A stretch of DNA of 64,000 bases from Occultella gossypii (lineage in GTDB: Bacteria > Actinomycetota > Actinomycetes > Actinomycetales > Beutenbergiaceae), in contig NZ_JAGSHT010000012.1 in NCBI RefSeq assembly GCF_019947135.1, positions 186,001-250,000 of the forward strand. Direction: 5' to 3'. Made by a program: the position numbers and the translations under genes. This document shows, piece after piece, positions 1-64,000 of this stretch. Position 1 is the first letter of the stretch. Each line of letters starts with the position of its first letter. Under the pieces are notes generated by a model. The model did no database searches, was not told where the DNA came from, and saw only the letters and a list, made by a program, of their open reading frames with translations.

Positions 1-1
1 C

Positions 2-127
2 AAGCGCGCTGGCGGCCGACCGGCCGCGGTGTCGGCGGGTGGGGCGGTTGAGCAGGAAAGCGAGCCGGAGGCCATCGCCGAGCCAGCTCCCGCGCCGTCG
101 TCGAAGTCCACGAAGCCCAAGAAGTAG
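2..127 (+). CDS. yidC: YidC/OxaA membrane insertase, C-terminal tail (partial)
   Basis: Only the last 41 codons are inside the window, ending at a TAG stop. They encode a polar, Ala/Pro/Glu-rich stretch that finishes in a Lys-rich tail (SSKSTKPKK). No membrane helix is visible here, so the identification rests on position: yidC directly precedes jag and rsmG in actinobacteria, and actinobacterial YidC proteins usually end in a disordered basic cytoplasmic tail that can contact ribosomes. YidC inserts and folds inner-membrane proteins. The call is an inference from gene order and could be wrong in detail. Confidence 0.6.
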   Translation, partial: KRAGGRPAAVSAGGAVEQESEPEAIAEPAPAPSSKSTKPKK

Positions 128-159
128 CGCTGAGAGCGCCCCACAGCCCGAGAGGTCCG

Positions 160-732
160 ATGATGACGAACGACACCAACCAGGTCGAGACAGCGGTCAC
201 TCCCGCTGACGCGGTCGCCGACGCCAAGCCCGCTACCGACGAGGTGGCCCCCAGCAACCGGCTCGAGGAGGAGGGTGAGATCGCGGCCGACTACCTCGAG
301 GAACTGCTCGATATTGCGGATCTGGACGGCGACATCGACATTGACGTCGACCACGGTCGCGCGGCTGTCGAGATCGTGACCGATTCGGATGATGCGAATT
401 CGCTCAAGCGGCTCATCGGCGACGAGGGTGAGGTCCTCGACGCACTGCAGGAGTTGACTCGGTTGGCGGTTCAGGCGAAGACGGGTGAGCGGAGCCGGCT
501 GATGCTGGATGTCGCTGGTCACCGACAGGCACGCAAGGTTGAGCTCACGGCGATCGCCCAGGAGGCGATCGACCGTGCGCGAGCCGAAGGCGCCGACGTT
601 TCGCTCCCCGCGATGAACCCGTTCGAGCGCAAGGTCATTCATGACGCGGTTGCGACGGCGTCCCTCATCAGTGATTCCGAGGGTGTGGAGCCGAAGCGTC
701 ACGTTGTGGTTCGCGCTCCCGCTGCGGATTGA
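160..732 (+). CDS. jag: Jag / KhpB-type RNA-binding protein (KH + R3H)
   Basis: A 190-residue cytoplasmic RNA-binding protein. The N-terminal 45 residues are acidic and low in complexity. A KH-like region follows (about 55-120, with the phrase RLIGDEGEVLDALQELTRLAV), then an R3H domain whose R-x3-H signature is R157/H161 in NPFERKVIHD. Jag/KhpB proteins bind small and messenger RNAs and, in Gram-positives, influence cell elongation and division. A purine-rich ribosome site (gagagg) lies just upstream; two adjacent ATG codons at 160 and 163 are both possible starts. It follows yidC by 32 nt and its stop lies 8 nt before the preferred rsmG start, so the three genes are probably one transcript. 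Confidence 0.9.
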   Translation: MMTNDTNQVETAVTPADAVADAKPATDEVAPSNRLEEEGEIAADYLEELLDIADLDGDIDIDVDHGRAAVEIVTDSDDANSLKRLIGDEGEVLDALQELTRLAVQAKTGERSRLMLDVAGHRQARKVELTAIAQEAIDRARAEGADVSLPAMNPFERKVIHDAVATASLISDSEGVEPKRHVVVRAPAAD

Positions 733-740
733 GAGGGGAC

Positions 741-1406
741 GTGTCCGGTCCGGCGGCGGACGGCGGGGAGTCGACCGAGGATGCGGATGTGGTCGTCGAC
801 GATGCCGCGAGTCGCGCCGTTCTCGGTCTTGCGTGGTCCGGAGCGGCACGGTTCGCAGAGATGCTTGCGGACGAGGGTGAGCTGCGAGGGCTGATCGGTC
901 CGCGCGAGGTGCCGCGGCTCTGGACTCGCCACGTCGTCAACTCTGCGGCGGTGGCGCGATTCCTTCCGGCTTCCGGGTCGCTGGCCGACGTCGGATCTGG
1001 TGCCGGCCTGCCGGGTGTGGTGCTCGCGTTGATGCGACCCGACCTTGACGTGCACCTGATCGAGCCGATGGAGCGTCGGATCGCGTGGTTGGCGGAGGTC
1101 GTCGAAGAACTTGACCTGGACAACGTGACGCTCCACCAGGTTCGGGCCGAGGAGTTGCACGGTCGCCTGCGGGTCACTGCTGTGACAGCGCGCGCCGTTG
1201 CTGCGCTCGGAAAGCTTGCTCGGCTTACGTTGCCTCTGGTGGAACGTGGAGGTGTCCTGCTCGCTCAGAAGGGTCGCCGTGCGGAGGAGGAACTCGCTGA
1301 GGCGGCTCCCGTTCTACGGAAGCTGGGCGTGAAGTCCTTCTCGGTGCATGAGGTCGATCTCCTTGGAGACGGCGAGACGACCAAGGTGGTCGAGGTCCGC
1401 AAGTAG
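741..1406 (+). CDS. rsmG: 16S rRNA (guanine-527-N7)-methyltransferase RsmG
   Basis: A 221-residue SAM-dependent methyltransferase that makes m7G527 in 16S rRNA; loss of this enzyme is a known source of low-level streptomycin resistance. The SAM-binding loop is visible as DVGSGAGLPG near residues 83-92, followed by HLIEPMERR, which holds the acidic residue contacting the ribose. I prefer the GTG at 741 because it has a good ribosome site (gagagggg) 3-9 nt upstream; a TTG at 729 overlaps the jag stop and would add four residues. The stop codon is part of the left arm of a strong hairpin, so the operon probably ends here. Confidence 0.9.
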   Translation: MSGPAADGGESTEDADVVVDDAASRAVLGLAWSGAARFAEMLADEGELRGLIGPREVPRLWTRHVVNSAAVARFLPASGSLADVGSGAGLPGVVLALMRPDLDVHLIEPMERRIAWLAEVVEELDLDNVTLHQVRAEELHGRLRVTAVTARAVAALGKLARLTLPLVERGGVLLAQKGRRAEEELAEAAPVLRKLGVKSFSVHEVDLLGDGETTKVVEVRK

Positions 1407-1432
1407 AACCTAGAACGTATGTTCTAGGTTCT
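1405..1432 (+). terminator. Hairpin at the end of rsmG
   Basis: A perfect 12-bp inverted repeat (arms agaacctagaac and gttctaggttct) around a GTAT loop, followed by TTT. It overlaps the rsmG stop codon and separates the operon from the parS region. The short T run makes it a plausible rather than textbook terminator. The arms contain TAGAAC twice in direct order, so an operator role cannot be excluded. Confidence 0.6.
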
Positions 1433-1635
1433 TTGTGGCGTCTTGGAGTCCTGAGTTCACTTGCTTATCGGCGCAATGCGCGAGCGGTGTCCCGGTGTGG
1501 TCGCGGCCGGCCGGCCCGGCTCTGTGCGCATCGCAAGGGCCGGTCCCGTCGTCCCAGGTGCTCTCGGCCGGTGCAGTTTGGCGATGAGTGTTGTGGTTGC
1601 GAATGGGTGCCAGCGGCGTGCTCGTCGGGGTGATG

Positions 1636-1649
1636 GTTTCACGTGGAAC
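1636..1649 (+). promoter_or_regulatory. parS: parS site 1
   Basis: gtttcacgtggaac: one mismatch from the palindromic consensus gtttcacgtgaaac bound by ParB. Confidence 0.9.
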
Positions 1650-1849
1650 GGCTCCGAGCGCAAGGCAGAGCCGGCGGAGTCCGGCCCTCAGCGCCAAGCC
1701 GGTGAGCCTGGGGCGACGCGGACCAGTCCGGCAGAGGCCTGCCCCGACGTCACCAGGTCGCTCCTGTCGGACCCGACTCGATGTGGTGCGGCGATCCGGG
1801 TCGTCCGGCCCTGCTGACTTGCGGGACTCTCGACTGCTATCTTGCGGTC

Positions 1850-1863
1850 GTTTCACGTGGAAC
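1850..1863 (+). promoter_or_regulatory. parS: parS site 2
   Basis: gtttcacgtggaac, the same one-mismatch variant as site 1. Confidence 0.9.
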
Positions 1864-2078
1864 TGAGTCGCCGTGCGATCGGCGTTCCGAGTAGGTTCCG
1901 GTCGAGTCCAGACCTCACCCGCGGTGAAGCGGTCCGCTGAGGGATCTGCGAGTTCGTCAGATGTGGCCGACGGCGTACTGTTGTGTCATTGAGGTGCGGG
2001 CGTCTGTCCTCCCGGAGGCGGTTGTCACGTTGACCCGCACATGGTTCGGGAACGTGTGGTGTGACCGTGTCGCATTCC

Positions 2079-2092
2079 GTTTGACGTGAATC
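2079..2092 (+). promoter_or_regulatory. Degenerate parS-like site
   Basis: gtttgacgtgaatc, two mismatches from consensus, 45 nt before a perfect site. It may be a decayed parS; binding is uncertain. Confidence 0.4.
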
Positions 2093-2136
2093 GTCACTGG
2101 TCTGCACCGTGCGTAGCTCCACGGGAATCAGCACCC

Positions 2137-2150
2137 GTTTCACGTGAAAC
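2137..2150 (+). promoter_or_regulatory. parS: parS site 3 (perfect)
   Basis: gtttcacgtgaaac, a perfect palindrome and exact match to the bacterial parS consensus. Confidence 0.95.
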
Positions 2151-2305
2151 GTCGCGGGTGTGCGGTTGCGGTTCTCCAGAAGTCGGGCACCGCTTCGGGT
2201 GAGAGTTCCACGGTCTGTACTCGCGGTGCTCCGCTTGTCGGAACTGCCCCACGCGGCGTATCAGCCTGTTCTCCATCGTCAGTGCCGCCTGCGTTTGTCG
2301 GCTCT

Positions 2306-2319
2306 GTTTCACGTGGAAC
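2306..2319 (+). promoter_or_regulatory. parS: parS site 4
   Basis: gtttcacgtggaac, one mismatch. Weaker look-alikes with four mismatches each occur nearby at 2369-2382 and 2431-2444. Confidence 0.9.
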
Positions 2320-2486
2320 GTTGCCCGGCGATGGTGGGACGCCTGGCAAGTGTCCCTTTGGTGATGCGGTCCGACGTGGAGCGGTATCCGCCGTTGGTGG
2401 ATTGACGGGTCTCATCTTGTAGCCGGCCCAGATCGACATGGAACATGACGAGAGGGTCGTTGGTGAACCCTCCTCGCTCCGGATCT

Positions 2487-2500
2487 GTTTCACGTGAATC
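2487..2500 (+). promoter_or_regulatory. parS: parS site 5
   Basis: gtttcacgtgaatc, one mismatch, at a different position from the common variant. Confidence 0.8.
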
Positions 2501-2845
2501 CTCCCCGTTCCATCGCGCGCCGAGAGCGCGCGAAGGGTTCGATCTGGTCGACTTGCGGAGGGCCGGTCCAGCGGGCGCCTCAGCGACCTGCTCGAGGAGG
2601 CGGCGCCGCACCCGGGCCCGTGGGAGGGTCCGTCCGCTGGGACGAAATGTTCGAGAGGCTGTGGTGTGTTGTGGCGGCCGGTCCTACCTGCCTCCATGGG
2701 GTGGCACTGACGACCGCGGCGTATCGCGCAGGCTCTGGATGTCTGCGCCCGGTGCGGTTGCTGCCATACGCTTCTGGTAGTTGCGTCGCTCGCGTTGCTC
2801 CCGAGGTGCCACGGAGGCTATGAAGAGGGTGTTGATGGGGTCCGT

Positions 2846-2859
2846 GTTTCACGTGAAAC
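2846..2859 (+). promoter_or_regulatory. parS: parS site 6 (perfect)
   Basis: gtttcacgtgaaac, exact consensus, preceded by T as in the 16-mer consensus. Confidence 0.95.
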
Positions 2860-2994
2860 GGGGCGACGGTTCATTGCCCGCCCTGTCCTGGATCTTCAAC
2901 TGCGTTCCTCAGCGACCTAGGAATGAGCCGATCACGTCGGTGAATGGATACGCAGCATTGCCACGGGTGTGATCCGTGACAAGCAGCGGGTTCG

Positions 2995-3008
2995 GTTTCA
3001 CGTGGAAC
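2995..3008 (+). promoter_or_regulatory. parS: parS site 7
   Basis: gtttcacgtggaac, one mismatch. Confidence 0.9.
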
Positions 3009-3169
3009 TCCGGCACGTATGGTTCGCTCGGAACGGTGGTTGGCGTGCGAGCTGGCGCTCTAGTCGGAGCGTGCGCAGCGCCGATGGCCTGGCGCATGAC
3101 TGCGACTGCGGCGCAGGCCGATGCGCGCATGCTGGTCGTGGCTGGGTCCAACGAGCACTGGTCGAGGTG

Positions 3170-3183
3170 GTTTCACGTGAAAC
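3170..3183 (+). promoter_or_regulatory. parS: parS site 8 (perfect)
   Basis: gtttcacgtgaaac, exact consensus. Confidence 0.95.
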
Positions 3184-3473
3184 CCCTCGCCGCGTCGGGA
3201 GAGGTCGGCAGACGTCCGCGAGACTCATCTACCTGGCCTGCATGGGTGTCCGCTTGACGGTGAACTCCTATCGCCAGCGCTGAGCGGTACTGGCTGCGGT
3301 GAACGCGGCGCGGCGGCATGGCGAGGTCGGAGGGCTCGGGCGCATTGCTGCCGGCTGCCGGCTACCTGCTGCTGACTCCCGGCTGCCGATCGCACGCTGG
3401 CGGCCGGTCGCGGGGCTTGGGGGTCCGGGGTGCCAAACGGCGGCCGCGTGCGTTAAGCCGAGGCAATGATCCT

Positions 3474-3487
3474 GTTCCACGTGAAAC
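3474..3487 (-). promoter_or_regulatory. parS: parS site 9
   Basis: gttccacgtgaaac on the plus strand, which is the common variant gtttcacgtggaac in the opposite orientation. Confidence 0.9.
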
Positions 3488-3767
3488 GGGGCTACCCCAC
3501 GCACGTCTACCGGGCCGCACAGCTCCGCGCCACGTGGTCCAACTCGACTGGATGCACCTCGTGCTCGCTACGGCTTCATGTGCGTTCATGCACACGGCGA
3601 CACGTCGCCGACGGCCTCGCCCGCGTCGTGCGGCGACCGTGCTGATCGTCTCTCGCATGGACCCGGGTGTGACCGGCTGGTCGTGTGGACGTAGCCGACG
3701 GCCGGGTTCGCGAGTTCAGTTTCCCTTGACGGCGTGCGGGTCCGCCACCTGGATCGGAGTGGCCAAC

Positions 3768-3781
3768 GTTTCACGTGGAAC
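3768..3781 (+). promoter_or_regulatory. parS: parS site 10
   Basis: gtttcacgtggaac, one mismatch. Confidence 0.9.
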
Positions 3782-3970
3782 ACCATGGTTGCTCGATATT
3801 GCCAGAGCGGTTCGAGCCGGCGTGAAGGCGGGAGACGCCAGCGCGCTCCCCAGCGGTGCACCTGTCGACGTATCGCTATGTACCCGAGTCGCGGCGCTGT
3901 TCAAGGCGAACGCGGCACATCTCCCGGCTGCGCCGTCGTGCACATCGCGTTCGTTTGGTTCCTACGGCCG

Positions 3971-3984
3971 GTTCCACGTGAAAC
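3971..3984 (-). promoter_or_regulatory. parS: parS site 11
   Basis: gttccacgtgaaac on the plus strand (inverted variant). It is 22 nt from site 12, about two helical turns, so ParB could bind both on one DNA face. Confidence 0.9.
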
Positions 3985-3992
3985 GAGGCGTC

Positions 3993-4006
3993 GTTCCACG
4001 TGAAAC
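3993..4006 (-). promoter_or_regulatory. parS: parS site 12, closest to parA
   Basis: gttccacgtgaaac on the plus strand (inverted variant). It lies just upstream of the candidate parA promoter, so ParB bound or spreading here could repress parAB. A weaker match (gctccacgtggatc, 4107-4120) overlaps the proposed parA start. Confidence 0.9.
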
Positions 4007-4113
4007 AACACATGACGACACGTACACGACGCGCGGGTGCGGATGGTCTGAGCGGCACCGGAACACGCTTAGGCTGTGGTGGTACGCCAATCCCCCTCGA
4101 ATGGACGCTCCAC

Positions 4114-5223
4114 GTGGATCAGGAAGACACCGGTGTCGTCGGTCAGACACCCACGGATGTCACATCACCGCTCTCATCCGAGGAGGAGCGCCGACTCGAG
4201 CTGATGTCGGCCATCCCGCTGATGGACGAGACGACGCCTCTCGCAGCCGAACTCGCCGTCGATGCCCGCCGCAGGATCGAGCTCGCGGGCCGGAGGTTCC
4301 CTCCGCCGTGGCAGACCCGGGTCTTCACCGTCGCGAACCAGAAGGGCGGTGTTGGCAAGACCACGACAACCGTGAACCTGGCTGCTGCGCTCGCGAAGGC
4401 CGGCCTGAAGGTCCTCGTTATTGATAATGATCCTCAAGGAAACGCCTCCACAGCGCTTGGGATCGAACACCATAGTGGCGTCCCGTCGACATACGACATC
4501 CTGATCAACGACGTTCCGATCTCCGAGGTGATCCAGGAGAGCGACGTGATCCCGGGCCTGTACTGCGTCCCGGCGACGATCGATCTCTCCGGCGCGGAGA
4601 TCGAACTGGTGTCGGTCGTGGCAAGGGAGAACCGGCTGCGCAATGCACTGGCCGCCTATCTCAAGGAACGGTCACGAGATGGTCAACCGCGGATCGACTA
4701 CGTCTTTGTGGATTGCCCGCCGAGTCTCGGACTGCTCACGGTGAACGCATTCGTCACCGCACGCGAGGTGCTGATCCCGATCCAGTGCGAGTACTACGCC
4801 CTTGAGGGCCTCAGCCAACTCCTGAACAACATCAACCTCATTCGGGCCCACCTGAATCCCGCGCTGCACGTATCCACGATCCTGCTGACGATGTTCGACG
4901 GTCGCACGAACCTTGCCCACCAGGTCGCCGAAGAGGTGCGCGAGCACTTCCCGGACCAGACCCTCCACACCTCCATCCCGCGGTCCGTCCGTATCTCGGA
5001 GGCGCCGAGCTACGGACAGACCGTCCTGACCTATGACGCAGGGTCCTCCGGGGCGCTCGCCTACCTCGAGGCAGCACGCGAGATCGCGAAGAGAGGGGCG
5101 CTGCCCCCCGAGACGTCGGTCGATCAGGCAGTCGATGAGTCGTCCACCCAGGAGCAGTCCGTAGACCAGGAACTCGGCGAAGCGTCCACCGAGGCGCCCG
5201 AGGTTGAGGGAGCGAACCGATGA
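4114..5223 (+). CDS. parA: Chromosome-partitioning ATPase ParA (Soj)
   Basis: A ParA/Soj ATPase that forms a DNA-bound gradient pulling ParB-parS complexes apart. The deviant Walker A loop KGGVGKTT is at residues 77-84 in [14 protein letters not shown]; Walker A' ([11 protein letters not shown]) and Walker B ([17 protein letters not shown]) follow. The acidic C-terminus (about 325-369) is disordered. The start is uncertain. GTG 4114 gives 369 residues; an upstream ATG at 4012 would add 34 residues containing a TTA codon (4069), rare in such genomes, and would span a promoter-like TAGGCT. ATG 4204 is also possible. The gene overlaps parB by 4 nt (ATGA), so the two are translationally coupled. 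Confidence 0.92.
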
Positions 5224-6482
5224 GCGAGCGTCGACGAGGACTTGGCCGAGGGCTCGGCGCGCTGATTCCGACCACACCGCCGTCGGGCGGCGGCGGGGCA
5301 GGGCGGCCGGTCGACGTGTTCTTCCCGGACTCCCGTGGCGCGGCGACGGCAGTGGCGACACCACCGGACCCGGTTGCTGAGTCGGCGTCGCAGAGTCCGC
5401 AGTCCCCGACGGTCCCGAGCGCGAACGAGCCGGCGACGGCCTTGGTCGCAGGCGCGGTCGATTCCGAGACCGCGGTGAGCGAATCGAGCCTCGCGCCGTC
5501 CGACGACTCGACCGAGGGCCCCGAGGACTCCGTCGATGCGATCACCGGCCCGGCGGCTACGGTCTTCGAGGTCACGGACCGTGCGCCAGCGGCAGGCGAG
5601 CGACAGCCTGGATTCGATGACGGCGAGCTTCGGCCGGTGCCCGGGGCAAGGTTCGCCGAACTCCCACTGGATGCGATCCGCCCGAACGCGAGCCAGCCCC
5701 GTCAGGTGTTCGACGAGGACGACCTCGAGGAGCTCGCGGGCTCGATCCGTGAGGTCGGCGTCCTGCAGCCGGTCGTCGTGCGCCCCTCGGGCACCGACGT
5801 CGAGGGACGTCCCACCTACGAACTGATCATGGGTGAGCGCCGGTGGCGCGCATCCCGGCTCGCCGGGAATGACACGGTACCCGCGATCATCCGGGACACC
5901 GCCCAGGACGACATGCTCCGGGACGCGCTCCTGGAGAACCTGCACCGGGCGCAACTGAACCCGCTCGAGGAAGCGGCCGCATACCAGCAGCTACTGGACG
6001 ACTTCGGGTGCACCCACGATCAGCTGGCAACCAAGATTGCCCGGTCCCGGCCACAGATCTCGAACACTCTCCGACTGCTCAAGCTGCCACCCCTGGTCCA
6101 GCGCCGGGTCGCGGCCGGAGTCCTGTCCGCGGGCCACGCCCGTGCGCTGCTCGGACTGCCCGACGGCGGCGCGATGGAGCGGCTCGCGCAACGGATCGTC
6201 GCCGAGGGGCTGAGCGTTCGCGCGACCGAGGAGATCGTCACCCTCGGTGACGACCCCACCCAACCTGAGATGCGGCGGCGCCCGCGAGCCGGCGAGCACA
6301 GCGAAGCACTCGACAACCTCGCCAGCCGGCTCTCGGACCGACTCGACACGAAGGTCAAGGTAAACCTAGGTCAGCGTAAAGGCCGCATCAATATTGAGTT
6401 TGCAAGCGTGCAAGACCTCAATCGCATCCTGAACGCCCTCACTCCCGACGATCCGGGCGTGCTCCAGCCGACCGCCGAGTGA
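5220..6482 (+). CDS. parB: Chromosome-partitioning protein ParB (CTP-dependent clamp)
   Basis: A 420-residue ParB that binds the parS sites upstream. The N-terminus carries the basic ParA-activating motif [14 protein letters not shown]. An unusually long Pro/Ala/acidic linker (about 18-135) follows. Then come the ParB/Srx CTP-binding domain ([30 protein letters not shown] near 205-212), a helix-turn-helix parS reader ([19 protein letters not shown], about 270-290) and a C-terminal dimerisation region ([15 protein letters not shown]). The start ATG overlaps the parA stop. A hairpin lies directly after the stop, between parB and the convergent ddl. Confidence 0.95.
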
Positions 6483-6485
6483 GGC

Positions 6486-6507
6486 CGCGAGGCTGACCCG
6501 CCTCGCG
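6486..6507. terminator. Hairpin between convergent parB and ddl
   Basis: An 8-bp stem (cgcgaggc / gcctcgcg) with a 6-nt loop, placed 4 nt after the parB stop and 2 nt beyond the ddl stop. Position supports a shared terminator; there is no clear T run. Confidence 0.5.
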
Positions 6508-6508
6508 C

Positions 6509-7486
6509 TCAGTCCCGCTGGGTGAGGCGGGCCGCGGCCACGATGCTCCGGTACAGGTCACCGAGCGGCTGTGCGCCGGCCTGGGCCGCTTGCGGGAGCA
6601 ACGAGGTCTCGGTCATGCCCGGGGCGACGTTCACCTCGAGGAACCAGGGCACGTCGTCGGCGTCCACGATCATGTCCGTGCGGGAGAGATGGCTCAGACC
6701 CAACGTGCGATGGGCGAGGACCGCGAGGTCGGCCGCCGCGCGCTCGGCCTGCGGGGTCAGCCGAGCCGGCGCGAAGTACTCGGTGCGGCCCGGGTTGTAG
6801 CGGGCGTCATAGTCGTAGGCGCCGTCGGTGGAGATCTCCACGGCGGGCAACGCCACAGGACCCTCGCCCACGTCGACGACGGACACTGCCAGCTCGGTCC
6901 CGACGATCACTCGCTCGAGCAGGGCGTTCTCCCCGTAGGAGAAGCAGGTGACCATCGCCCGGGGCAGTTCCTTGGCGTCGGTCACCACGGACACTCCGAG
7001 CGCGGAGCCCCCCTTGGCCGGCTTGACCACCAGCGGCAGGGCGAGCCGCTCGAGCACGATGTCGAGGACCGCCTGTGCGCCGACCTCCCGGAACAGCGAC
7101 TGGGGCAAACTCGCGAACTCCGGGGTGTACGCACCGGCCCGGGCCATCAGTGTCTTGGAGACCGGCTTGCTCCAGGCGATCCGGGAGCCGGCCGAGTCGG
7201 TGCCCACGTAGGGCACGCCGACGAGCTCGAGCAGGTCACGGATCGAGCCGTCCTCACCCGTGGCACCGTGCAGGATCGGCCACACGACGTCCGGGCGTGC
7301 CGACTCCAGGTAGCTCAGCAGGCCCGCGTCGACGTCGCGGACGCTGACGGACATCCCGAGCGCCCGGAGCGCCTCCGCGACCCGTCGCCCGGACCGGAGC
7401 GAGACGTCCCGTTCGTGCGACAGCCCTCCCGCGAGGATCAGCAGTTCGAGGGGTGCTCCGGCAGCGTCGGGTGCGGCGGCGTCCAT
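6509..7486 (-). CDS. D-alanine--D-alanine ligase family protein (ATP-grasp)
   Basis: A 325-residue ATP-grasp enzyme predicted to join two D-alanines for peptidoglycan precursors. Visible family marks are the N-terminal LAGGLSHERDVSLRSG, PILHGATGEDGSIRDLLELVGVPYVG, the ATP-grasp lysine region LPLVVKPAKGGSALGVSVV, and the metal-binding end FLEVNVAPGMTETSLLPQAAQ. It is shorter than typical E. coli-like Ddl/VanA proteins of about 350-370 residues. Some actinobacteria keep a second Ddl elsewhere, so this may be a paralogue rather than the main ligase. It is the last gene of the minus-strand run, 12 nt after the aminotransferase. Confidence 0.85.
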   Translation of the reverse strand: MDAAAPDAAGAPLELLILAGGLSHERDVSLRSGRRVAEALRALGMSVSVRDVDAGLLSYLESARPDVVWPILHGATGEDGSIRDLLELVGVPYVGTDSAGSRIAWSKPVSKTLMARAGAYTPEFASLPQSLFREVGAQAVLDIVLERLALPLVVKPAKGGSALGVSVVTDAKELPRAMVTCFSYGENALLERVIVGTELAVSVVDVGEGPVALPAVEISTDGAYDYDARYNPGRTEYFAPARLTPQAERAAADLAVLAHRTLGLSHLSRTDMIVDADDVPWFLEVNVAPGMTETSLLPQAAQAGAQPLGDLYRSIVAAARLTQRD

Positions 7487-7498
7487 GGTGTTGAGTCC

Positions 7499-8920
7499 TC
7501 AGGCCTGGTTCGGGGAGGGGGCTTGGGTCCCGCGGACCACCTGGGTGGCGGCACCGGTCCCGAACATGCGCACCAGCTCGTACTCGTCGTTGACGACGGT
7601 CGCAAGCCGGCGGACGCCCTCCTGGATTCGTTCGGGTGTGGGATAGCAGAACGAGAGCCGCATGTGGTCCTGACCCTGACCGTCGGCGTAGAAGGCCGTG
7701 CCCGGGACGTAGGCGACGAGGCCGGTGACCGCGCGCGGGAGCATCGCCTGCGCATCGAGGCCGGCGGGCAGCGTGACCCAGGTGTAGAACCCGCCGGCGG
7801 GCACCGTCCAGGTGGCGGCCGGCATGTGCTCGGCCAGGGCGGCGAGCATGGCGTCCCGACGCTCCCGGTAGACCTCCCGGAAGGATTTGACCTGGCCCCG
7901 CCAGTCGCAGGTGCTCAGGTAGGTGGAGACCGAGAGCTGGCTCATCATCGACGGGCACAGGATCGCCGACTCGCTGGCCAGGACGAGTCGCTCGCGGACG
8001 GCGTGTGGGGCAACGGCCCAGCCCACCCGGTACCCGGGCGCGAACGTCTTCGAGAACGAGCCCAGGTACACGACCGCTTCGGGGTCGTAGGAGTGCAGTG
8101 CGGGCAACGGGTCGCCGTCGAAGCCGAGGAGCCCGTACGGGTTGTCCTCTAGCACCAGGACGCCGTGGCGCTTGGCGATCTCGACGATCCGCGGGCGTCG
8201 CTCGAGGGAGAGCGTGACCCCGGCCGGATTGTGGAAGTTCGGGACCGTGTACAGCAGCTTGACCCGGCGCCCCTCCGCGCTGAGCCGGGTGAGGGTCTCC
8301 TCCAGGGCCTCGGGGATGAGCCCGGCGTCGTCCATGTCCACGTGCACGACATCCGCCTGGTACGCACGGAACACGCCGAGGGCGCCCACGTAGCTGGGGG
8401 CCTCCGCGACGACCACGTCGCCCGGGTCGATGAAGATCCGCGTGACCAGATCCAGCGCCTGCTGCGAGCCGGTGGTCACCACGACGTCGTCCGAGTGGGC
8501 CTGGATGCCCTCGAGGGACATCACCTCGAGAATCTGCTCGCGCAGCGCCTCCTCACCCTGACCGGAGCCGTACTGCAGCGCGACGGCGCCCCGTTCGGTG
8601 AGGAGCCGCTGGGTCAGGTCGGCGATGTTGTCCAGCGGGAGCCCGGCCAGGAACGGCATGCCGCCAGCCAGGGAGACGACCTCAGGACGGTTGGCGACAG
8701 CGAAGAGCGCTCGGATCTCGGAGGCCTTCATCCCGTGGGTCCGGTCGGCATAGTTCCCGAGCCACGGGTCCAGGCGAGTGCCGCGGGCGGGTGTGGTGCC
8801 GCCGGCGGTGGTCGGTGCCGCGGCTGCGGACGGGGCTGCAGGAGCGAAGGCAGCAGCAGCGGCGGCGGCGGCGACGGTGGGCGTCGGCTCGACGGGTGCC
8901 TGCTGGCTGCGTTCGTTCAT
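7499..8920 (-). CDS. PLP-dependent aminotransferase (class I/II, 2-aminoadipate-like)
   Basis: A 473-residue fold-type I aminotransferase. After a disordered Ala-rich N-terminus (about 1-50) come VVSLAGGMPF, the cofactor-stacking region TTGSQQALDLVTRIF, the asparagine/proline region YTVPNFHNPAGVTLSLERR, and the Schiff-base lysine in GSFSKTFAPGYRVGW. It resembles MocR/LysN-like transaminases without the DNA-binding domain. The substrate cannot be told from sequence. The ATG at 8920 is chosen because ggaagg lies upstream; a frame continuing further upstream crosses a terminator-like hairpin and is not protein-like. Its place next to trxA and parB is conserved in many actinobacteria. Confidence 0.88.
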   Translation of the reverse strand: MNERSQQAPVEPTPTVAAAAAAAAFAPAAPSAAAAPTTAGGTTPARGTRLDPWLGNYADRTHGMKASEIRALFAVANRPEVVSLAGGMPFLAGLPLDNIADLTQRLLTERGAVALQYGSGQGEEALREQILEVMSLEGIQAHSDDVVVTTGSQQALDLVTRIFIDPGDVVVAEAPSYVGALGVFRAYQADVVHVDMDDAGLIPEALEETLTRLSAEGRRVKLLYTVPNFHNPAGVTLSLERRPRIVEIAKRHGVLVLEDNPYGLLGFDGDPLPALHSYDPEAVVYLGSFSKTFAPGYRVGWAVAPHAVRERLVLASESAILCPSMMSQLSVSTYLSTCDWRGQVKSFREVYRERRDAMLAALAEHMPAATWTVPAGGFYTWVTLPAGLDAQAMLPRAVTGLVAYVPGTAFYADGQGQDHMRLSFCYPTPERIQEGVRRLATVVNDEYELVRMFGTGAATQVVRGTQAPSPNQA

Positions 8921-8963
8921 TGCGATTGCCTTCCGGAAAATGGGTCGTCGACCTGGAAACGAC

Positions 8964-8997
8964 CGACCCCCCGAGTGTTTCATGTCTCGGGGGGTCG
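8964..8997 (-). terminator. Strong hairpin between trxA and the aminotransferase gene
   Basis: A perfect 12-bp stem (cgaccccccgag / ctcggggggtcg) with a 10-nt loop in the gap downstream of trxA. It probably ends or attenuates the trxB-trxA transcript before the aminotransferase gene. Confidence 0.7.
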
Positions 8998-9038
8998 GAG
9001 CGCTAACGGCTCGGCGGGCACTACCGCCCGTGGGCCGG

Positions 9039-9368
9039 TCAGGCGATGTACTCGGAGATCTCGTCGAGGAACTTCTTCTTCGGGCGCGAGCCCACCAGGG
9101 ACTTGGACAGCTCGCCGCCGGTGTAGACGTTGATCGTGGGGATCGAGACCACGTTGTAGTCCCGGGCCACATCGGGGTTGGCGTCCACGTCCACCTTGAC
9201 GACCTTGATCTTGCCGGCGTACTCGTCCGCGATCTCCTCGAGGATCGGGGCGAACTGGAGGCAGGGCTGGCACCAGCTGGCCCAGAAGTCGACGATGACC
9301 GGCTGATCGGCCTCCAGGACGTCCTGACCGAACGAGTCGTCGGTGGCGTGGGTGACGTTGTTGCTCAT
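9039..9368 (-). CDS. trxA: Thioredoxin with variant CQPC active site
   Basis: A 109-residue thioredoxin, the full length of the family, for reducing cytoplasmic disulfides with electrons from TrxB. The active site reads FWASWCQPCLQ, with C33 and C36; the cis-proline loop is SIPT (P77). The usual active site is WCGPC; here glycine is replaced by glutamine, and the usual following Arg or Lys is Leu. These residues tune redox potential and partner choice, so the protein may be kinetically unusual. It lies 37 nt after trxB in one transcript. Confidence 0.95.
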   Translation of the reverse strand: MSNNVTHATDDSFGQDVLEADQPVIVDFWASWCQPCLQFAPILEEIADEYAGKIKVVKVDVDANPDVARDYNVVSIPTINVYTGGELSKSLVGSRPKKKFLDEISEYIA

Positions 9369-9405
9369 GCGTGTCCTCGGATCTCGAGTGCGGGAATGGG
9401 AGTGG

Positions 9406-10401
9406 TCATTCGGCGAGGGCCGCGGCTAACGCGCCGACGGGGTCCCCGGAGTTCGTCGCATCCAGCGCCGCCAGGTAGCGCTCGGCGTCCAGAGCGGCCG
9501 CGCAGCCGGTGCCGGCGGCCGTGATGGCCTGGCGGTAGTGGTGGTCGACGACGTCGCCCGCGGCGAACACGCCGGGCAGGTTCGTGCGGGTGCTCGGGTG
9601 CTCGACGTCGACGTAGCCCTCGCTGTTGAGGTCGATCTGCCCGGCGAGCAGCTCCGTGCGGGGCAGGTGCCCGATCGCCACGAAGATGCCGCTGGCACCC
9701 ACCTCACGCGTCTGCCCGGTCACCGTGTCGCGAAGGGTGGCGCCACTGACCTTGGCATCGCCGTGGATGGCCACGATCTCGCTGTTCCACGCGAAGCTGA
9801 TCTTCGGGTCGTTCAGAGCACGCTCCGCCATGATCTTCGAGGCGCGGAGCTCGTCACGGCGGTGGACCACCGTGACCGTCTTTCCGAACCGGGTCAGGAA
9901 CAGGGCCTCCTCCATCGCGGAGTCGCCGCCGCCGACCACCAGGATGTCCTGGTCCTTGAAGAAGAAGCCGTCGCAGGTGGCACACCAGGAGACGCCGCGA
10001 CCGGAGAACTGCTTCTCCTCGGGCAGGCCCATCTCCTTGTACGCCGAGCCGGTGGCCAGGATGACCGCGCGGGCCGAGATCTCCTCGCCGTCCTCGGTGG
10101 TGACGGTCTTGATGTCGCCGGCGAGCCGGACCGAGGTCACGTCCTCGTACCGGACGTCGGCGCCGAACCGCTCCGCCTGCTCCTGCATCTTCTCCATGAG
10201 CTCGGGGCCGAGCACACCGGAGGGGAATCCGGGGAAGTTCTCGACGTCCGTGGTGTTCATCAGGGCACCGCCCGCCGTCACCGACCCGGCGAACACGATC
10301 GGGGCCAGGCCGGCACGGGCTGCGTAGACGGCGGCCGTGTAGCCGGACGGCCCCGAGCCGATGATGACGACGTCGTGGACTGTGGGGGTGGCTTCGGTCA
10401 T
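9406..10401 (-). CDS. trxB: Thioredoxin reductase (NADPH)
   Basis: A 331-residue low-molecular-weight thioredoxin reductase that passes electrons from NADPH through FAD to thioredoxin. The FAD-binding [19 protein letters not shown] is near residues 13-31, the redox pair is in [11 protein letters not shown] (about 140), and the NADPH-binding motif is [15 protein letters not shown]. The C-terminal FAD motif is [27 protein letters not shown]. It sits between murJ (74-nt gap) and trxA, the conserved actinobacterial order. Confidence 0.96.
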
Positions 10402-10475
10402 GCTCGGTCCTTCGCTGGATGGTGGGTGCTGTTCAGGTGAACCATGGCCGACCCGGCATTGTTCCTGGGAGCGGC

Positions 10476-13400
10476 TCAGCCGACCGTGATCTCCGCGAGC
10501 TCGATCCGGTTCCGGCCGTCGGATTCCGCGACCGGGAGTTCAGGGAACCACAGGACGATCGAGCTGAGCTCGGTGGGTGTGGACAGGGTGTAGGTCGTGC
10601 TCGGTCCCATCGGACCCTCGGCGAGGACCTCGCCGCCGTCGGGTGCGGTGGGGTCGGTGTTGCGGATCTGCACGATGCCGCCGCTGCCATGCACGTCGAG
10701 GGTGACCGTCGTGATCAGCGTGGGCTCTTCGAGCCCGACGGCGAACCCCAGGCCGTCCTTGATCCCGTAGTTCGGGTTGTTGTACCGGAGCGAGTTCCAG
10801 GTGGTCTCCGGGTTGCCGTCGATCGCCCGGCCGGCCGTGTCCTCGTTGTCGCCGACGCCGGAGGCCGGGTCGAGCGACTGCGCCGAGACGAACGTGGCCA
10901 CGACGGGCGGCGGTGGTGTGGTCGGCTCCTGGGTCGGCTCGGTCGTCGTCGCGGGCTCCGTGCCGTCCGTCGGCACCGTCGCCGTCGGGTCGGTCGTGGG
11001 TGCGTAGGACGTGCGTGCGTCGTTGAGGGACTTGAAGGCCAGGAAGCCCGCGAGCAGGACGAGGGCGATCATCAGCAGGATGACGATCGGCGTCGGGTTG
11101 AACCGCGGACGGGGCTCGCTCTGCTCGGCGTCGGTGGCCTCGTCGGTCTCGGGGCGTCGGAACCGGTCCCCAACGGCTCGGGCGTTCTCCTTCAGGGCAC
11201 CGAAGGCGCGCTGTGAACCGGCGACGGCGGCCGCGGCCCCCGCGCCGACCGCGGAGCGGGACCGGTCCGTGTCCGAGAACCCGTCGAGGCCCTCGTCGGC
11301 ACCCTCGTGCGGCAGGTCCCAGCCTGCCAATGGCGCTCCGGGCGTCGGGAGTGGACCGGCGCCGATCGCGGGGGCGGGTGGTGCGCCGTCGATCTCGGCC
11401 GCTGCCGCATCGGCACCGACGCTGCCGTCCGGACCGCTCCCGGGTTCGGCGGGCAGGTCCCAGCCCGCCTGCGCGGGGGCTGGTGCGGGACGCGGTCCGG
11501 CCCCGATGGCCGGTGCGCCGTCGATGGCGGCCGGCCCTCCGTCGAACGACGTCGTGGCGCCCGCGATCCCGGACGATCCGGCCGCGGTGGCGCCGGTCTC
11601 GGCCGCGCGGGTGCCAGCTCCGGCGCCGGCTCCGGCGAGCGCGCCTGTGACCGCTCCGACGAGGGCCCGGCCCTTGGCGCCGAGGCGCTGCCACAGCGAT
11701 TCCTGCGACTCCGGAGCCGTCGAGGCGGCTCCCGCATGCTCGTGACGGGCGTGATAGCTGTCGATGATCTGGATGCGGTCGGGAGCCTGCTCGTCCATGC
11801 GCACCAGATCGTCGAAGGGTCGCTGTTGGCCCGGGTCCGGCGGGGGCTTCAGGGTCCAGTTGCTCGGGTCCACGGGTCCGCGCACCGGGGAGAGCTGGGT
11901 GGTCGCGTCCGGAGCGCCGAGGGCTGCCGGGTCCGCGTCCGGCCCCGGGAGGTCGGCCTCGGTCGACCCGACATCGGCCCCGGTGGTTGCGTAGCGTGCG
12001 GCGGTCCCGGATTCGACCGTTGCCTCCGCGCCGGCCGCGCCAGTTGCAGCGGCGCCGGCAGCAGCCGCGCCCCCGGCACCGGCCTCTGCGGCGGCGCCGG
12101 CCCCGGAAGACGAAGGCCGATCCGGTCCGGCGCCCTGCGGCGCGGCACCCAGACCGGCAGCCGACGGCGGGACGGAAGTTCCGCCGTCGTCCGCGGTTCG
12201 TGCCGACGCGAGCACGCTCGGGTCGAGGTCGTCCCACGGTGCGAGGTCACGGACCAGCTCGCCCGGGGTGTACGGACCGTCCTCGTGCGGACCGAACGTC
12301 ACGGAGCAGAGCGTGTCGAGGTCGTGGGGGATGCCCTCGACCACGTCGCCGGGCGGCACCGGTGCGCCGCTGTGGCGCGCAGCGACGGGCAGCCCGCCGG
12401 CGCGTGCGGGTTCGCCGGGCCAGGTGCCGGTCAGTGCCGTGTACAGCAGGGCGACGAGGTCGACGCTGTCCGTACGTGCCGCGGACCGTGCATCACCGCC
12501 GTCGATACCGAGCTGGGCAGCGTCCACGGCGAGGCCGGTGAGCACCACGCCGCGCTCGCTGACCAGCAGCGAGGCCGGTCGCAGGTACAGGTGGTGGACG
12601 CCGCGCTTACGGGCGGCTTCCACGGCACCGGCAGCCTCCCCGACGATGGCGCGCGCCGCGGCCGCGGGCAGCGGACCGGACCGCACGAGATCGGCGAGGG
12701 AGGGGGTGTCTGCGGTCTCGATGACGAGGTAGCCCAAGCCGTCGGAGGTCCCCACGCGCAGAATCCGGGCCAGGCGTTCGTCCCCGACCAGGGCGGCGCG
12801 GCGGGCGGCGTCGAGCGCCTCCTCGCGGTGCGACCCGTCCAGGGTGACGATCCGGACGTCGCGCTGCAGGATCTCGTCCCTGGCGGTCCAGTGGGTGGTC
12901 TGCGCCAAGGGGGCCGCAAGCCGCGCGAGCAGGACGTACCGGTCCGCGATGGTTGATCCGACCACCAGGTCCGTGGCGGTGCCTCGATTCACGGGGGCGC
13001 CTCCGATACGCTGTGGAACTCCGCTGATCTTTCCCCACATGGTACGCAACGGCGCGGGCATCGGGACGCGCGCGGCCAGAGCGGCGAGTGGCCGGGTCGC
13101 GGGGGCCGCCATCGTGGAGACCCGGCGCATGAGTGCGTCGAGTTCTCCCACCCGCAACCGGCGCAGCAGGATCAGGTAGATCGCCAGCATCAGCGCACCG
13201 AGGACGAGCACCCGCAGCAGCGCCCCGGCGAACCCCGTCTCGACGCCCCACAGGTGCAGCAGGCCCCACCCGATCAGGGCGGCGGGCACGGCCGCCATGA
13301 ACACCCGCAGGTGGGTCAGGAAGACTCGGCTGCCGTCAAGGCTCGGCAGCCTGCGGCGCAGCGCCAGGTACGCGACGAGCGCGCCGACCGTATTCGCGAC

Positions 13401-14732
13401 CGTGGTGGCCACCCCGGCGCCGGCAACCCACCACTGCACGTCCAGCAGGAAGTAGCTGAGCACGCTGCCGACGATGAGGATGACCGCCATCGGCACCTGG
13501 ATCAGGAACAGGGACTTCGTGTCCTCGAAGGCGAAGTAGACCCGCTGGGCCATCGTCCAGATCGCGATCGCAGGCAGGCCGGCGAGCATCGCGACGAGCA
13601 CGCCGCCGACGGCTCGGTAGGCCGGGAACGAGGCGGCGTCGAACTGGATCACCTGCGTGACCGGGATGGCCAGCACCATGAGCGCCGCCGCCGCGAAGAC
13701 CGTGAACACGGCCAGGGTCCGCAGCCCGAAGGACAGGCTGTCCCGGACCGCGCGGGTGTCGGCGGAGGCGGCCTGCTCCGACAGCCGGGTGAACATCGCC
13801 GTCACCAGGGACACGGTGATCAGCGACTGCGGCAGCATGAAGATGAGGAACGCGTTGTCGTAGGCGGCGTTGCCGGCGACACCGAAGTCGCCGTCGGCGG
13901 TCGAACTTGCCGCGGCCGCGACATTCGAGACCGCCAGATATCCGACCTGACCCGCGGCGAGCGCGGCGAACGCCCAGGTGGCCACCCGCCCCGCGCTGGC
14001 CAGGCCGGTGTTGCGCAGGCCCCAGATGGGTCGGAACCGGAAGCCGCTGCGGACCAGCGGGATGATCAGGACCAGGGCCTGCACCGCAACGCCGAGGGTG
14101 GCGGTCCCGGCCAGGAGCGCGATCCGGCCGGCGTCCCATGCCTCGACGGTCGGTGGGCTCGTCTCGTCGAAGCCCCCGAAGATGACCAGGTAGACGATCA
14201 GCCCGGTGATCGCGATGACATTGTTCGCGGCCGGGGCCCACATGTACGGGCCGAAGATGGACCGCGCGTTGAGGACCTGCCCGAGCAGCGCGTAGATCCC
14301 GTAGAAGAACAGTTGCGGGATGCACCAGAACGCGAACGAGACCGCCAGTGCTCCCCAGGGGCCGTCCTGGAACCGGGCGGCGTAGAGCGTGACCAGCAGG
14401 CTCGACGCGAGCGTGAGCACCACGGTCACGAGCAGCAGGAACGCCCCGGCCAGGGTGAGCAGCCGGTTCACGTACTCCTGGCCACCGTCCTTGCGGCGCA
14501 TCGCCCGCACGATCTGCGGGACCAGGACGGCGTTCAGGATCCCGCCGGCGAGGAGCATGTAGATGATGTTCGGGAGCTTGTTCGCCACCGAGAACGCGTC
14601 CGCGGCACCACCGATGGAGAAGATGGCGGCCACCAGCAGGGCGTTGCGGACCAGGCCGAGCACCCGGGACACGAGGGTCCCGGAGAACATCAGCGCCGCC
14701 GAACCGGCCAGGCCTCCGCGCGGTTCACTCAT
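10476..14732 (-). CDS. murJ: MurJ lipid II flippase fused to pseudokinase and outside beta-domain
   Basis: A 1418-residue membrane protein. Residues about 1-545 are a MurJ/MviN flippase with many membrane helices ([20 protein letters not shown]) that moves lipid II outward for peptidoglycan synthesis. Residues about 580-830 look like a protein kinase ([14 protein letters not shown]) but I see no HRD, DFG or catalytic lysine pattern, so it is a pseudokinase. A long Ala/Gly/Pro linker follows, then a single helix (about 1212-1232) and an outside discoidin/galactose-binding-like domain (about 1284-1418; [17 protein letters not shown]). The layout matches mycobacterial MviN (Rv3910), whose pseudokinase is phosphorylated and bound by an FHA protein. 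Its ATG overlaps the stop of the preceding gene. Confidence 0.93.
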
Positions 14733-17038
14733 CGGGAGTCCTTGGTGTCGGCGGGAGGTGGTGGGGTGTCGGCCTCGGCGGGCGTCGCAGCGGCCTCCGG
14801 TGGATACCGGCGCCCACCCCGGCGAATGGTGCGGAACAGGCCGAACACGAACGCCACCCCAAGCACCACGACGGCCGCCGTCAGCCCCGTGCTCTCCCAG
14901 TCCGCGCGGACCCGGACGTCGAACGACGACGGCTCGGCCACGGGCGTGCCACCCGCCTCGGGCAGCACCAGGACCACCACGGTGACGTCGCCGTTCGCGA
15001 CCGCGGTCACCGGGATCCGCACCGTGGTGGTGCCGTTCGCCGGGATGGTCGCGGGCACCACCTCGTCGGCCTGCAGGCGCGGGTCGTTCGGGTCGAGCTG
15101 GATCACGACCTCGGCGTCCGCGTCGAGTGCGTTGTCGATCGTGATCGGCACTTCGCTCGCGTCCGAGATGAGCAGCACGCTGCTCCCGGCCTGCACGGTG
15201 ATCATCGAGCGCAGCTCGGCGACGGCATCCGTGGCACCGTCGGTGAGCGTGCCGCGGGCCCGCGGGACCTCGAGCAGGGCCGCCGAGGGTGCGCTCAGCA
15301 GCGCGACGGCCGGCGCGTTCGTGAGGGTGCCCGGCTCGGCGAGCACGTGGTTGAAGGCGTCGAGTTCCGTCCAGGTCTCGCCGAGCCTGGCGAGCTCCGC
15401 AGTGGTCAGGCGATCACCAGCGGGGGTGGCCAGCTCGAGCGACCGGCCCTCCGTACCCACGGAGCGACCGAGCAGGCTGCGCAGGCTGGTGACCTCGAGC
15501 CAGGGTGCCTCCGCGAGCGAGTCGAGGATGGTGCGCAGTCGCTCGATCTCGGACGGGTCGGTGCCGAGATCCCGCGGGAGCGCGGCCATGAGCCCTCGCG
15601 GGTCGTTCGGACGTTCCCGGGTGATCACGGCGGTCTGCGCAAGGAACGACTGCTGTGCCTCCGCCGTGGTCAGGTCCGGGGCGGTGAGGGTGTCGGAGAG
15701 CGATCCGTCCCAGAGCACCGCCTCGACGTTCCCGCCCGCGGTGGTGATCTCGGTCCGGCCGGACGGCGTGTAGGTCAGGTCCCCGGTGGTGGGTACCTGG
15801 TCGGCGGGGAGCACGACCGTCTCCGGCCCGGACCGCGCGATCGCGGCGAGCGTCGGCGCATCCGTGGCGGCCGGCCAGATCACGTCGTCGAGGACGGCCA
15901 CCTCCCGCTCGGCCAGCAGGCCGGCGGTCCGGTCCGCGGCCGCATCGATGAGCGTGCGCTCGTCCGCTCGGGCCATGGTGATGGCGTCCGCGTCCGCGTA
16001 GGCGAGGGCGACGACGTCCCGCCGGGCGCTGGCCTCCACGAGCATCTCCACGAACGTGGGCAGTTCGGCGGCGATCAGGATCGGGTCGTCGTCGTCACCT
16101 TCCGCGGCGTCGTCGTCGGGCGCGGTGCCCGACGGCGGGGGGTCGGTCGTGGGATCCGTGGCACCTGGGGCGTCGGTCGTCTGAGCGTCGGCCGTCGGAG
16201 CGTCGGTCGCCGCACCGTCGTCCGGGGTGCCGGTCGGCGCGTCGCTTACCTCGTCCGTCGGGGTGGGGTCCTGGGTCGGATCCTGCCCGTCGGGACCCTC
16301 GTCGGTCGGTGCCGCACCCGTCGGCAACTCGAGGAGGACCGGGTCGAGGCCCCACGCCACCGGCAGGTTCCGGGTCGCCTCGATCAGGGCGGTGATCCGC
16401 GTCGCGGCCACCTGCCCGACGAGGACCCCCTCCTCGATGGCCGTGCTCCACTCCTGCGCCGTGGGGGTCAGCGGGAGCAGCACGGTCAGCTCGGTGGGTC
16501 CGGAGGACTCGATCGCCTCCGGGTACCAGAGCAGGACGGATCTGGCCCGGCCGGTGACGCCGCCGTCGGACACCACGATCTCGTAGCCGCGGGGACCCCA
16601 GGCCGGGGTGCCCCCGAAGGGTGAGGACTCGGCCGGGATCGAGACCGTGAACGGTGCGGTGGCGCCGGGCGCCACGTCCTGGCCGAGGTTCGCCAGGGTC
16701 AGCGTCTCCACCCGGCCGGAGGTGGTTTCACCGCTCAGCCACCGGGCCAGGCCGTTCCGGGAGTCCGGGACCCGGGTCTGCATCCGCAGGCGCACGTACG
16801 GATCCGCGAGGACCTCATCCGTCTCGTTCGTGATCGTGCCGGTGACGACGAGATCCAGGCCGGGTCGGAGCACGGCCGGGGTCGTGCCGGTGATCTCGAC
16901 GGTGACGTCCCCGGGCGCGGCATGGGCAGCAGGCACGGTCTCGGCGGGGGCGAGCGGGCCGATCGCGGCGAGGATCCCGAGCAGGCACGCCACGAGCGCA
17001 GCCCGCACGCGGAATGTGCGGGGTCCTCGGCGCGTCAT
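14729..17038 (-). CDS. DUF6049-type secreted/membrane-anchored protein
   Basis: A 769-residue envelope protein of unknown function. A signal peptide is visible (TRRGPRTFRVRAALVACLLGILAAIG, Ala-rich cleavage region), then a large outside part with beta-rich segments and an acidic Asp/Thr/Pro-rich insert (about 235-300). A C-terminal helix (GLTAAVVVLGVAFVFGLF) is followed by a short basic tail, giving a type I topology. In mycobacteria the equivalent gene (Rv3909) also lies between the NUDIX gene and murJ. The 4-nt overlap with murJ suggests a joint role in flippase function or regulation. I chose the ATG at 17038 because it directly precedes the signal peptide. Confidence 0.8.
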   Translation of the reverse strand: MTRRGPRTFRVRAALVACLLGILAAIGPLAPAETVPAAHAAPGDVTVEITGTTPAVLRPGLDLVVTGTITNETDEVLADPYVRLRMQTRVPDSRNGLARWLSGETTSGRVETLTLANLGQDVAPGATAPFTVSIPAESSPFGGTPAWGPRGYEIVVSDGGVTGRARSVLLWYPEAIESSGPTELTVLLPLTPTAQEWSTAIEEGVLVGQVAATRITALIEATRNLPVAWGLDPVLLELPTGAAPTDEGPDGQDPTQDPTPTDEVSDAPTGTPDDGAATDAPTADAQTTDAPGATDPTTDPPPSGTAPDDDAAEGDDDDPILIAAELPTFVEMLVEASARRDVVALAYADADAITMARADERTLIDAAADRTAGLLAEREVAVLDDVIWPAATDAPTLAAIARSGPETVVLPADQVPTTGDLTYTPSGRTEITTAGGNVEAVLWDGSLSDTLTAPDLTTAEAQQSFLAQTAVITRERPNDPRGLMAALPRDLGTDPSEIERLRTILDSLAEAPWLEVTSLRSLLGRSVGTEGRSLELATPAGDRLTTAELARLGETWTELDAFNHVLAEPGTLTNAPAVALLSAPSAALLEVPRARGTLTDGATDAVAELRSMITVQAGSSVLLISDASEVPITIDNALDADAEVVIQLDPNDPRLQADEVVPATIPANGTTTVRIPVTAVANGDVTVVVLVLPEAGGTPVAEPSSFDVRVRADWESTGLTAAVVVLGVAFVFGLFRTIRRGGRRYPPEAAATPAEADTPPPPADTKDSR

Positions 17039-17060
17039 CCCAGGCTCACGCGGCGGGTCG

Positions 17061-17585
17061 TCATGAGCGCCCGGTGAGCATGTCCCGGGCGGTTGCCACG
17101 ACCCGGCGCTCGTTCGGGTAGGCCAGCCGGGCCGCGACATCCGTCAGCGCCACCCAGGCCACGGCCTCGGCCTCGTGGTCGGGGTCGTTCTCGGTGGTGA
17201 GGTCACCGCCGAGCGCCTCGAGCAGGTAGTGGTGGACAACCTTGTGCACGCGCCGGTCCGAGCCGGCGAACCAGTAGTCGATGGTGGCGAGGTGACGGAG
17301 CACCTGTCCCTCGATCCCGGTCTCCTCCGCGATCTCCCGGACAGCGGCCTCCTCGGCGGTCTCGGTGCCCTCCAGGTGACCCTTCGGCAGGCACCATTCC
17401 AGCCGGCCCGCGCGGTTGCGCCGCGCGATCACCGCGGTGTACGCCTCACCGCCCACGACCCGCACCACCAGGCCACCGGCGGAGGTCTCATCGACCACCG
17501 GTAGCGAGTGCGCGTGGGTGCGCCGCAGGCGCGTGACCGGGGGCCGTGGCGCCCGCGGTCGAGGGGTCGGAGCTGCGGCGGACAT
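17061..17585 (-). CDS. NUDIX hydrolase (MutT4-like)
   Basis: A 174-residue NUDIX pyrophosphohydrolase. The NUDIX box is complete: GHLEGTETAEEAAVREIAEETGIEG, matching GX5EX7REUXEEXGU. The N-terminal 35 residues are basic and Pro-rich. Substrate is not predictable; the mycobacterial gene at this place is named mutT4. It is divergent from cca with a gap of about 118 nt holding both promoters, and lies 22 nt upstream of the DUF6049-type gene, so it probably leads the nudix-DUF6049-murJ transcript. The ATG at 17585 is preferred; an upstream extension would run towards cca. Confidence 0.9.
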   Translation of the reverse strand: MSAAAPTPRPRAPRPPVTRLRRTHAHSLPVVDETSAGGLVVRVVGGEAYTAVIARRNRAGRLEWCLPKGHLEGTETAEEAAVREIAEETGIEGQVLRHLATIDYWFAGSDRRVHKVVHHYLLEALGGDLTTENDPDHEAEAVAWVALTDVAARLAYPNERRVVATARDMLTGRS

Positions 17586-17703
17586 AACGACACTGTAATC
17601 AAGGCCACGCGCAGGTGGGGCACCCGGCACGCGTCTTCAGGGCCCTCGGGCACCGATCGGCAGGCGGATCGGTCGACGCCGGCTGGCAGCGCCCCGCCCG
17701 CAC

Positions 17704-19191
17704 GTGGCACGCTTGACGGTTGTGCCCCCCACGTCACCCACACCGCCCCGAGAGTCTCCCGCGGAACTGCTGCGCGTCGCCCTCGGCGTGCTCGCCGAGT
17801 ACGCACCCGACGCGATCGAACTCGGGAAGGCGTTCGCGGACGCCGGGCACGAGCTGGCGTTGGTCGGCGGACCGGTGCGCGACGCCTTCCTGGGCCGGGC
17901 CGGCGTGGACCTGGACTTCGCGACCTCCGCGCGCCCGGACGACACGGAGCGGATCCTGGCCACGTGGGGTGACGCCCATTGGGACATGGGCCGGGAGTTC
18001 GGCACCATCGGAGCCCGGCGCGGGGACGTGATCGTCGAGGTCACCACGTACCGCACCGAGGCCTACGACCCGACGTCCCGCAAGCCGCAGGTGGCGTACG
18101 GCGACTCGCTCGACGGCGACCTGTCCCGTCGGGACTTCACCGTCAACTCGATGGCGGTCCGGCTGCCCGACCTGACGTTCGTGGACCCCTTCGACGGGCT
18201 CACCGACCTCGCGAACGGGCTGCTGCGCACCCCGGTCACGGCGGAGCAGTCGTTCGACGACGACCCGCTGCGGATGATGCGCGCCGCCCGGTTCAGCGCC
18301 CAGCTCGGGTTCGACGTCGATGAGTCCGTGCTGAAGGCGATGACGGCGATGGCGGAGCGGATCACGATCGTCTCGGCCGAGCGGGTCCAGTCGGAGCTCG
18401 TCCGGCTGCTCATGTCGACCGCCCCTCGGCGCGGCCTGGAGCTGATGGTCTACACCGGCCTCGCCGAGTACGTTCTGCCCGAACTGCCCGGTATGCAACT
18501 GACCATCGACGAGCATCACCGGCACAAGGACGTCTACGAGCACTCGCTGACCGTGCTCGACCAGGCCATCGACCTGGAGTCCGGTCCCGACGGCCCCGTG
18601 CCGGGGCCGGACCTGGTGCTCCGCCTCGCGGCGCTGCTCCATGATGTCGGCAAGCCCGCGACCCGGCGGCTCGAGCCGGGCGGCGGCGTGAGCTTCCACC
18701 ACCATGAGATCGTCGGCGCGAAGATGGCCACGAAGCGGCTCCGGGAGCTGCGCTTCGACAAGGCCACCATCAAGGCCGTCTCCCATCTGGTGGCGCTACA
18801 CCTGCGCTTCCACGGATACGGGGAAGCCGCGTGGACGGACTCCGCGGTGCGCCGCTACGTCACCGACGCCGGTGACCAGCTCGAGCGGTTGCACCGACTG
18901 ACCCGCGCCGACTGCACCACCCGGAACCAGCGCAAGGCGGCCCGGCTCTCACACGCCTACGACGACCTCGAGCGCCGGATCACGGCGCTCTCCGCCGAGG
19001 AGGAGCTCAAGGCCATCCGCCCGGACCTGGACGGCACTCAGATCATGGAGATCCTCCAGATCCCGGCCGGCCGGGACGTCGGCGCCGCGTACAAGCACCT
19101 GCTCGCACTCCGGATGGAGCACGGCCCGCTCGGCCCCGAGCGCGCCGAGGCCGAGCTGCGCTCCTGGTGGGCGGCCCGCCGGGCCGGCTGA
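17704..19191 (+). CDS. cca: CCA tRNA nucleotidyltransferase / poly(A) polymerase family
   Basis: A 495-residue class II nucleotidyltransferase that adds or repairs the 3' CCA end of tRNAs. The head domain has LVGGPVRDAFLGRAGVDLDFATSARP, with the metal-binding D-x-D near 69-71. RRDFTVNSMAVR and the motif DPLRMMRAARFSAQLGF follow. A C-terminal HD domain is present (LAALLHDVGKPATRR, about 305-320), which can give phosphohydrolase activity. The GTG at 17704 has no good ribosome site; TTG 17713 and GTG 17722 in the same frame are alternatives, and leaderless expression is possible. It ends before a strong bidirectional hairpin. Confidence 0.94.
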   Translation: MARLTVVPPTSPTPPRESPAELLRVALGVLAEYAPDAIELGKAFADAGHELALVGGPVRDAFLGRAGVDLDFATSARPDDTERILATWGDAHWDMGREFGTIGARRGDVIVEVTTYRTEAYDPTSRKPQVAYGDSLDGDLSRRDFTVNSMAVRLPDLTFVDPFDGLTDLANGLLRTPVTAEQSFDDDPLRMMRAARFSAQLGFDVDESVLKAMTAMAERITIVSAERVQSELVRLLMSTAPRRGLELMVYTGLAEYVLPELPGMQLTIDEHHRHKDVYEHSLTVLDQAIDLESGPDGPVPGPDLVLRLAALLHDVGKPATRRLEPGGGVSFHHHEIVGAKMATKRLRELRFDKATIKAVSHLVALHLRFHGYGEAAWTDSAVRRYVTDAGDQLERLHRLTRADCTTRNQRKAARLSHAYDDLERRITALSAEEELKAIRPDLDGTQIMEILQIPAGRDVGAAYKHLLALRMEHGPLGPERAEAELRSWWAARRAG

Positions 19192-19210
19192 CCGTGTCGC
19201 CGCGCGCTCG

Positions 19211-19262
19211 ACCGCGAGGTTGTTGTGCTGCCCACGTTCGTAGGCGCCAACAACCTCGCGGT
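19211..19262. terminator. Bidirectional terminator between cca and the RibD-like gene
   Basis: A perfect 15-bp inverted repeat (accgcgaggttgttg / caacaacctcgcggt) with a 22-nt loop, between two convergent genes. The AAC-rich inner stem and its placement support transcript ending from both sides. Confidence 0.7.
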
Positions 19263-19270
19263 GGGCCGCC

Positions 19271-19939
19271 TCACTCCCAGCGGACGGACTCCTTGCCGTC
19301 CTCGCCGACGACGTACTCCGCACGCGCCGGCGCGGCCGTGCTGCGCTCGAGCACCTGGTAGACCCCACCGGTGGAGGTGATCCGGGTCTCGAGCACGGTG
19401 AATGCCGCCGGGTCGTCGCCCGGCTCGAACAGGCGCTTGCCAGCGCCGACCAGGACCGGGAAACTAATCAGCCGGTAGGTGTCGACGAGCCCGGCGACGT
19501 GCAGGGTTCGAGCGAGCCGGTGACTGCCGTGCACCTGGAGCTCGCCCCTACCCGGTCCGGCCTTGAGCGCGCGGACGGCCTCGACGACGGCGGCGTCGCT
19601 GCCGGCCGGGATCACGTCGGTGTTCGCCCACCGGGCCGTGGTGCCGGCCGAGGTGACCACGTGCTTGCGCAGCGTGTTCAGGGCGACGGCGACGGCGTTG
19701 CCCGGGTCGGTGATCCTCGACCAGTACTCCTGCATCATGTCGTAGGTGGTCCGGCCGAGCAGGAAGGCGCCGGTCGCGGCGAACCACGTGTCCACGATCG
19801 AGCCGAAGTCCTCGTCACCGAACGGCACCATCCAGCCGCCCTGGGCGAACCCGCCCGAGGTGTCCTCGTCGGGGCCGCCCGGTCCCTGCATCACGCCATC
19901 CATGGTCACGAACTCGTGCACGGTCAGCCTCATGGTCAT
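19271..19939 (-). CDS. RibD C-terminal / dihydrofolate reductase-like protein
   Basis: A 222-residue protein of the RibD-C/DHFR-like superfamily of NADPH-binding reductases. It begins with LTVHEFVTMDGVMQGPGGPDED, has the FLLGRTTYDMMQEYW signature and ends its core with VDTYRLISFPVLVGAGKRLFEPG. Members are common in soil actinobacteria; the true substrate is generally unknown, and it should not be read as the housekeeping folate enzyme. A ggagg ribosome site lies upstream of the start. It lies 103 nt downstream of the MFS gene on the same strand and may be co-transcribed with it. Confidence 0.85.
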   Translation of the reverse strand: MTMRLTVHEFVTMDGVMQGPGGPDEDTSGGFAQGGWMVPFGDEDFGSIVDTWFAATGAFLLGRTTYDMMQEYWSRITDPGNAVAVALNTLRKHVVTSAGTTARWANTDVIPAGSDAAVVEAVRALKAGPGRGELQVHGSHRLARTLHVAGLVDTYRLISFPVLVGAGKRLFEPGDDPAAFTVLETRITSTGGVYQVLERSTAAPARAEYVVGEDGKESVRWE

Positions 19940-20042
19940 CCCACGTCCTCCCTCTCGGAACTCCTGTTGCTGGGAACAGACCGTCCGGACGGCCCGAACT
20001 CATCGCGAGCGATGCTCGAAGCAGCCCCGCCAGGGTGCCGCG

Positions 20043-21374
20043 TCAGACCGGGGTGCGCTCGCCGTCGAGCACCGGCACCGGACGGTCGTGCACCCGGCGT
20101 ACCCCACGCCGGTAGGCCACGGCGATCACCACGTAGGCCACCGCGAGGGCCGCGAACACCGGCCTCGACCAGCCGGTGTCCGGCAGCGCCGCCGCCGCCA
20201 GCGCCGCGGCTCCGGCGAACGCGGCGTTGTAGAGCATGTCGTAGAGGGAGAACGCGCGGCCGCGGAACGAGTCGTGGGTGTCCCGCTGCACGATCGTGTC
20301 GACGGCGATCTTCGCGCCCTGAACGGCCAGGCCCATCAGCACGGCCGCCGCCGCGATGACGGCGAACTCCGGTGCCGCCGCCATGAGGATCTGGCTGACG
20401 GCGCCCAGGCCCAGGCACACGACGATCCACGTCGAGGGTGACATCCGCTCGTGCGCGATCGGGGTGGCCACGATCGCGAGGCCGTTCCCGGCGAACGAGA
20501 TCGAGGTGAGCACCGCGAACATCGCCAGGCCGGCGCCGGCGTCCGTCGGCTCGGAGAGCAGGTTCCGGGAGATCAGGATCAGCGCGATGAAGTTCAGCCC
20601 GTACAGGAATCGGTGCAGCGCCATCACCGCCAGCGCCATGCCCGGGGTGCGCCGCCGGATCAGGTAGCCGGCGCCGTCGACCAGGTCTCGGAGGGTGGCG
20701 CGCACATCCGCCGAGAACGCCTCGAACCCGCCGCGGGTGCGTGCCGCGCGCGTGGGGCCGAGCAGATCCGGGCCCATCCGCAGCGCGAGCAGTGCCGCAC
20801 AGCCGAACAACACCGCCGCGGTGGCGAGCACCAGGCCGTCCTTGCCCGGGCCGGCCGGGACGAGCCAGCCGATCCCGAAGCCGAGCCCGGCTCCCGCCAC
20901 AGCCGAGACCGCCCCGAGGGTCGGCGTGAGGGTGTTCGCCATCAGCAGTTGTTCGCGTGGCACCACCCGCGGCAGCCCGGCCGAGAGCGCCGCGAGCAGG
21001 AACCGGTTCACGCCGAGCGTGAGCAGCGCGAGGACGTACACCGCCGGGCCGACGCCCTGGGTGGCCATCAGGACCGCGAGGGTGAGGCCGAGCACCACCC
21101 GGATCGCGTTCCCGACAGCGAGCACCTGACGCCGACGCCAACGGTCGAGCAACGGACCGGCGAACGGACCGACGATCGTGAACGGGAGCAGCAGCACCGC
21201 GAAGGCAGCGGCGACCGCCCCCGCCGTCGCCAGGTTCTGCGGCGAGAAGAAGAACAGCGTGGCCAGGCCGGCCTGGAACATGCCGTCCCCGCATTGCGAG
21301 ACAAGTCGGACCGAGAACAGCTTGCGGAAGTCCCGGTGGACGAGGACGGTGCGGAGGTCCGCGATCACACTCAC
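20043..21374 (-). CDS. MFS transporter, probable drug/solute exporter
   Basis: A 443-residue integral membrane protein with about 12 hydrophobic segments. The N-terminus LRTVLVHRDFRKLFSVRLVSQCGDGMFQAGLATLFFF and GPFAGPLLDRWRRRQVLAVGN (MFS loop 2-3 motif) are typical of MFS exporters. Substrate unknown. The likely start is the GTG at 21374; a TTG directly before it (21377) is also in frame. A -10-like tagcct lies only about 7-10 nt upstream of the start, so the message could be leaderless. Confidence 0.85.
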   Translation of the reverse strand: MSVIADLRTVLVHRDFRKLFSVRLVSQCGDGMFQAGLATLFFFSPQNLATAGAVAAAFAVLLLPFTIVGPFAGPLLDRWRRRQVLAVGNAIRVVLGLTLAVLMATQGVGPAVYVLALLTLGVNRFLLAALSAGLPRVVPREQLLMANTLTPTLGAVSAVAGAGLGFGIGWLVPAGPGKDGLVLATAAVLFGCAALLALRMGPDLLGPTRAARTRGGFEAFSADVRATLRDLVDGAGYLIRRRTPGMALAVMALHRFLYGLNFIALILISRNLLSEPTDAGAGLAMFAVLTSISFAGNGLAIVATPIAHERMSPSTWIVVCLGLGAVSQILMAAAPEFAVIAAAAVLMGLAVQGAKIAVDTIVQRDTHDSFRGRAFSLYDMLYNAAFAGAAALAAAALPDTGWSRPVFAALAVAYVVIAVAYRRGVRRVHDRPVPVLDGERTPV

Positions 21375-21496
21375 CAACGCAGGCTATCGCGGTCGAGGGC
21401 GCGCGCCCCGGACAGCACAACAGCGCGCCGACCCACCGGGCCGGTCCGGATCGTGGGACGACCTCAACGGCACGGTGTCCGATGCGTGACGGCAGG

Positions 21497-21512
21497 TGAA
21501 CGTTAACGGAAC
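21497..21512. promoter_or_regulatory. Possible LacI-family operator before the ABC importer operon
   Basis: tgaacgttaacggaac, centred on the palindrome cgttaacg, lies in the 270-nt gap before the importer operon. It resembles AACGTT-type operators of LacI sugar regulators, but no LacI gene is in the window, so this is a weak inference. Confidence 0.3.
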
Positions 21513-21644
21513 AAGCCGTCGTGAGGGCCGCGGATGGTCGACCACGCCTGAGCGCCGGGGGTAGCGTCCTCACTGGAATTGCAGCGCGCCTTCTGATTGC
21601 CGCGCCATCAAGAAACATCACCGTCACGATCGGAATGCATCTCC

Positions 21645-22577
21645 ATGAGTTCGCATGCCCTCTCCAGTGCTGCCCCGCCGGGGCGGCGGACGGCCCGAAG
21701 AAAGAAACTGTGGCGCAATATCGGCGTCTTCGCGCTGCTCGCGGGACCGAACCTGGCGCTGCTCCTGATATTCACTTATCGCCCGATGTTCCTGAGCTTC
21801 TACTATTCGATGCTCAATTGGAACATCGGCTCCGACTTCGCGCAATTCATCGGGTTCGGGAACTACGTCGAATGGTTCAACGACCCCGAGTCCGCCCGGA
21901 TCGTCGCCACGACCCTGCTCTACACGGTCGCCACCGTCGCCGGCGGGATGGCGATCGGTCTGGCCCTGGCGCTCGCGCTGAACCGCAAGCTGTTCGGGCG
22001 CGGCATCGTCCGCACGGTCACCTTCGCGCCGTACGTCCTGTCCGGGATCGCGGTCGGGTTCCTGTGGATGTACATCTTCAACCCGAACATCGGACTGCTC
22101 CGCACGGTGCTCGGCTGGCTCGGGCTCTCCTCGCCGCCGTGGTTCACCCAGCAGCCGTGGCCGCTGATCATGATCATCATCGTCACGCTGTGGAAGCACA
22201 TCGGGTACGTCGCGCTGATCTACCTGGCGGGCCTGCAGGCGGTGCCACAGGACCTGCGTGACGCCGCCGCACTCGACGGTGCCGGCACCTGGCGGGTGTT
22301 CCGGGCGATCGTGCTCCCGCTGCTCGGGCCGATCACGTTCTTCCTGCTGATCACCCTCACGCTGAGCGCGCTGCAGTCCTTCGACCTGATCCGCTCGATG
22401 ACGAACGGTGGCCCGCTCGGCTCCACCAAGACCCTCATGTACCAGGTCTACGTCGAGGGCTTCCAGATCGGCCGCGGCGGGTACGGGTCCGCGGTCGCCA
22501 CGATCCTCTTCGTGATCCTGCTCGTGGTCACGGCCATCCAGATGAAGTTCGTCGAGAGGCGGGTGCACTACCAGTGA
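21645..22577 (+). CDS. ABC importer permease, MalF/UgpA family
   Basis: A 310-residue membrane permease of a carbohydrate-type (CUT1) ABC importer. About six hydrophobic helices are visible, and the loop that contacts the ATPase is present (DLRDAAALDGAGTWRVFRAIVLPLLGP). The N-terminal 25 residues are basic and cytoplasmic. ATG 21645 is chosen because the residues after it look like the start of such permeases; frames further upstream lack family-like sequence. The partner permease starts within its stop codon. No ATPase gene is nearby, so a shared ATPase (MsiK/UgpC type) elsewhere is likely. Confidence 0.9.
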   Translation: MSSHALSSAAPPGRRTARRKKLWRNIGVFALLAGPNLALLLIFTYRPMFLSFYYSMLNWNIGSDFAQFIGFGNYVEWFNDPESARIVATTLLYTVATVAGGMAIGLALALALNRKLFGRGIVRTVTFAPYVLSGIAVGFLWMYIFNPNIGLLRTVLGWLGLSSPPWFTQQPWPLIMIIIVTLWKHIGYVALIYLAGLQAVPQDLRDAAALDGAGTWRVFRAIVLPLLGPITFFLLITLTLSALQSFDLIRSMTNGGPLGSTKTLMYQVYVEGFQIGRGGYGSAVATILFVILLVVTAIQMKFVERRVHYQ

Positions 22578-23515
22578 GCACCATCACCACGGACAGCCCG
22601 GCCACTCCGGCCACCGGCCGCGACCAGCGCAGCACCGCGGGGGCGCCGGAAGCGCCCAAGCCGCCCGAGCGCCGTCGACGTCGGCGCAGCGCCGGTGCGG
22701 TCGTCTTGGACGGCGGCCTCTACGTGACGCTCGTGCTGGCCGCGCTCGTCATGGCGTTCCCGCTGATCTGGATGCTGCTGGCCAGCTTCAAGTCGAACCC
22801 GGAGATCTCCACCTGGCCGATCCAGTGGCTGCCCCAGGAGTGGAACTTCGACAACTTCATCGCGGTCGCGAACTCGATCCCGATCGGCCGGATGATCTTC
22901 AACAGCGTGTTCATCACGGTGGTGAGCACGTTCCTCAAGGTGGTCCTCGGCCTGGCCTGCGCCTACGCCCTCGTCTTCGTGGACGTCCCCTTCAAGAAGC
23001 TCGCGTTCATGCTCGTGCTGTTCACGCTGCTGATCCCGGGCCAGATCACGATCATCCCGAACTACGTGCTGGTGGCCGGCCTGGACTGGACGAACACCTA
23101 CCTGGGCATCATCCTGCCCGGCCTGGCCAGCGCGTTCGGGACGTTCCTGTTCCGGCAGCAGTTCATGCAGCTGCCCAGGTCGCTGCTCGAGGCCGCGGAG
23201 CTGGACGGCGCCGGGCACCTGCGCCGGCTGTTCCGGGTGGTCGTCCCGATCTCGGTCCCCACCATCGCAGCGGTCACCCTCGTGACCCTGGTCGGCGAGT
23301 GGAACGAGTACCTCTGGCCCTCCCTGGTGGCCAAGAGCCCGGACCTGATGACCCTGCCGGTGGGCCTGACCCACCTGCAGGACCTCGAGGGCATCCAGAA
23401 CTGGGGCGTGCTGCTGGCCGCCACCACGCTGCTGACGCTCCCGATGCTGGCCGTGTTCCTGGTCCTGCAGCGCCGGCTGGTGGCCGGCCTCACCGCCGGG
23501 GCGGTCACCGGCTGA
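22574..23515 (+). CDS. ABC importer permease, MalG/UgpE family
   Basis: A 313-residue permease, second half of the importer channel. A basic Pro-rich N-terminus (about 1-45) precedes six membrane helices; the ATPase-contact loop is LLEAAELDGAGHLRRLFRVVVPISVP. The GTG start overlaps the stop of the first permease (GTGA), so the two are translationally coupled. Confidence 0.9.
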   Translation: MSTITTDSPATPATGRDQRSTAGAPEAPKPPERRRRRRSAGAVVLDGGLYVTLVLAALVMAFPLIWMLLASFKSNPEISTWPIQWLPQEWNFDNFIAVANSIPIGRMIFNSVFITVVSTFLKVVLGLACAYALVFVDVPFKKLAFMLVLFTLLIPGQITIIPNYVLVAGLDWTNTYLGIILPGLASAFGTFLFRQQFMQLPRSLLEAAELDGAGHLRRLFRVVVPISVPTIAAVTLVTLVGEWNEYLWPSLVAKSPDLMTLPVGLTHLQDLEGIQNWGVLLAATTLLTLPMLAVFLVLQRRLVAGLTAGAVTG

Positions 23516-23581
23516 GCCGGCCCGAACCCCCGCAAGCCCCTCCCAACCCCAAGCAGAAACCCCCACAAGGAGTACTCCCCC

Positions 23582-24967
23582 ATGCGTTCTCGTAGCGGCC
23601 TCATCCTGCCCGAGTCCCTCCGCCAGCCGTCCCGCCGAAGCCTCCTGCAGCTGGGTGGGCTCGGCCTCGGGGCCGGGTTCCTCGCAGCCTGCTCCGGCCC
23701 GTCCGTCGGCTCCAGCGACGGTGGCGGCAACGCCGAGACAGCTGCCGGGACCGACTGGTCCACCATCGAGCCGGCCGAGCAGATCACGTTCATGTCCCTG
23801 CAGCAGGGCACCGAGCTCGAGCAGGAACTGGTCGCGGAGTTCACCGCCGAGACCGGCATCGCCATCAACCACGTCTCGGGCGGCGGCTCGTACGAGGAGC
23901 TGGCGCAGAACTTCCGCGCCTCGGCCGGGACGTCCGAGCAGCCGGACGTCGCACAGGCCTCGGACGTGTTCTGGTTCCAGTACCTGACCTCCGGCAACAC
24001 GATTCCGGTCGACGGGCTGCTGGAGCACCTCGAGGTCGAGGTGGACGACTTCCAGGAGGCGCTCTACGGCGACTACGAGTTCGACGGCCAGCACTGGGCT
24101 GTGCCGTACGGTCGCTCGACGCCGATGTTCTACTACAACAAGACCGTGTGGGAGTCCGCGGGCCTGCCGGACCGGGGTCCCGACACCTGGACCGAGTTCC
24201 AGGAGTGGTCGCCGCAGATCCAGTCCGTGCTGCCGGCCGACGGGGCCGCGATGGGCTGGAGTGCGCCCGGGCCCTCGAACACCGCCTGGTTCGGCCAGAG
24301 CATCCTGTGGGCCCACGACGCCGCGTTCTCCCACGAGTGGGAGTGGTCCCTGGACACCGAGGAAGCGCTCTGGGTCGGCAACTTCTACCGCGACGCGTTC
24401 AACGGCCCGGATGCCTGGTCCAAGGTGGCCGTGGACCAGGCCGCCGAGTTCGCCGCCGGCCTGTACGGGGCGATCATGGGCTCGACCGGCGGCATCGTCT
24501 CCTACCGCGAGATGCTCCCGACGCTTGGCGTCGCCTTCATGCCCGGCGGCACCATCCCGGCTGACGCCCCCCGGGTCCCGACCGGTGGGAACGGGCTCAC
24601 GATCTCCGGGCCGACCCCGGAGAAGCAGCTCGCCGGCGGCATGCTCCTGCGCCACCTCACCACGCCCGAGAACTCGGCCCGGTGGGCCGTGTCCACCGGC
24701 TACATGCCGACCCGCAAGGCCGCGATCGAGACCGAGACCATGCAGGCCGCCATCGCCGAGGTCCCGGACCGCCAGATCCCGATCGACCAGCTCGAGATCA
24801 CGAAGGTCCAGGACTACGCCCGCGCCCTCCTGCCCGGCGGCGACCTGCTGATCTCCGAGCACTTCGAGCGGATCATCCTCAGCGGCGAGGACGCCGAGCC
24901 CGTCTTCGCCGACCTCACGAACGAGCTCCAGCGCGCCTTCGAGCAGAACGTCGAACCGCACCTGTGA
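23582..24967 (+). CDS. Extracellular solute-binding lipoprotein (family 1)
   Basis: A 461-residue substrate-binding lipoprotein for the importer. The export signal has twin arginines (SRRSLLQLGGLGLG, R18-R19), suggesting Tat export, and a lipobox FLAAC with the lipidated Cys37. The mature part is of the SBP type 1 fold (QITFMSLQQGTELEQELVAEFTAETGI; MFYYNKTVWESAGLPD). With a glycerophosphodiesterase coupled to its 3' end, the likely cargo is a glycerophosphodiester or related sugar phosphate (UgpB-like role); this is inferred from context. Unusually it follows the permeases instead of preceding them. Ribosome site aaggag is clear. Confidence 0.9.
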   Translation: MRSRSGLILPESLRQPSRRSLLQLGGLGLGAGFLAACSGPSVGSSDGGGNAETAAGTDWSTIEPAEQITFMSLQQGTELEQELVAEFTAETGIAINHVSGGGSYEELAQNFRASAGTSEQPDVAQASDVFWFQYLTSGNTIPVDGLLEHLEVEVDDFQEALYGDYEFDGQHWAVPYGRSTPMFYYNKTVWESAGLPDRGPDTWTEFQEWSPQIQSVLPADGAAMGWSAPGPSNTAWFGQSILWAHDAAFSHEWEWSLDTEEALWVGNFYRDAFNGPDAWSKVAVDQAAEFAAGLYGAIMGSTGGIVSYREMLPTLGVAFMPGGTIPADAPRVPTGGNGLTISGPTPEKQLAGGMLLRHLTTPENSARWAVSTGYMPTRKAAIETETMQAAIAEVPDRQIPIDQLEITKVQDYARALLPGGDLLISEHFERIILSGEDAEPVFADLTNELQRAFEQNVEPHL

Positions 24968-25704
24968 CACCGCTCGTCGTCGCCCACCGCGGGAACTCGT
25001 CGGTGGCGCCGGAGAACACCGTGGCGGCGCTGGTCAGCGCCGCCCGGGCCGGCGCCCACCTGGTCGAGATCGACCTGCAGATGACGGTCGACGGCGTCGG
25101 GGTGGTCTTCCATGACCATCCACTGGGGCGGACCGCAGCCGGGTCCGGGCTGCTCCGGGACCTCGACCTCGACGGCGTCGCTCGCCTCGAGGTCGGGTCC
25201 TGGTTCGACCCGGTCCACTCGGGCACGCGGGTCCCGCTGCTCGCGGACGTGCTGGGCGTGCTCGCCCGGTACGACGACCTCGGCCTGCTGCTCGAGGTGA
25301 GCGGGCCGTGGACGGCGCACGCGTTGGGGCACGAGCTGGCGTCGATCGCCGACGCGGGCCTGGCCGGCCGGGTGATCGTGCAGAGCTTCAGCGCCGAGTC
25401 GTTGAGCCTTGCGCGCGACCTCGCACCGGAGCTGCCGCGCGGGTACCTGACCGCGACCTGGTCCGACGACGTCCTCGAGACGTGCACGGACACCGGCTCC
25501 CGCTGGTGCAACCCGCGGGCGGACCTGCTCGAGGGCGGGTTCGGCGTGGTCGATGCCATCCACGACCTGGGCCTGCGCACGATGGTCTGGACGCCGAACG
25601 AGCCCGATGGCTGGGCCGCAGCGCTCGAGGCGGGTGCGGACGCCATCATCACCGACCGGCCGGACCGGCTGCTCGGCTGGCTCGCCGGGACCCGTCAGGC
25701 CTGA
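24964..25704 (+). CDS. Glycerophosphodiester phosphodiesterase family protein
   Basis: A 246-residue cytoplasmic GDPD-type TIM barrel. Catalytic marks are VAHRGNSSVAPENTVAAL (His and Glu), LVEIDLQMTVDGVGVVFHDHPLGR and the C-terminal LGLRTMVWTPNEPDGWAAALEAGADAIITDRP. These enzymes hydrolyse glycerophosphodiesters to sn-glycerol 3-phosphate and an alcohol. The GTG start overlaps the stop of the binding-protein gene (GTGA), so import and cleavage are likely one pathway. Confidence 0.9.
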   Translation: MTPLVVAHRGNSSVAPENTVAALVSAARAGAHLVEIDLQMTVDGVGVVFHDHPLGRTAAGSGLLRDLDLDGVARLEVGSWFDPVHSGTRVPLLADVLGVLARYDDLGLLLEVSGPWTAHALGHELASIADAGLAGRVIVQSFSAESLSLARDLAPELPRGYLTATWSDDVLETCTDTGSRWCNPRADLLEGGFGVVDAIHDLGLRTMVWTPNEPDGWAAALEAGADAIITDRPDRLLGWLAGTRQA

Positions 25705-25710
25705 CCTCCG

Positions 25711-25745
25711 CGTCGCCCGGCAGGAATCCGCCGGGCCGGGCGACG
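25711..25745. terminator. Bidirectional terminator between the two phosphodiesterase genes
   Basis: A perfect 11-bp stem (cgtcgcccggc / gccgggcgacg) with a 13-nt loop, between the convergent GDPD genes. Confidence 0.65.
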
Positions 25746-25779
25746 TCGATCTCAGCGAGCCAACCGGCGTCGAGCCGGG

Positions 25780-26556
25780 TCAGGCGGTCGCCGGTGCGGC
25801 GTCCCGTGCGGCCAGCACCTCGCGTGGGGCGTCGGTGCAGATGGCGTCGGCACCCATCGCCGCCAACTCCATGGCGCGCGCCGGGTCGTTGACGGTCCAG
25901 ACCCACGCCTCCATCCCGGCCGCGTGGATGCCGTCGATGATCTCCGAGGTGATGTTCTGCTCGTAGATCGAGAGGCCGGGAGCGTTCAGGCGCTTACCGA
26001 ACTCGACGGCGTCGGTCCAGTCCCGTGCCATCCGCTCCAGCCCGGCGGCCTGCTCGGGGGTGACCTGGTCGCGGTATCGCTCCAGCAGCGCCTCGGCGTT
26101 CTCCCTCGTCCCGATCGTGAGCGGGTACACCTGGGCGCCGGACCGCTCGTGGATCTCCGTGAGGGCGTCCCAGTGCCCGGACGACGCGAACCAGTCGAGG
26201 TCGTCGAACGCCGCGACGGCCGCGATCACGCCGTCCACCGCCTCGGGGTCCTTGATCTCGATGTTGACGCGCATCTTCCCGGTGACCAGAGCAAGGACCT
26301 CGTCGAGGGTCGGCACGTATTCACCGTGACCGGCATTCACCTGGCGCAATTCCTCCGACGTCCGCTCCTTCACCGGGCCGGTGGCATCGGTGGTGCGGTC
26401 GAGGGTGTCGTCATGAATGACGACTACGCGTCCATCCTTCGCCTTGTAGCAGTCGAGCTCGATGCCCTCGGCACCGTATTCGAGCGCCTTCGCGAACGCT
26501 GCCAGAGTATTCTCCGGCAGATCGATGGACGCGCCGCGGTGTGCATAGACGTGCAT
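25780..26556 (-). CDS. Second glycerophosphodiester phosphodiesterase
   Basis: A 258-residue GDPD enzyme, clearly a different subfamily from its convergent neighbour. Marks: VYAHRGASIDLPENTLAAFAKAL, IELDCYKAKDGRVVVIHDDTLDRTT (metal and general acid/base residues), VNIEIKDPE, and AWVWTVNDPARAMELAAMGADAICTD. There is no signal peptide. The start at 26556 is set by the ribosome site aggag 5 nt upstream; a longer reading would add five residues. Confidence 0.92.
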   Translation of the reverse strand: MHVYAHRGASIDLPENTLAAFAKALEYGAEGIELDCYKAKDGRVVVIHDDTLDRTTDATGPVKERTSEELRQVNAGHGEYVPTLDEVLALVTGKMRVNIEIKDPEAVDGVIAAVAAFDDLDWFASSGHWDALTEIHERSGAQVYPLTIGTRENAEALLERYRDQVTPEQAAGLERMARDWTDAVEFGKRLNAPGLSIYEQNITSEIIDGIHAAGMEAWVWTVNDPARAMELAAMGADAICTDAPREVLAARDAAPATA

Positions 26557-26643
26557 GATGCTCCTGACCATGGGGAATGGATAACGCGAGCACCTTATTT
26601 GACGCTGCTGAACCGCCGGTGGCAGGCAGGTGAACGCCGTTCC

Positions 26644-27894
26644 TCACTGATCCGATTCTGATTCCGGGGCCGCCCCGGCCGGCTCGTCCGTACCGGCCAG
26701 GTCCCAACAGATCACGCCGAGGAGGACCGCGTTGGAGATCCAGTTGAGGGCGAGCGGCGCGAGCACCGCGTGCGCTGCGAACAGCAGGGCGAGCGCGGCC
26801 ACGCCGGCGAGGTGCGGGCGCGACCACGCCCGGCCGGTGGCGCGGCGGAACAACACGTTGCCGATCAGGAAGACCCCGGCGGAACCACAGATCAGGCCGG
26901 CCGTCCACGGGTCGGCGTGGCCGACGCCGTCGTGCCCCATCGGGTGCAGCAGCACCAGCTCATCGGCGACGGCGGTGCCCACGATGCCGAGGACCATCAG
27001 CAGTGGCACGTAGGTGTAGCCGGTCTGCGCGATCATCCCGGTCCGGTCGGAGCCGGCGAAGAAAGCCGTGGCGCGCCCCTCCGCGCGGTCGAAGTAGAGC
27101 AGCCACATGAGCACCGTGCTCGCGAAGGCGGCCAGGAACGCGGCGACGGTGACCGGGGTGAGGTCCAGTTCCGCGAAGGCCGAGCCGGTGATGATGATCG
27201 ACTCGCCGAGCGTGATGATCATGAACAGCCCGACCCGCTCGGCCATGTGCTCCCCACGGACGGTCCAGGTGGCCGGGTCCGTCGCGCCGAGCACCGGCAC
27301 CCGGAACATCGCCCGCGGTCCGCAGTAGTCGATCACCACCGCGAGCACCCACAGGGCCAGCTGCAGCCGGTCGTCGCCGACCAGGGCCCCGGCGATCCAG
27401 AAGACCCCGGACACGGCCAGCCAGATCGTGATCCGCGCGAAGTTGACCGCGTTCACGGGCCAGTGCCGGGCCAGCGCGTAGACCGTGAACAGTGAGCGCC
27501 CCACCTGGATCGTCACGAACGTGACCGCGAACAGCAGCGCCTTGGGCCCGAACGCCTCGGGGATCGCGCCGGACATCACCAGCCCGAACAGCATCATCGT
27601 GATCAGCAGCGCCCGCACCGGCAGTCGCTCGGGGTCGAGCCAGTTGGTCACCCAGGTGGTGTCGATCCACATGTACCAGACGGCGGCCGCGAGGATCAGG
27701 GTGTGCCCGAGCGTGGTCAGGTCGGGGTGCGCGATGAGCGAGTGCGAGAGCTGGGTCACCGCGAAGACGAACACCAGGTCGAAGAACAGTTCGATGTATC
27801 CGACCCGGTTCGAGTCGTGCCCCTGGCCGCGCCGCAGCACGCTCGTGCGCATGCCCCACGTGCTCCGGGTGAAGGGTCCGTCCATGGCGTGCAT
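26644..27894 (-). CDS. Low temperature requirement protein A (LtrA) family membrane protein
   Basis: A 416-residue multi-helix membrane protein. The family signature is near the N-terminus (RVGYIELFFDLVFVFAVTQLSHSL), with a later conserved segment HMAERVGLFMIITLGESIIITGSAFAEL. LtrA was named from a Listeria mutant unable to grow in the cold; its molecular role is unknown. An ATG at 27885 is an alternative start. Confidence 0.88.
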   Translation of the reverse strand: MHAMDGPFTRSTWGMRTSVLRRGQGHDSNRVGYIELFFDLVFVFAVTQLSHSLIAHPDLTTLGHTLILAAAVWYMWIDTTWVTNWLDPERLPVRALLITMMLFGLVMSGAIPEAFGPKALLFAVTFVTIQVGRSLFTVYALARHWPVNAVNFARITIWLAVSGVFWIAGALVGDDRLQLALWVLAVVIDYCGPRAMFRVPVLGATDPATWTVRGEHMAERVGLFMIITLGESIIITGSAFAELDLTPVTVAAFLAAFASTVLMWLLYFDRAEGRATAFFAGSDRTGMIAQTGYTYVPLLMVLGIVGTAVADELVLLHPMGHDGVGHADPWTAGLICGSAGVFLIGNVLFRRATGRAWSRPHLAGVAALALLFAAHAVLAPLALNWISNAVLLGVICWDLAGTDEPAGAAPESESDQ

Positions 27895-27928
27895 CCTGCC
27901 ACCAGGGCCAATGCCCGACGGCGAAGGC

Positions 27929-28037
27929 TCAGTCGGTCAGACCGGCGCGCCGCGCGCGCAGGTACCCGGCCACGGCGTTGCCGAGCCGGCTCAGGTACTC
28001 GCCATCAACCGGGCGATCCGCGCTGTTCGCCGGTGGT
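27929..28037 (-). pseudogene. Out-of-frame C-terminal continuation of the unknown 28005-28589 gene
   Basis: Directly after the in-frame end of the neighbouring gene, the reading frame shifted by one base stays open to a TGA at 27929 and encodes ANSADRPVDGEYLSRLGN, then an Arg-rich end (RARRAGLTD). Almost every codon ends in G or C, as in real genes here. A single extra base in the ccc-ggg run at about 28038-28043 would explain the shift. Either the gene is frameshifted or there is a sequencing error. Confidence 0.55.
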
Positions 28038-28589
28038 CCCGGGAACCGAGATCAGGTAGCCGACGTCCATGGCGAGCAGCCCGGAGACCCGCTCGGCGAC
28101 GGCGGCCCAGCCGTCCGGACCGGACGCCAATTTCAGCGTCTCGGCGGCCGCACCGACGGTCGGGGTGAACGGGAGCCACTGCCAGGCGTCGTAGGCGTCC
28201 CGGTCGAGGTGGACGAGGGGTGTCTCGCCGAGGAGCCCGAGCCCGTATTCGGTACCGTCGGCGTCCAGTTTGCCGAGTCCGTTGAGCAGGGGGTGGAAGC
28301 GGACCGTGCGCGCCCACGTCCCGGCCGGGTCGGTCTCGACCAGCAGCCGGCGTGCCAGCAGGTCCTCGTAGGCGGCGTCGAAGCCTGCCACCCCGTGCGC
28401 CGCTGCCTCCCGGGCCAGGTCGGCGCGGCTCCAGCTCCGGTCCTGCGGCCGAGGTCCCCCAGCGAGGACCCAGACCTGCCACTGCGGTTCGCCGAGGAGG
28501 TGGATGTCGGTGTCGGCGACGCTGTACGGGGACTTCGGCTGCGCGCCGGTGTGTCCGATTGCCAGCCCCACGGCGAGCACCGTGCTCAT
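28005..28589 (-). CDS. Unknown protein, probably truncated by a frameshift
   Basis: A 194-residue cytoplasmic protein I do not recognise. It starts MSTVLAVGLAIGHTGAQPKS and has one short aromatic stretch (EPQWQVWVLAGG), then a helical, acidic middle and a Trp-rich region (DAYDAWQWLPFTPTV). No signal peptide or membrane helix is seen. Its ATG overlaps the stop of the preceding gene (ATGA), so the two are coupled and probably work together. The last residues of the in-frame end look unlike coding sequence of this organism, while a neighbouring frame continues well, hence the suspected frameshift. Confidence 0.6.
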   Translation of the reverse strand: MSTVLAVGLAIGHTGAQPKSPYSVADTDIHLLGEPQWQVWVLAGGPRPQDRSWSRADLAREAAAHGVAGFDAAYEDLLARRLLVETDPAGTWARTVRFHPLLNGLGKLDADGTEYGLGLLGETPLVHLDRDAYDAWQWLPFTPTVGAAAETLKLASGPDGWAAVAERVSGLLAMDVGYLISVPGTTGEQRGSPG

Positions 28590-29920
28590 GACGCCCTCCC
28601 CAGGTCGAGGGCCACGACGCCGTTCTCGAGCAGCCGGGCCCGGGCGAGATACCGAAGGACGTCGGCGGCAAGGTCGTCCAGGCGCAGTCCTGCGGTCACC
28701 GCACCCGGAGCCTCCACCGCGCCCACCAGGGCGGCGAGCAGGGTCGGGGCGGCCGCGGATCGGCGGTAGACCTCGAGGAACTGCTCGTCCACGAGGTGCT
28801 CGGCGTATCCGGGGACTCCGAGGGTGTACGCGCCCCGGCCGTCGGTGCCGAATCCCTTCATCAGCGGGACGAGCCGGTGCTCGGCTGCGAGGAGCAGAGC
28901 GCCCTCGGCGCTGATCCGGACATTCCTGAGCAGGTCACCGGCGAGGAGCGAGGCGATGGCACTGCGCGGATCTGCGACACCGTCACGACGCATGCTCGAG
29001 GTGAGCGACGACTCGTCGTGACCCATCGTGTGGGCGAGGAACCAGGCGCCGAGCAGGTCGTCGTGGAGGACGTGGACCTGGCGGCCGCGCCGGACCCGGA
29101 ACGCCGTGGCGGCATGCGAGGGCGGGTCGGCCAGGCCGAGCGGCATACCGATCGGTACGAGCACCGTCCCGTCCTCCGGCAGATCGTCGGGCCACCCACT
29201 CGTGAAGACGCTCGGGACGGGTGCGGGGGCGGCGGGTGCGGGGGCGGCGGGTGCGGGGGCGGCCGGTCGCAGGTGGCGCAGCACCGGGCTCGCATCCCGG
29301 ATCTCCGGGTCGTCGCCGATCCGGGCTATCGAGCCGCGGGCGTACGTCCGGGCGTCTGGGTCGAGGCGACGCATCGCGTCCGGGTCCCCATAGTTCAGGT
29401 AGCCGAGCGACCGGCCGTCCACGGTGAGGTTGTCATCCTCCCCGAACGGTGGTGTGGTCCAGGTGGCCCACTCGGGATCGAACGCCACGACCATGGCGCG
29501 CAGCAGTCGCAGCGCGGCCTCGGCCGTCCGCAGTGCGGGCAGGCGGTCCTCGATCTGCACCAGGCAGGTGCTTGTCGCCCGGTTCGAGAGTTGGCCCGAC
29601 GAGACCACCACTGTCACGCCCGGCACACCCACGGGCCAGAACCAGACCAGGTAACCCATCTCCCTGATGTGTTTCGGCGGGTGTGAGGAGTCCTTCACGG
29701 CGCCACGCTCGACGAGGTCCGTGAGGCCGGCGATGTCGTCAGGGCTGACGACCTTCTTGGCCCGGCTCCGCTTCCAGCCGGTGATGCGTGGCTCCAGTGA
29801 GCACACGGCCTGCAGGACCAGCGACGCCTGCTGCGCGATCTCCCCCGCTGGTTCTCGGCGCGCCGGCCAAGCGCCCACGAGCGCGAGGTCCCTCGGGCGC
29901 ATCGGGAGCAGCATCGACAT
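28586..29920 (-). CDS. Unknown two-part protein with Pro-Ala linker
   Basis: A 444-residue soluble protein without a recognised family. The N-terminal part (about 1-215) has a beta-rich stretch (YLVWFWPVGVPGVTVVVSSGQLSN) that faintly recalls immunity-type proteins of polymorphic toxin systems, but I cannot support that firmly. A PAAPAPAAPAPAAPAP linker (from 15-nt DNA repeats near 29220-29265) joins it to a helical C-terminal part (about 250-444). The start at 29920 has a purine-rich site (aagggga). The 3' end overlaps the next gene by 4 nt. Confidence 0.6.
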   Translation of the reverse strand: MSMLLPMRPRDLALVGAWPARREPAGEIAQQASLVLQAVCSLEPRITGWKRSRAKKVVSPDDIAGLTDLVERGAVKDSSHPPKHIREMGYLVWFWPVGVPGVTVVVSSGQLSNRATSTCLVQIEDRLPALRTAEAALRLLRAMVVAFDPEWATWTTPPFGEDDNLTVDGRSLGYLNYGDPDAMRRLDPDARTYARGSIARIGDDPEIRDASPVLRHLRPAAPAPAAPAPAAPAPVPSVFTSGWPDDLPEDGTVLVPIGMPLGLADPPSHAATAFRVRRGRQVHVLHDDLLGAWFLAHTMGHDESSLTSSMRRDGVADPRSAIASLLAGDLLRNVRISAEGALLLAAEHRLVPLMKGFGTDGRGAYTLGVPGYAEHLVDEQFLEVYRRSAAAPTLLAALVGAVEAPGAVTAGLRLDDLAADVLRYLARARLLENGVVALDLGRAS

Positions 29921-30101
29921 GGTTCCCCTTCGTGGTCGTCGCTCCAATCAGCCTAGCGATGGGGCCGGCCGTTCAGGGGGTCGGGTGATGGTTAGGACTG
30001 CCCGCCGGATCAGGACGCGGGAACAGTTCGGACGGCCGAGGATGTGCTAACGCTCACCGCCGGCAGGCCGCGACGGTGGCCGCTCGGGCCGTGAGGGCCC
30101 A

Positions 30102-30225
30102 CCGGGTCAGCGCTCGATCTCGCCGCGGATGAAGGCCTCGACGTTCGTCCGGGCGGTTCTCGTCGTCGTACTGCTCGGGCGAGGACTTCACGAAGTAGTT
30201 CGCCGCGGAAGGGTCGGGCCGCCGC
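30102..30225 (-). pseudogene. Decayed duplicate of the ino1 3' end
   Basis: About 124 bp closely match the 3' end of ino1 at 30774-30899, including the stop codon and a few bases past it. Translated, it gives AANYFVKSSPEQYDDE against [15 protein letters not shown] in Ino1, then slips frame before recovering [11 protein letters not shown]. Several substitutions, a one-base insertion and a two-base deletion show that it is decaying. No rest of the gene is present. The remaining sequence between 29921 and 30333 holds nothing else recognisable apart from the ribosome site of the next gene. Confidence 0.8.
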
Positions 30226-30333
30226 CGAGCTATCCAGCGGGCGACGCGCGGTTCGTCGATCTGCGCGCCACCATCAGGGAACCTCAGGGCCGCGGCGCTC
30301 GTTGGACCACGGAGTCGAAATGAGGAGACCGAG

Positions 30334-30663
30334 ATGAAGTGCCCGAACGACGACGCGACGCTCGTGATGAGCGAGCGTGCCGGTGTCGAGATCGACTACT
30401 GCCCCGTGTGCCGCGGGATCTGGCTGGACCGGGGTGAGCTCGACAAGATCCTCGACCGGGCGACGGCGGAGCTCGCGGCGGGACCGTCGACCCCTGCGGC
30501 TCCATGGGAGCAGCAGCCCAGGCCCGAGGCGTTCCCGCCTCCGCGGCGCGACCCGATGCCGCCGCAGCCCGGGTACGGGGGCTATCAGGAGCCGTACCGC
30601 GAGGACCGCCGGCGGCCGCGCAAGCGCCGGGAGCACTGGCTGTCGGAGCTGTTCGACGACTGA
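30334..30663 (+). CDS. TFIIB-type zinc-ribbon protein
   Basis: A 109-residue small protein with an N-terminal zinc ribbon: CPNDDATLVM, then YCPVCRGIWLDRGELDKIL, the signature of the bacterial zf-TFIIB family. A Pro-rich middle leads to a very basic segment (EDRRRPRKRREHW) and an acidic end (LSELFDD). Function is unknown; such proteins are thought to bind zinc and perhaps nucleic acid. A strong hairpin lies between it and the convergent ino1. Confidence 0.85.
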   Translation: MKCPNDDATLVMSERAGVEIDYCPVCRGIWLDRGELDKILDRATAELAAGPSTPAAPWEQQPRPEAFPPPRRDPMPPQPGYGGYQEPYREDRRRPRKRREHWLSELFDD

Positions 30664-30710
30664 CCCGATGTCGTGGGTCCCTCCTTCGGGCCCGCGAGCC
30701 AGAACGGCAG

Positions 30711-30766
30711 GCACACGTGCGAACGCCCACCGCTCGAGGGATGCAGCGGTGGGCGTTCGGGTGTGC
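30711..30766. terminator. Bidirectional terminator between the zinc-ribbon gene and ino1
   Basis: A perfect 15-bp stem (cgaacgcccaccgct / agcggtgggcgttcg) with a 10-nt loop, extended by outer arms gcacac / gtgtgc. It sits between convergent genes. Confidence 0.8.
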
Positions 30767-30779
30767 GTGGGGCGCCGGG

Positions 30780-31859
30780 TCAGCGCTCGATCTCGCCGCG
30801 GATGAAGGCCTCGACCTTCGACCGGGCGGTCTCGTCGTCGTACTGCTCCGGCGGGGACTTCATGAAGTAGCTGGCCGCGGACAGGATCGGGCCGCCGATG
30901 CCGCGGTCCTTGGCGATCTTCGCGGCGCGCAGTGCGTCGATGATGATGCCGGCCGAGTTGGGCGAGTCCCAGACCTCCAGCTTGTACTCGAGGTTCAGCG
31001 GCACCTCGCCGAACGCACGGCCCTCGAGGCGCACGTACGCCCACTTGCGGTCGTCCAGCCACTGGATGTAGTCCGAGGGACCGATGTGTACGTTCCGGGC
31101 ACCGAGGTCGTGGTCCACGTTGGACGTGACCGCCTGGGTCTTGGAGATCTTCTTCGACTCCAGCCGGTCCCGCTCGAGCATGTTCTTGAAGTCCATGTTG
31201 CCGCCGACGTTCAGCTGGTACGTGCGGTCCAGGACCACGCCGCGGTCCTGGAACAGCTTCGCCATCACGCGGTGGGTGATCGTCGCGCCGACCTGGGACT
31301 TGATGTCGTCTCCCACGATCGGCACCCCGGCGGCCGTGAACTTGTCAGCCCATTCCTTGGTGCCCGCGATGAAGACCGGCAGCGCGTTCACGAACGCGAC
31401 GCCGGCGTCGATCGCAGCCTGCGCGTAGAACTTGGCGGCGTCCTCGGACCCGACCGGCAGGTAGCAGATCAGCACGTCCGCACCCGACTCGCGAAGCGCC
31501 GCGACCACGTCGACCGGTTGCGCGCCGGACTCCTCGATGGTTTCGCGGTAGTACTTGCCGAGGCCGTCGAGGGTGTGCCCGCGCTGGACCGGGACATCCA
31601 GCGGCGGCACGTCGCAGATCTTGATGGTGTTGTTCTCGCTCGCCAGGATGGCCTCGGAGAGGTCGAACCCGACCTTCTTCGCGTCGACGTCGAACGCGGC
31701 GACGAACTCGATGTCACGGACGTGGTACGGCCCGAACTCGACGTGCATGAGGCCCGGCACGCTGACGGACGGGTCCGCACCGGCGTAGAAGTGCACGCCC
31801 TGGACGAGGGAGGCGGCGCAGTTCCCGACGCCGGCGATGGCCACGCGAATGGTGCTCAT
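30780..31859 (-). CDS. ino1: Inositol-3-phosphate synthase
   Basis: A 359-residue NAD-dependent enzyme making 1D-myo-inositol 3-phosphate from glucose 6-phosphate, the first step to phosphatidylinositol and mycothiol in actinobacteria. The NAD-binding start is [16 protein letters not shown]; further marks are [38 protein letters not shown] and [15 protein letters not shown] with the catalytic lysine, then LNVGGNMDF. Length matches the short actinobacterial class (Rv0046c). It is coupled to the upstream PadR gene by an ATGA overlap. A damaged copy of its 3' end lies nearby. Confidence 0.95.
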
Positions 31860-32518
31860 CCTTGCTCCTTGCTGTGTGTGGTTGAAGTCGTGGTGGGTGG
31901 TTCGGCGCCGGTCTGTCCGGGCCGGGTGGGTGGGTCGGTGGGGCCCGACGGCGTGGGCGCACTCGGTGCGTTCGGGTGCCGTTCTGCGTGGATGAGGTCC
32001 TCGAGCCAGCGAACCTCACGTTCGATCTGGTCGAGGCCGTGCTGCTGCAGGGCGAGGGTGTAGCGATCGCGGCGCTCGCGGCTGCGCTGGGTGTGCTGAC
32101 GCATCACCTCGTGCCGCTCCACCATGCGCATTCGGCGCCCCTCGAGGATGCGCAGCCGGGTCTCGGCGTCGGTGTCGGAGAACAGGGTGAACCGCACATC
32201 GAAGGTCTCGTCCTCCCAGGCGGCGGGTTCGGCCCGGGCGAGGGAGTCGCCCAGCCGCTCCCGACCGACGTCGGTCAGCTCATAGACGATCCGGGTCCGC
32301 TTGCCGGCCAGCGCGTGCGGGAGTGCGGCCGTGTCGACGGGCTGGATCCACCCGCCCACCTGCAGCGCGCGCAGGCACGGGTACAGCGACCCGTAGGACA
32401 ACGCCCGGAACATCCCGAGCGTGGCGTTGAGCCGCTTGCGCAACTCGTATCCGTGCAGGGGTGAGCCGCGCAGCTGGCCGAGGATGGCCAGCTCCAGCAC
32501 CTCACCACGTGACGCCAC
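31856..32518 (-). CDS. PadR-family transcriptional regulator of the ino1 operon
   Basis: A 220-residue winged-helix regulator. The PadR domain (about 1-95) reads [52 protein letters not shown] long C-terminal coiled-coil follows for dimerisation, then a Pro/Thr-rich tail. The start is the GTG at 32518, since a full ribosome site (ggaggt) lies 5 nt upstream; an ATG at 32548 would sit inside the operator-like palindrome. Its ATGA overlap with ino1 suggests that it controls inositol synthesis and itself. The pair corresponds to Rv0047c-Rv0046c. Confidence 0.9.
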
Positions 32519-32526
32519 TTGTACCT

Positions 32527-32551
32527 CCGATGTATCGAATTGATACATCGG
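32527..32551. promoter_or_regulatory. Probable PadR operator
   Basis: An inverted repeat with 10-bp arms (ccgatgtatc / gatacatcgg) around 5 nt, just upstream of the padR ribosome site. It contains the ATGT...ACAT halves typical of PadR binding sites, with wider spacing than the usual 8 nt. Its place between the divergent padR-ino1 and penicillin-binding protein units suggests autoregulation. Confidence 0.65.
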
Positions 32552-32745
32552 AACCAAGCCCGGCGTCAAGGACGCGACCGCTGCCGGCCGACATCGCGTG
32601 GGCCCACGTCTCGGCTGTGGTGGCGGTCACCGGCGAGGGGCGGATCCTGTGTGGGGCCGGTGAAACCGGCCTGGATCCGGTGTTCTCCCAGACTTCGGAC
32701 GCATACTGGGAGGCGCTTGTGCCCGCCGGATGGGTACCGGCGTGA
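32530..32745 (+). CDS. Possible small protein (71 residues), doubtful
   Basis: A short frame starting at an ATG inside the PadR palindrome and ending 20 nt before the penicillin-binding protein start. The middle reads well (IAWAHVSAVVAVTGEGRILC, then SDAYWEALVPAGWVPA) and most codons end in G or C, so it may be coding. It has no ribosome site, so it would have to be leaderless, and part of its N-terminus is forced by the palindrome. No family recognised. Confidence 0.3.
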   Translation: MYRIDTSEPSPASRTRPLPADIAWAHVSAVVAVTGEGRILCGAGETGLDPVFSQTSDAYWEALVPAGWVPA

Positions 32746-32765
32746 CCCATCAGAGAGGTTCGAAC

Positions 32766-35240
32766 GTGGCAGAAGGACGACGTCCCGGCGCTCCAGACCC
32801 CGGTGACCCGGCGACGCCGCCGACCCGTCGGAGCGTGCGTGGCCGCCAGGAGTCCAGCCCCGCCGAGCCCGCCGCGACCGGCTCTGGACCGAAGCGGCCG
32901 CCGGTGATCCCGCCGGCCGCCGGCGGCGGACCCTCGCAGTGGAAGAAGACGTCGACGGCACGCCCGACGAAGAGCACCACCACCACGACGACCAGCGCCG
33001 CCGCGCCGTCGGGCCGGTCCGCCAACGGCGGCAAGAAGGCCAAGGCGAAGAAGGGCTACAAGGGCCGCCCGTACCAGCAGCCCCGTCGGTTCTGGAACTA
33101 CCCGCGCCCGAACAAGGGCCCCATCCACCGCTGGTTGCCGAGCTGGCGGTTCGTGCTCGGCACGTTCGTGACGTTCCTCCTCCTCGGCGTCGGCCTGTTC
33201 GTGTATGCCTACCAGATGACCGATGTGCCCGAACCGGAGGACGTCGCGCTCGCCGAGGGCAGCACCGTCTACTACGCGGACGGGACCACCCCGATGGGCA
33301 CGTTCGCGGAGGTGAACCGCGAGATCGTCGACGCGGGGACCCTGCCCGAGCACGTCGGCCAGGCCATCGTCGCGTCCGAGGACCGGCGCTTCTACTCCAA
33401 CGCGGGGGTGGACCCGATCGGGATCCTCCGTGCTCTCTGGAACAACCTCCGCGGCAACCCGACCCAGGGCGGCTCGACCCTCACCCAGCAGTACGTCGAG
33501 CGGTACTACACCGGGCAGACCTCAAGCTACGCGGACAAGTTCCGAGAGGCGATCCTCGCGATCAAGATCGATCGTGAGCAGAGCAAGGACGAGATCCTCG
33601 GCAACTACATGAACACGATCTACTTCGGCCGTGGTGCCTACGGGATCGAGCGGGCCGCGCAGGAGTACTTCGGTCACTCCGCCGCGGAACTGACCCTGTC
33701 CGAGTCCGCGCTGATCGCCGGGATCATCCCGTCGCCGTCCAACTGGGACCCGGCCGTGAGCCCGGAGCAGGCGGAGGCGCGCTGGAACCGGACGCTCGAC
33801 TACATGGTCGATGGTGGCTTCATCACCCAGACCGAGCGCAATGCCCAGGAGTTCCCGGCCACGATCGAGCCGACCCGTACCGACACCTACGCCGGACCCA
33901 CCGGGTACCTGCTGGAGATGATCCGGGCCGAACTGCTTGGGGCCGGCCTCACCGCGGACCAGATCGACGGCGGTGGCCTGGACATCGTGTCCACGATCGA
34001 CCCCGAACTGCAGCAGGCGGCGATCACGGCCTCGCAGAACGTGCCCGAGGACACCCCGGAGGGGGTCCGGGTGGCGCTGACCTCGATCGACAACGAGACG
34101 GGTGCGATCGTCGCGCTTTACGGCGGCGCGGACTATCTGACCATTCAACGCAACGCCGCCACCCAGGACGTGGCGCAGGGTGGCTCGACCTTCAAGGTGT
34201 TCGGGCTGATCGCTGCCCTCGAGAGCGGCGTCTCGCTGGAGGAGCGGTACGCGAGCTACTCGCCGATGGACGTCGACGGGTACGAGGTGCGCAACTTCGA
34301 CAGGGTCAATCGCGGCAACATCGATCTGGTCGAGGCAACCGAGAACTCGGTCAACACCGTGTACGTGCAGCTGAACTCGGACGTCGGCCCCGAACGCCTG
34401 GTCGATGTCGCGCACCGGCTGGGGATCCCGGAGGAGACCGTGATCGACCCGGTGCCCTCCAACGTGCTCGGCCCGGCGGCCCCGCACCCGGCGGACATGG
34501 CCGAGGCCTACTCCACGATCGCCTCCGGTGGCGTGCACCGGGACCGTTTCATCGTCGCCTCCGCAGCGACCGGTGACGGTCAGGTCCTCTACACCGGGGG
34601 GTCGGAGGGCGAGCAGGAGTTCGAAGCGGACGTGATCGCGGATGCGACCTACGCCATGCAGCAGGTCGTCGAGAGCGGCACCGGCGAGACCGCCAGCGAG
34701 ATCGACCGCCCCGCGGCCGGCAAGACCGGCAGCTCGAACGACTACAGGTCGGCCTGGTTCGTCGGCTTCGTCCCCCAGATCACCACGTCCGTGGCCATGT
34801 ATCAGGTCGGCGAGAACGGTGAGGAGGTCTCGATGGTGGACGGGTTCGGTGGCGTCAGTCCGATCTCCGGCGGGTCGTTCCCCACCGACATCTGGACCGA
34901 GTACATGACCACGGCCGTCGCGGACCTGCCGGTCGAGGAGTTCCCGGATCGGACCGAGCCGGAGCGGCCGACGTGGCAGCCGACCCAGGAGCCGACCACG
35001 CAGGAGCCGACCGAGGAGCCGACGACCGAGGAGCCCACGGAGGAGCCGACGACCGAGGAGCCCACGGAGGAGCCGACCACCGAGGAGCCGACCGAGGAGC
35101 CGACCACCGAGGAGCCGACCGAGGAGCCGACCGAGGAGCCCACGGGCGAACCGACCGATCCGACCGACCCCCCGGCGGACGGCACCGGTCTGCCGGGCTG
35201 GGGTGACCTGTTCACCCCGCCGGGCCGCACCGATCCCTGA
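32766..35240 (+). CDS. Class A penicillin-binding protein (transglycosylase/transpeptidase)
   Basis: An 824-residue bifunctional peptidoglycan synthase. A basic cytoplasmic N-terminus (about 1-130) is followed by one membrane helix (FVLGTFVTFLLLGVGLFVYAY). The glycosyltransferase domain has EDRRFYSNAGVDPIGILRA (catalytic Glu205) and GGSTLTQQYVERYY. The transpeptidase domain has STFK (Ser474), SVN (528-530) and KTGSS (from 653). The C-terminus is a TEEP-rich repeat and a short Pro/Gly tail outside the cell. The GTG at 32766 is chosen for its ribosome site (agagagg). It precedes the rpsF operon, as in other actinobacteria (PonA1/PonA-like position). Confidence 0.94.
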   Translation: MAEGRRPGAPDPGDPATPPTRRSVRGRQESSPAEPAATGSGPKRPPVIPPAAGGGPSQWKKTSTARPTKSTTTTTTSAAAPSGRSANGGKKAKAKKGYKGRPYQQPRRFWNYPRPNKGPIHRWLPSWRFVLGTFVTFLLLGVGLFVYAYQMTDVPEPEDVALAEGSTVYYADGTTPMGTFAEVNREIVDAGTLPEHVGQAIVASEDRRFYSNAGVDPIGILRALWNNLRGNPTQGGSTLTQQYVERYYTGQTSSYADKFREAILAIKIDREQSKDEILGNYMNTIYFGRGAYGIERAAQEYFGHSAAELTLSESALIAGIIPSPSNWDPAVSPEQAEARWNRTLDYMVDGGFITQTERNAQEFPATIEPTRTDTYAGPTGYLLEMIRAELLGAGLTADQIDGGGLDIVSTIDPELQQAAITASQNVPEDTPEGVRVALTSIDNETGAIVALYGGADYLTIQRNAATQDVAQGGSTFKVFGLIAALESGVSLEERYASYSPMDVDGYEVRNFDRVNRGNIDLVEATENSVNTVYVQLNSDVGPERLVDVAHRLGIPEETVIDPVPSNVLGPAAPHPADMAEAYSTIASGGVHRDRFIVASAATGDGQVLYTGGSEGEQEFEADVIADATYAMQQVVESGTGETASEIDRPAAGKTGSSNDYRSAWFVGFVPQITTSVAMYQVGENGEEVSMVDGFGGVSPISGGSFPTDIWTEYMTTAVADLPVEEFPDRTEPERPTWQPTQEPTTQEPTEEPTTEEPTEEPTTEEPTEEPTTEEPTEEPTTEEPTEEPTEEPTGEPTDPTDPPADGTGLPGWGDLFTPPGRTDP
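34978..35157 (+). repeat. TEEP-coding tandem repeat in the penicillin-binding protein gene
   Basis: Short DNA repeats (gaggagccgaccacc-like units) encode alternating TTEEP and TEEP blocks at the outside C-terminus. Such acidic Pro/Thr tails are low in complexity, may cross the cell wall, and can vary in length by slippage. Confidence 0.85.
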
Positions 35241-35264
35241 TCCCGCCAGGCCGGCACCGTGACG

Positions 35265-35273
35265 TTGTCCACA
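35265..35273 (+). promoter_or_regulatory. Single DnaA-box match before the rpsF operon
   Basis: ttgtccaca, an exact match to the high-GC actinobacterial DnaA box, in the 203-nt leader between the penicillin-binding protein gene and rpsF. One box could allow DnaA to regulate the operon holding ssb; it could also be chance. Confidence 0.35.
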
Positions 35274-35443
35274 CCCGCGACCGCGCGTCGGTCGAGGCCG
35301 TGACGGTCCGGTAGGCTGGTCGGGTATTCCCCCTCGTCCGGAACCGTGGTCATCCATGTGTCCGGACGGACCCGGGGAGCACGCAGCACCCTCCTGTCAC
35401 GGAGAGACCGTGACCGTAAAGTCCGAAGGAGGTGGGTTTAAGC

Positions 35444-35734
35444 ATGCGTCAATACGAACTGATGGTGATTCTCGACCCCGAGATCGACGAGCGCACCGTT
35501 GCTCCGTCCCTGGACAAGCTCCTGGGCGTCATCACCACTGGTGGTGGAAGTGTCGACAAGGTCGACATCTGGGGCAAGCGCCGCCTGGCTTTCGAGATCG
35601 CGAAGCGGTCCGAGGGGATCTACGCCGTGGTGAATCTGACCGCGACCTCCGAGCTCGCTCAGGAGCTCGATCGTCAGCTCGGGCTCAACGAGTCCGTGCT
35701 CCGCACCAAGCTCATCCGTCCCGACGCGCACTGA
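35444..35734 (+). CDS. rpsF: Small ribosomal subunit protein bS6
   Basis: A 96-residue bS6 protein that pairs with bS18 on the 30S platform. The start [19 protein letters not shown] and the conserved [19 protein letters not shown] are typical. ATG 44 nt into the second half of the leader follows a strong site (aaggaggtgg). It leads the rpsF-ssb-rpsR-rplI operon. In many bacteria the bS6-bS18 pair binds its own leader; I did not find a clear such RNA structure. Confidence 0.97.
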
Positions 35735-35768
35735 GCGCGACTGACCGCGAACCGAAGAAGGAGCGTTC

Positions 35769-36317
35769 ATGGCAGGCGACACCGTCATCACAGTGATCGG
35801 AAACCTCACGGCCGACCCCGAGTTGCGGTTCACGCCGTCGGGTGCGGCCGTCGCGAACTTCACGATCGCCTCGACCCCCCGCCAGTTCGACCGCCAGTCG
35901 AACGAGTGGAAGGACGGCGACACCCTGTTCATGCGCTGTTCCATCTGGCGTGAGGCCGCGGAGAACGTCGCGGAGTCCCTCACCAAGGGGATGCGCGTGG
36001 TGGCTCAGGGCCGTCTCGTCCAGCGCTCCTACGAGACCCGCGAGGGCGAGAAGCGCACGGTCGTCGAGCTTCAGGTCGACGAGGTCGGTCCGTCGCTGCG
36101 GTACGCCAGTGCCAAGGTCACCCGCACCCAGCGTGGTGGCGGCGGTGGCGGCGGCAACTTCGGTGGCGGTGGCGGTGGCGGCTACCAGGGCGGCGGCGGC
36201 AACAGCGGCGGCGGCACCGGTGGCGGTGGCGGCAACAGCGGCGGCGGCAGCAACGCTCCGGCGGACGACCCGTGGGCAACGGGCGGCTCGAGCTTCGGCG
36301 ACGAGCCCCCTTTCTAG
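35769..36317 (+). CDS. ssb: Single-stranded DNA-binding protein
   Basis: A 182-residue SSB. The OB fold (1-115) begins [34 protein letters not shown] Gly/Asn-rich linker follows (about 122-165), and the acidic tip ends DEPPF, which binds replication and repair proteins. It is the housekeeping copy, judged by position in the rpsF operon. Confidence 0.97.
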
Positions 36318-36378
36318 ATCATCATCTGATCGCGCGCGGCCCGCGGGCCTGACGCGCGAGTAGCGAAGGAGTACCACC

Positions 36379-36624
36379 ATGGCGAAGCGTGAGTCGCGCA
36401 AGCCCATCATCAAGAAGAAGGCCAACCCCCTCAAGGCCGTCAAGCTCGAGGGGCCGATCGACTACAAGGACACCGTCCTGCTGCGGAAGTTCATCTCGGA
36501 CCGCGGCAAGATCCGTGCGCGCCGCGTGACCGGTGTCAACGTCCAGCAGCAGCGTGAGATCGCCCGGGCCGTCAAGAACGCCCGTGAGATGGCTCTGCTG
36601 CCCTACTCGAGCTCTGCTCGCTGA
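36379..36624 (+). CDS. rpsR: Small ribosomal subunit protein bS18
   Basis: An 81-residue bS18. The core [50 protein letters not shown] is fully conserved. No N-terminal zinc-binding cysteines are present, so it is the zinc-free type. Ribosome site gaaggag lies 9 nt upstream. Confidence 0.97.
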
Positions 36625-36641
36625 GGCTGGAGGAGCACACC

Positions 36642-37091
36642 ATGACGAAGCTCATTCTCACCCACGAGGTCACCGGCCTCGGCGCTCCCGGCGACGTGAT
36701 CGAGGTCAAGGACGGGTACGCCCGCAACTACCTCCTCCCGCGCGGTCTGGCCACCGGCTGGACCAAGGGTGCGCAGAAGCAGATCGACCAGATCCAGGCG
36801 GCTCGTCGCAAGCGCGAGATCTCGACCATCGAGGACGCCCGCGCGGTTCGTGACTCGCTGCAGTCGAAGCCGGTCGTCGTGAAGGTCCGTGCCGGCAAGG
36901 GCGACCGGCTCTTCGGTGCGGTCACCACCACGGACATCGCTGCGGCCATCGCAGCCGTCGGTGGCCCGGCCGTGGACCGCCGCAAGGTCGAGATCGGTAA
37001 CCCGATCAAGTCCCTCGGTACCCACTCCGTCAAGGTCCGTCTGCACACGGACGTCTCCGCGACGGTGGACATCCAGGTCGTCCCGGCCTGA
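36642..37091 (+). CDS. rplI: Large ribosomal subunit protein bL9
   Basis: A 149-residue bL9 with the N-terminal domain [36 protein letters not shown], a central connecting helix (about 40-75) and a C-terminal RNA-binding domain ([20 protein letters not shown]). It ends the operon; a very strong hairpin follows. Confidence 0.97.
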
Positions 37092-37112
37092 CGTAGTCCC
37101 CCCAGTAGTACC

Positions 37113-37148
37113 CGCGAGGGCCCGGCGTTGCGACGCCGGGCCCTCGCG
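37113..37148 (+). terminator. Strong terminator after rplI
   Basis: A perfect 16-bp GC-rich stem (cgcgagggcccggcgt / acgccgggccctcgcg) with a TGCG loop. It ends the ribosomal operon and marks the border to the injection-system cluster; the PAAR gene converges on it. Confidence 0.85.
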
Positions 37149-37212
37149 TGCATCTCCGGGCCCGACGGCGGAGGGTCCCGTTGGGTGGGTCGGGTCGAGT
37201 AGGCGCAGGTGC

Positions 37213-37524
37213 TCAGCCGCCGATGATGACCGTTGGGCAGCCGGGCCCGGGGGCGATGGGTTGCCCGTGCATGGTCAGGTCGCCCAGGCGGGCGGCGGGG
37301 AAGTTGCCGATCATCACGGTCGCCGAGCCCATGGCGATCCCGTTCGGCGCGGGGGAGACGCAGGCGACCCCGCCGGGAAGGTTGTTCGCGACGGCCGCGG
37401 GCAGGCCGCCGATGAGCACCGTCGGCACCGTGGCGGCCGGCGTGATCGGGCCGCCCACGTGCGGCTTCGGGCCGTCAAAGAGGGAGCAGAGGGCCATGTC
37501 ACCGGCCCGTAGCGCGGGTCCCAT
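37213..37524 (-). CDS. PAAR-domain tip protein of the injection system (Pvc10-like)
   Basis: A 103-residue PAAR protein that caps the spike and may carry cargo. The repeated PAAR pattern is clear: GDMALCSLFDGPKPHVGGPITPAATVPTVLIGGLPAAVANN, then ATVMIGNFPAARLGDLTMHGQPIAPGPGCPTVIIGG, with the His and Cys residues that bind the tip metal. A GTG two codons upstream (37530) is an alternative start. It is transcribed away from the main structural operon, 17 nt after the membrane-protein gene, an unusual place for a tip gene. Confidence 0.9.
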   Translation of the reverse strand: MGPALRAGDMALCSLFDGPKPHVGGPITPAATVPTVLIGGLPAAVANNLPGGVACVSPAPNGIAMGSATVMIGNFPAARLGDLTMHGQPIAPGPGCPTVIIGG

Positions 37525-37541
37525 GGGCACGGCGCCGCCGC

Positions 37542-38867
37542 CTAGGGTGCGGCCGGCGGGGCGGGCGTGGCGTTCGTGCCGCCGATCAGGACGGCAGTGT
37601 CGCAGGTGGTCGGCGGGTCGACGGCGGGCGGCGCCCCCACCTGACTGCACGTGACCGTCACGACCAGAGTTTCGCCGTCGGCCACCACGAGCGGAGACTG
37701 GAAGTGGAAGTCGACCGTGCGGAAGTTCTCCAGGGCGAGGTCGAAGACGATCGTCTCCCCGTGCCGCACGACCACCCGGCCGAAGTCGCCCTGCGGGTTC
37801 GAGAAGACCCAGTCGGTGACCCGGAGCGTGGTGTCCTCCGGCACGGTGTGCGAGGTCGTGGCCGTGGCGCCCTGCCCGGTGTCGACCTGGAGCCGGAGGC
37901 TCGTCGGGACCACGATCTCGGAACCGCCGAGGATGTTCGTGACCGCGTCCTCGACCTCGACGACGCGCTCCTCGGCCGCGGCGGCGGAGTTCCCGGCCGT
38001 CTCCGCGGCGGTCTGCGCACCGGCGGCGGCCTCCTGGGCCTGTACCGCTGCCTGCTGGGCCTGTTCGGCGGCCTCGACCGCCTCCTGGCGTTCCTCGGCG
38101 ACGGCGGCCTGCGCGGCGGACTCGATGGTCGGGCGCAGCACGGTGAACCAGAGCAGCGCCAGCAGGGCGAGCAGCGCCAGCAGGGCGAGCAGCGCCTTGA
38201 AGAACCACTTCGGCAGCATCGCCGTCTGTACGTGTGAGCCGTCCAGGGCCACCGGGGTGGTGGCATCCGCGGCGGCGGACACGACGAACGGGTGGGTCAC
38301 GTCCGGCCCGCGCCAGAACGACTTGACCGGCCTGACGTGTACCTTCGCGAAGGCTGCCTGACCCGGCTCGACCACCAGTTGCGGCGGCTGGATCTTGAAC
38401 GTCAGCTGGGACTTGTCGTCGGCGCCGGCGAGATTCACCGTGACCGGCACGTTGCCCCGGTTGTCGACGGCGACCTGATGCGTCGCGCCGCGGCGCCCGT
38501 GTGAGGAGCGGGGCACCAGCTCGGCGGTCGTGTCCAGGTACGGCAGCACCTCGACGACGCCCTCGGGGATCACCGCCTCCTCGGGGTGCTCCATCGGCAC
38601 CACGCGCACGCCGAAGTCGAACGAGCCGGCCGGGACCGTTCCGTCCTTCGGTGGGCGGAACGTGATGGAGGCCGTGGTGGAGGTGTCCGGGTAGAGCCCG
38701 TCGATCTGGGCGGGCTCCACGGTCGCCCAGGCGCCGGGGGTGCCGAGCACCTCGATCCGGTAGCCCTCCACGATCGTGCCGGTGTTGCGGATGCTCAGCG
38801 GCACCACGGCCTCCGAGCCGGCGGCCAGCCGCAGGCTCGTGGAGTCGAGTTTCGCCAAGGTCGTCAT
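37542..38867 (-). CDS. Single-pass membrane protein with Ig-like and coiled-coil regions
   Basis: A 441-residue protein without signal peptide. Residues about 1-215 form two Ig/NEW3-like beta domains (LRLAAGSEAVVPLSIRNTGTIVEGYRIEVLG; HQVAVDNRGNVPVTVNLAG). A Leu/Ala helix (about 220-242) follows basic LPKWFFK, so the N-terminus should be cytoplasmic and the C-terminus outside. Next comes an Ala/Glu/Gln coiled coil (about 248-315) and a beta-rich end (about 325-430). I infer a membrane receptor or anchor for the contractile particle, because it shares a transcript with the PAAR gene. No experimental homologue is known to me. Confidence 0.7.
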   Translation of the reverse strand: MTTLAKLDSTSLRLAAGSEAVVPLSIRNTGTIVEGYRIEVLGTPGAWATVEPAQIDGLYPDTSTTASITFRPPKDGTVPAGSFDFGVRVVPMEHPEEAVIPEGVVEVLPYLDTTAELVPRSSHGRRGATHQVAVDNRGNVPVTVNLAGADDKSQLTFKIQPPQLVVEPGQAAFAKVHVRPVKSFWRGPDVTHPFVVSAAADATTPVALDGSHVQTAMLPKWFFKALLALLALLALLALLWFTVLRPTIESAAQAAVAEERQEAVEAAEQAQQAAVQAQEAAAGAQTAAETAGNSAAAAEERVVEVEDAVTNILGGSEIVVPTSLRLQVDTGQGATATTSHTVPEDTTLRVTDWVFSNPQGDFGRVVVRHGETIVFDLALENFRTVDFHFQSPLVVADGETLVVTVTCSQVGAPPAVDPPTTCDTAVLIGGTNATPAPPAAP

Positions 38868-38984
38868 GTCGTCGACGGTATTCCCGCAGGGGCTTCGCGG
38901 GACCGCCCGGGAGGCGGGCCATGCGGGCAACGCTGCTGCCCGGTGAGTCAGCGTTGATTGCACGATCAGTGCGCTGAGCACACT

Positions 38985-38998
38985 GGTGCCCGAGCACC
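38985..38998. promoter_or_regulatory. Cluster motif copy F (between divergent units)
   Basis: ggtgcccgagcacc: arms GGTGC/GCACC around ccga. It lies between the divergent membrane-protein and LuxR genes and shares GGTGCCCGA with other gaps in the cluster. Confidence 0.4.
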
Positions 38999-39021
38999 CG
39001 GGATCAGAGATCGGGTGGGGG

Positions 39022-39660
39022 ATGGGACAACTGGACATGGAACGCGTAGAAGTGTGGGTGAGTGCCCGCGATCCGATCTCGGAGGCGGGCGTGGTCAGTG
39101 CGCTCCGGCCTCGACCCGAGGTTCGGGTCCTGCGGTCGGATGAGGCGGATGACGCGCGGGTGGTCGTGGTCGTCACGGACGCCGTCGACGAGGAGGCGCT
39201 CCGGACGATCCGGGTGGTGCACCGTCGTGGACTGAGCAGGCCGGTCCTGGTGGCCGGCACCCTGGACGGCTCGGACGTGGTCACGTCGGTGGAGGCCGGA
39301 GCAGTGGGTCTGGTGCGTCGCAGCGAGGCGACGCCGGACCGGCTGATCCAGGTGATCACCGGCGCCGCTGTCGGGGAGGGCAGCGTGCCGCCGGATCTGC
39401 TCGGGCGGCTGCTCGATCAGGTGGGGACGCTGCAACGGCAGGTGCTGCGTCCCCGGGGGCTGACCTTCACCGGTCTGGCGACCCGGGAGATCGAGGTGCT
39501 GCGGTTGATCGCGGACGGGTTGGACACGGCGGAGATCGCTCAGCACCTGGCCTACTCCGAGCGCACCGTGAAGAACGTGCTGCACGACGTCACGACCCGG
39601 CTCCAGCTACGGAACCGGTCGCACGCCGTCGCCTATGCGCTGCGCGAAGGCCTGATCTAG
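39022..39660 (+). CDS. LuxR/NarL-type response-regulator-like protein
   Basis: A 212-residue regulator. The C-terminal HTH (about 148-212) is clear: LATREIEVLRLIADGLDTAEIAQHLAYSERTVKNVLHDVTTRLQLRNRSHAVAYALREGLI. The N-terminal domain looks like a receiver fold (VEVWVSARDPISEAGVVSAL; VVVVVTDAV) but lacks the usual acidic pair at its start, so it may not be phosphorylated. No sensor kinase is adjacent. As the first gene on the plus strand of the cluster it is the natural candidate for controlling it. ATG 39037 is an alternative start. Confidence 0.85.
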   Translation: MGQLDMERVEVWVSARDPISEAGVVSALRPRPEVRVLRSDEADDARVVVVVTDAVDEEALRTIRVVHRRGLSRPVLVAGTLDGSDVVTSVEAGAVGLVRRSEATPDRLIQVITGAAVGEGSVPPDLLGRLLDQVGTLQRQVLRPRGLTFTGLATREIEVLRLIADGLDTAEIAQHLAYSERTVKNVLHDVTTRLQLRNRSHAVAYALREGLI

Positions 39661-39681
39661 GCGGACTCGGCGGGCGCGGGT

Positions 39682-39701
39682 GCCTGCCCGATCGGGCAGG
39701 C
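39682..39701. promoter_or_regulatory. Perfect 20-bp palindrome after luxR (cluster motif copy A)
   Basis: gcctgcccgatcgggcaggc, a perfect palindrome 21 nt after the LuxR stop. It may form an 8-bp hairpin with a GATC loop (terminator) or be an operator; the core tgcccgatcgggca recurs in the cluster. Confidence 0.45.
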
Positions 39702-39745
39702 GCCGCTGCCTGCGGGGCGGGCCCGGTGCCGCTGACGTGGGCGGG

Positions 39746-39759
39746 CCGATCGGGCACCG
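39746..39759 (-). promoter_or_regulatory. Cluster motif copy B before the TolB-like gene
   Basis: On the minus strand this reads cggtgcccgatcgg, identical over 14 nt to copy C before the DUF4157 gene. It is 64 nt upstream of the TolB-like start. Confidence 0.4.
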
Positions 39760-39823
39760 TGGGGTTCGATGCGGCGATCGGCCTGTCCCCGAGTAGGACG
39801 AGCCGGATTCAGGGAAGAGGGAC

Positions 39824-42800
39824 ATGGCACGCACGTTGGCGGTGACCGCGGCGCTGGGGCTGCTCGCCCCGGCCGCCGTCGCGGCCGTGCCGATGCCCCC
39901 GATCACCGCGGACCTGCCGGCGCCGGACGCGGCGTCCACGCGGGTCGCCTTCACCGAGCGTGGTGGTGGGCTCGGCCAGGCGGCGTGGAGCGTCGGCACG
40001 GCCGGGAGCCTGCCCGACTCGGACGTGGAGCGCCTGTCCGGGCGCGAGGGCGACAGCGAGTATTCGGTGGTCTACGTACCGTCGGCCGAGCAGGCCGTCT
40101 CGTCCTTCGTGCGCACCGACGAGTCCGGCGTCGGTGACGTGTACGTCCAGGTGGTGGGCACCGACGCACCCGTGCGAATCACCTGTGACGACGCGCGCGT
40201 CTCGCATCCGGTGGTCTCCCCGAACGGTCAACTGGTCGCGTACGCGACCAGCGTGGACGACGGGCCGTGGCGGATTGCGGTGGCGTCCATCGGGGATCCA
40301 CCGTGCGAGGGCGGCATGGTCGAGGAGGTCCCGGGCGGTGACGGGGACGATCTATGGCCATCGTGGTTGCCCAGCCTCGAGTCCAACGACCTCGTGTTCT
40401 CCTCCACCCGGGACGACCCGCTCGGCGACATCTACCTGGCCAACCTCGGCTCGAAGCCTGCGTTGTGGCGGATCACGTCCGATCCGGCCGCGGACACCCA
40501 GCCATCGGTCGGGGCTGTCGGGAACGGCGTCGCACTTGCATTTGCCACCACCCGGTACCGAGCCGATGGCTCAGTCGCCCTGGTGGATCTCTTCGCCGCC
40601 TCACCGGAGGAACTCGAGGACCAGGGGGAGATCTTCGACCCCTGGTCGCCATTCTCCTTCGCTGGCGTCCAGGGCAGCGAACCCGCTTGGGGCCTGACAC
40701 AAGGGGAATGGCCATCGGACGCGGTGCTCCTGATCACCAGCACCAGCCTCGGACCGTACGGGGACATCATCGACGCCTCGGTCAGTTACGGCGGCGAGGG
40801 GGTCGGCGCCCAGCGGTTCGACTTCGAGTACCAGGGGTGGACGTTCGGCGATCCCCTTGTGCCCAACGCGGAGTCGCATGCAGCCTGGACGGATCCACCG
40901 GCGGGTGGCTCGGGGCCGCCGGAGATCGATACCGTCGTGACAGCGTCGATGGGCTCAGCCGACTCGAACCTCGGCGACGTGGACGCGCGCACAGGGAGCG
41001 GTCGACGGGTGTCGACGGCGTCGATCCCGGACGCGGACGATGCCGACCCGGCGTACTCGCCGGACGGCTCCTGGCTCGTGTTCAGTTCGGAGGCGGTCAC
41101 CGAGGACGGCCGCACCGGGAGCCGTCTCATGCTCGCAGCGGCGGACGGCAGCGTGACGTACCCGCTCAACTACGCCTGGGATCCCGGCGAGCCCGTACCG
41201 CCAGGGACGGAGTTCCCAGGAGACCTTCGGGTTGCCCAGGACATCAACCCGACGTGGTCACCCGACGGCACCCGGATCGCATTCGAACGCCTGCGCCATC
41301 TCGGGGAGGAGTACGACCGGCAGGTCCTCGTGGCCGACTTCGTCCCCGGCGCGGGTGGTCCGGGGATCCCCGTGGCGACGACCACCCCGGTCACGGATAC
41401 TTCCGCGGAGTGGTACGTCGGTGAGCCCGACTGGTCGCCGGACGGCCGGTACCTGGTGGGTACCAGTGGAATGGGGCTCGTCCTGATCGATCCAGAGACC
41501 ACCGACCCCGCGAACTCGGCGATACCGCTCCTCCACTACCCGGAGGGCTGCCTGCCGGAATCGTGTTCACCCTCCACGATCGAGGGCCGGGCGCCGACGT
41601 GGTCACCGGACGGGACCACGATCGCTGTCGCCGATGCCTACATCCCGACGAACATGTCCAGCGCGGCGATCGCGGCGGTCTCGGTGCCGTTCGATGTGCG
41701 TGGCGGCATCGCGCTCATCACGTTGGATCCGGAGGACCCAACCGCGCCGTTCATCGACGCCGTCCCTGTTGTTGGGTTCGACGACGAGGGCGTCCCAACC
41801 GCGAGCCGCTTGGAACTGTCGGCGGCGACCGATCCCGCCTGGTCCTCGGACGGCTCCGAGATCTACCTCGCCGGTAAGCCCGCCGGGCTCGCGGACGACT
41901 GGGGAATCTACGCGGTCCGCCCAGACGGTGAGGGCCTGCGCGAAGTCGCCCAGGGTCCCGGACCGGAGACGGAGCCGACCGTCCAGCCAGACGTGGACCT
42001 GTCCCTGACGATGGCGGCGAGCCCGAACGTGGTGCCGGTCGGCGGCGCCAGCGAGCTCACCCTCACGGTGCGCAACGAGGGCCAACGCCCCGTCGGCACC
42101 TACCGGGTGCTGCTGGAGGTGCCGGCGGAGCTGCAGTTGGGTGAGCCTCCGCCCGGCTGCACGCTCGACGACCTGATCCTCACGTGTCTGCCGACCGAGC
42201 CGATCGGCCCGCTCGGCGTGAGCATCCTGACCCTCACCGTGCTCGGGCGCGTGCCGGGCACCACCGCGGAGGTCACCGCCGTGGTGCTGCCCGGCGGACC
42301 GGACCGGGACGCCGGCAACAACCGCGCCGCAACCTCGATCACCATCACTGGCAGCAGCGACCAGCAGACCGACCTCGACCTGACCCTCGCGGTGAGTCCC
42401 CCGACCGGGTACGTCGGTGGCCAACCGATGATCGCCAGGATCACGGTCACGAACAACGGGCCCGCGGCGATCACGAGTGCCACCGTCACGACCGGGTTCC
42501 CGGCCGGTGTGGTCCCGACCGCCCTGAACATCTCGTCCACGGCCCCGGACGATCTCGCGCCACCGGTGGACCTGACGGACCCCGCGACCGTGGCGTGCCT
42601 GACCGGAGCCGGGTCCTGCCCGATCGGCCCGCTCCTGATCGGCGACTCCGTCGTGCTGGAGGCGAGTCTGCTCCCGGTCGGGCCCGAAGGGACCGGCCAG
42701 CTCACCGCAACCGTGGCGCTGGAGGCGACCGCGGCGCATGTGGACGTGGACCCCACGAACGATGCGGCCACTGCCGTCGTGAGTGTCCTTCAGCCGGAGA

Positions 42801-43099
42801 TCCGGTTGCTGCCGTCGGTGGCCCGCCCCGGTGACGCGGTCCTGGCCTACGGTGAGGACTTCCCGCCGGGGCAGGCGGTGATGCTGACCTGGAGCCAGGG
42901 CATCACGGTCAATCCGGGACCGTACGTGGTCAGTGCGGAGGGCCGGCTGGTCATCCCGCTGGTGCTCGTCTCCCGCGACCTCCTCGGGGAGCGGGACGTC
43001 ATCGCGACCTCGCCGGCCGGCGCGTTCGGCGAGGTCCGCGGCCCGCTGCTGGTGGTCGCACGGTCCATCCAGGCACCCAACTTCCTGTTCAGGGGCTGA
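39824..43099 (+). CDS. Secreted TolB-like beta-propeller protein with DUF11 repeats
   Basis: A 1091-residue exported protein. A short signal peptide (MARTLAVTAALGLLAPAAVA) leads to many PD40 propeller repeats across about 40-710 (for example INPTWSPDGTRIAFER, EPDWSPDGRYLVG, APTWSPDGTTIAVAD, DPAWSSDGSEIYLAG). Two CARDB/DUF11-type Ig modules follow (about 725-990; LTVRNEGQRPVGTYRVLLEVP; ITVTNNGPAAITSATV), then an IPT-like end. There is no sortase motif. It starts the long plus-strand operon of the injection system, yet would lie outside the cytoplasm, so it may form a cell-surface or target-binding part. The job is inferred. Confidence 0.8.
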   Translation: MARTLAVTAALGLLAPAAVAAVPMPPITADLPAPDAASTRVAFTERGGGLGQAAWSVGTAGSLPDSDVERLSGREGDSEYSVVYVPSAEQAVSSFVRTDESGVGDVYVQVVGTDAPVRITCDDARVSHPVVSPNGQLVAYATSVDDGPWRIAVASIGDPPCEGGMVEEVPGGDGDDLWPSWLPSLESNDLVFSSTRDDPLGDIYLANLGSKPALWRITSDPAADTQPSVGAVGNGVALAFATTRYRADGSVALVDLFAASPEELEDQGEIFDPWSPFSFAGVQGSEPAWGLTQGEWPSDAVLLITSTSLGPYGDIIDASVSYGGEGVGAQRFDFEYQGWTFGDPLVPNAESHAAWTDPPAGGSGPPEIDTVVTASMGSADSNLGDVDARTGSGRRVSTASIPDADDADPAYSPDGSWLVFSSEAVTEDGRTGSRLMLAAADGSVTYPLNYAWDPGEPVPPGTEFPGDLRVAQDINPTWSPDGTRIAFERLRHLGEEYDRQVLVADFVPGAGGPGIPVATTTPVTDTSAEWYVGEPDWSPDGRYLVGTSGMGLVLIDPETTDPANSAIPLLHYPEGCLPESCSPSTIEGRAPTWSPDGTTIAVADAYIPTNMSSAAIAAVSVPFDVRGGIALITLDPEDPTAPFIDAVPVVGFDDEGVPTASRLELSAATDPAWSSDGSEIYLAGKPAGLADDWGIYAVRPDGEGLREVAQGPGPETEPTVQPDVDLSLTMAASPNVVPVGGASELTLTVRNEGQRPVGTYRVLLEVPAELQLGEPPPGCTLDDLILTCLPTEPIGPLGVSILTLTVLGRVPGTTAEVTAVVLPGGPDRDAGNNRAATSITITGSSDQQTDLDLTLAVSPPTGYVGGQPMIARITVTNNGPAAITSATVTTGFPAGVVPTALNISSTAPDDLAPPVDLTDPATVACLTGAGSCPIGPLLIGDSVVLEASLLPVGPEGTGQLTATVALEATAAHVDVDPTNDAATAVVSVLQPEIRLLPSVARPGDAVLAYGEDFPPGQAVMLTWSQGITVNPGPYVVSAEGRLVIPLVLVSRDLLGERDVIATSPAGAFGEVRGPLLVVARSIQAPNFLFRG

Positions 43100-43102
43100 G
43101 GC

Positions 43103-43783
43103 ATGATCACCGAGGTGGACACCGCCCTGCGCGCCATGGTGCGTGCGGCGCTCGGCGGCGCCGAGGCGGACGTGGTCCTCGACGCGCCGACGACCGAGTG
43201 GGCAGCGCGGCGCAACGCCCCGACGGTCAACCTCTACCTCTACGACCTGCGCGAGGACCTCCGCCGGCGGACGAGAGGAATCATCGAGACGCGGACGCCG
43301 GAAGGGGTCACCCGGTCCCACCCGCCGCGGTACTTCCGCATGTCCTACCTCGTCACGGCCTGGACGCAGCGGCCCGAGGACGAGCACCGGCTGCTCGAGG
43401 TGGTGCTCGCCCACCTCGTCCAGCACGAGGTCCTCCCGGACCATGAACTGCCGCTCCCGCCGGGTGCGGACCCGCTCATCCAGCTGCTCGTCGGTCTGCC
43501 GCCCCCGGAGGACCGTGGCTTCGCCGACGTGTGGAGCGCGCTCGGTGGGGAGCTGAAGCCGTCGATCGACGTGGTCGTGGTGGCGCCGCTCGCGGTACAG
43601 CCGGGCGAGGCGGCCGGCCCGCCCGTGCGCGAACCGCTCGTCCTCGATGCGCGGGACGTGCTGCCCGACGGCGGAGCGGACGTCGGGCGGAGCAAGCACA
43701 GTCCGCCGCCGCGCACCGAGGCGACCGCGGCTGCCGGCGCGCAGGAATCGTCGCCGAAGGCCAGGGCGCGGCGGCGCCGGTGA
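43103..43783 (+). CDS. DUF4255 (Pvc16-like) tail-terminator protein
   Basis: A 226-residue protein of the DUF4255 family, which caps the upper end of the sheath-tube in contractile injection systems. Family marks: EVDTALRAMVRAALGG at the start, PTVNLYLYDLREDLRRR, PPRYFRMSYLVTAWTQRPEDEHRLLEVVLAHL. The last 45 residues are low in complexity and basic. It follows the TolB-like gene by 3 nt and its stop overlaps the ATPase start (GTGA). Confidence 0.92.
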   Translation: MITEVDTALRAMVRAALGGAEADVVLDAPTTEWAARRNAPTVNLYLYDLREDLRRRTRGIIETRTPEGVTRSHPPRYFRMSYLVTAWTQRPEDEHRLLEVVLAHLVQHEVLPDHELPLPPGADPLIQLLVGLPPPEDRGFADVWSALGGELKPSIDVVVVAPLAVQPGEAAGPPVREPLVLDARDVLPDGGADVGRSKHSPPPRTEATAAAGAQESSPKARARRRR

Positions 43784-46017
43784 CGACGACCCAGGACCCG
43801 GCCCGGGTCGAGTCGCCGCGGGCATCAGGCCCGACGGCCGATCCTGAACGGCTCCCGGCGGCGGGCGCGGGTGGGCCGGGCGACCGACCAGAGGGGGAGG
43901 CCAGCATCACGCACCTGCTCGGTCGACTCGGGGTGATCGAGGAGCGGATCCGCGGCCTCGTGACGCAGCGGCGGGCCCATGACCCGCAGCCCGACGATCC
44001 GTTCCGGGGGCTGTACCTCAGCGACGAGGCGGTCGAGGCGATTCTCGAGCGCCGCCCGGAACTGCCGCTCTCGACCACGGCATCCGCGCGCCTGACGGAC
44101 TGCGAGCGTACGGCGGACACTGCGCAACGGTCCGGGGCTCGGCTGCGCCTACGGGAGGTTGCGGACCGGTTCGGCCTCGATGCCCTCGACGTCGACCTGC
44201 TCCTGCTCGCGCTGGCCGCCGACGTCGACCCTCGGTTCGGGCAGCTCTTCGGCTACCTCAACGATGACGTGACCCGGCGGCGGCCGACCGTTGCGACGGC
44301 GCTGACGCTGTGTGGCCGGCCGCTCGGGTCCGGAGCGGCCCGGGCGCATCTCGTGCACGGACCGCTGATCAGCGGACGCCTGGTGCAGGTTGACGACGCC
44401 GACCAGCCGCTGCCGGTGCGGACCCTGCGGATACCGGATCGGGTGGCCGCTCATCTGCTCGGCGACGACAACCCGGACCCGGCGCTCGTCGGCGCCCTGG
44501 TGTCGGCCCCGGATGCCGTGTGGGGGGACGTGGGACCGGTGGCCCGAGCGCTCGCCGCGGGTGTGGACCTCATCCACGTGCGCGAGGCGGCCACGGGTTC
44601 GGGGCGGCTGCTCGCCATCGGTGCGCTGCGCGAGCTCGGTCGGGACGCCGTCGTGCTCGACCTGCAGCACCTGGCCGAAGGTCCGGAGCCGGCCGAACTC
44701 GTGGACCTGGCGGTGCGGGAGGCGATGCTCGGCGGGGCCGGACTGGTGGCCGGTCCCGTGGAGGCGCTCGGCGAGGTGCCGTCGGCGCGAATCGCGCTCA
44801 CCGGCCTGGCCGGGCGCCGCGGCCTGCCGGTACTGCTCGTCGGTACCGTCCCGTGGGACCCGGCGTGGGCGCCCCGGACGCCGTTGCTGGTCGATGCGCC
44901 GGCCAGTACCGATGCCGAACGTGCCCAGTTGTGGGCGCTCGCCCTGTCCGAACCGGGTGCTCCGGTGAACGCCGACGCTCCATCGGTCGCAGGCGACGCC
45001 GAGCCGGACGCCGACGCCACGTTCGAGGAGGAGGCGCTGGATGTCGCGGCAGCCACCTCGCAGTACCGGCTGAATCCCGAACAGGTGGTCCGGGCCGCGC
45101 GGGCGGCCCAGGTCCAGGCGCGGCTCGACGGCGGCCGGCTCGCGGCCGAGCACCTGCGCCGGGGTGCCCGGGCGGAGAACGGCACCGCGCTCGACCGGCT
45201 CGCCCGCCGGATCGAACCGGCCGTCGGCTGGGAGGACCTGGTGCTACCGTCGGCCACCCTGACCGGGCTGCGGGAACTGAGCCTGCGCGCGCGTCACCGC
45301 GAGCGCGTCCTCGGCGACTGGCGGATGCGGCCCGGTGGTGGCCGCGGACACGGGGTGGCCGCGCTGTTCGCCGGGGACTCCGGCACCGGGAAGACGATGT
45401 CCGCCGAGGTCGTCGCCGGGGACCTCGGCCTGGAGCTGTACGTCGTGGACCTGGCCACCGTGGTGGACAAGTACATCGGCGAGACGGAGAAGAACCTCGA
45501 ACGGATCTTCGCCGGCGCGGCCCGGATGAACGCCGTGCTGCTGTTCGACGAGGCGGACGCCGTCTTCGGCAAGCGTTCCGAGGTCAAGGACGCCCACGAC
45601 CGGTACGCGAACGTCGAGAGCGCCTACCTGCTCCAGCGCATCGAGAGCTTCGACGGCCTGCTCATCCTGACCACGAACCTGCGTGCCAACATCGACGACG
45701 CGTTCACCCGACGGCTCGACGTGCTCGTGGATTTCCCCCTGCCGGACCCCACCCACCGGCTCGCGCTCTGGGACCGCTGCCTCGGCACCGTGGTGCCCCG
45801 GGCGGACGACCTCGACCTAGCCTTCTGCGCGGACGCGTTCGCGCTCGCGGGCGGGGCCATCCGGTCCTCGGCGGTCACCGCCGCCTACCTCGCCGCCGCC
45901 GACGGCGCACCGCTGGGGATGGGCCATCTCGTCACCGCCGTCCAGCGTGAGTACCGCAAGATGGGGCGCCTGAGCCTACCCGCCGAGTTCGGTAGGTACT
46001 GGGACCTCATCGGCTGA
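43780..46017 (+). CDS. AAA+ ATPase of the injection system (Pvc15-like)
   Basis: A 745-residue protein. The N-terminal half carries the winged-helix/ATPase-like region usual for this family (LTDCERTADTAQRSGARLRLREVADRFGLDALDVDLLLLALAADVDPRFGQLFGYLND). The C-terminal AAA+ core has Walker A GDSGTGKT (532-539), Walker B VLLFDEADAVFGKRSEV (Asp590/Glu591) and a sensor region (GLLILTTNLRANIDDAFTRRLDVLVDFPLPD). Its role in particle assembly is conserved but its mechanism is unsettled. It overlaps the DUF4255 gene by 4 nt. A 199-nt gap follows, suggesting a new promoter. Confidence 0.94.
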   Translation: MTTTQDPARVESPRASGPTADPERLPAAGAGGPGDRPEGEASITHLLGRLGVIEERIRGLVTQRRAHDPQPDDPFRGLYLSDEAVEAILERRPELPLSTTASARLTDCERTADTAQRSGARLRLREVADRFGLDALDVDLLLLALAADVDPRFGQLFGYLNDDVTRRRPTVATALTLCGRPLGSGAARAHLVHGPLISGRLVQVDDADQPLPVRTLRIPDRVAAHLLGDDNPDPALVGALVSAPDAVWGDVGPVARALAAGVDLIHVREAATGSGRLLAIGALRELGRDAVVLDLQHLAEGPEPAELVDLAVREAMLGGAGLVAGPVEALGEVPSARIALTGLAGRRGLPVLLVGTVPWDPAWAPRTPLLVDAPASTDAERAQLWALALSEPGAPVNADAPSVAGDAEPDADATFEEEALDVAAATSQYRLNPEQVVRAARAAQVQARLDGGRLAAEHLRRGARAENGTALDRLARRIEPAVGWEDLVLPSATLTGLRELSLRARHRERVLGDWRMRPGGGRGHGVAALFAGDSGTGKTMSAEVVAGDLGLELYVVDLATVVDKYIGETEKNLERIFAGAARMNAVLLFDEADAVFGKRSEVKDAHDRYANVESAYLLQRIESFDGLLILTTNLRANIDDAFTRRLDVLVDFPLPDPTHRLALWDRCLGTVVPRADDLDLAFCADAFALAGGAIRSSAVTAAYLAAADGAPLGMGHLVTAVQREYRKMGRLSLPAEFGRYWDLIG

Positions 46018-46113
46018 TGCGTGCCGCGCCCGGCGTCCGCTGGACCCCGGTGCCCCAGCGGGCCGCCGACCGCGCTGAGCGACCCGGCCGGCCTGCCCGG
46101 ACGGTCCCCCCGC

Positions 46114-46133
46114 GGTGCCCGATCGGGCGCACC
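46114..46133. promoter_or_regulatory. Cluster motif copy C before the DUF4157 gene
   Basis: ggtgcccgatcgggcgcacc: arms GGTGC/GCACC around a gatc-centred core, 84 nt upstream of the DUF4157 start in the largest gap of the structural region. Confidence 0.45.
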
Positions 46134-46216
46134 GGCGACCATGTGCCGCAGGGCCAGGAGATGGCAGCATCGCAGTCCACCGACCCAGGACTCCCGCGTC
46201 TGAAGAGGGGTGTGCG

Positions 46217-47002
46217 ATGCACAGCCACGACCACGCCGACGAGATCGGCCCGGTCCGGCCGGGCTCGACCAGGCGCACCAGCGATGAGTCCGGCGCATCC
46301 CCGGGCGCCGCGCGACCTGGCCGCCCGGACGTGCTCGGTTCGGAAGGACTGCTCCGTCTGCAGCGCGCCATCGGCAATGCGGGGGTCTCCGAGCTGGTCG
46401 AGCAGGAGCGGTCCCCGGTCCTCGACGTGATCGGGTCGGGTGGCGGGAGCGCCCTCGACGAGGGCGTCCGCACCGACATGGAGGCGCGCCTCGGGCACGA
46501 CTTCAGCGACGTCCGGGTGCACACCGACGGGGCCGCCAGCGACTCCGCAGCGGCCGTCAACGCCCACGCCTACACGGTCGGCTCCAATGTGGTGTTCCAG
46601 CGGGACCGGTACGACCCGGCCTCACAGGCCGGCCGCACGATGCTCGCGCACGAACTCACGCACGTGGTGCAGCAGCGCGGCGGCCCGGTGGACGGCACGC
46701 CCACCGGTGACGGGGTGCGCGTCAGCGACCCGTCCGACCGGTTCGAGCAGGAGGCGGCGGCGAACGCGGAGCGGGTCATGTCCGGGCCGGCGCCGGTGCA
46801 GCGCGAGGCCGAGGAGGAGGAGCTCCAGGGTGCGTTCGTGCAGCGCGAGGCCGAGGAGGAGGAGCTCCAGGGTGCGTTCGTGCAGCGCGAGGCCGAGGAG
46901 GAGGAGCTCCAGGGTGCGTTCGTGCAGCGCGAGGCCGAGGAGGAGGAGCTCCAAGGAGCCTTCGTGCAGCGCGAGGCGGAAGAGGACGCGCTCGACGCGT
47001 GA
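46217..47002 (+). CDS. DUF4157 eCIS core protein (zinc-protease-like) with 14-residue repeats
   Basis: A 261-residue protein. The DUF4157 domain (about 70-180) has LDEGVRTDMEARLGHDFSDVRVHTDGAASDSAAAVNAHAYTVG and the metalloprotease motif HELTH (145-149). Residues about 194-261 are four tandem copies of a 14-residue unit (QREAEEEELQGAFV) plus a partial fifth. DUF4157 is the most typical accessory domain of eCIS loci; whether it is a cargo, a protease or an assembly factor is not settled. ATG 46217 has a good site (gaagagggg). It lies between the ATPase and the sheath, with gaps on both sides. Confidence 0.92.
   Translation: MHSHDHADEIGPVRPGSTRRTSDESGASPGAARPGRPDVLGSEGLLRLQRAIGNAGVSELVEQERSPVLDVIGSGGGSALDEGVRTDMEARLGHDFSDVRVHTDGAASDSAAAVNAHAYTVGSNVVFQRDRYDPASQAGRTMLAHELTHVVQQRGGPVDGTPTGDGVRVSDPSDRFEQEAAANAERVMSGPAPVQREAEEEELQGAFVQREAEEEELQGAFVQREAEEEELQGAFVQREAEEEELQGAFVQREAEEDALDA
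46796..47000 (+). repeat. 42-bp tandem repeats in the DUF4157 gene
   Basis: Units of 42 bp begin at 46796, 46838, 46880 and 46922, with a diverged partial unit from 46964. The first three are identical, the fourth has a few changes. Near-identity at DNA level suggests recent expansion, so copy number probably varies between strains. Confidence 0.95.
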
Positions 47003-47007
47003 ACCGA

Positions 47008-47027
47008 GGGTGCCCGTTCGCGCACCC
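47008..47027. promoter_or_regulatory. Cluster motif copy D before the sheath gene
   Basis: gggtgcccgttcgcgcaccc: arms GGGTGC/GCACCC around ccgttcgc, 95 nt upstream of the sheath start and just after the DUF4157 stop. It could also act as a weak terminator hairpin. Confidence 0.4.
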
Positions 47028-47122
47028 GCTGCTTCCCGACTGCTCGTCCGCGCGGACACTGTGCCCGCCCTCGGTGCCCGGCAGGCTGGCCTTCCCACCA
47101 TCGAAGCGCCCGAGGAGGCGAC

Positions 47123-48688
47123 ATGCCGACGTATCTCTCGCCAGGCGTATATGTCGAGGAGGTTGAGGCTGGGTCACGACCGATCGAAGGGGTCGGTACC
47201 TCAGTCGCAGCTTTCGTCGGCCTGGCTGCGAAGGGCCCGGTGAACGAGCCGACGCTCGTATCCAACTGGACCCAGTTCTCCGAGACCTTCGGGGACTTCA
47301 TCTCGGGGTCGTACCTGGCCCACTCCGTGTACGGGTACTTCCTGAACGGCGGCGGCAACTGCTACGTCGTCCGGATCGGCGCGAACGGTGCCGACGGTGC
47401 CAAGTCGGGACGGTCGCGGGCACCGAAGGCGCTGCCCGCAGGGCCCGCCAATGCCCAGATCGGCGGCTACCGCGTGGTGGCCAAGGACGACGCACCGAAG
47501 GGCAAGAAGGTCAGCGTCGAGGTCGCCGACGCCGGCGGGGAGAACCCGCCGGACGACCAGTTCAAGCTGGTCATCAACGTCGAGGGCAAGGAGACGGAGA
47601 CCTTCGACAACGTCACGACCAAGCGCGGTGCGGACAACGTCGCCACGAAGGTGAACCAGCACTCCAAGCTCATCACGATCGAGGAGGTGGCCTCCGGGAG
47701 CGCCCTCGCCAAGCCGGACAAGGGCACCGTGGCCCTCGTCGCGCCCGAGCCCGAGCCGGAGCCGCCGTCGACCACGGACCTCGGCGCCGACGACTACATC
47801 GGCGACGCCGCCGACCGCACCGGCTTCAGCGGCCTCGAGGCCATCGACGAGGTCACCATCGTGGCCGTCCCGGATCTGGTGGCCGCGCTGGAGCAGGAGG
47901 CGATCGATCTGGAGACGTTCCAGGCCGTGCAGCTGGCGATGATCGCCCACTGCGAGCTGATGGGCGACCGGATGGCGATCCTGGACCCACCGCCGAACCT
48001 CAACGCGCAGCAGGTCAAGGACTGGCGGGTCGGCGGAGCCGGCTACGACTCCAAGTACGCGGCGCTGTACTGGCCCTACGTCAAGATCTTCGACCCGGGT
48101 GACGGATCGACCAGGTTCGTGCCGCCGTCGGGCCACATGGCCGGCATCTGGGCCCGCAGCGACGGTGAACGTGGCGTGCACAAGGCCCCGGCGAACGAGG
48201 TCGTGCGCGGCGCCATCACGCTGCAGACACAGATCACCAAGGCCGAGCACGACCTGCTCAACCCGGTCGGCGTGAACGCGATCCGGACCTTCCCGGGCCG
48301 GGGCGTGCGGGTCTGGGGTGCGCGGACGCTCTCCTCCGATCCGGCGTGGCGGTACATCAACGTGCGGCGGCTCTTCAACTACCTGGAGGAGTCGATCCTC
48401 GGTGGCACCCAATGGGTGGTCTTCGAGCCGAACGACCGAGCCCTCTGGGCCCGGATCCGGCGCACGATCTCGGCCTTCCTGGTGAACGAGTGGCGCAAGG
48501 GCGCACTGTTCGGCAGTACCCCCGACGAGGCGTACTTCGTCAAGTGTGACGACGAGACGAACCCGGCGGAGGGCATCGATGCCGGCCAGGTCGTCTGCCA
48601 GATCGGGATCGCGCCGGTCAAGCCGGCCGAATTCGTCATCTTCCAGCTGTCGCAGTTCTCCGGCGGCACATCACTCGTGAGCGAATAG
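47123..48688 (+). CDS. Contractile sheath protein
   Basis: A 521-residue tail sheath subunit that contracts to drive the inner tube. The N-terminus PTYLSPGVYVEEVEAGSRPIEGVGTSVAAFVGLAAKGP is diagnostic; the C-terminal part has GVRVWGARTLSSDPAWRYINVRRLFNYLEESI, RTISAFLVNEWRKGALFGSTPDEAYFVKCD and PAEFVIFQL. Residues about 90-215 are an inserted outer domain. Only one sheath gene is present, whereas Photorhabdus PVC has three. Ribosome site gaggagg is strong. Confidence 0.97.
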   Translation: MPTYLSPGVYVEEVEAGSRPIEGVGTSVAAFVGLAAKGPVNEPTLVSNWTQFSETFGDFISGSYLAHSVYGYFLNGGGNCYVVRIGANGADGAKSGRSRAPKALPAGPANAQIGGYRVVAKDDAPKGKKVSVEVADAGGENPPDDQFKLVINVEGKETETFDNVTTKRGADNVATKVNQHSKLITIEEVASGSALAKPDKGTVALVAPEPEPEPPSTTDLGADDYIGDAADRTGFSGLEAIDEVTIVAVPDLVAALEQEAIDLETFQAVQLAMIAHCELMGDRMAILDPPPNLNAQQVKDWRVGGAGYDSKYAALYWPYVKIFDPGDGSTRFVPPSGHMAGIWARSDGERGVHKAPANEVVRGAITLQTQITKAEHDLLNPVGVNAIRTFPGRGVRVWGARTLSSDPAWRYINVRRLFNYLEESILGGTQWVVFEPNDRALWARIRRTISAFLVNEWRKGALFGSTPDEAYFVKCDDETNPAEGIDAGQVVCQIGIAPVKPAEFVIFQLSQFSGGTSLVSE

Positions 48689-48701
48689 AAGGAGCCGAAC
48701 A

Positions 48702-49148
48702 ATGCCACTCGCAGACCCACTCGACTCATCATCCGCCTACGCCTTCAGGGTCACCATCGACGGCATCGAGATCCCCAAGGTGATCGAGGTCGGCGGCCTG
48801 AAGTCCGAGGTGGACAAGATCGAGATGAAACAGCAGATGAAGGACGGCAAGTACGTCGTCCGTCAGATGGTCGGCCGACCGAAGCCGGGGGAGTTCACCG
48901 TCACGCGGGGCCTCACCGACTCGAAGACGATCAGCGACTGGCTGAAGACCGTGATGCAGGGCGATATGGCCGGGTCACGCAAGACCGCCGCGGTCGAGCT
49001 GCTCGACTACCAGGACGGGCTGCTCATGACCTACAACTTCACCAACTGCTGGGTCCGAAGCCTCGAGGTGACCTCCCTCAAGGCCGGGGCCACGGAGCAG
49101 GCGACCGAGAAGGCGACCGTCTGCTACGACGAGGTCGCGATCGTCTGA
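48702..49148 (+). CDS. Inner tube protein 1 (T4 gp19-like)
   Basis: A 148-residue tube subunit of the gp19/Hcp-like fold. It begins DPLDSSSAYAFRVTIDGIEIPKVIEVGGLKSEVDKIEMKQ and has KPGEFTVTRGLTDSKTISDWLKTV. It lies 13 nt after the sheath gene (site aaggag) and its TGA overlaps the next ATG by 1 nt. By order and similarity it is likely the main tube-forming subunit. Confidence 0.95.
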   Translation: MPLADPLDSSSAYAFRVTIDGIEIPKVIEVGGLKSEVDKIEMKQQMKDGKYVVRQMVGRPKPGEFTVTRGLTDSKTISDWLKTVMQGDMAGSRKTAAVELLDYQDGLLMTYNFTNCWVRSLEVTSLKAGATEQATEKATVCYDEVAIV

Positions 49149-49597
49149 TGCAGCGCACACACGCCACGTTGGCGCCGGCCGATCCGGATCAGGAGGCGCT
49201 TGAGCCTGCTGCTCCGGATCGCTCGGCGCTGCGCACCGAGTTCGACTTCGAGTTGCCGCGCGGCTTCATGGACGGCGACGGAACGGTGCATCGTCGGGGC
49301 ACGATGCGCCTCGCCACGGCGCGTGACGAGCTCCTGCCGCTCTATGACGCGCGGGTTCAGGAGAACCCGGCGTTCACCACCGTGGTCCTCCTGGGCCGCG
49401 TGATCACGTCGCTCGGCACCCTCGGGGTCGTCAACGCGAACGTGGTCGAGAACATGTTCGCCTCCGACGTGGCGTTCCTCCAGGACTTCTACCGGCGGAT
49501 CAACGCCGAGGGGCACACCCGGGCGGCGGTCACGTGTCCGTCGTGTTCGCACCGGTTCACCCTCGACCTCTCGGGTGGCCGCCTGGGGGAATCGTGA
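49148..49597 (+). CDS. Tail assembly protein with Cys motif
   Basis: A 149-residue protein of the phage tail assembly type found in actinobacterial eCIS loci. The core FDFELPRGFMDGDGTVHRRGTMRLATARDELLPLYDARVQENPAFTTVVLLGRVI is conserved in such clusters, and VVNANVVENMFASDVAFLQDFYRRIN follows. The C-terminus has a CPSCSHRF knuckle that could bind zinc together with neighbouring residues. It is likely a tube-assembly chaperone. It is coupled to both neighbours by overlaps. Confidence 0.85.
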   Translation: MQRTHATLAPADPDQEALEPAAPDRSALRTEFDFELPRGFMDGDGTVHRRGTMRLATARDELLPLYDARVQENPAFTTVVLLGRVITSLGTLGVVNANVVENMFASDVAFLQDFYRRINAEGHTRAAVTCPSCSHRFTLDLSGGRLGES

Positions 49598-49752
49598 CGT
49601 ACGCGGCCGATCGCATCTACCAGGAGGTCGCGTACGTCGCCTACCACTTCCACTGGTCCCGTGACGAGATCCTCGATCTGGAGCACCCGCAGCGGCTGCG
49701 CTTCGTGTCCGAGATCGCGGACATCAACCGGCGTCTTTCCGAGGACAGGTGA
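49594..49752 (+). CDS. DUF6760 small eCIS protein
   Basis: A 52-residue protein, shorter than most annotation cut-offs. It reads TYAADRIYQEVAYVAYHFHWSRDEILDLEHPQRLRFVSEI and ends in an acidic tail, matching the small DUF6760 family between tube and baseplate genes of eCIS clusters. The GTG start at 49594 overlaps the previous stop (GTGA). Its role is unknown; it may be a tube-initiator or assembly adaptor (Pvc6-like position). Confidence 0.88.
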   Translation: MTYAADRIYQEVAYVAYHFHWSRDEILDLEHPQRLRFVSEIADINRRLSEDR

Positions 49753-49755
49753 GCC

Positions 49756-52700
49756 ATGCGATGGCCCTGGCAACGAGCGAAGGAGACGGCACCACCGACA
49801 CCGGCGTCGCCCTCGCGCGGGCCGGCCGGCCAGGCGGCAGCTGAGCCCGGGCCGGCCGGGTGGGCGTTCCTCCCGCCCCTGCAGCGCACCATCGGGCCGG
49901 TCCAGCTGGTGCACCGCCCGACGGCGTTCCCGCACTCCCTGAGTTCCTGGTCGTCGCCGTCGTTCACGGGGGCGATGACGCACCTCGTGGACGCGTCCGC
50001 GCCGTCGGGGGTCGTCGACGGCGATCGTCGTGGCCTTCCAGGCACCGGTGCGCCGACCCACCGCGCCGCCGCATCGGAACTCACGCTGCTGCCACCCCCA
50101 CCGCCCTCGCCCCGGGTCCAGCGGGCCGCCCTCGGCGCGGCGGGCCCCCTGACCCGGGCCGGCGCCGACGTGCGGGGACTGCCGGTGCCCCACCCCGTCG
50201 TCGTTCCAGACACGCCCGCCCGGATCGATCCAGGGCCGGACGCCGGGCCCAGCGATGACGGCGGGAGTGACCCGGTGGCGCCCGCGGCTGGACCCGAGGA
50301 GCCCGAGCCGGTCGCCGACGACCCGGTCGGATACTCCGAGGGCGGTGCGACGTTCGTGCCGATCGTCGCCGCCCCGCAGCCGCCGTCGACCCACGAGGGG
50401 ATCGGCGCCGCGGGCATGCCCCTGCAGCGGACCGGCCCGGCGGCGCCCGCGCCGCTCGCGCGCCCCGCGTCGGAGGTGGTGCCCCCGCGCCTCGGGCTGG
50501 GTGCACCGCTGCCGACGGCGGATGTGCGGGACACTGTCGTCGCGCCTTCGGCCTCGGCCGGGTCGAGCTCATGGCCGACCCCGGCACAGGTGCCGGGCGC
50601 GGTGTCGTCCCCGGCGCGGCCACCCGGCAGCGGGTCGTCGCCGACAACCGCGCCGACCGCAGCCCGGGGAGAGGCGACCCAGGCAGTCGGTCCACCGACC
50701 CCGGTCGAGCCGAGCGTGGCGGAGGCGTCGGCGGCCGCATCGCCTGCGACGGCGGGCCTCCTGGGGCCGACGCCGGGCACGCTCGGGCCGCGACCGGGTG
50801 GCGCCACGAGCGGTCCGGCCCTGGGTTCTAGTGACCTCGCGGATTCGGTAGGTCCCGCCGCGACACCGCTGCCACTCCAACGGTTCACCCCCGGACCGGG
50901 GCCTATCGGTCCGGATGGCGGACCCACGCTCGGCTCGCCGGGCCCGGAGCCGGTGGGCTCGGCGACCCCGGACGACCCGATATCGACCACGGCACCGGGC
51001 CTCGTCGCAGCGCCGACGGAGGTACCCATCGTGGGCGGCATCGGTCCCGAACCGCGTGCGGTGGATCCGCCGATCGTCCCCTCGGTCGATCCACCGCACG
51101 CCCCCATGCCGCTCGCGTCGCCGGCCGTCACGGAGGCTCCCGGCAACGTGCCGAACGGGCCTGGAACCGTCGGCCTCGGAGCTGTCGTACCAGGTCCGGA
51201 GCCCCAGATCGACGCGGGGCGGACGCCCTTACAGCGTCTCCCGGAGCCGGGCGCCACGCCGGCGTCGAGTGTGCCGGCGGCGGGCACGACGAGCCGAGAG
51301 CCGGCATCGGCCGCCGTGCCCGCACCGGTCCTCGATGACGCGACCGGCGTCGGGTTCAGCGCGGGCGTCGGGTCCGGCACGGGTGCCGGGTCAGCAACGG
51401 GTGCAGGAACCGGGACGAGCGCCGGGCGCGCGGCAGATCGGCCGACGCTCGCGCCGCTGCAACGCGTGGCCGAGCAGTGGCACAGGGTCGCGGGCGCCGT
51501 CGGAGCCGGCGCGCCGCCCCAAGGTCATCCGGTGCCGGGCCACGCCGCGCAGCCCCCGCTGGTCCAGCGAGCAGCGGTGTCCCCAGGTTCCGCCGCCTCG
51601 GGTACCGCAACCCCGGGCGCTGCGGGCTCGGGCACCGCGGGCTCGGCCGAGGCGCACCACGCAGCACCGGTCCGTACCACCGGCGCCGCCGGGACCCCGG
51701 ACACCCGAACGGATCCGGGCCCGGCCTCGGCGCCCGGCACCGCCCACGCGGCGAGCCCTTCCGACGAGGAGTCGGGCGGCGGCATGGACTCGAGTGCGCC
51801 AGTACCCGGCGACCCGATGACCACGTTCACGGACACCGGGATCCTCTCGCAGCGCACCGGGGCCGGCTCGATCGGGACGGATGCTGCACCCGACCCCACG
51901 CCGGGCCCGATCTCCGGCGGCCCCGGGGTCGGTGGGCCGGGGGTGGACCTGCCCGTCGCGTCGGTCGGCGGGCCGGCAGCCCCTGGAGCCGCGTCCAGTC
52001 AGGCGTCGGTCGGGACAGAGTCGTCAGTGGGGTCGTCGGTCGAGACCCAGTCGTCGGTGGAGACCCAGGTGGCGGTGGGCGCCCAGCTTTCGGGAACCCA
52101 GGCGCCGGCACCGACCCGAGCGCCTGGGGGAACACCGGCGTCGATGCCCCCGGTGGTCGCCCGAACCGTCGCCTCGGGGGCGGCCCTCGCCGGTACGCGG
52201 CCGGCAGGGCTTGTCCTGGCTGCGCCGCGGCCTGCGCGGTCGCCGCGGCCGGTCGGCCTGATCGGAGACACCGGCCGCGGTCCGCTCGCCATGCTCACCC
52301 GCACCTCCGACGGGATGGCCGCCGCCGGCCCGCGTGCCCCCGACCAGGCTCGGACTCCCAGCGCCGAGGCGGCCACGACTCTGGTCGCGCCGGACTGGGA
52401 CCCGGCGTCAGCCGACTGGGCATCGCCCACCACGGTCGGCGACCCGGTCGTGTCCCGGACCGCGGTCGACGCCGAGGAGCTCCCCGTCGCGCGGGCGGTC
52501 GGCATCGATGGCATCGAGACCAGCGTCGCGCCGAACCGACCCCGCAGCCGTCCGTCCCCGCGTTCCCGTGGCGGATTCCTCGGCCGCCACCGCGGGCCTG
52601 GCGCGACCGCGCCTGGCGACGGCTCCGACGCCGCCCGGTCCGCCGCGATGCCGCTGAACCAACCCGCGGCCCAACCCGGCCCGCCGTCGACCGCCGCACC

Positions 52701-52935
52701 CGCGGCGAACCCGACCCCCGCCGTCGCCCCGGCTGCTGCCGCAGCCACGCCCGTGGTGACCACGGTCTCCCGCTCGGACCCACCGCCCGACGGCGGTTCG
52801 TCGGCCCTGCGCGACCTGTCCGCGGGAGCCGTCGACGAACTGGCAGATCGGTTGGCCGGCCCGATCCTGCGACGGCTTCGGACGCAACTGCTCGTTGACC
52901 GCGAACGCCGCGGGATGCGCACGGACCTCCGGTAG
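49756..52935 (+). CDS. Large Pro/Ala-rich protein with scattered (L/V)QR motifs
   Basis: A 1059-residue, almost wholly disordered protein, rich in Pro, Ala, Gly and Thr. The start is MRWPWQRAKETAPP. Short motifs recur through it: PPLQRTIG, PRVQRAAL, MPLQRTG, LPLQRFTP, TPLQRLPE, APLQRVAE, LVQRAAVS. These match the VQR junctions of the DUF4157 repeats. The only ordered part is the end, an amphipathic basic helix region (AVDELADRLAGPILRRLRTQLLVDRERRGM). It lies in frame with the operon, between DUF6760 and tube 2. No other gene here is a tape-measure candidate; length control, scaffold or exported cargo are all possible. Not recognised by family. Confidence 0.75.
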   Translation: MRWPWQRAKETAPPTPASPSRGPAGQAAAEPGPAGWAFLPPLQRTIGPVQLVHRPTAFPHSLSSWSSPSFTGAMTHLVDASAPSGVVDGDRRGLPGTGAPTHRAAASELTLLPPPPPSPRVQRAALGAAGPLTRAGADVRGLPVPHPVVVPDTPARIDPGPDAGPSDDGGSDPVAPAAGPEEPEPVADDPVGYSEGGATFVPIVAAPQPPSTHEGIGAAGMPLQRTGPAAPAPLARPASEVVPPRLGLGAPLPTADVRDTVVAPSASAGSSSWPTPAQVPGAVSSPARPPGSGSSPTTAPTAARGEATQAVGPPTPVEPSVAEASAAASPATAGLLGPTPGTLGPRPGGATSGPALGSSDLADSVGPAATPLPLQRFTPGPGPIGPDGGPTLGSPGPEPVGSATPDDPISTTAPGLVAAPTEVPIVGGIGPEPRAVDPPIVPSVDPPHAPMPLASPAVTEAPGNVPNGPGTVGLGAVVPGPEPQIDAGRTPLQRLPEPGATPASSVPAAGTTSREPASAAVPAPVLDDATGVGFSAGVGSGTGAGSATGAGTGTSAGRAADRPTLAPLQRVAEQWHRVAGAVGAGAPPQGHPVPGHAAQPPLVQRAAVSPGSAASGTATPGAAGSGTAGSAEAHHAAPVRTTGAAGTPDTRTDPGPASAPGTAHAASPSDEESGGGMDSSAPVPGDPMTTFTDTGILSQRTGAGSIGTDAAPDPTPGPISGGPGVGGPGVDLPVASVGGPAAPGAASSQASVGTESSVGSSVETQSSVETQVAVGAQLSGTQAPAPTRAPGGTPASMPPVVARTVASGAALAGTRPAGLVLAAPRPARSPRPVGLIGDTGRGPLAMLTRTSDGMAAAGPRAPDQARTPSAEAATTLVAPDWDPASADWASPTTVGDPVVSRTAVDAEELPVARAVGIDGIETSVAPNRPRSRPSPRSRGGFLGRHRGPGATAPGDGSDAARSAAMPLNQPAAQPGPPSTAAPAANPTPAVAPAAAAATPVVTTVSRSDPPPDGGSSALRDLSAGAVDELADRLAGPILRRLRTQLLVDRERRGMRTDLR

Positions 52936-52948
52936 GGAGAGGACGAAC

Positions 52949-53386
52949 ATGCTCGAAGACATCGAGACCGGCATCGGGGTCCAGTACACCGTCAAACTCG
53001 ACGGCGTCGACCTCGGCGCGTTCAGCTCGTGCAGTGGCCTGGGCTGCGAGGTGGTCATCGAGGTGCGCGAGGAGGGCGGCAACAACGGCAACCCGTGGCA
53101 GTTGCCGACCCGCCTGAAGTACCCGAACATCACCCTGTCCCGCCCGCTCGGCAAGGACACCACGAAGGTCGCCGAGTGGTTCTCCTCCATCGCGAAGGGG
53201 TACAAGCGCCGCACCGGCGCCATCGAGGCGAAGACCGTGGACGGGCGGGTGATCGCCAGCTGGGGGCTTATGGACATCGTTCCGGTCCGCTGGTCCGGCC
53301 CCACGTTCAACCCCGACTCCCCTGCCGTGCTGACCGAGTCGGTGGAGATCGCCCACCACGGGTTCCTCGCCCCCGGGTCGAAGTGA
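52949..53386 (+). CDS. Inner tube protein 2 (tube initiator, gp19-like)
   Basis: A 145-residue gp19-fold protein, second tube paralogue. It reads IETGIGVQYTVKLDGVDLGAFSSCSGLGCEVVIEVREEGGNNGNPWQLP and ends MDIVPVRWSGPTFNPDSPAVLTESVEIAHHGFLAP. In PVC-type particles the second tube protein (Pvc5-like) makes the first ring on the spike. It starts the baseplate part of the operon. ATG 52949 follows the site gggagagga. Confidence 0.93.
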   Translation: MLEDIETGIGVQYTVKLDGVDLGAFSSCSGLGCEVVIEVREEGGNNGNPWQLPTRLKYPNITLSRPLGKDTTKVAEWFSSIAKGYKRRTGAIEAKTVDGRVIASWGLMDIVPVRWSGPTFNPDSPAVLTESVEIAHHGFLAPGSK

Positions 53387-53393
53387 GGACGTC

Positions 53394-54191
53394 ATGCCTC
53401 CCGCACCCGTAGCGTTCGAGGCCGCCGGGGCCGGCGGTGCCGGCTCCCCGGCGCGGCTCGAACACGCCTACCTGCAGCTGCACGAGCCGTCCATGGACGG
53501 GTCGCTGTCCAAACCCGGACCGAAGCTGGACCGCATCGACTTCCAGTTCAACCCCAAGGAACTGAGCCTGTCGAAGCGGGCGGTATGGAAGGAGAGCCCG
53601 GCCACCGGCAACAAGAAGGCGGGACCGCCGCAGTACACCGGGCCGCAGCCGACCTCGCTCACCCTGGAGATGTTCTTCGACGCCTCGGACACGCTCGACT
53701 CCTCGGTGGTGAAGAAGGTCGAGCGGTTGTTCTCCTGCTGCGTGCCGACGTCGGCGTCGTTCGGGCAGAAGAAGGCCTCCCCTCCTTGGGTGCTGTTCCG
53801 GTGGGGCGCGCTGACCGGGTTCCTCGCCTACATCGAGTCCGTCACGGCGACCTACACCCTGTTCACGTCCGCCGGGTTGCCGGTTCGGGCCACGTGCACG
53901 GTGACGCTGAACGAGATCGCCGGGGAGCAACCCGGGCAGAACCCCACGTCGGGCGGGCTCGTGCCGCGCCGGGAGCACGTGCTCCGGGCGGGGGACACGC
54001 TCGCCGGCATCGCCTATGCCGAGTACGGGGACCCGTCGCTCTGGCGGGCGGTGGCCGAGCTCAACGGGGTGGACGACCCGGTCCGGCTCCGGCCCGGGCG
54101 TCGGCTCCTGCTGCCTGCCGTCGACGAACTGCCGCGCGTGGCCGTGCCTCGCGGTGACCGAGCGCGGGAGGTGGCCCGTGCCGGCGACTGA
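53394..54191 (+). CDS. LysM baseplate hub protein (Pvc7 / gp53-like)
   Basis: A 265-residue protein. The N-terminal part (DRIDFQFNPKELSLSKRAVWKES; PQPTSLTLEMFFDASDTLDSSVVKKVERLFSCC) is the conserved eCIS baseplate hub domain; a C-terminal LysM (about 195-245; HVLRAGDTLAGIAYAEYGDPSLWRAVAELNGVDDP) ties it to the spike. Here LysM is used for protein contact within the particle, not for peptidoglycan. Its 3' end overlaps the spike gene by 14 nt. Confidence 0.93.
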   Translation: MPPAPVAFEAAGAGGAGSPARLEHAYLQLHEPSMDGSLSKPGPKLDRIDFQFNPKELSLSKRAVWKESPATGNKKAGPPQYTGPQPTSLTLEMFFDASDTLDSSVVKKVERLFSCCVPTSASFGQKKASPPWVLFRWGALTGFLAYIESVTATYTLFTSAGLPVRATCTVTLNEIAGEQPGQNPTSGGLVPRREHVLRAGDTLAGIAYAEYGDPSLWRAVAELNGVDDPVRLRPGRRLLLPAVDELPRVAVPRGDRAREVARAGD

Positions 54192-56013
54192 GACCTTCAC
54201 CTCGAGCCTGATCGTGACCGTGGACGGGTCGCCGCTGACCCCGGTCCTCGCCGCCGCGCTGGTCTCCGGCTCCATCGAGGACGCGATCCGCCTGCCGGCC
54301 GTCTTCTCGCTGCGGTTCGCCGACCCGCAGGCAGACCTGATCGACAAGGCGGGACTGAAGGTCGGGTCCAAGATCGCCCTGAAGGTGCAGTCCAGCGGCA
54401 CCGGTGGACCCGACGAACTGCTCACCGGCGACGTCACGGCCCTCGAGGCGGAACTCGGGCCGGCCGGCATGTTCGCGGTCGTCCGGGGACTCGACGTCTC
54501 CCACAAGCTCCAGCACGGCACCCGGATCAAGGCCTACTTGAATGTCGGTCCGGGTGACATTGTGCGCACCATCGCCGGGGCACACGGGCTCGGCGTCGGA
54601 ACCGTCGACGTGAGCACCCCGATCTTCACGCACATCACCCAGGACGGGATCAGCGACTGGGAGTTCCTCGCCAGGATCGGGGACCGGGTCGGTGCCCGGC
54701 CAGGTGTCCGAGCCGGGAAGCTCGACTTCCTCGCCCCGACCGACTCCTCAACCGCACCCGCGCCGGGTGGTCGCGACAACCCGCTGGTCATCGAGCGGGG
54801 CGTCGACCTCGAGTGGGTCCGGGCGACGGTGACCTCCACCGGTCAGGTGACCGGTGTCGAGGTCCGGGGCTGGGATCCTGTCCAGAAGCGGGAACTCGTC
54901 GCACATGCCCCGGCAAAGACCAAGGTGGGCAAGGTCGGCGCCGGGAACCAACCGAGCACGTTCGCATCGAGGGTGGGCGCATCCAGCCACGTGGTCTCCC
55001 GCGCGGCCTTGCGCACCCAGGCGGAGTGCGACGTCGAGGCGGCGGCGCTCGCCGAGCGGATCAGTGGTGGGTTCGCGGAGATCGAGGGCGGCGGATACGG
55101 TAACCCGGCGCTCGCGGCCGGGGTCGCCGTGCGCGTGGTCGGGGTGGGGAAGACCTTCGAGGGGACGTACACCCTCACCCAGGTCCAGCACGATTTCACC
55201 GCGGAGGGTTTCCGGACCTCGTTCACCGCCTCCGGCGCCTCCGAGCGGTCCCTGTACGGCGTCACTCGCGGTGCGGACCACTCCGCGGTTCGCTCGGGCG
55301 TGATCCCGGCGATCGTCACGAACCTCAAGGACACTGACGGCCGCGGGCGGGTGAAGGTCAAGTTCCCCACCTACTCGGGCGACTACGAGAGCGAATGGGC
55401 CCCCATGGTCCAGGTGGGCGCGGGCTCGAAACGCGGCACGGTGGTGCTGCCCGAGGTCGGCGACGAGGTCCTGGTCGCGTTCGCCGAGGGGGAGTTCGGC
55501 TCCCCGTACGTCCTCGGGGGCCTGTACAACGGCCGCGACCTGCCGGACAAGGCCTGGAGCGCGCACATCGGCAGTGATGGCAAGGTCACCCGGCGGGCGT
55601 TCGTCTCCCGCACCGGGATGCTGGTGGAGTTCCTCGAGGACCCGGGCGGTGAGTCGCTCGTGATCAGCACGAACGCCGGCCAGCAGCGCATCACCCTCAC
55701 CCAGAAGCAGCAGGCGGGCATCGAGATCTTCTCCGAAGGGCCCGTGACCATCAAGGCGAAGCAGGACGTGGCCGTCGAGGCGCAGAACAACATCTCGGTG
55801 AAGAGTGTCGGTGGCGACATCACCATGGAGGCGATCAATATCAAGCTCAAGGCCACGGCAGGATTCGAGGCCGCAGGTGCCACTGCGAAGGTCGCCGGCC
55901 AGTCCACGGCGGAGGTGACCGCCGCCAACGTGAAGGTGAGCGGCCAGGCCCAGGCCGAGCTCTCGGGTGGCGCCATGGCCACCATCCGCGGCGCCCTCGT
56001 GAAGATCAACTAG
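54178..56013 (+). CDS. VgrG-like spike protein (Pvc8-like)
   Basis: A 611-residue spike. Residues 1-365 match the gp27-like hub domains (IFTHITQDGISDWEFLARIGDRVGARPGVRAGKLDF). An OB fold (about 374-445) follows: IPAIVTNLKDTDGRGRVKVKFPTYSGDYESEWAPMVQVGAGSKRG and VGDEVLVAFAEGEFGSPYVLGGLYNG. The rest is a repetitive beta-helix needle (about 495-611; VAGQSTAEVTAANVKVSGQAQAEL). The GTG at 54178 has the site gggaggtgg. A PAAR protein, encoded separately on the other strand, would cap this needle. Confidence 0.94.
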   Translation: MPATETFTSSLIVTVDGSPLTPVLAAALVSGSIEDAIRLPAVFSLRFADPQADLIDKAGLKVGSKIALKVQSSGTGGPDELLTGDVTALEAELGPAGMFAVVRGLDVSHKLQHGTRIKAYLNVGPGDIVRTIAGAHGLGVGTVDVSTPIFTHITQDGISDWEFLARIGDRVGARPGVRAGKLDFLAPTDSSTAPAPGGRDNPLVIERGVDLEWVRATVTSTGQVTGVEVRGWDPVQKRELVAHAPAKTKVGKVGAGNQPSTFASRVGASSHVVSRAALRTQAECDVEAAALAERISGGFAEIEGGGYGNPALAAGVAVRVVGVGKTFEGTYTLTQVQHDFTAEGFRTSFTASGASERSLYGVTRGADHSAVRSGVIPAIVTNLKDTDGRGRVKVKFPTYSGDYESEWAPMVQVGAGSKRGTVVLPEVGDEVLVAFAEGEFGSPYVLGGLYNGRDLPDKAWSAHIGSDGKVTRRAFVSRTGMLVEFLEDPGGESLVISTNAGQQRITLTQKQQAGIEIFSEGPVTIKAKQDVAVEAQNNISVKSVGGDITMEAINIKLKATAGFEAAGATAKVAGQSTAEVTAANVKVSGQAQAELSGGAMATIRGALVKIN

Positions 56014-56026
56014 GCGGGAGGCAGGC

Positions 56027-56437
56027 ATGGGTCAGGAGTTCATCGGGGCCGGCTGGTCCTTCCCGCTGCGGCTGGACCGGACCGGCCGGGTCGCGCTGGT
56101 ACGCGAGACCCGCGAGATCGAGGAGGCCATCCGGCTCATCCTCGCGACCTCGCCCGGGGAACGGCCGATGCGCCCGGAGTTCGGGTGCGCCATCCACGAT
56201 TACGTCTTCGCACCGGCGAACGCCGCGACGGCCGGCGACATCGCCTACGTCGTGCGGGTCGCGCTCGAGCGGTGGGAGCCTCGCATCGACCTCGAGGACG
56301 TGGTGGTGCGGTTCGACGCCGTCGACGACGGCGTCCTGTACGTCGACGTCGTCTATTCCGTCCGCGGCACCAACGAGCCGCGCAACCTGGTCTTCCCGTT
56401 CTATGTGATCCCCACCCATGACGAGGCCGGAGCCTGA
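56027..56437 (+). CDS. Baseplate wedge protein gp25-like (Pvc9)
   Basis: A 136-residue gp25/W-type wedge protein. It has FIGAGWSFPLRLDRTGRVALVRETREIEEAIRLILATSPGERPMRPEFGCAIHDYVFAPAN, including the conserved EPR-like core region (ALERWEPRIDLEDV). It nucleates sheath polymerisation on the baseplate. It lies 13 nt after the spike gene with site ggcgggagg. Confidence 0.96.
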   Translation: MGQEFIGAGWSFPLRLDRTGRVALVRETREIEEAIRLILATSPGERPMRPEFGCAIHDYVFAPANAATAGDIAYVVRVALERWEPRIDLEDVVVRFDAVDDGVLYVDVVYSVRGTNEPRNLVFPFYVIPTHDEAGA

Positions 56438-56438
56438 C

Positions 56439-58388
56439 ATGCTGCCCACCCCGAACCTCGACGACCGCCGCTTCCAGGACCTCGTCGACGACGCCAAACG
56501 GATGGTCCAACGGCACAACCCGGAGTGGACGGACCACAACGTGTCCGACCCCGGCGTGACCCTCATCGAGACGGTCGCGTTCATGACCGACGAGCTGTTC
56601 TACCGGCTCAACCGGGTCCCCGACCGGCTCTACCTCACGTTCCTCGACCTGCTCGGCATGAGCCTGCTCCCACCCACGGCTGCCACGGCGGACGCCACGT
56701 TCTGGCTCTCCGCCGAGCAGCCGGAGACGGTCGTGGTGCCGGAGGCGTTCGAGGTCTCGACGCTGCGTACCGAGGACGACCCGGCCACGAGGTTCGCGAC
56801 CGTCCGCCCGCTGGAGGTGCCGCCGCGTCGCCTCGCGCATGTGCTGACCCACGGTGCCGAGGGCGAACCGCTCTCGCGCGACGATGACCTGCTCGGCGGG
56901 GACGGGTTCGACGTCTTCTCCGGGAAGCCGGTCGAGGACGACGTGCTTCTCCTCGGCCTCGACGAGCCGGCGCCGTCGTGTGCCGTGGTGCTGCGCTTCG
57001 AGTGCGACGTGCAGGGCGTGGGCGTCGACCCGCGGAACCCGCCGCTGGTCTGGGAGGCGTGGGACGGTCGGCGCTGGGTCGGGTGCGACGTGGACAGTGA
57101 CGGGACCGGCGGGCTGAACCGGGCCGGGGACGTCGTGGTGCATGTCCCCGAGACCCACACGGCCTCGGTCATCGGGCGGATCCGTGCCGGCTGGTTGCGG
57201 TGCCGGGTGATCCCCGCGGACGAGGGCTATCCGTTCTACAGCGCGTCCCCGACGATGAGTGCCGCGAGCGCCTTCACGATCGGTGGCACGGTTGCGGTGG
57301 TCCACGCGGAGACCATCGACGAGGAGGTCCTCGGCCTGTCCGAGGGCACGCCCGCGCAGGTGTTCCCGCTCGAGCACCGCCCGGTCGTGGCGGGCGGCCC
57401 GCCGATCGAGCTCGATGTGGCCGACGGCGGTGGCTGGCAACGCTGGACGGAGGTGGACTCGTTCGCCGGTGCCGGCCCCGACGACCACGTCTTCTGGGTC
57501 GACCGGGCGCAGGGGGCGGTGCACCTGGGTCCGGCGGTGCGTCAGGTGGACGGTTCGCTGCGTGGGTACGGTGCGGTGCCGCCCAAGGGCGCGCCGCTGC
57601 GGGTCCGCAGCTACCGCACCGGGGGCGGCCCGGCCGGCAACGTCGGCGCCAGGACGATCGGCGTGATGCGTGCCACGGTCCCGTTCGTGGACCGGGTCGA
57701 GAACCGGCGCCCGGCGCTCGGTGGAGTCGCGGCGGAGTCGGTGGCCGAGGCACGCCTACGTGGACCGCTCGCGCTGCGGACCCGGGACCGGGCGATCACG
57801 GCCGAGGACTACGAACAGCTCGCCCGCGCTGCGGCGCCCGGCATCGCGAGGGTCCGGTGCGTGCCCGCCGTGGGTGACGACGATGCCGGTGGCGTGCGCG
57901 TGCTCGTGGTGCCCTCGGCAGTTCCGGACGACGAGGGCCAGCTCCGGTTCGAGGACATGGTGCCCTCCACCGATGACCTTGCCGCCGTGGCCGCCTACCT
58001 CGACGACCGGCGGCCCGTGGGCGTGCGCGTGCTCGTGGAGCCACCGTTCTATCAGGGGGTCACCGTGGTCGCCCGGCTGAGTCCGCGACCACGCACGACG
58101 GCGCACGTGCTCGAGCGGGACGCCGTCCGGGCCCTGAACAGGTACTTCGACCCGCTCACCGGAGGGCTCGACGGCCAGGGGTGGCCGTTCGGGAGGCCGG
58201 TCCAGGCGGGCGAGGTGTACGCCGTGCTGCAGCGGCTGCCCGGCACGGAGCTGGTCGAGGACGTCAAGCTGTTCGCGGCGGACCCGATCACGTCCCGCCG
58301 TGGGGAGCCGGTGCAGCGGATCGAGCTGGACCAGCACGCGTTGGCGTTCTCCTACCGTCACCAGGTCCGCGTCACGGCGGGGGACTGA
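56439..58388 (+). CDS. Baseplate J-like protein (gp6-type, Pvc11)
   Basis: A 649-residue main wedge protein of the baseplate. The start LPTPNLDDRRFQDLVDDAKRMVQRHNPEWTDHNVSDPGVTLIETVAFMTDELFYRLNRVPDRLYL is typical for eCIS. The baseplate J core lies in the last third (LRTRDRAITAEDYEQLARAAAPGIARVRCVP). I chose ATG 56439, 1 nt after the gp25 stop; an in-frame ATG at 56418 would add seven residues and overlap gp25. Confidence 0.95.
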   Translation: MLPTPNLDDRRFQDLVDDAKRMVQRHNPEWTDHNVSDPGVTLIETVAFMTDELFYRLNRVPDRLYLTFLDLLGMSLLPPTAATADATFWLSAEQPETVVVPEAFEVSTLRTEDDPATRFATVRPLEVPPRRLAHVLTHGAEGEPLSRDDDLLGGDGFDVFSGKPVEDDVLLLGLDEPAPSCAVVLRFECDVQGVGVDPRNPPLVWEAWDGRRWVGCDVDSDGTGGLNRAGDVVVHVPETHTASVIGRIRAGWLRCRVIPADEGYPFYSASPTMSAASAFTIGGTVAVVHAETIDEEVLGLSEGTPAQVFPLEHRPVVAGGPPIELDVADGGGWQRWTEVDSFAGAGPDDHVFWVDRAQGAVHLGPAVRQVDGSLRGYGAVPPKGAPLRVRSYRTGGGPAGNVGARTIGVMRATVPFVDRVENRRPALGGVAAESVAEARLRGPLALRTRDRAITAEDYEQLARAAAPGIARVRCVPAVGDDDAGGVRVLVVPSAVPDDEGQLRFEDMVPSTDDLAAVAAYLDDRRPVGVRVLVEPPFYQGVTVVARLSPRPRTTAHVLERDAVRALNRYFDPLTGGLDGQGWPFGRPVQAGEVYAVLQRLPGTELVEDVKLFAADPITSRRGEPVQRIELDQHALAFSYRHQVRVTAGD

Positions 58389-58389
58389 G

Positions 58390-58932
58390 ATGCGCGGCAT
58401 GATCCCAGGGCTCGTCCCGGTGGTTCCGATCGGCTCACGGCTGCCCGGCGTCTACGGCGACGACGAGACGATGCAGCTGTTCGCCCGGGCGTTGGACGAG
58501 GTGCTCGCGCCGACGTTCACCACGCTGGACTCGCTGTGGACCTACATCGACCCGCACGTCGCGCCGGAGGACTTCCTGGACTGGCTCGCGGACTGGGTGG
58601 GGGTGGAGGTCGACGACTCCTGGTCCCTCGAGCGTAAGCGCGAGATCGTCGCGCAGGCCGCCCAGATCCACCGCCGCCGCGGCACCGTGGCCGGAGTGGA
58701 ACTGGCCGTGCGGCTCGTCACCGGTGGCGAGGTCACCGTCACGGATTCCGGCGGCACCATCTGGTCGCGAACCCCCGGCGCGGACCTGCCCGGGCGGGCG
58801 CCGGCGGAGCTGACGGTGACGGTGGAGGTACCCGACGTCGACGCCGTGGACCTGCGCCGGGTGGATCGCGTGGTGCGTGACGTCAAACCTGCGCACGTGC
58901 CACACGTCGTGGAGATCGTGGAGGTGGCCTGA
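58390..58932 (+). CDS. Tail protein I-like baseplate protein (gp7-type, Pvc12)
   Basis: A 180-residue wedge protein. It has SRLPGVYGDDETMQLFARALDEVLAPTFTTLDSLWTYIDPHVAPEDFLDWLADWVGVEVDDSWSLERKREIVAQAAQIHRRRGTVAGVELAVRLVTG, the phage tail protein I signature. It is shorter than Pvc12 of Photorhabdus (over 900 residues). In PVC a tail-fibre gene follows; here a zinc-ribbon membrane protein follows instead, overlapping by one base. Confidence 0.95.
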   Translation: MRGMIPGLVPVVPIGSRLPGVYGDDETMQLFARALDEVLAPTFTTLDSLWTYIDPHVAPEDFLDWLADWVGVEVDDSWSLERKREIVAQAAQIHRRRGTVAGVELAVRLVTGGEVTVTDSGGTIWSRTPGADLPGRAPAELTVTVEVPDVDAVDLRRVDRVVRDVKPAHVPHVVEIVEVA

Positions 58933-60638
58933 TGGTGATCTGTCCCGAATGCGGCACCCGCAACGAGGTCGGGGAGCAGTTCTGTGGTGGCTGCGGCACC
59001 TACCTGGAGTGGGAGGATCCCGCGGCTGCCGAGCCCGAAGCCGGACTCGAGGAGCCCGAGCTCGAACTCGAACTCGAGCAGCCCGCGCCGGAACCGGAGC
59101 CCGCACCGGAACCGGCGCCTGCTCCTCCGCCGAGACCTCTGCCGGTTCCCGACCCCGAGCCGGGACCTGTGCCGGTTCCCGAACCGGAGCCCGTCCCCGA
59201 GCCGGCGCCGCGGGCCGAGCGGCGCACCGCCGTCGAGTCGCCTCCCCGGACCGGGCAGCACGCTGCGGCGGCCACCGCCGCTACCGCCGAGACGGCGCCG
59301 GCAACGCAGCCGGACACGGCTGCCACCGCCGAGATGGCGCCGGTGACCCAACCCGCCGGCGAGTCCACGGCGAACGCGCCGACCGAGGCTGCGCCATCGG
59401 GCAGTGGCGAGGCCGCGCCGTCGGGCGCCAAGGAGGCCGAGCCGTCGAGCTCCAACCAGGCTGCGCCGTCGAACGCTGGCGAGGCTGCGCCGTCCAGCAC
59501 TGGCGAGGCCGCGGCTTCGGGCCACGATGACGGTGCGTCGTCGGGCAGCGGCGAGGTTGCGCCGTCGGGCGTCGCGGAGGTCCCGGCCCGCCGGGCCGAC
59601 CAGCCGCACCCGAACGGCACCCCGACCCGGGAGACCATCGAGCAGGCGAAGCCGGCGGCGGCGATCGCGCCCGCGCTCGTCGCGCCTCCGGCGCAGCGCC
59701 GACGCCGAACCACCAGGTCCGCAGGCGAACCGACCTCAGCCGCCGGCGGGCAACGCCCCGGCGCGCCCCGCCCGACCGCCGCCGGCGCGGACGAGCCGTC
59801 CGCGCGGACGCCGGGTGCCCCGATGGCGGTACGGCCGGGGGCCGCGAAACCCCGCCCGGCGCCCCGACCCGTCCCCGAGGACGAGCCACCGCCCGCGCCG
59901 GGTGACCTCATCTGCGGCAGCTGCGGCACCGGGAACGTGCCCACCCGCAAGTTCTGCCGCCGGTGCGGTACCAGTCTCGCCGAGGCGAAGGTGCAGCCGA
60001 GCCGGTCCTGGTGGCGGCGACTCCTGCGGCCCGACGCCAAGCCCGGGCCGGTGGCCGGCACCCGGCCCAAGACGCGACGGCGCCGGTTCCCGACGAAGCT
60101 CGTCAGCACCGTCGTCATCCTCGGCCTGCTCACCGCCGTCGGGCTCTACTTCCGGCCCGAGCTCGAGCGCGCCTACGAGGCCGTGCTGGACCGTGCCCAG
60201 GGCAACGCCGCCGTGAACCCGACCGGATTCACGGCCTCCAGTGAAGGCGCCGAGACACCCGTGACGAACGTGGGCGACGGCACCTTCGACCGGGCCTGGA
60301 CACCCGCGGCGCCGGGAGCCGGCGCGGGCGAGTGGGTGGACCTGACGTTCGCTCAGCCGTTCCGGCTGGTCCGGATCCTGATCACGCCGGGCGCGTCCAC
60401 CGTGCAGGAGGACTTCCTGGCCGCGGACCGGCCACAGACCCTGACCGTCACCACGACCACGTCCACCGGGGCCCAGGAGAGCGAGGAGATCGTCCTCGAG
60501 GACCGGGCGGGGGCGCAGAGCGTCGAGCTCGTGACGGAGAACGTGGTCGCCGTCCGGCTGACCATCGTGGACACGTTCGCGCCTAGCCCGGAGTCGTTCG
60601 TGGCACTGGCAGAGGTAGAGTTCCGAGGACGCGAGTAG
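58932..60638 (+). CDS. Zinc-ribbon, single-pass membrane protein with outside discoidin-like domain
   Basis: A 568-residue protein. Two zinc ribbons are visible: CPECGTRNEVGEQFCGGCGTY (3-24) and CGSCGTGNVPTRKFCRRCGTS (about 327-348), joined by a Pro/Glu/Ala/Ser-rich linker. After a basic stretch a membrane helix (about 389-411; LVSTVVILGLLTAVGLYF) leads to an outside beta domain (about 425-568; TPVTNVGDGTFDRAWTPAAP) of discoidin/galactose-binding type. Topology is N-in by the positive-inside rule. As last gene of the operon it is the best candidate for docking the cytoplasmic particle at the membrane; Streptomyces CIS uses a membrane protein called CisA for this, but homology must be tested. 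Its end overlaps the convergent regulator gene by 56 nt. Confidence 0.8.
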   Translation: MVICPECGTRNEVGEQFCGGCGTYLEWEDPAAAEPEAGLEEPELELELEQPAPEPEPAPEPAPAPPPRPLPVPDPEPGPVPVPEPEPVPEPAPRAERRTAVESPPRTGQHAAAATAATAETAPATQPDTAATAEMAPVTQPAGESTANAPTEAAPSGSGEAAPSGAKEAEPSSSNQAAPSNAGEAAPSSTGEAAASGHDDGASSGSGEVAPSGVAEVPARRADQPHPNGTPTRETIEQAKPAAAIAPALVAPPAQRRRRTTRSAGEPTSAAGGQRPGAPRPTAAGADEPSARTPGAPMAVRPGAAKPRPAPRPVPEDEPPPAPGDLICGSCGTGNVPTRKFCRRCGTSLAEAKVQPSRSWWRRLLRPDAKPGPVAGTRPKTRRRRFPTKLVSTVVILGLLTAVGLYFRPELERAYEAVLDRAQGNAAVNPTGFTASSEGAETPVTNVGDGTFDRAWTPAAPGAGAGEWVDLTFAQPFRLVRILITPGASTVQEDFLAADRPQTLTVTTTTSTGAQESEEIVLEDRAGAQSVELVTENVVAVRLTIVDTFAPSPESFVALAEVEFRGRE

Positions 60639-63600
60639 TGCCCGCGGGGACGCCGAGGGTGGCGAGCATCCGGGCGTAGTCACGTTGTGCGCGCTGGGCC
60701 TCGGCGGCTGCGCCCGAACGGTGCAGGGCGTCGATCAGCAGTTGCCAGGACGCGTCGCGGAAGGTGTTGAGCTCGATACTGCGGTTGGCCGCGGAGACAG
60801 CCGCCTCGAGGTTCCCGGCGGCGAGTTCCAGAGCGCCGAGTGTCGCTGCGGCCTCCGCGGCCTGACTGCGGTAGCGGTCCCTGGGGCCGGTCACCCACTC
60901 GGCCGGGCCGTCCTCCGGGAGCAGGTCGTCGGCGTACAGGTCGAGGGCCCGCCGCAGCGCCGCGGCCTGCGCGGCCGGGTCGGTGCGGCGGGTCTTGTTC
61001 GCGGTCCGGAGCGCGGCCTCGAACTCGACGACGTCGCAGCGTGAGGAGCTGCGCAGGTGCAGCGCATAGGCCTCGCCGTCCCGCACCAACAGGGTGCTGC
61101 TACGGGCCGGGCGACCCGGTTCCAGGCAGCGCCGGATCGTGGACACGCTCACCTGGAGGTTGTGCATCGCGGCGGCCGGGTCCAGGTCGCGCCAGAGCGC
61201 TTCGGCCAGTCGTTCGCGGTGCACCGGGCGACCGGCGCTGAGGGCGAGGATGCGCAGCACGGCACGGGCCCGGGGACGCATCTGACCCAGGTCGACGGCG
61301 CGGCCACGCACCGTGATCGAGAACGCACCGAAGCAGCGCACGTCGAGCTCGGCCACGACGTGTGATGGCGGTGCGGACCGGTCCGGCGGGCCGGCCGATG
61401 CACCCACGCCCGGCGCACCGACACTCGGCGCGGGCTCAGCGGCGTGGCGGAGCCTGGACTTGGCGTCCTCGGTGGGGTAGGCCTCGACGGCCGCGGGAGA
61501 CAGCCACTCCCACGGCCGGGCGAGCAGTCCTTCCGCCTCGGCCGTCGACGTCGCCAGGTGCATCATCTCGGCGGCGTGGGCACTGTCGGCGCCGGCGCTG
61601 CGGGCCAGCGTCGCGTACGCGACCGCGAGGGCGCCGGGCACCGCGAGGGTGCGGGCGAAGGACTCCGCCGCCATCGCGTCGGCCGCCGCATCCGGGAGCC
61701 GGGCGGCGGTGGCGGTGAGCGCGTACAGGGACCGTGCCCACGCCTCGAGCGACGTGGCGCCGAGGGTCCGGAAGCGCAGACCGAGATCGTCCCACTCCTG
61801 CGGATGCACGCCACCGGCGCGTAGGCAGGACAGCGCCAGTGACCAAGCGATGATCGCCGCGCCCCAGGCGTCGCCGATCCCGTCGCAATGGCGGGTCAAC
61901 TGCTGGGCGCGGCGATGGGACCGCTCGTCGCCGTCGAAACTGACGATCGCGCCGTGCGCGAGCCGGGCCAGCCACGTGTGTCCCGCCTGTTCGGCGGCCA
62001 CGTATACCCGGTCGATCGCGGCGAGGGTCGGCAGTGTTGGGCGGGTGGAGGCCATCGAGACCTCCACCAGCCGGGCGGCGAGCGCCATCTCGTCCGGGGC
62101 CTCCGGGTCGGACGCGCACCGGTGCAGTACTTCTGTCGCCGTCCGCTGATCCCCGGCGATCAGCAGGCTGATGCCCTCGGCGAGTGCCGCGCCGGGGCCG
62201 CGTTGCCGGGCCGCTCGCCGGGCGGCCTGCAACGGGTCGCGCCTGCTTGCCTCGCGGACGCAGTGCTCCCACCCATCGGAACGATCCCGGGCCGGCACCG
62301 TCGACCAGACTCCGGCGCCTGCCGAGATCAGCCGGGTCGCGGCACGTTCCGCGGGGCTCGTGGAGTCGCTCAGATCGTTCAGGAGATTGCGCACCCGGTC
62401 GAACCGTCCCTCGAGGTGCGCGGCGCGGGCGCGCGCGATGGTGCGCCAGGGCGGGGGACCGATCCGGTCCACGGGCAGCGGGTCGGTCCACAGCCGACCC
62501 TGGATGTCGACGGATCCGGGGCCGATCTCCTCGAGGAGGTCGGTGAGGTGTCGCCAGTCCTCGGCCAGGCAGAGCGCTCGTAGCGCCTCGTGGGTGGCGC
62601 CCTCGGTGCGCAGGATCGCGGCGGCTCCGGCGAACCAGGCGGAGGTCCGCACCGGACCGAGCTCGGCACGGGCGGCCGAGATCAGGTGGCGGCGCAGCAC
62701 ACGGTGCATCCGGAAGCGGCCGTTGCCCACGTCGATCAGCAGCGGCACGGAACGAGCCATGGCCCGAAGGTCCTCATGCCCGGTGCTGGTCCCTCGGTGG
62801 GCGTCCACGCGGGCGGCGCTGAGGTTCTCGAACACGGCCACGTCCGACAGGAAGTCGCGCTGGTGCGCGGGGAGCCCACGAAGCACGGTCGCGTCCAGGT
62901 AGCCGGCCGCGTAGTCGGCGTGCATCGCCAGGGCATGCACCGCGCGTCGGCGCTCAGCGGGGAGGCGGCCCTCGATGGAACGTTGGAACAGCCGCACCGC
63001 GGCGGCCCAGCCCTCCGTCTCCCGCGTGATCACGACCAGGTCGTCGAGCGGGAGCGGCTCGTCCCCGGCCGAGCGCATCAGGGCGTCGGTGTCCCAGATG
63101 CGGAACCGCAGATCGCGCCCGCTGAGCACGACCGGCGGAGGGATCTCCGAGCGGGTCAGGTTCAGGGTGGGCATGGACCGGGACCCGAGCAGGATCCTCA
63201 GACGGTCACCGGTGCCGAGGATGAGGGTCTCCAGCTCGGCCTCGGCCGGGGTGCCGACGATGTGGTGGACGTCGTCGAGGACGAGGAGCAGTGGCGCCGG
63301 GAGCAGGTCGACGAGGTGGAGTACGTCGTGGGCGTTGGCCGGTTCGGTGACGAGGTGTCCGCTGGCGCCTTCGCCCGCCCGGTTCGCGGGCCCGGCCACC
63401 GGGCCCGGCTCGGGTCCGGCCAGCGCGCTGGACTGGGGTGCGCCGGTCATCCCGGCGCTGCGGACGGCGACCTCGAGGGTGCGGATCAGCGCGCGCGGGT
63501 CCGCATCGGCAAGGGTCAGCCGGCACCAGGCCACGAGTCCGCCCTGGCCTCGGGCCCAGCGCGCCATCAGGGTGGTCTTGCCTGTTCCCGGCCATGCCAC

Positions 63601-63732
63601 GACGAGCCCGAGGCGCGTCGCCCTGATCCCGTCGAGGGCTCGCAGCAGCGCCGGCCGCGGCACTCCGCCGGCCGTGGGGATGCGCGACATCGAGGCCTGT
63701 GCCAGGTCATCGAGTCGGACGCCTTCGGCCAC
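60583..63732 (-). CDS. ATPase-BTAD transcriptional regulator (SARP/LAL-like)
   Basis: A 1049-residue regulator with reversed order compared with classic AfsR. The N-terminus has a STAND-type ATPase with P-loop VVAWPGTGKTTLMARWARGQGG (Lys52), a Walker B-like LLLVLDDVHHIVG (about 150) and a helical TPR-like middle (about 380-770). The C-terminus has an OmpR-type winged helix (about 793-885; RCFGAFSITVRGRAVDLGQMRPRARAVLRILALS) and a BTAD domain (about 890-1045; DLLPEDGPAEWVTGPRDRYRSQAAEAAATLGALELAAGNLEAAVSAANRSIELNTFRDASWQLLIDAL). The GTG start has the site gggagg. Being convergent with, and overlapping, the last eCIS gene, it probably controls the cluster. Confidence 0.88.
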   Translation of the reverse strand: MAEGVRLDDLAQASMSRIPTAGGVPRPALLRALDGIRATRLGLVVAWPGTGKTTLMARWARGQGGLVAWCRLTLADADPRALIRTLEVAVRSAGMTGAPQSSALAGPEPGPVAGPANRAGEGASGHLVTEPANAHDVLHLVDLLPAPLLLVLDDVHHIVGTPAEAELETLILGTGDRLRILLGSRSMPTLNLTRSEIPPPVVLSGRDLRFRIWDTDALMRSAGDEPLPLDDLVVITRETEGWAAAVRLFQRSIEGRLPAERRRAVHALAMHADYAAGYLDATVLRGLPAHQRDFLSDVAVFENLSAARVDAHRGTSTGHEDLRAMARSVPLLIDVGNGRFRMHRVLRRHLISAARAELGPVRTSAWFAGAAAILRTEGATHEALRALCLAEDWRHLTDLLEEIGPGSVDIQGRLWTDPLPVDRIGPPPWRTIARARAAHLEGRFDRVRNLLNDLSDSTSPAERAATRLISAGAGVWSTVPARDRSDGWEHCVREASRRDPLQAARRAARQRGPGAALAEGISLLIAGDQRTATEVLHRCASDPEAPDEMALAARLVEVSMASTRPTLPTLAAIDRVYVAAEQAGHTWLARLAHGAIVSFDGDERSHRRAQQLTRHCDGIGDAWGAAIIAWSLALSCLRAGGVHPQEWDDLGLRFRTLGATSLEAWARSLYALTATAARLPDAAADAMAAESFARTLAVPGALAVAYATLARSAGADSAHAAEMMHLATSTAEAEGLLARPWEWLSPAAVEAYPTEDAKSRLRHAAEPAPSVGAPGVGASAGPPDRSAPPSHVVAELDVRCFGAFSITVRGRAVDLGQMRPRARAVLRILALSAGRPVHRERLAEALWRDLDPAAAMHNLQVSVSTIRRCLEPGRPARSSTLLVRDGEAYALHLRSSSRCDVVEFEAALRTANKTRRTDPAAQAAALRRALDLYADDLLPEDGPAEWVTGPRDRYRSQAAEAAATLGALELAAGNLEAAVSAANRSIELNTFRDASWQLLIDALHRSGAAAEAQRAQRDYARMLATLGVPAGTTRVLGTLPLPVPRTTPG

Positions 63733-63784
63733 GTGTAGCCTCCCGGTCGGAACGTTCTGAGCATAGGCCGGTCGGGCCCGCCGA

Positions 63785-63802
63785 GGTGCCCGTTCGGGCG
63801 GC
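63785..63802. promoter_or_regulatory. Cluster motif copy E before the BTAD regulator
   Basis: ggtgcccgttcgggcggc, 53 nt upstream of the regulator start. It shares GGTGCCCG(A/T)TCGGGCG with copy C. The rest of 63733-63905 shows nothing else distinct. Confidence 0.4.
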
Positions 63803-63905
63803 TCGTCTCACCCCGGGAAGAGGCCGAACCGGCTGTCCTGATACCCGGCGCTGTGCGGTCGTCAGAACCGCCGTGGGCCAGGGCGTGTCGGCGGTTGCTC
63901 TCGCG

Positions 63906-64000
63906 TTACGCGCCCAGCACCATCCAGGCCGTCCCCCGTGCGCGCAGACCTGTGGTGATGGCGCGCGCCCCGATGAACCCACCGGCGAAGGCGACCCACA
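63906..64000 (-). CDS. C-terminus of a membrane protein (partial)
   Basis: The last 30 codons before a TAA stop encode WVAFAGGFIGARAITTGL followed by RARGTAWMVLGA, a small, hydrophobic, Gly/Ala-rich segment like the final helix of a transporter. The gene continues beyond the window. The family cannot be told from this piece. Confidence 0.5.
   Translation of the reverse strand, partial: WVAFAGGFIGARAITTGLRARGTAWMVLGA

Follow-up and report, generated by a model that had tools for sequence, protein, structure and literature searches.

Gene content and borders of the locus

The 64,000-nucleotide window that we analysed, a stretch of the Occultella gossypii genome, carries at 37213-63732 a gene set for a contractile injection system (CIS) that is complete in profile searches of the cluster proteins (Table 1). 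Every part named in the first-pass annotation, from PAAR through gpI and including two gp19-type tubes and a LysM hub, was recovered in these searches, and the tight gene order that it described is seen in the gene map, where neighbours overlap briefly and the listed genes, those for sheath and tubes included, are open frames. Left unnamed there, and added here, are the CisA homologue, the effector homologue, a 1059-aa protein that we refer to as the slot protein, the LuxR-type regulator, the PD40/DUF11 protein and the BTAD regulator. The PD40/DUF11 protein is just 60-66% identical within the genus. The BTAD regulator occupies an equal place in two other genomes (G063 and G013), and BTAD matches lie close to the end of many other loci. 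The DUF4157 protein is the sole match to its family in the genome.

Table 1. Features of the CIS cluster, with positions in the window
Feature	Position	Strand	Basis
PAAR tip protein	37213..37530	-	Pfam PF05488 2.8e-15; identity 85-96% in genus, 86-87% in G067/G137
Putative effector, homologue of S. coelicolor CIS effector family (ricin-bearing members)	37542..38867	-	34% identity over 262 aa, E 7e-51, to G465 protein
LuxR-type regulator	38986..39660	+	Pfam GerE 7.1e-13; near cap gene in other loci too
Putative secreted PD40 beta-propeller + DUF11 protein	39824..43099	+	PD40 5.7e-22, DUF11 6.3e-14; N-terminal hydrophobic segment
Tail terminator/cap, Pvc16_N (DUF4255), Cis16-type	43103..43783	+	Pfam 6.6e-41
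AAA+ ATPase, Cis15-type	43780..46017	+	Pfam AAA 4.6e-22, winged helix domain (WHD) 6.8e-26
DUF4157 (eCIS_core) protein, HELTH motif, tail of 14-residue repeats (VQREAEEEELQGAF)	46217..47002	+	Pfam 1.3e-33; 42-nt repeats
Contractile sheath, Cis2-type	47123..48688	+	Pfam 2.4e-25; genome's sole Phage_sheath_1 match; PDB search
Inner tube 1, Cis1a-type	48702..49148	+	Pfam gp19 9e-26
Tail assembly chaperone homologue, C-terminal zinc-ribbon-like motif, 149 aa	49148..49597	+	PHROG_508
DUF6760 small protein	49594..49752	+	Pfam 1.2e-14
Slot protein, 1059 aa, candidate tape measure or tube-lumen scaffold	49756..52935	+	Position in 66 loci, motif test, conserved termini, composition, C-terminus
Tube initiator, Cis1b-type	52949..53386	+	Pfam gp19 3e-26
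Hub with LysM, Cis7-type	53394..54191	+	CIS_tube 6.7e-24; P2 GpU 5.7e-5, under curated cut-off
VgrG-type spike, Cis8-type	54178..56013	+	Phage_base_V 3.1e-24
gp25-type baseplate wedge, Cis9-type	56027..56437	+	Pfam 9.1e-26
gpJ baseplate wedge, Cis11-type	56418..58388	+	Baseplate_J 4.6e-18; 9gtp_1K E 1.8e-223
gpI baseplate wedge, Cis12-type	58390..58932	+	Tail_P2_I 4.2e-22
CisA homologue	58932..60638	+	E 6e-32 to 468-aa CisA-position protein of G465; Pfam/NCBIfam
BTAD/AAA transcriptional regulator, right border	60583..63732	-	BTAD 2.6e-14

The block is flanked on the left by rplI and on the right by MATE-dnaB, which are nearly adjacent in 3 of the 10 family genomes inspected. Comparison of the rplI flanks in relatives, as had been proposed, placed rplI 5′ of the block in all four genomes of the genus and MATE-dnaB 3′ of it in the three whose right flank was fetched, the contig of G189 stopping within the cluster. 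The sheath was found in each of the four genus genomes searched (identity 92-100%); it is 79-80% identical in another family (G067, G137) versus 47-48% in copies from the same family outside the genus. The earlier description of a clean site directly after rplI holds, and the right border is defined as well; a Pfam scan covering all 20 cluster genes, PAAR to BTAD, gave no match to an integrase or transposase family. At the terminator assigned to rplI, a long G+C-rich inverted repeat is visible by eye downstream of the gene; it has no T run and was not counted by the pattern scan.

A probable type IId injection system

In PDB sequence searches the best solved match of both the sheath (E 3.5e-218) and the gpJ baseplate wedge (Table 1) is the S. 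coelicolor CIS, a type IId system, and systems of this type are widespread, 138 of 295 Streptomyces genomes matching gpJ at E 1e-200 or below. The sequence hallmarks of type IId are found in the window: the AAA ATPase and Pvc16 cap both lie inside the cluster, the CisA adaptor homologue lies 3′ of the baseplate genes, and an effector of the Sco4256-4258 type is recognised through its N-terminal 262 residues, which include the membrane segment, the ricin C-terminus not being held in common.

Firing requires CisA, a membrane adaptor with a published length of 468 aa, and the ORF at the CisA position of the S. coelicolor-type genome G465 matches this length. PF25302 and zinc ribbons are found in both this protein and the window homologue, which have a common layout of zinc ribbon, membrane segment and outer domain; the window protein has two zinc ribbons, a disordered linker, a membrane segment and a discoidin-like outer domain. 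The gene adjoining that of PAAR encodes a putative effector of the S. coelicolor CIS type, as judged from its sequence, with an Ig-like N-terminal half, one membrane segment (hydropathy peak at residue 235), an Ala-rich stalk and a C-terminus that, by Pfam, differs from the ricin lectin of Sco4257/4258. Its homologue is a ricin-bearing protein in the effector position of G465 that fits the description of Sco4257/4258 in the available text of PMC10066040. Weak PHROG matches of the effector (E 0.005 to 1: Zot-like, spanin, tail fibre and others) lay within the membrane segment and stalk and were set aside.

It is highly probable, on these sequence grounds, that the cluster encodes a complete cytoplasmic CIS of type IId, the Streptomyces kind, in a non-Streptomyces actinobacterium, between rplI and MATE-dnaB. 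A released eCIS acting on other cells, like AFP or PVC, would have core parts identical in kind and is an improbable reading here, as no tail fibre (Afp13-type) family was found among the 20 cluster proteins by Pfam, the fibre position is held by the CisA homologue, and among solved structures the cytoplasmic S. coelicolor CIS is the nearest. Action from inside the cell, which the first-pass annotation had suggested and which we still infer, gains genetic support from the CisA homologue at the tail fibre position together with the S. coelicolor-type effector homologue and the lack of a fibre gene in the cluster. Because the AAA ATPase and Pvc16 cap are present, the 20 cluster proteins hold no capsid, terminase or T6SS membrane-complex family (nor ClpV), and the best solved relatives belong to the S. 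coelicolor CIS, the earlier identification as a CIS is upheld; a decaying prophage tail or type VI system, with sheath and baseplate families in common, is scarcely credible when the ATPase, cap and DUF4157 protein are eCIS markers, the frames are open and the sheath is conserved at 92-100% across the genus.

Occultella is not known to be mycelial. In the available text of the literature such CIS are linked to mycelial or filamentous bacteria, and this counts against the type IId explanation. A complete firing set (CisA and effector) outside Streptomyces bears on the question of a link between cytoplasmic CIS and a mycelial lifestyle.

A phage-type chaperone homologue precedes a disordered protein

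What the first-pass annotation called an assembly protein matches PHROG_508, a contractile-phage tail assembly chaperone family, at 1.2e-4 alone, and so do 38 of 39 members of its alignment under a limit of E 0.01 (best 7.3e-7); the family also includes Mu gp41 (6e-49). Other chaperone families were matched more weakly (PF10109 by 2/39 members, PF23746 by 1/39), and hhalign of the alignment against the single Mu gp41 sequence gave nothing significant, as did the gp46 and tube controls. Phage tblastn matches of the 149-aa protein (56 records, E 0.1 to 9) were dropped as support because in the region of the first match the match strand is opposite to the chaperone genes, although nearly all of the 30 records listed, out of the 56, are annotated as tail assembly chaperones. 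The chaperone gene overlaps the DUF6760 gene by 4 bases.

The slot gene lies between the DUF6760 gene and that of the tube initiator Cis1b. Its product is disordered by composition, contains seven [VLI]QR motifs and is conserved at its N- and C-termini. The length of slot proteins varies among Streptomyces species, being 560 aa in both S. netropsis and S. olivoreticuli but 1353 aa in S. ardesiacus and 1357 aa in S. hyderabadensis. When the longest ORF per locus was taken, blind to the motif, [VLI]QR exceeded chance in 62 of 64 loci (551 observed against 18.5 expected), L145 and L150 failing at p<0.01, and VQR is the top enriched tripeptide in slot proteins (404 against 8.2 expected, in 64 proteins selected by motif). 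The motif count does not track protein length (rho 0.17). Slot proteins that are more distant lack VQR, so it is not required in this position. At the C-terminus the conserved part is a short motif of helix-like character, not a catalytic domain, and is common to Chloroflexota proteins (hhalign probability 93.9, E 1.5e-7). A DUF4157 domain lies within the slot protein itself in all six scanned from other lineages, five of them Chloroflexota. The separate DUF4157 protein of the window holds six [VLI]QR motifs, and ORFs in the DUF4157 place hold 45 against 12 expected (25 ORFs, 14 genomes), many of these ORFs probably being in the wrong frame.

A candidate for the missing tape measure

By following a tail-assembly-chaperone homologue, the slot protein holds the position of the Mu tape measure; its gene comes after the chaperone and before the hub, with DUF6760 and the tube initiator lying between on either side. 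The available literature states that a tape measure gene is absent from these CIS, and all S. coelicolor particles analysed are of one length. It is quite possible, if a little short of an even prospect, that the disordered, VQR-bearing slot protein is this missing tape measure, a new class of chain-like ruler escorted by a phage-type chaperone and without recognisable similarity to known tape measures: neither a PHROG family (E up to 1) for the 1059-aa protein nor a membrane-like hydrophobic segment in the 62 slot proteins longer than 500 aa was found. The tape-measure reading is unproven: the available text of PMC10020575, where it lists proteins detected in S. coelicolor particles, does not name the slot protein, and tube lumens appear empty in effector mutants.

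The slot protein may instead, at somewhat long odds, be a cargo scaffold whose VQR motifs dock cargo or chaperones at the tube initiator. This would suit the top enrichment of VQR, its number being independent of length, and the recurrence of [VLI]QR in DUF4157 proteins given above, as well as DUF4157 domains inside slot proteins of other lineages and a potential interaction between the tube initiator and the DUF4157 protein in S. lividans (PMC13277306, in the text available). The conserved termini, upstream chaperone and place before the hub, however, fit a tape measure equally or better, and VQR is missing from more distant slot proteins. Scaffold and tape measure are compatible, not mutually exclusive, readings. 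VQR as a cleavage site for the DUF4157 metalloprotease was also considered as a candidate idea. That the slot protein is an effector is unlikely; the model would be Tme of S. davawensis, from another CIS group, which according to the available text of PMC11126660 is large, about 70% disordered, carries DUF4157 and lies directly upstream of baseplate genes, and the DUF4157 domains in slot proteins of other lineages would agree, but profile searches of the 1059-aa protein yielded neither a toxin nor an enzyme family, none of the 62 slot proteins has a membrane-like segment, and the conserved C-terminus is not catalytic. Under the tape-measure reading, and with DUF4157 forming part of the slot protein in other lineages (6/6 scanned, and by position also in Tme), ruler, DUF4157 and cargo would belong to a single luminal module under evolution, divided here among separate genes.

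Proposed model and its implications

In the model that we favour, particles would assemble free in the cytoplasm, with the effector loaded at the spike end together with DUF4157 and PAAR; less surely than the other steps, the 1059-aa disordered protein may sit in the tube during assembly and help to set its length. On sensing a signal, the outer domain of CisA would lead to recruitment of the baseplate to the inner face of the membrane, where the sheath would fire and deliver the membrane-anchored effector, and the cell itself would be killed or remodelled. Should the slot protein be the tape measure, this would explain the uniform length of S. coelicolor particles although no tape measure has been recognised, and would predict a tube of ~180 nm for the window CIS. 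A conserved gene at the tape measure place makes the question of the absent ruler testable.

Comparison with known systems

The Tme-type CIS of S. davawensis, as far as its available description goes, also has a large, mostly disordered protein directly upstream of the baseplate genes, a single chain that unites DUF4157 with membrane helices and a nuclease, whereas the window encodes DUF4157 on its own and its slot protein shows neither membrane helices nor a nuclease. Chloroflexota CIS (Roseiflexus and others) keep the order chaperone-like protein, slot protein and hub, and their slot protein carries the same C-terminal motif; there, however, the slot gene follows the tube initiator, the slot protein itself includes DUF4157 (5/5 proteins scanned), and VQR is not enriched (0-2 [VLI]QR). 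The phage Mu tail operon runs in the same order of sheath, tube, assembly chaperone, tape measure, gp43, hub, V, gp46, gp47, gp48 and fibre, to which the window adds DUF6760 and a second tube gene, with CisA at the fibre place and a slot protein that matches no PHROG family. The S. coelicolor CIS (CIS-Sc; type IId; PDB 8bky, 9gtp, 9gts) has the same sheath, tubes, baseplate, cap, AAA ATPase, DUF4157 protein and CisA, and the same effector N-terminus with membrane segment. Unlike CIS-Sc, the window includes PAAR, a single effector whose C-terminus is not ricin and a PD40/DUF11 gene within the cluster, and is without the Sle1-like protein between DUF4157 and sheath. In CIS-Sc the slot protein likewise lies between DUF6760 and Cis1b, and in this type it reaches 1378 aa in G465 against 1059 aa in the window.

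Cluster content and genomic site

Profile searches of the cluster proteins recovered every part named in the first-pass annotation and support its interpretation of a contractile injection system (CIS), with the S. coelicolor CIS providing the nearest solved relatives: in PDB sequence searches the best solved relative of the sheath is 8bky, the S. coelicolor sheath (E 3.5e-218), and that of gpJ is 9gtp_1K, the S. coelicolor baseplate J protein (E 1.8e-223). The 5.84 Mb genome holds one match each to Phage_sheath_1 and DUF4157; gene coordinates (table) were refined using the ORF list. Genome G465, which matches 9gtp_1K over 647 residues with 1476.9 bits, served as our S. coelicolor-type reference; its cluster is closely similar in gene content, differing in having no PAAR or PD40 matches. 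Two effector-type genes, not three, lie in the stretch examined, so that G465 may be a strain other than A3(2). No Sle1-like gene was found between DUF4157 and sheath in the window or in five relatives (G189, G063, G013, G067, G137). This interval spans ~5 kb in G021 and ~7 kb in G054, and DUF4157 is reversed in G177 and G121. By content and order the cluster is an ordinary, intact member of type IId, and its most interesting part is the protein encoded between DUF6760 and the tube initiator (the slot protein), which is common to the family. Several Streptomyces gpJ matches (G472, G403, G480, G456 and others) hold one or two TGA codons, which may reflect broken copies, assembly errors or match ends.

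Positions of features in the window (nt)
Feature	Position	Strand	Remarks
Penicillin-binding-protein-like gene (by eye)	32730-35240		large; long TEEPTEEPT repeat at C-terminus
CIS cluster	37213-63732		PAAR to BTAD, 20 genes
Effector homologue	37542-38867	as PAAR gene	11 bases from PAAR gene
PD40 beta-propeller/DUF11 protein	39824-43099		putatively secreted; between LuxR regulator and cap gene
AAA ATPase	43780-46017		
Repeats, end of DUF4157 gene	46796-47002		in-frame, 42 nt, encoding VQREAEEEELQGAF
Chaperone homologue	49148-49597		149 aa; two genes upstream of slot
Slot protein	49756-52935	+	1059 aa
gpJ	56418-58388		
CisA homologue	58932-60638		two zinc ribbons, disordered linker, one membrane segment, discoidin-like domain

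Genes resembling ssb, rpsR and rplI, identified by their translations, make up the left flank, and past the BTAD regulator on the right lie a MATE efflux gene and then dnaB (Pfam). Comparison of the rplI-flanking region, as proposed at first pass, revealed rplI, one small ORF, MATE and dnaB in a CIS-free interval in three of ten same-family genomes (G031, G119, G206; MATE and dnaB Pfam-confirmed in G031 only), of which G119 carries a different CIS at another place. In G203 MATE and dnaB are present with ~5 kb of other genes following rplI, and in the remaining six, judged on first residues, no MATE gene was recognised directly after rplI. This differing content marks the rplI-dnaB interval as a variable place. 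Within the genus, the sheath and the same left border occur in all four genomes and the right border is the same in the three checked; the nearest named genome, Occultella aeris, has 91.3% DNA identity over 14.1 kb. Immediately past the right end of the window, dnaB (L032, 1636-4266) is interrupted by a LAGLIDADG-containing intein (Intein_splicing 1.7e-24, Pfam), and Pfam found no intein in the G031 dnaB.

Effector and CisA homologues

The effector homologue aligns to an effector-position protein of G465 (34% identity over 262 residues, E 7e-51), which has a ricin-type C-terminus (Pfam); Sco4257/4258 combine such a C-terminus with one membrane segment (PMC10066040). In the window protein the N-terminal half, membrane segment included, is conserved, and the C-terminus is a different one that is also found in four related genomes. 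The CisA homologue aligns (E 6e-32) to the CisA-position ORF of G465, which at 468 aa has the published CisA length of 468 aa (PMC12237407). CisA is required for contraction and cell death, and its gene occupies the tail-fibre position (Casu et al. 2025, PMC12237407). The PD40/DUF11 protein is 60-66% identical within the genus, diverging much faster than the structural genes, and its match in G021 and G054 is confined to about the last 110 residues.

Conservation of the slot protein

The slot protein has no family match in Pfam, PHROG or NCBIfam profile searches. We compared 90 loci (80 named and 10 unnamed, the window's included), 66 of which have both flanking markers, DUF6760 and tube initiator, in the DNA examined; in all 66 the space between them holds an ORF of 560 aa or more. 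With two duplicates removed (L117, L092) and the longest ORF picked blind to motif, 62 of the 64 loci left had [VLI]QR above the shuffled expectation (p<0.01); the total was 551 against 18.5 expected. Controls from the same set gave, observed versus expected, 0 vs 13.6 for sheath, 18 vs 22.8 for VgrG, 8 vs 7.7 for hub, 0 vs 5.0 for chaperone and 2 vs 11.3 for CisA. VQR is the most enriched of all tripeptides (404 vs 8.2 expected) in a slot set chosen by motif. Across loci [VLI]QR is also raised in gpJ (113 vs 38.7) and the AAA ATPase (30 vs 5.0).

Among the 62 slot proteins longer than 500 aa, the shortest has 560 aa and the longest 1357 aa. Both ends are conserved: 18 sequences yield GWAxLPPLQRTLG as a consensus close to the N-terminus and DELAxRLxxPLxRRLKAELLLDRERRG as that of the C-terminus. 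Hydropathy revealed no membrane-like segment in any of the 62, and their composition favours disorder more than that of the structural proteins does.

In seven of eight Chloroflexota regions (G754, the remaining one, being of a different type) the gap between tube initiator and hub is filled by a protein of 602-1824 aa, whose C-terminal motif is the window-type one (hhalign probability 93.9, E 1.5e-7, 28 columns). Of seven additional loci whose sheaths are more distant, five encode a long disordered protein with a similar C-terminus in the equivalent gap, G091 has short, wrong-looking frames only and G107 has no ORF. As VQR is not enriched in these more distant proteins (0 or 1 VQR at distant-sheath loci, 0-2 [VLI]QR in Chloroflexota), the slot cannot depend on the motif. 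Pfam detected DUF4157 in all six distant slot proteins scanned (E 2.3e-5 to 5.6e-17), from three Roseiflexus-type genomes, G665, G678 and G079. Ahead of the tube initiator gene, Chloroflexota clusters also encode a small protein of 62-80 aa (L267, 11034-11228; equivalents in L268, L270, L272, L273 and L274), the helix of which resembles the slot protein C-terminus by eye.

A candidate tape measure

We tentatively propose, at slightly less than an even chance, that the slot protein is a tape measure, which is the leading reading in part because distant CIS lineages hold a corresponding protein with the same or a similar end. Phage rulers span roughly 1.5 A per residue. With a tube rise of 38.5 A, the S. 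coelicolor particles, which have one length and 60 tube layers (PMC12237407), would have a tube of ~231 nm, and the 1378-aa slot protein of G465 would then span 1.68 A per residue, near the phage value and thus in favour of a ruler. Contracted lengths point the same way: from the ~140 nm S. coelicolor sheath, simple proportion predicts 89-99 nm for the slot proteins of three Roseiflexus-type genomes (872, 909 and 975 aa; one genome, G683, is presumably strain RS-1), near the 86.7 +/- 7.0 nm observed in R. castenholzii. This comparison has two points, involves different species of the Roseiflexus genus and takes no account of the ends of the particle, as a stack of 61 layers at 17.22 A makes up only 105 of the 140 nm. 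Sle1 was rejected as the ruler because its loss with Sle2 left S. lividans particles without apparent defect (PMC13277306).

Several observations count against a tape measure. The unknown-function proteins detected in S. coelicolor particles are sco4242, sco4256 and sco4251 (Vladimirov et al., PMC10020575); by gene count sco4251 would be the chaperone and the slot gene sco4249 or sco4250, neither of which is among the particle proteins named in the accessible text. Tube lumens are mostly empty in the S. coelicolor effector mutant (PMC10066040) though the slot gene is intact; a flexible slot-protein chain might be invisible in such apparently empty lumens. The absence of a membrane helix or family match and of VQR enrichment in more distant slot proteins also weighs against it, as does the DUF4157 inside the latter, which fits an effector or cargo role equally well. 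Within the genus, slot length differs by 12% (1059, 1129, 1184 aa) and sheaths are 92-98% identical, so that particle length would have to differ too. Casu 2023 (PMC10066040), Nagakubo 2023 (PMC10286715) and Casu 2025 (PMC12237407) state that there is no tape measure gene; a literature search, with most subscription journals outside it, found no description of the slot protein as one, and the 2026 Sle1 paper (PMC13277306) and the S. davawensis paper (PMC11126660) treat other proteins as tape-measure-related effectors.

The tape measure reading nevertheless leads, also because of the chaperone homologue upstream and a Mu-type collinear order. For this chaperone, 38 of 39 members match PHROG_508 (best 7.3e-7), to which Mu gp41 belongs (6e-49). 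Phage P2 has the order E, T, U, D, and phage Mu the order sheath, tube, chaperone, tape measure, gp43, hub, V, gp46, gp47, gp48 and fibre, with which the window cluster is collinear, CisA standing in the place of the fibre.
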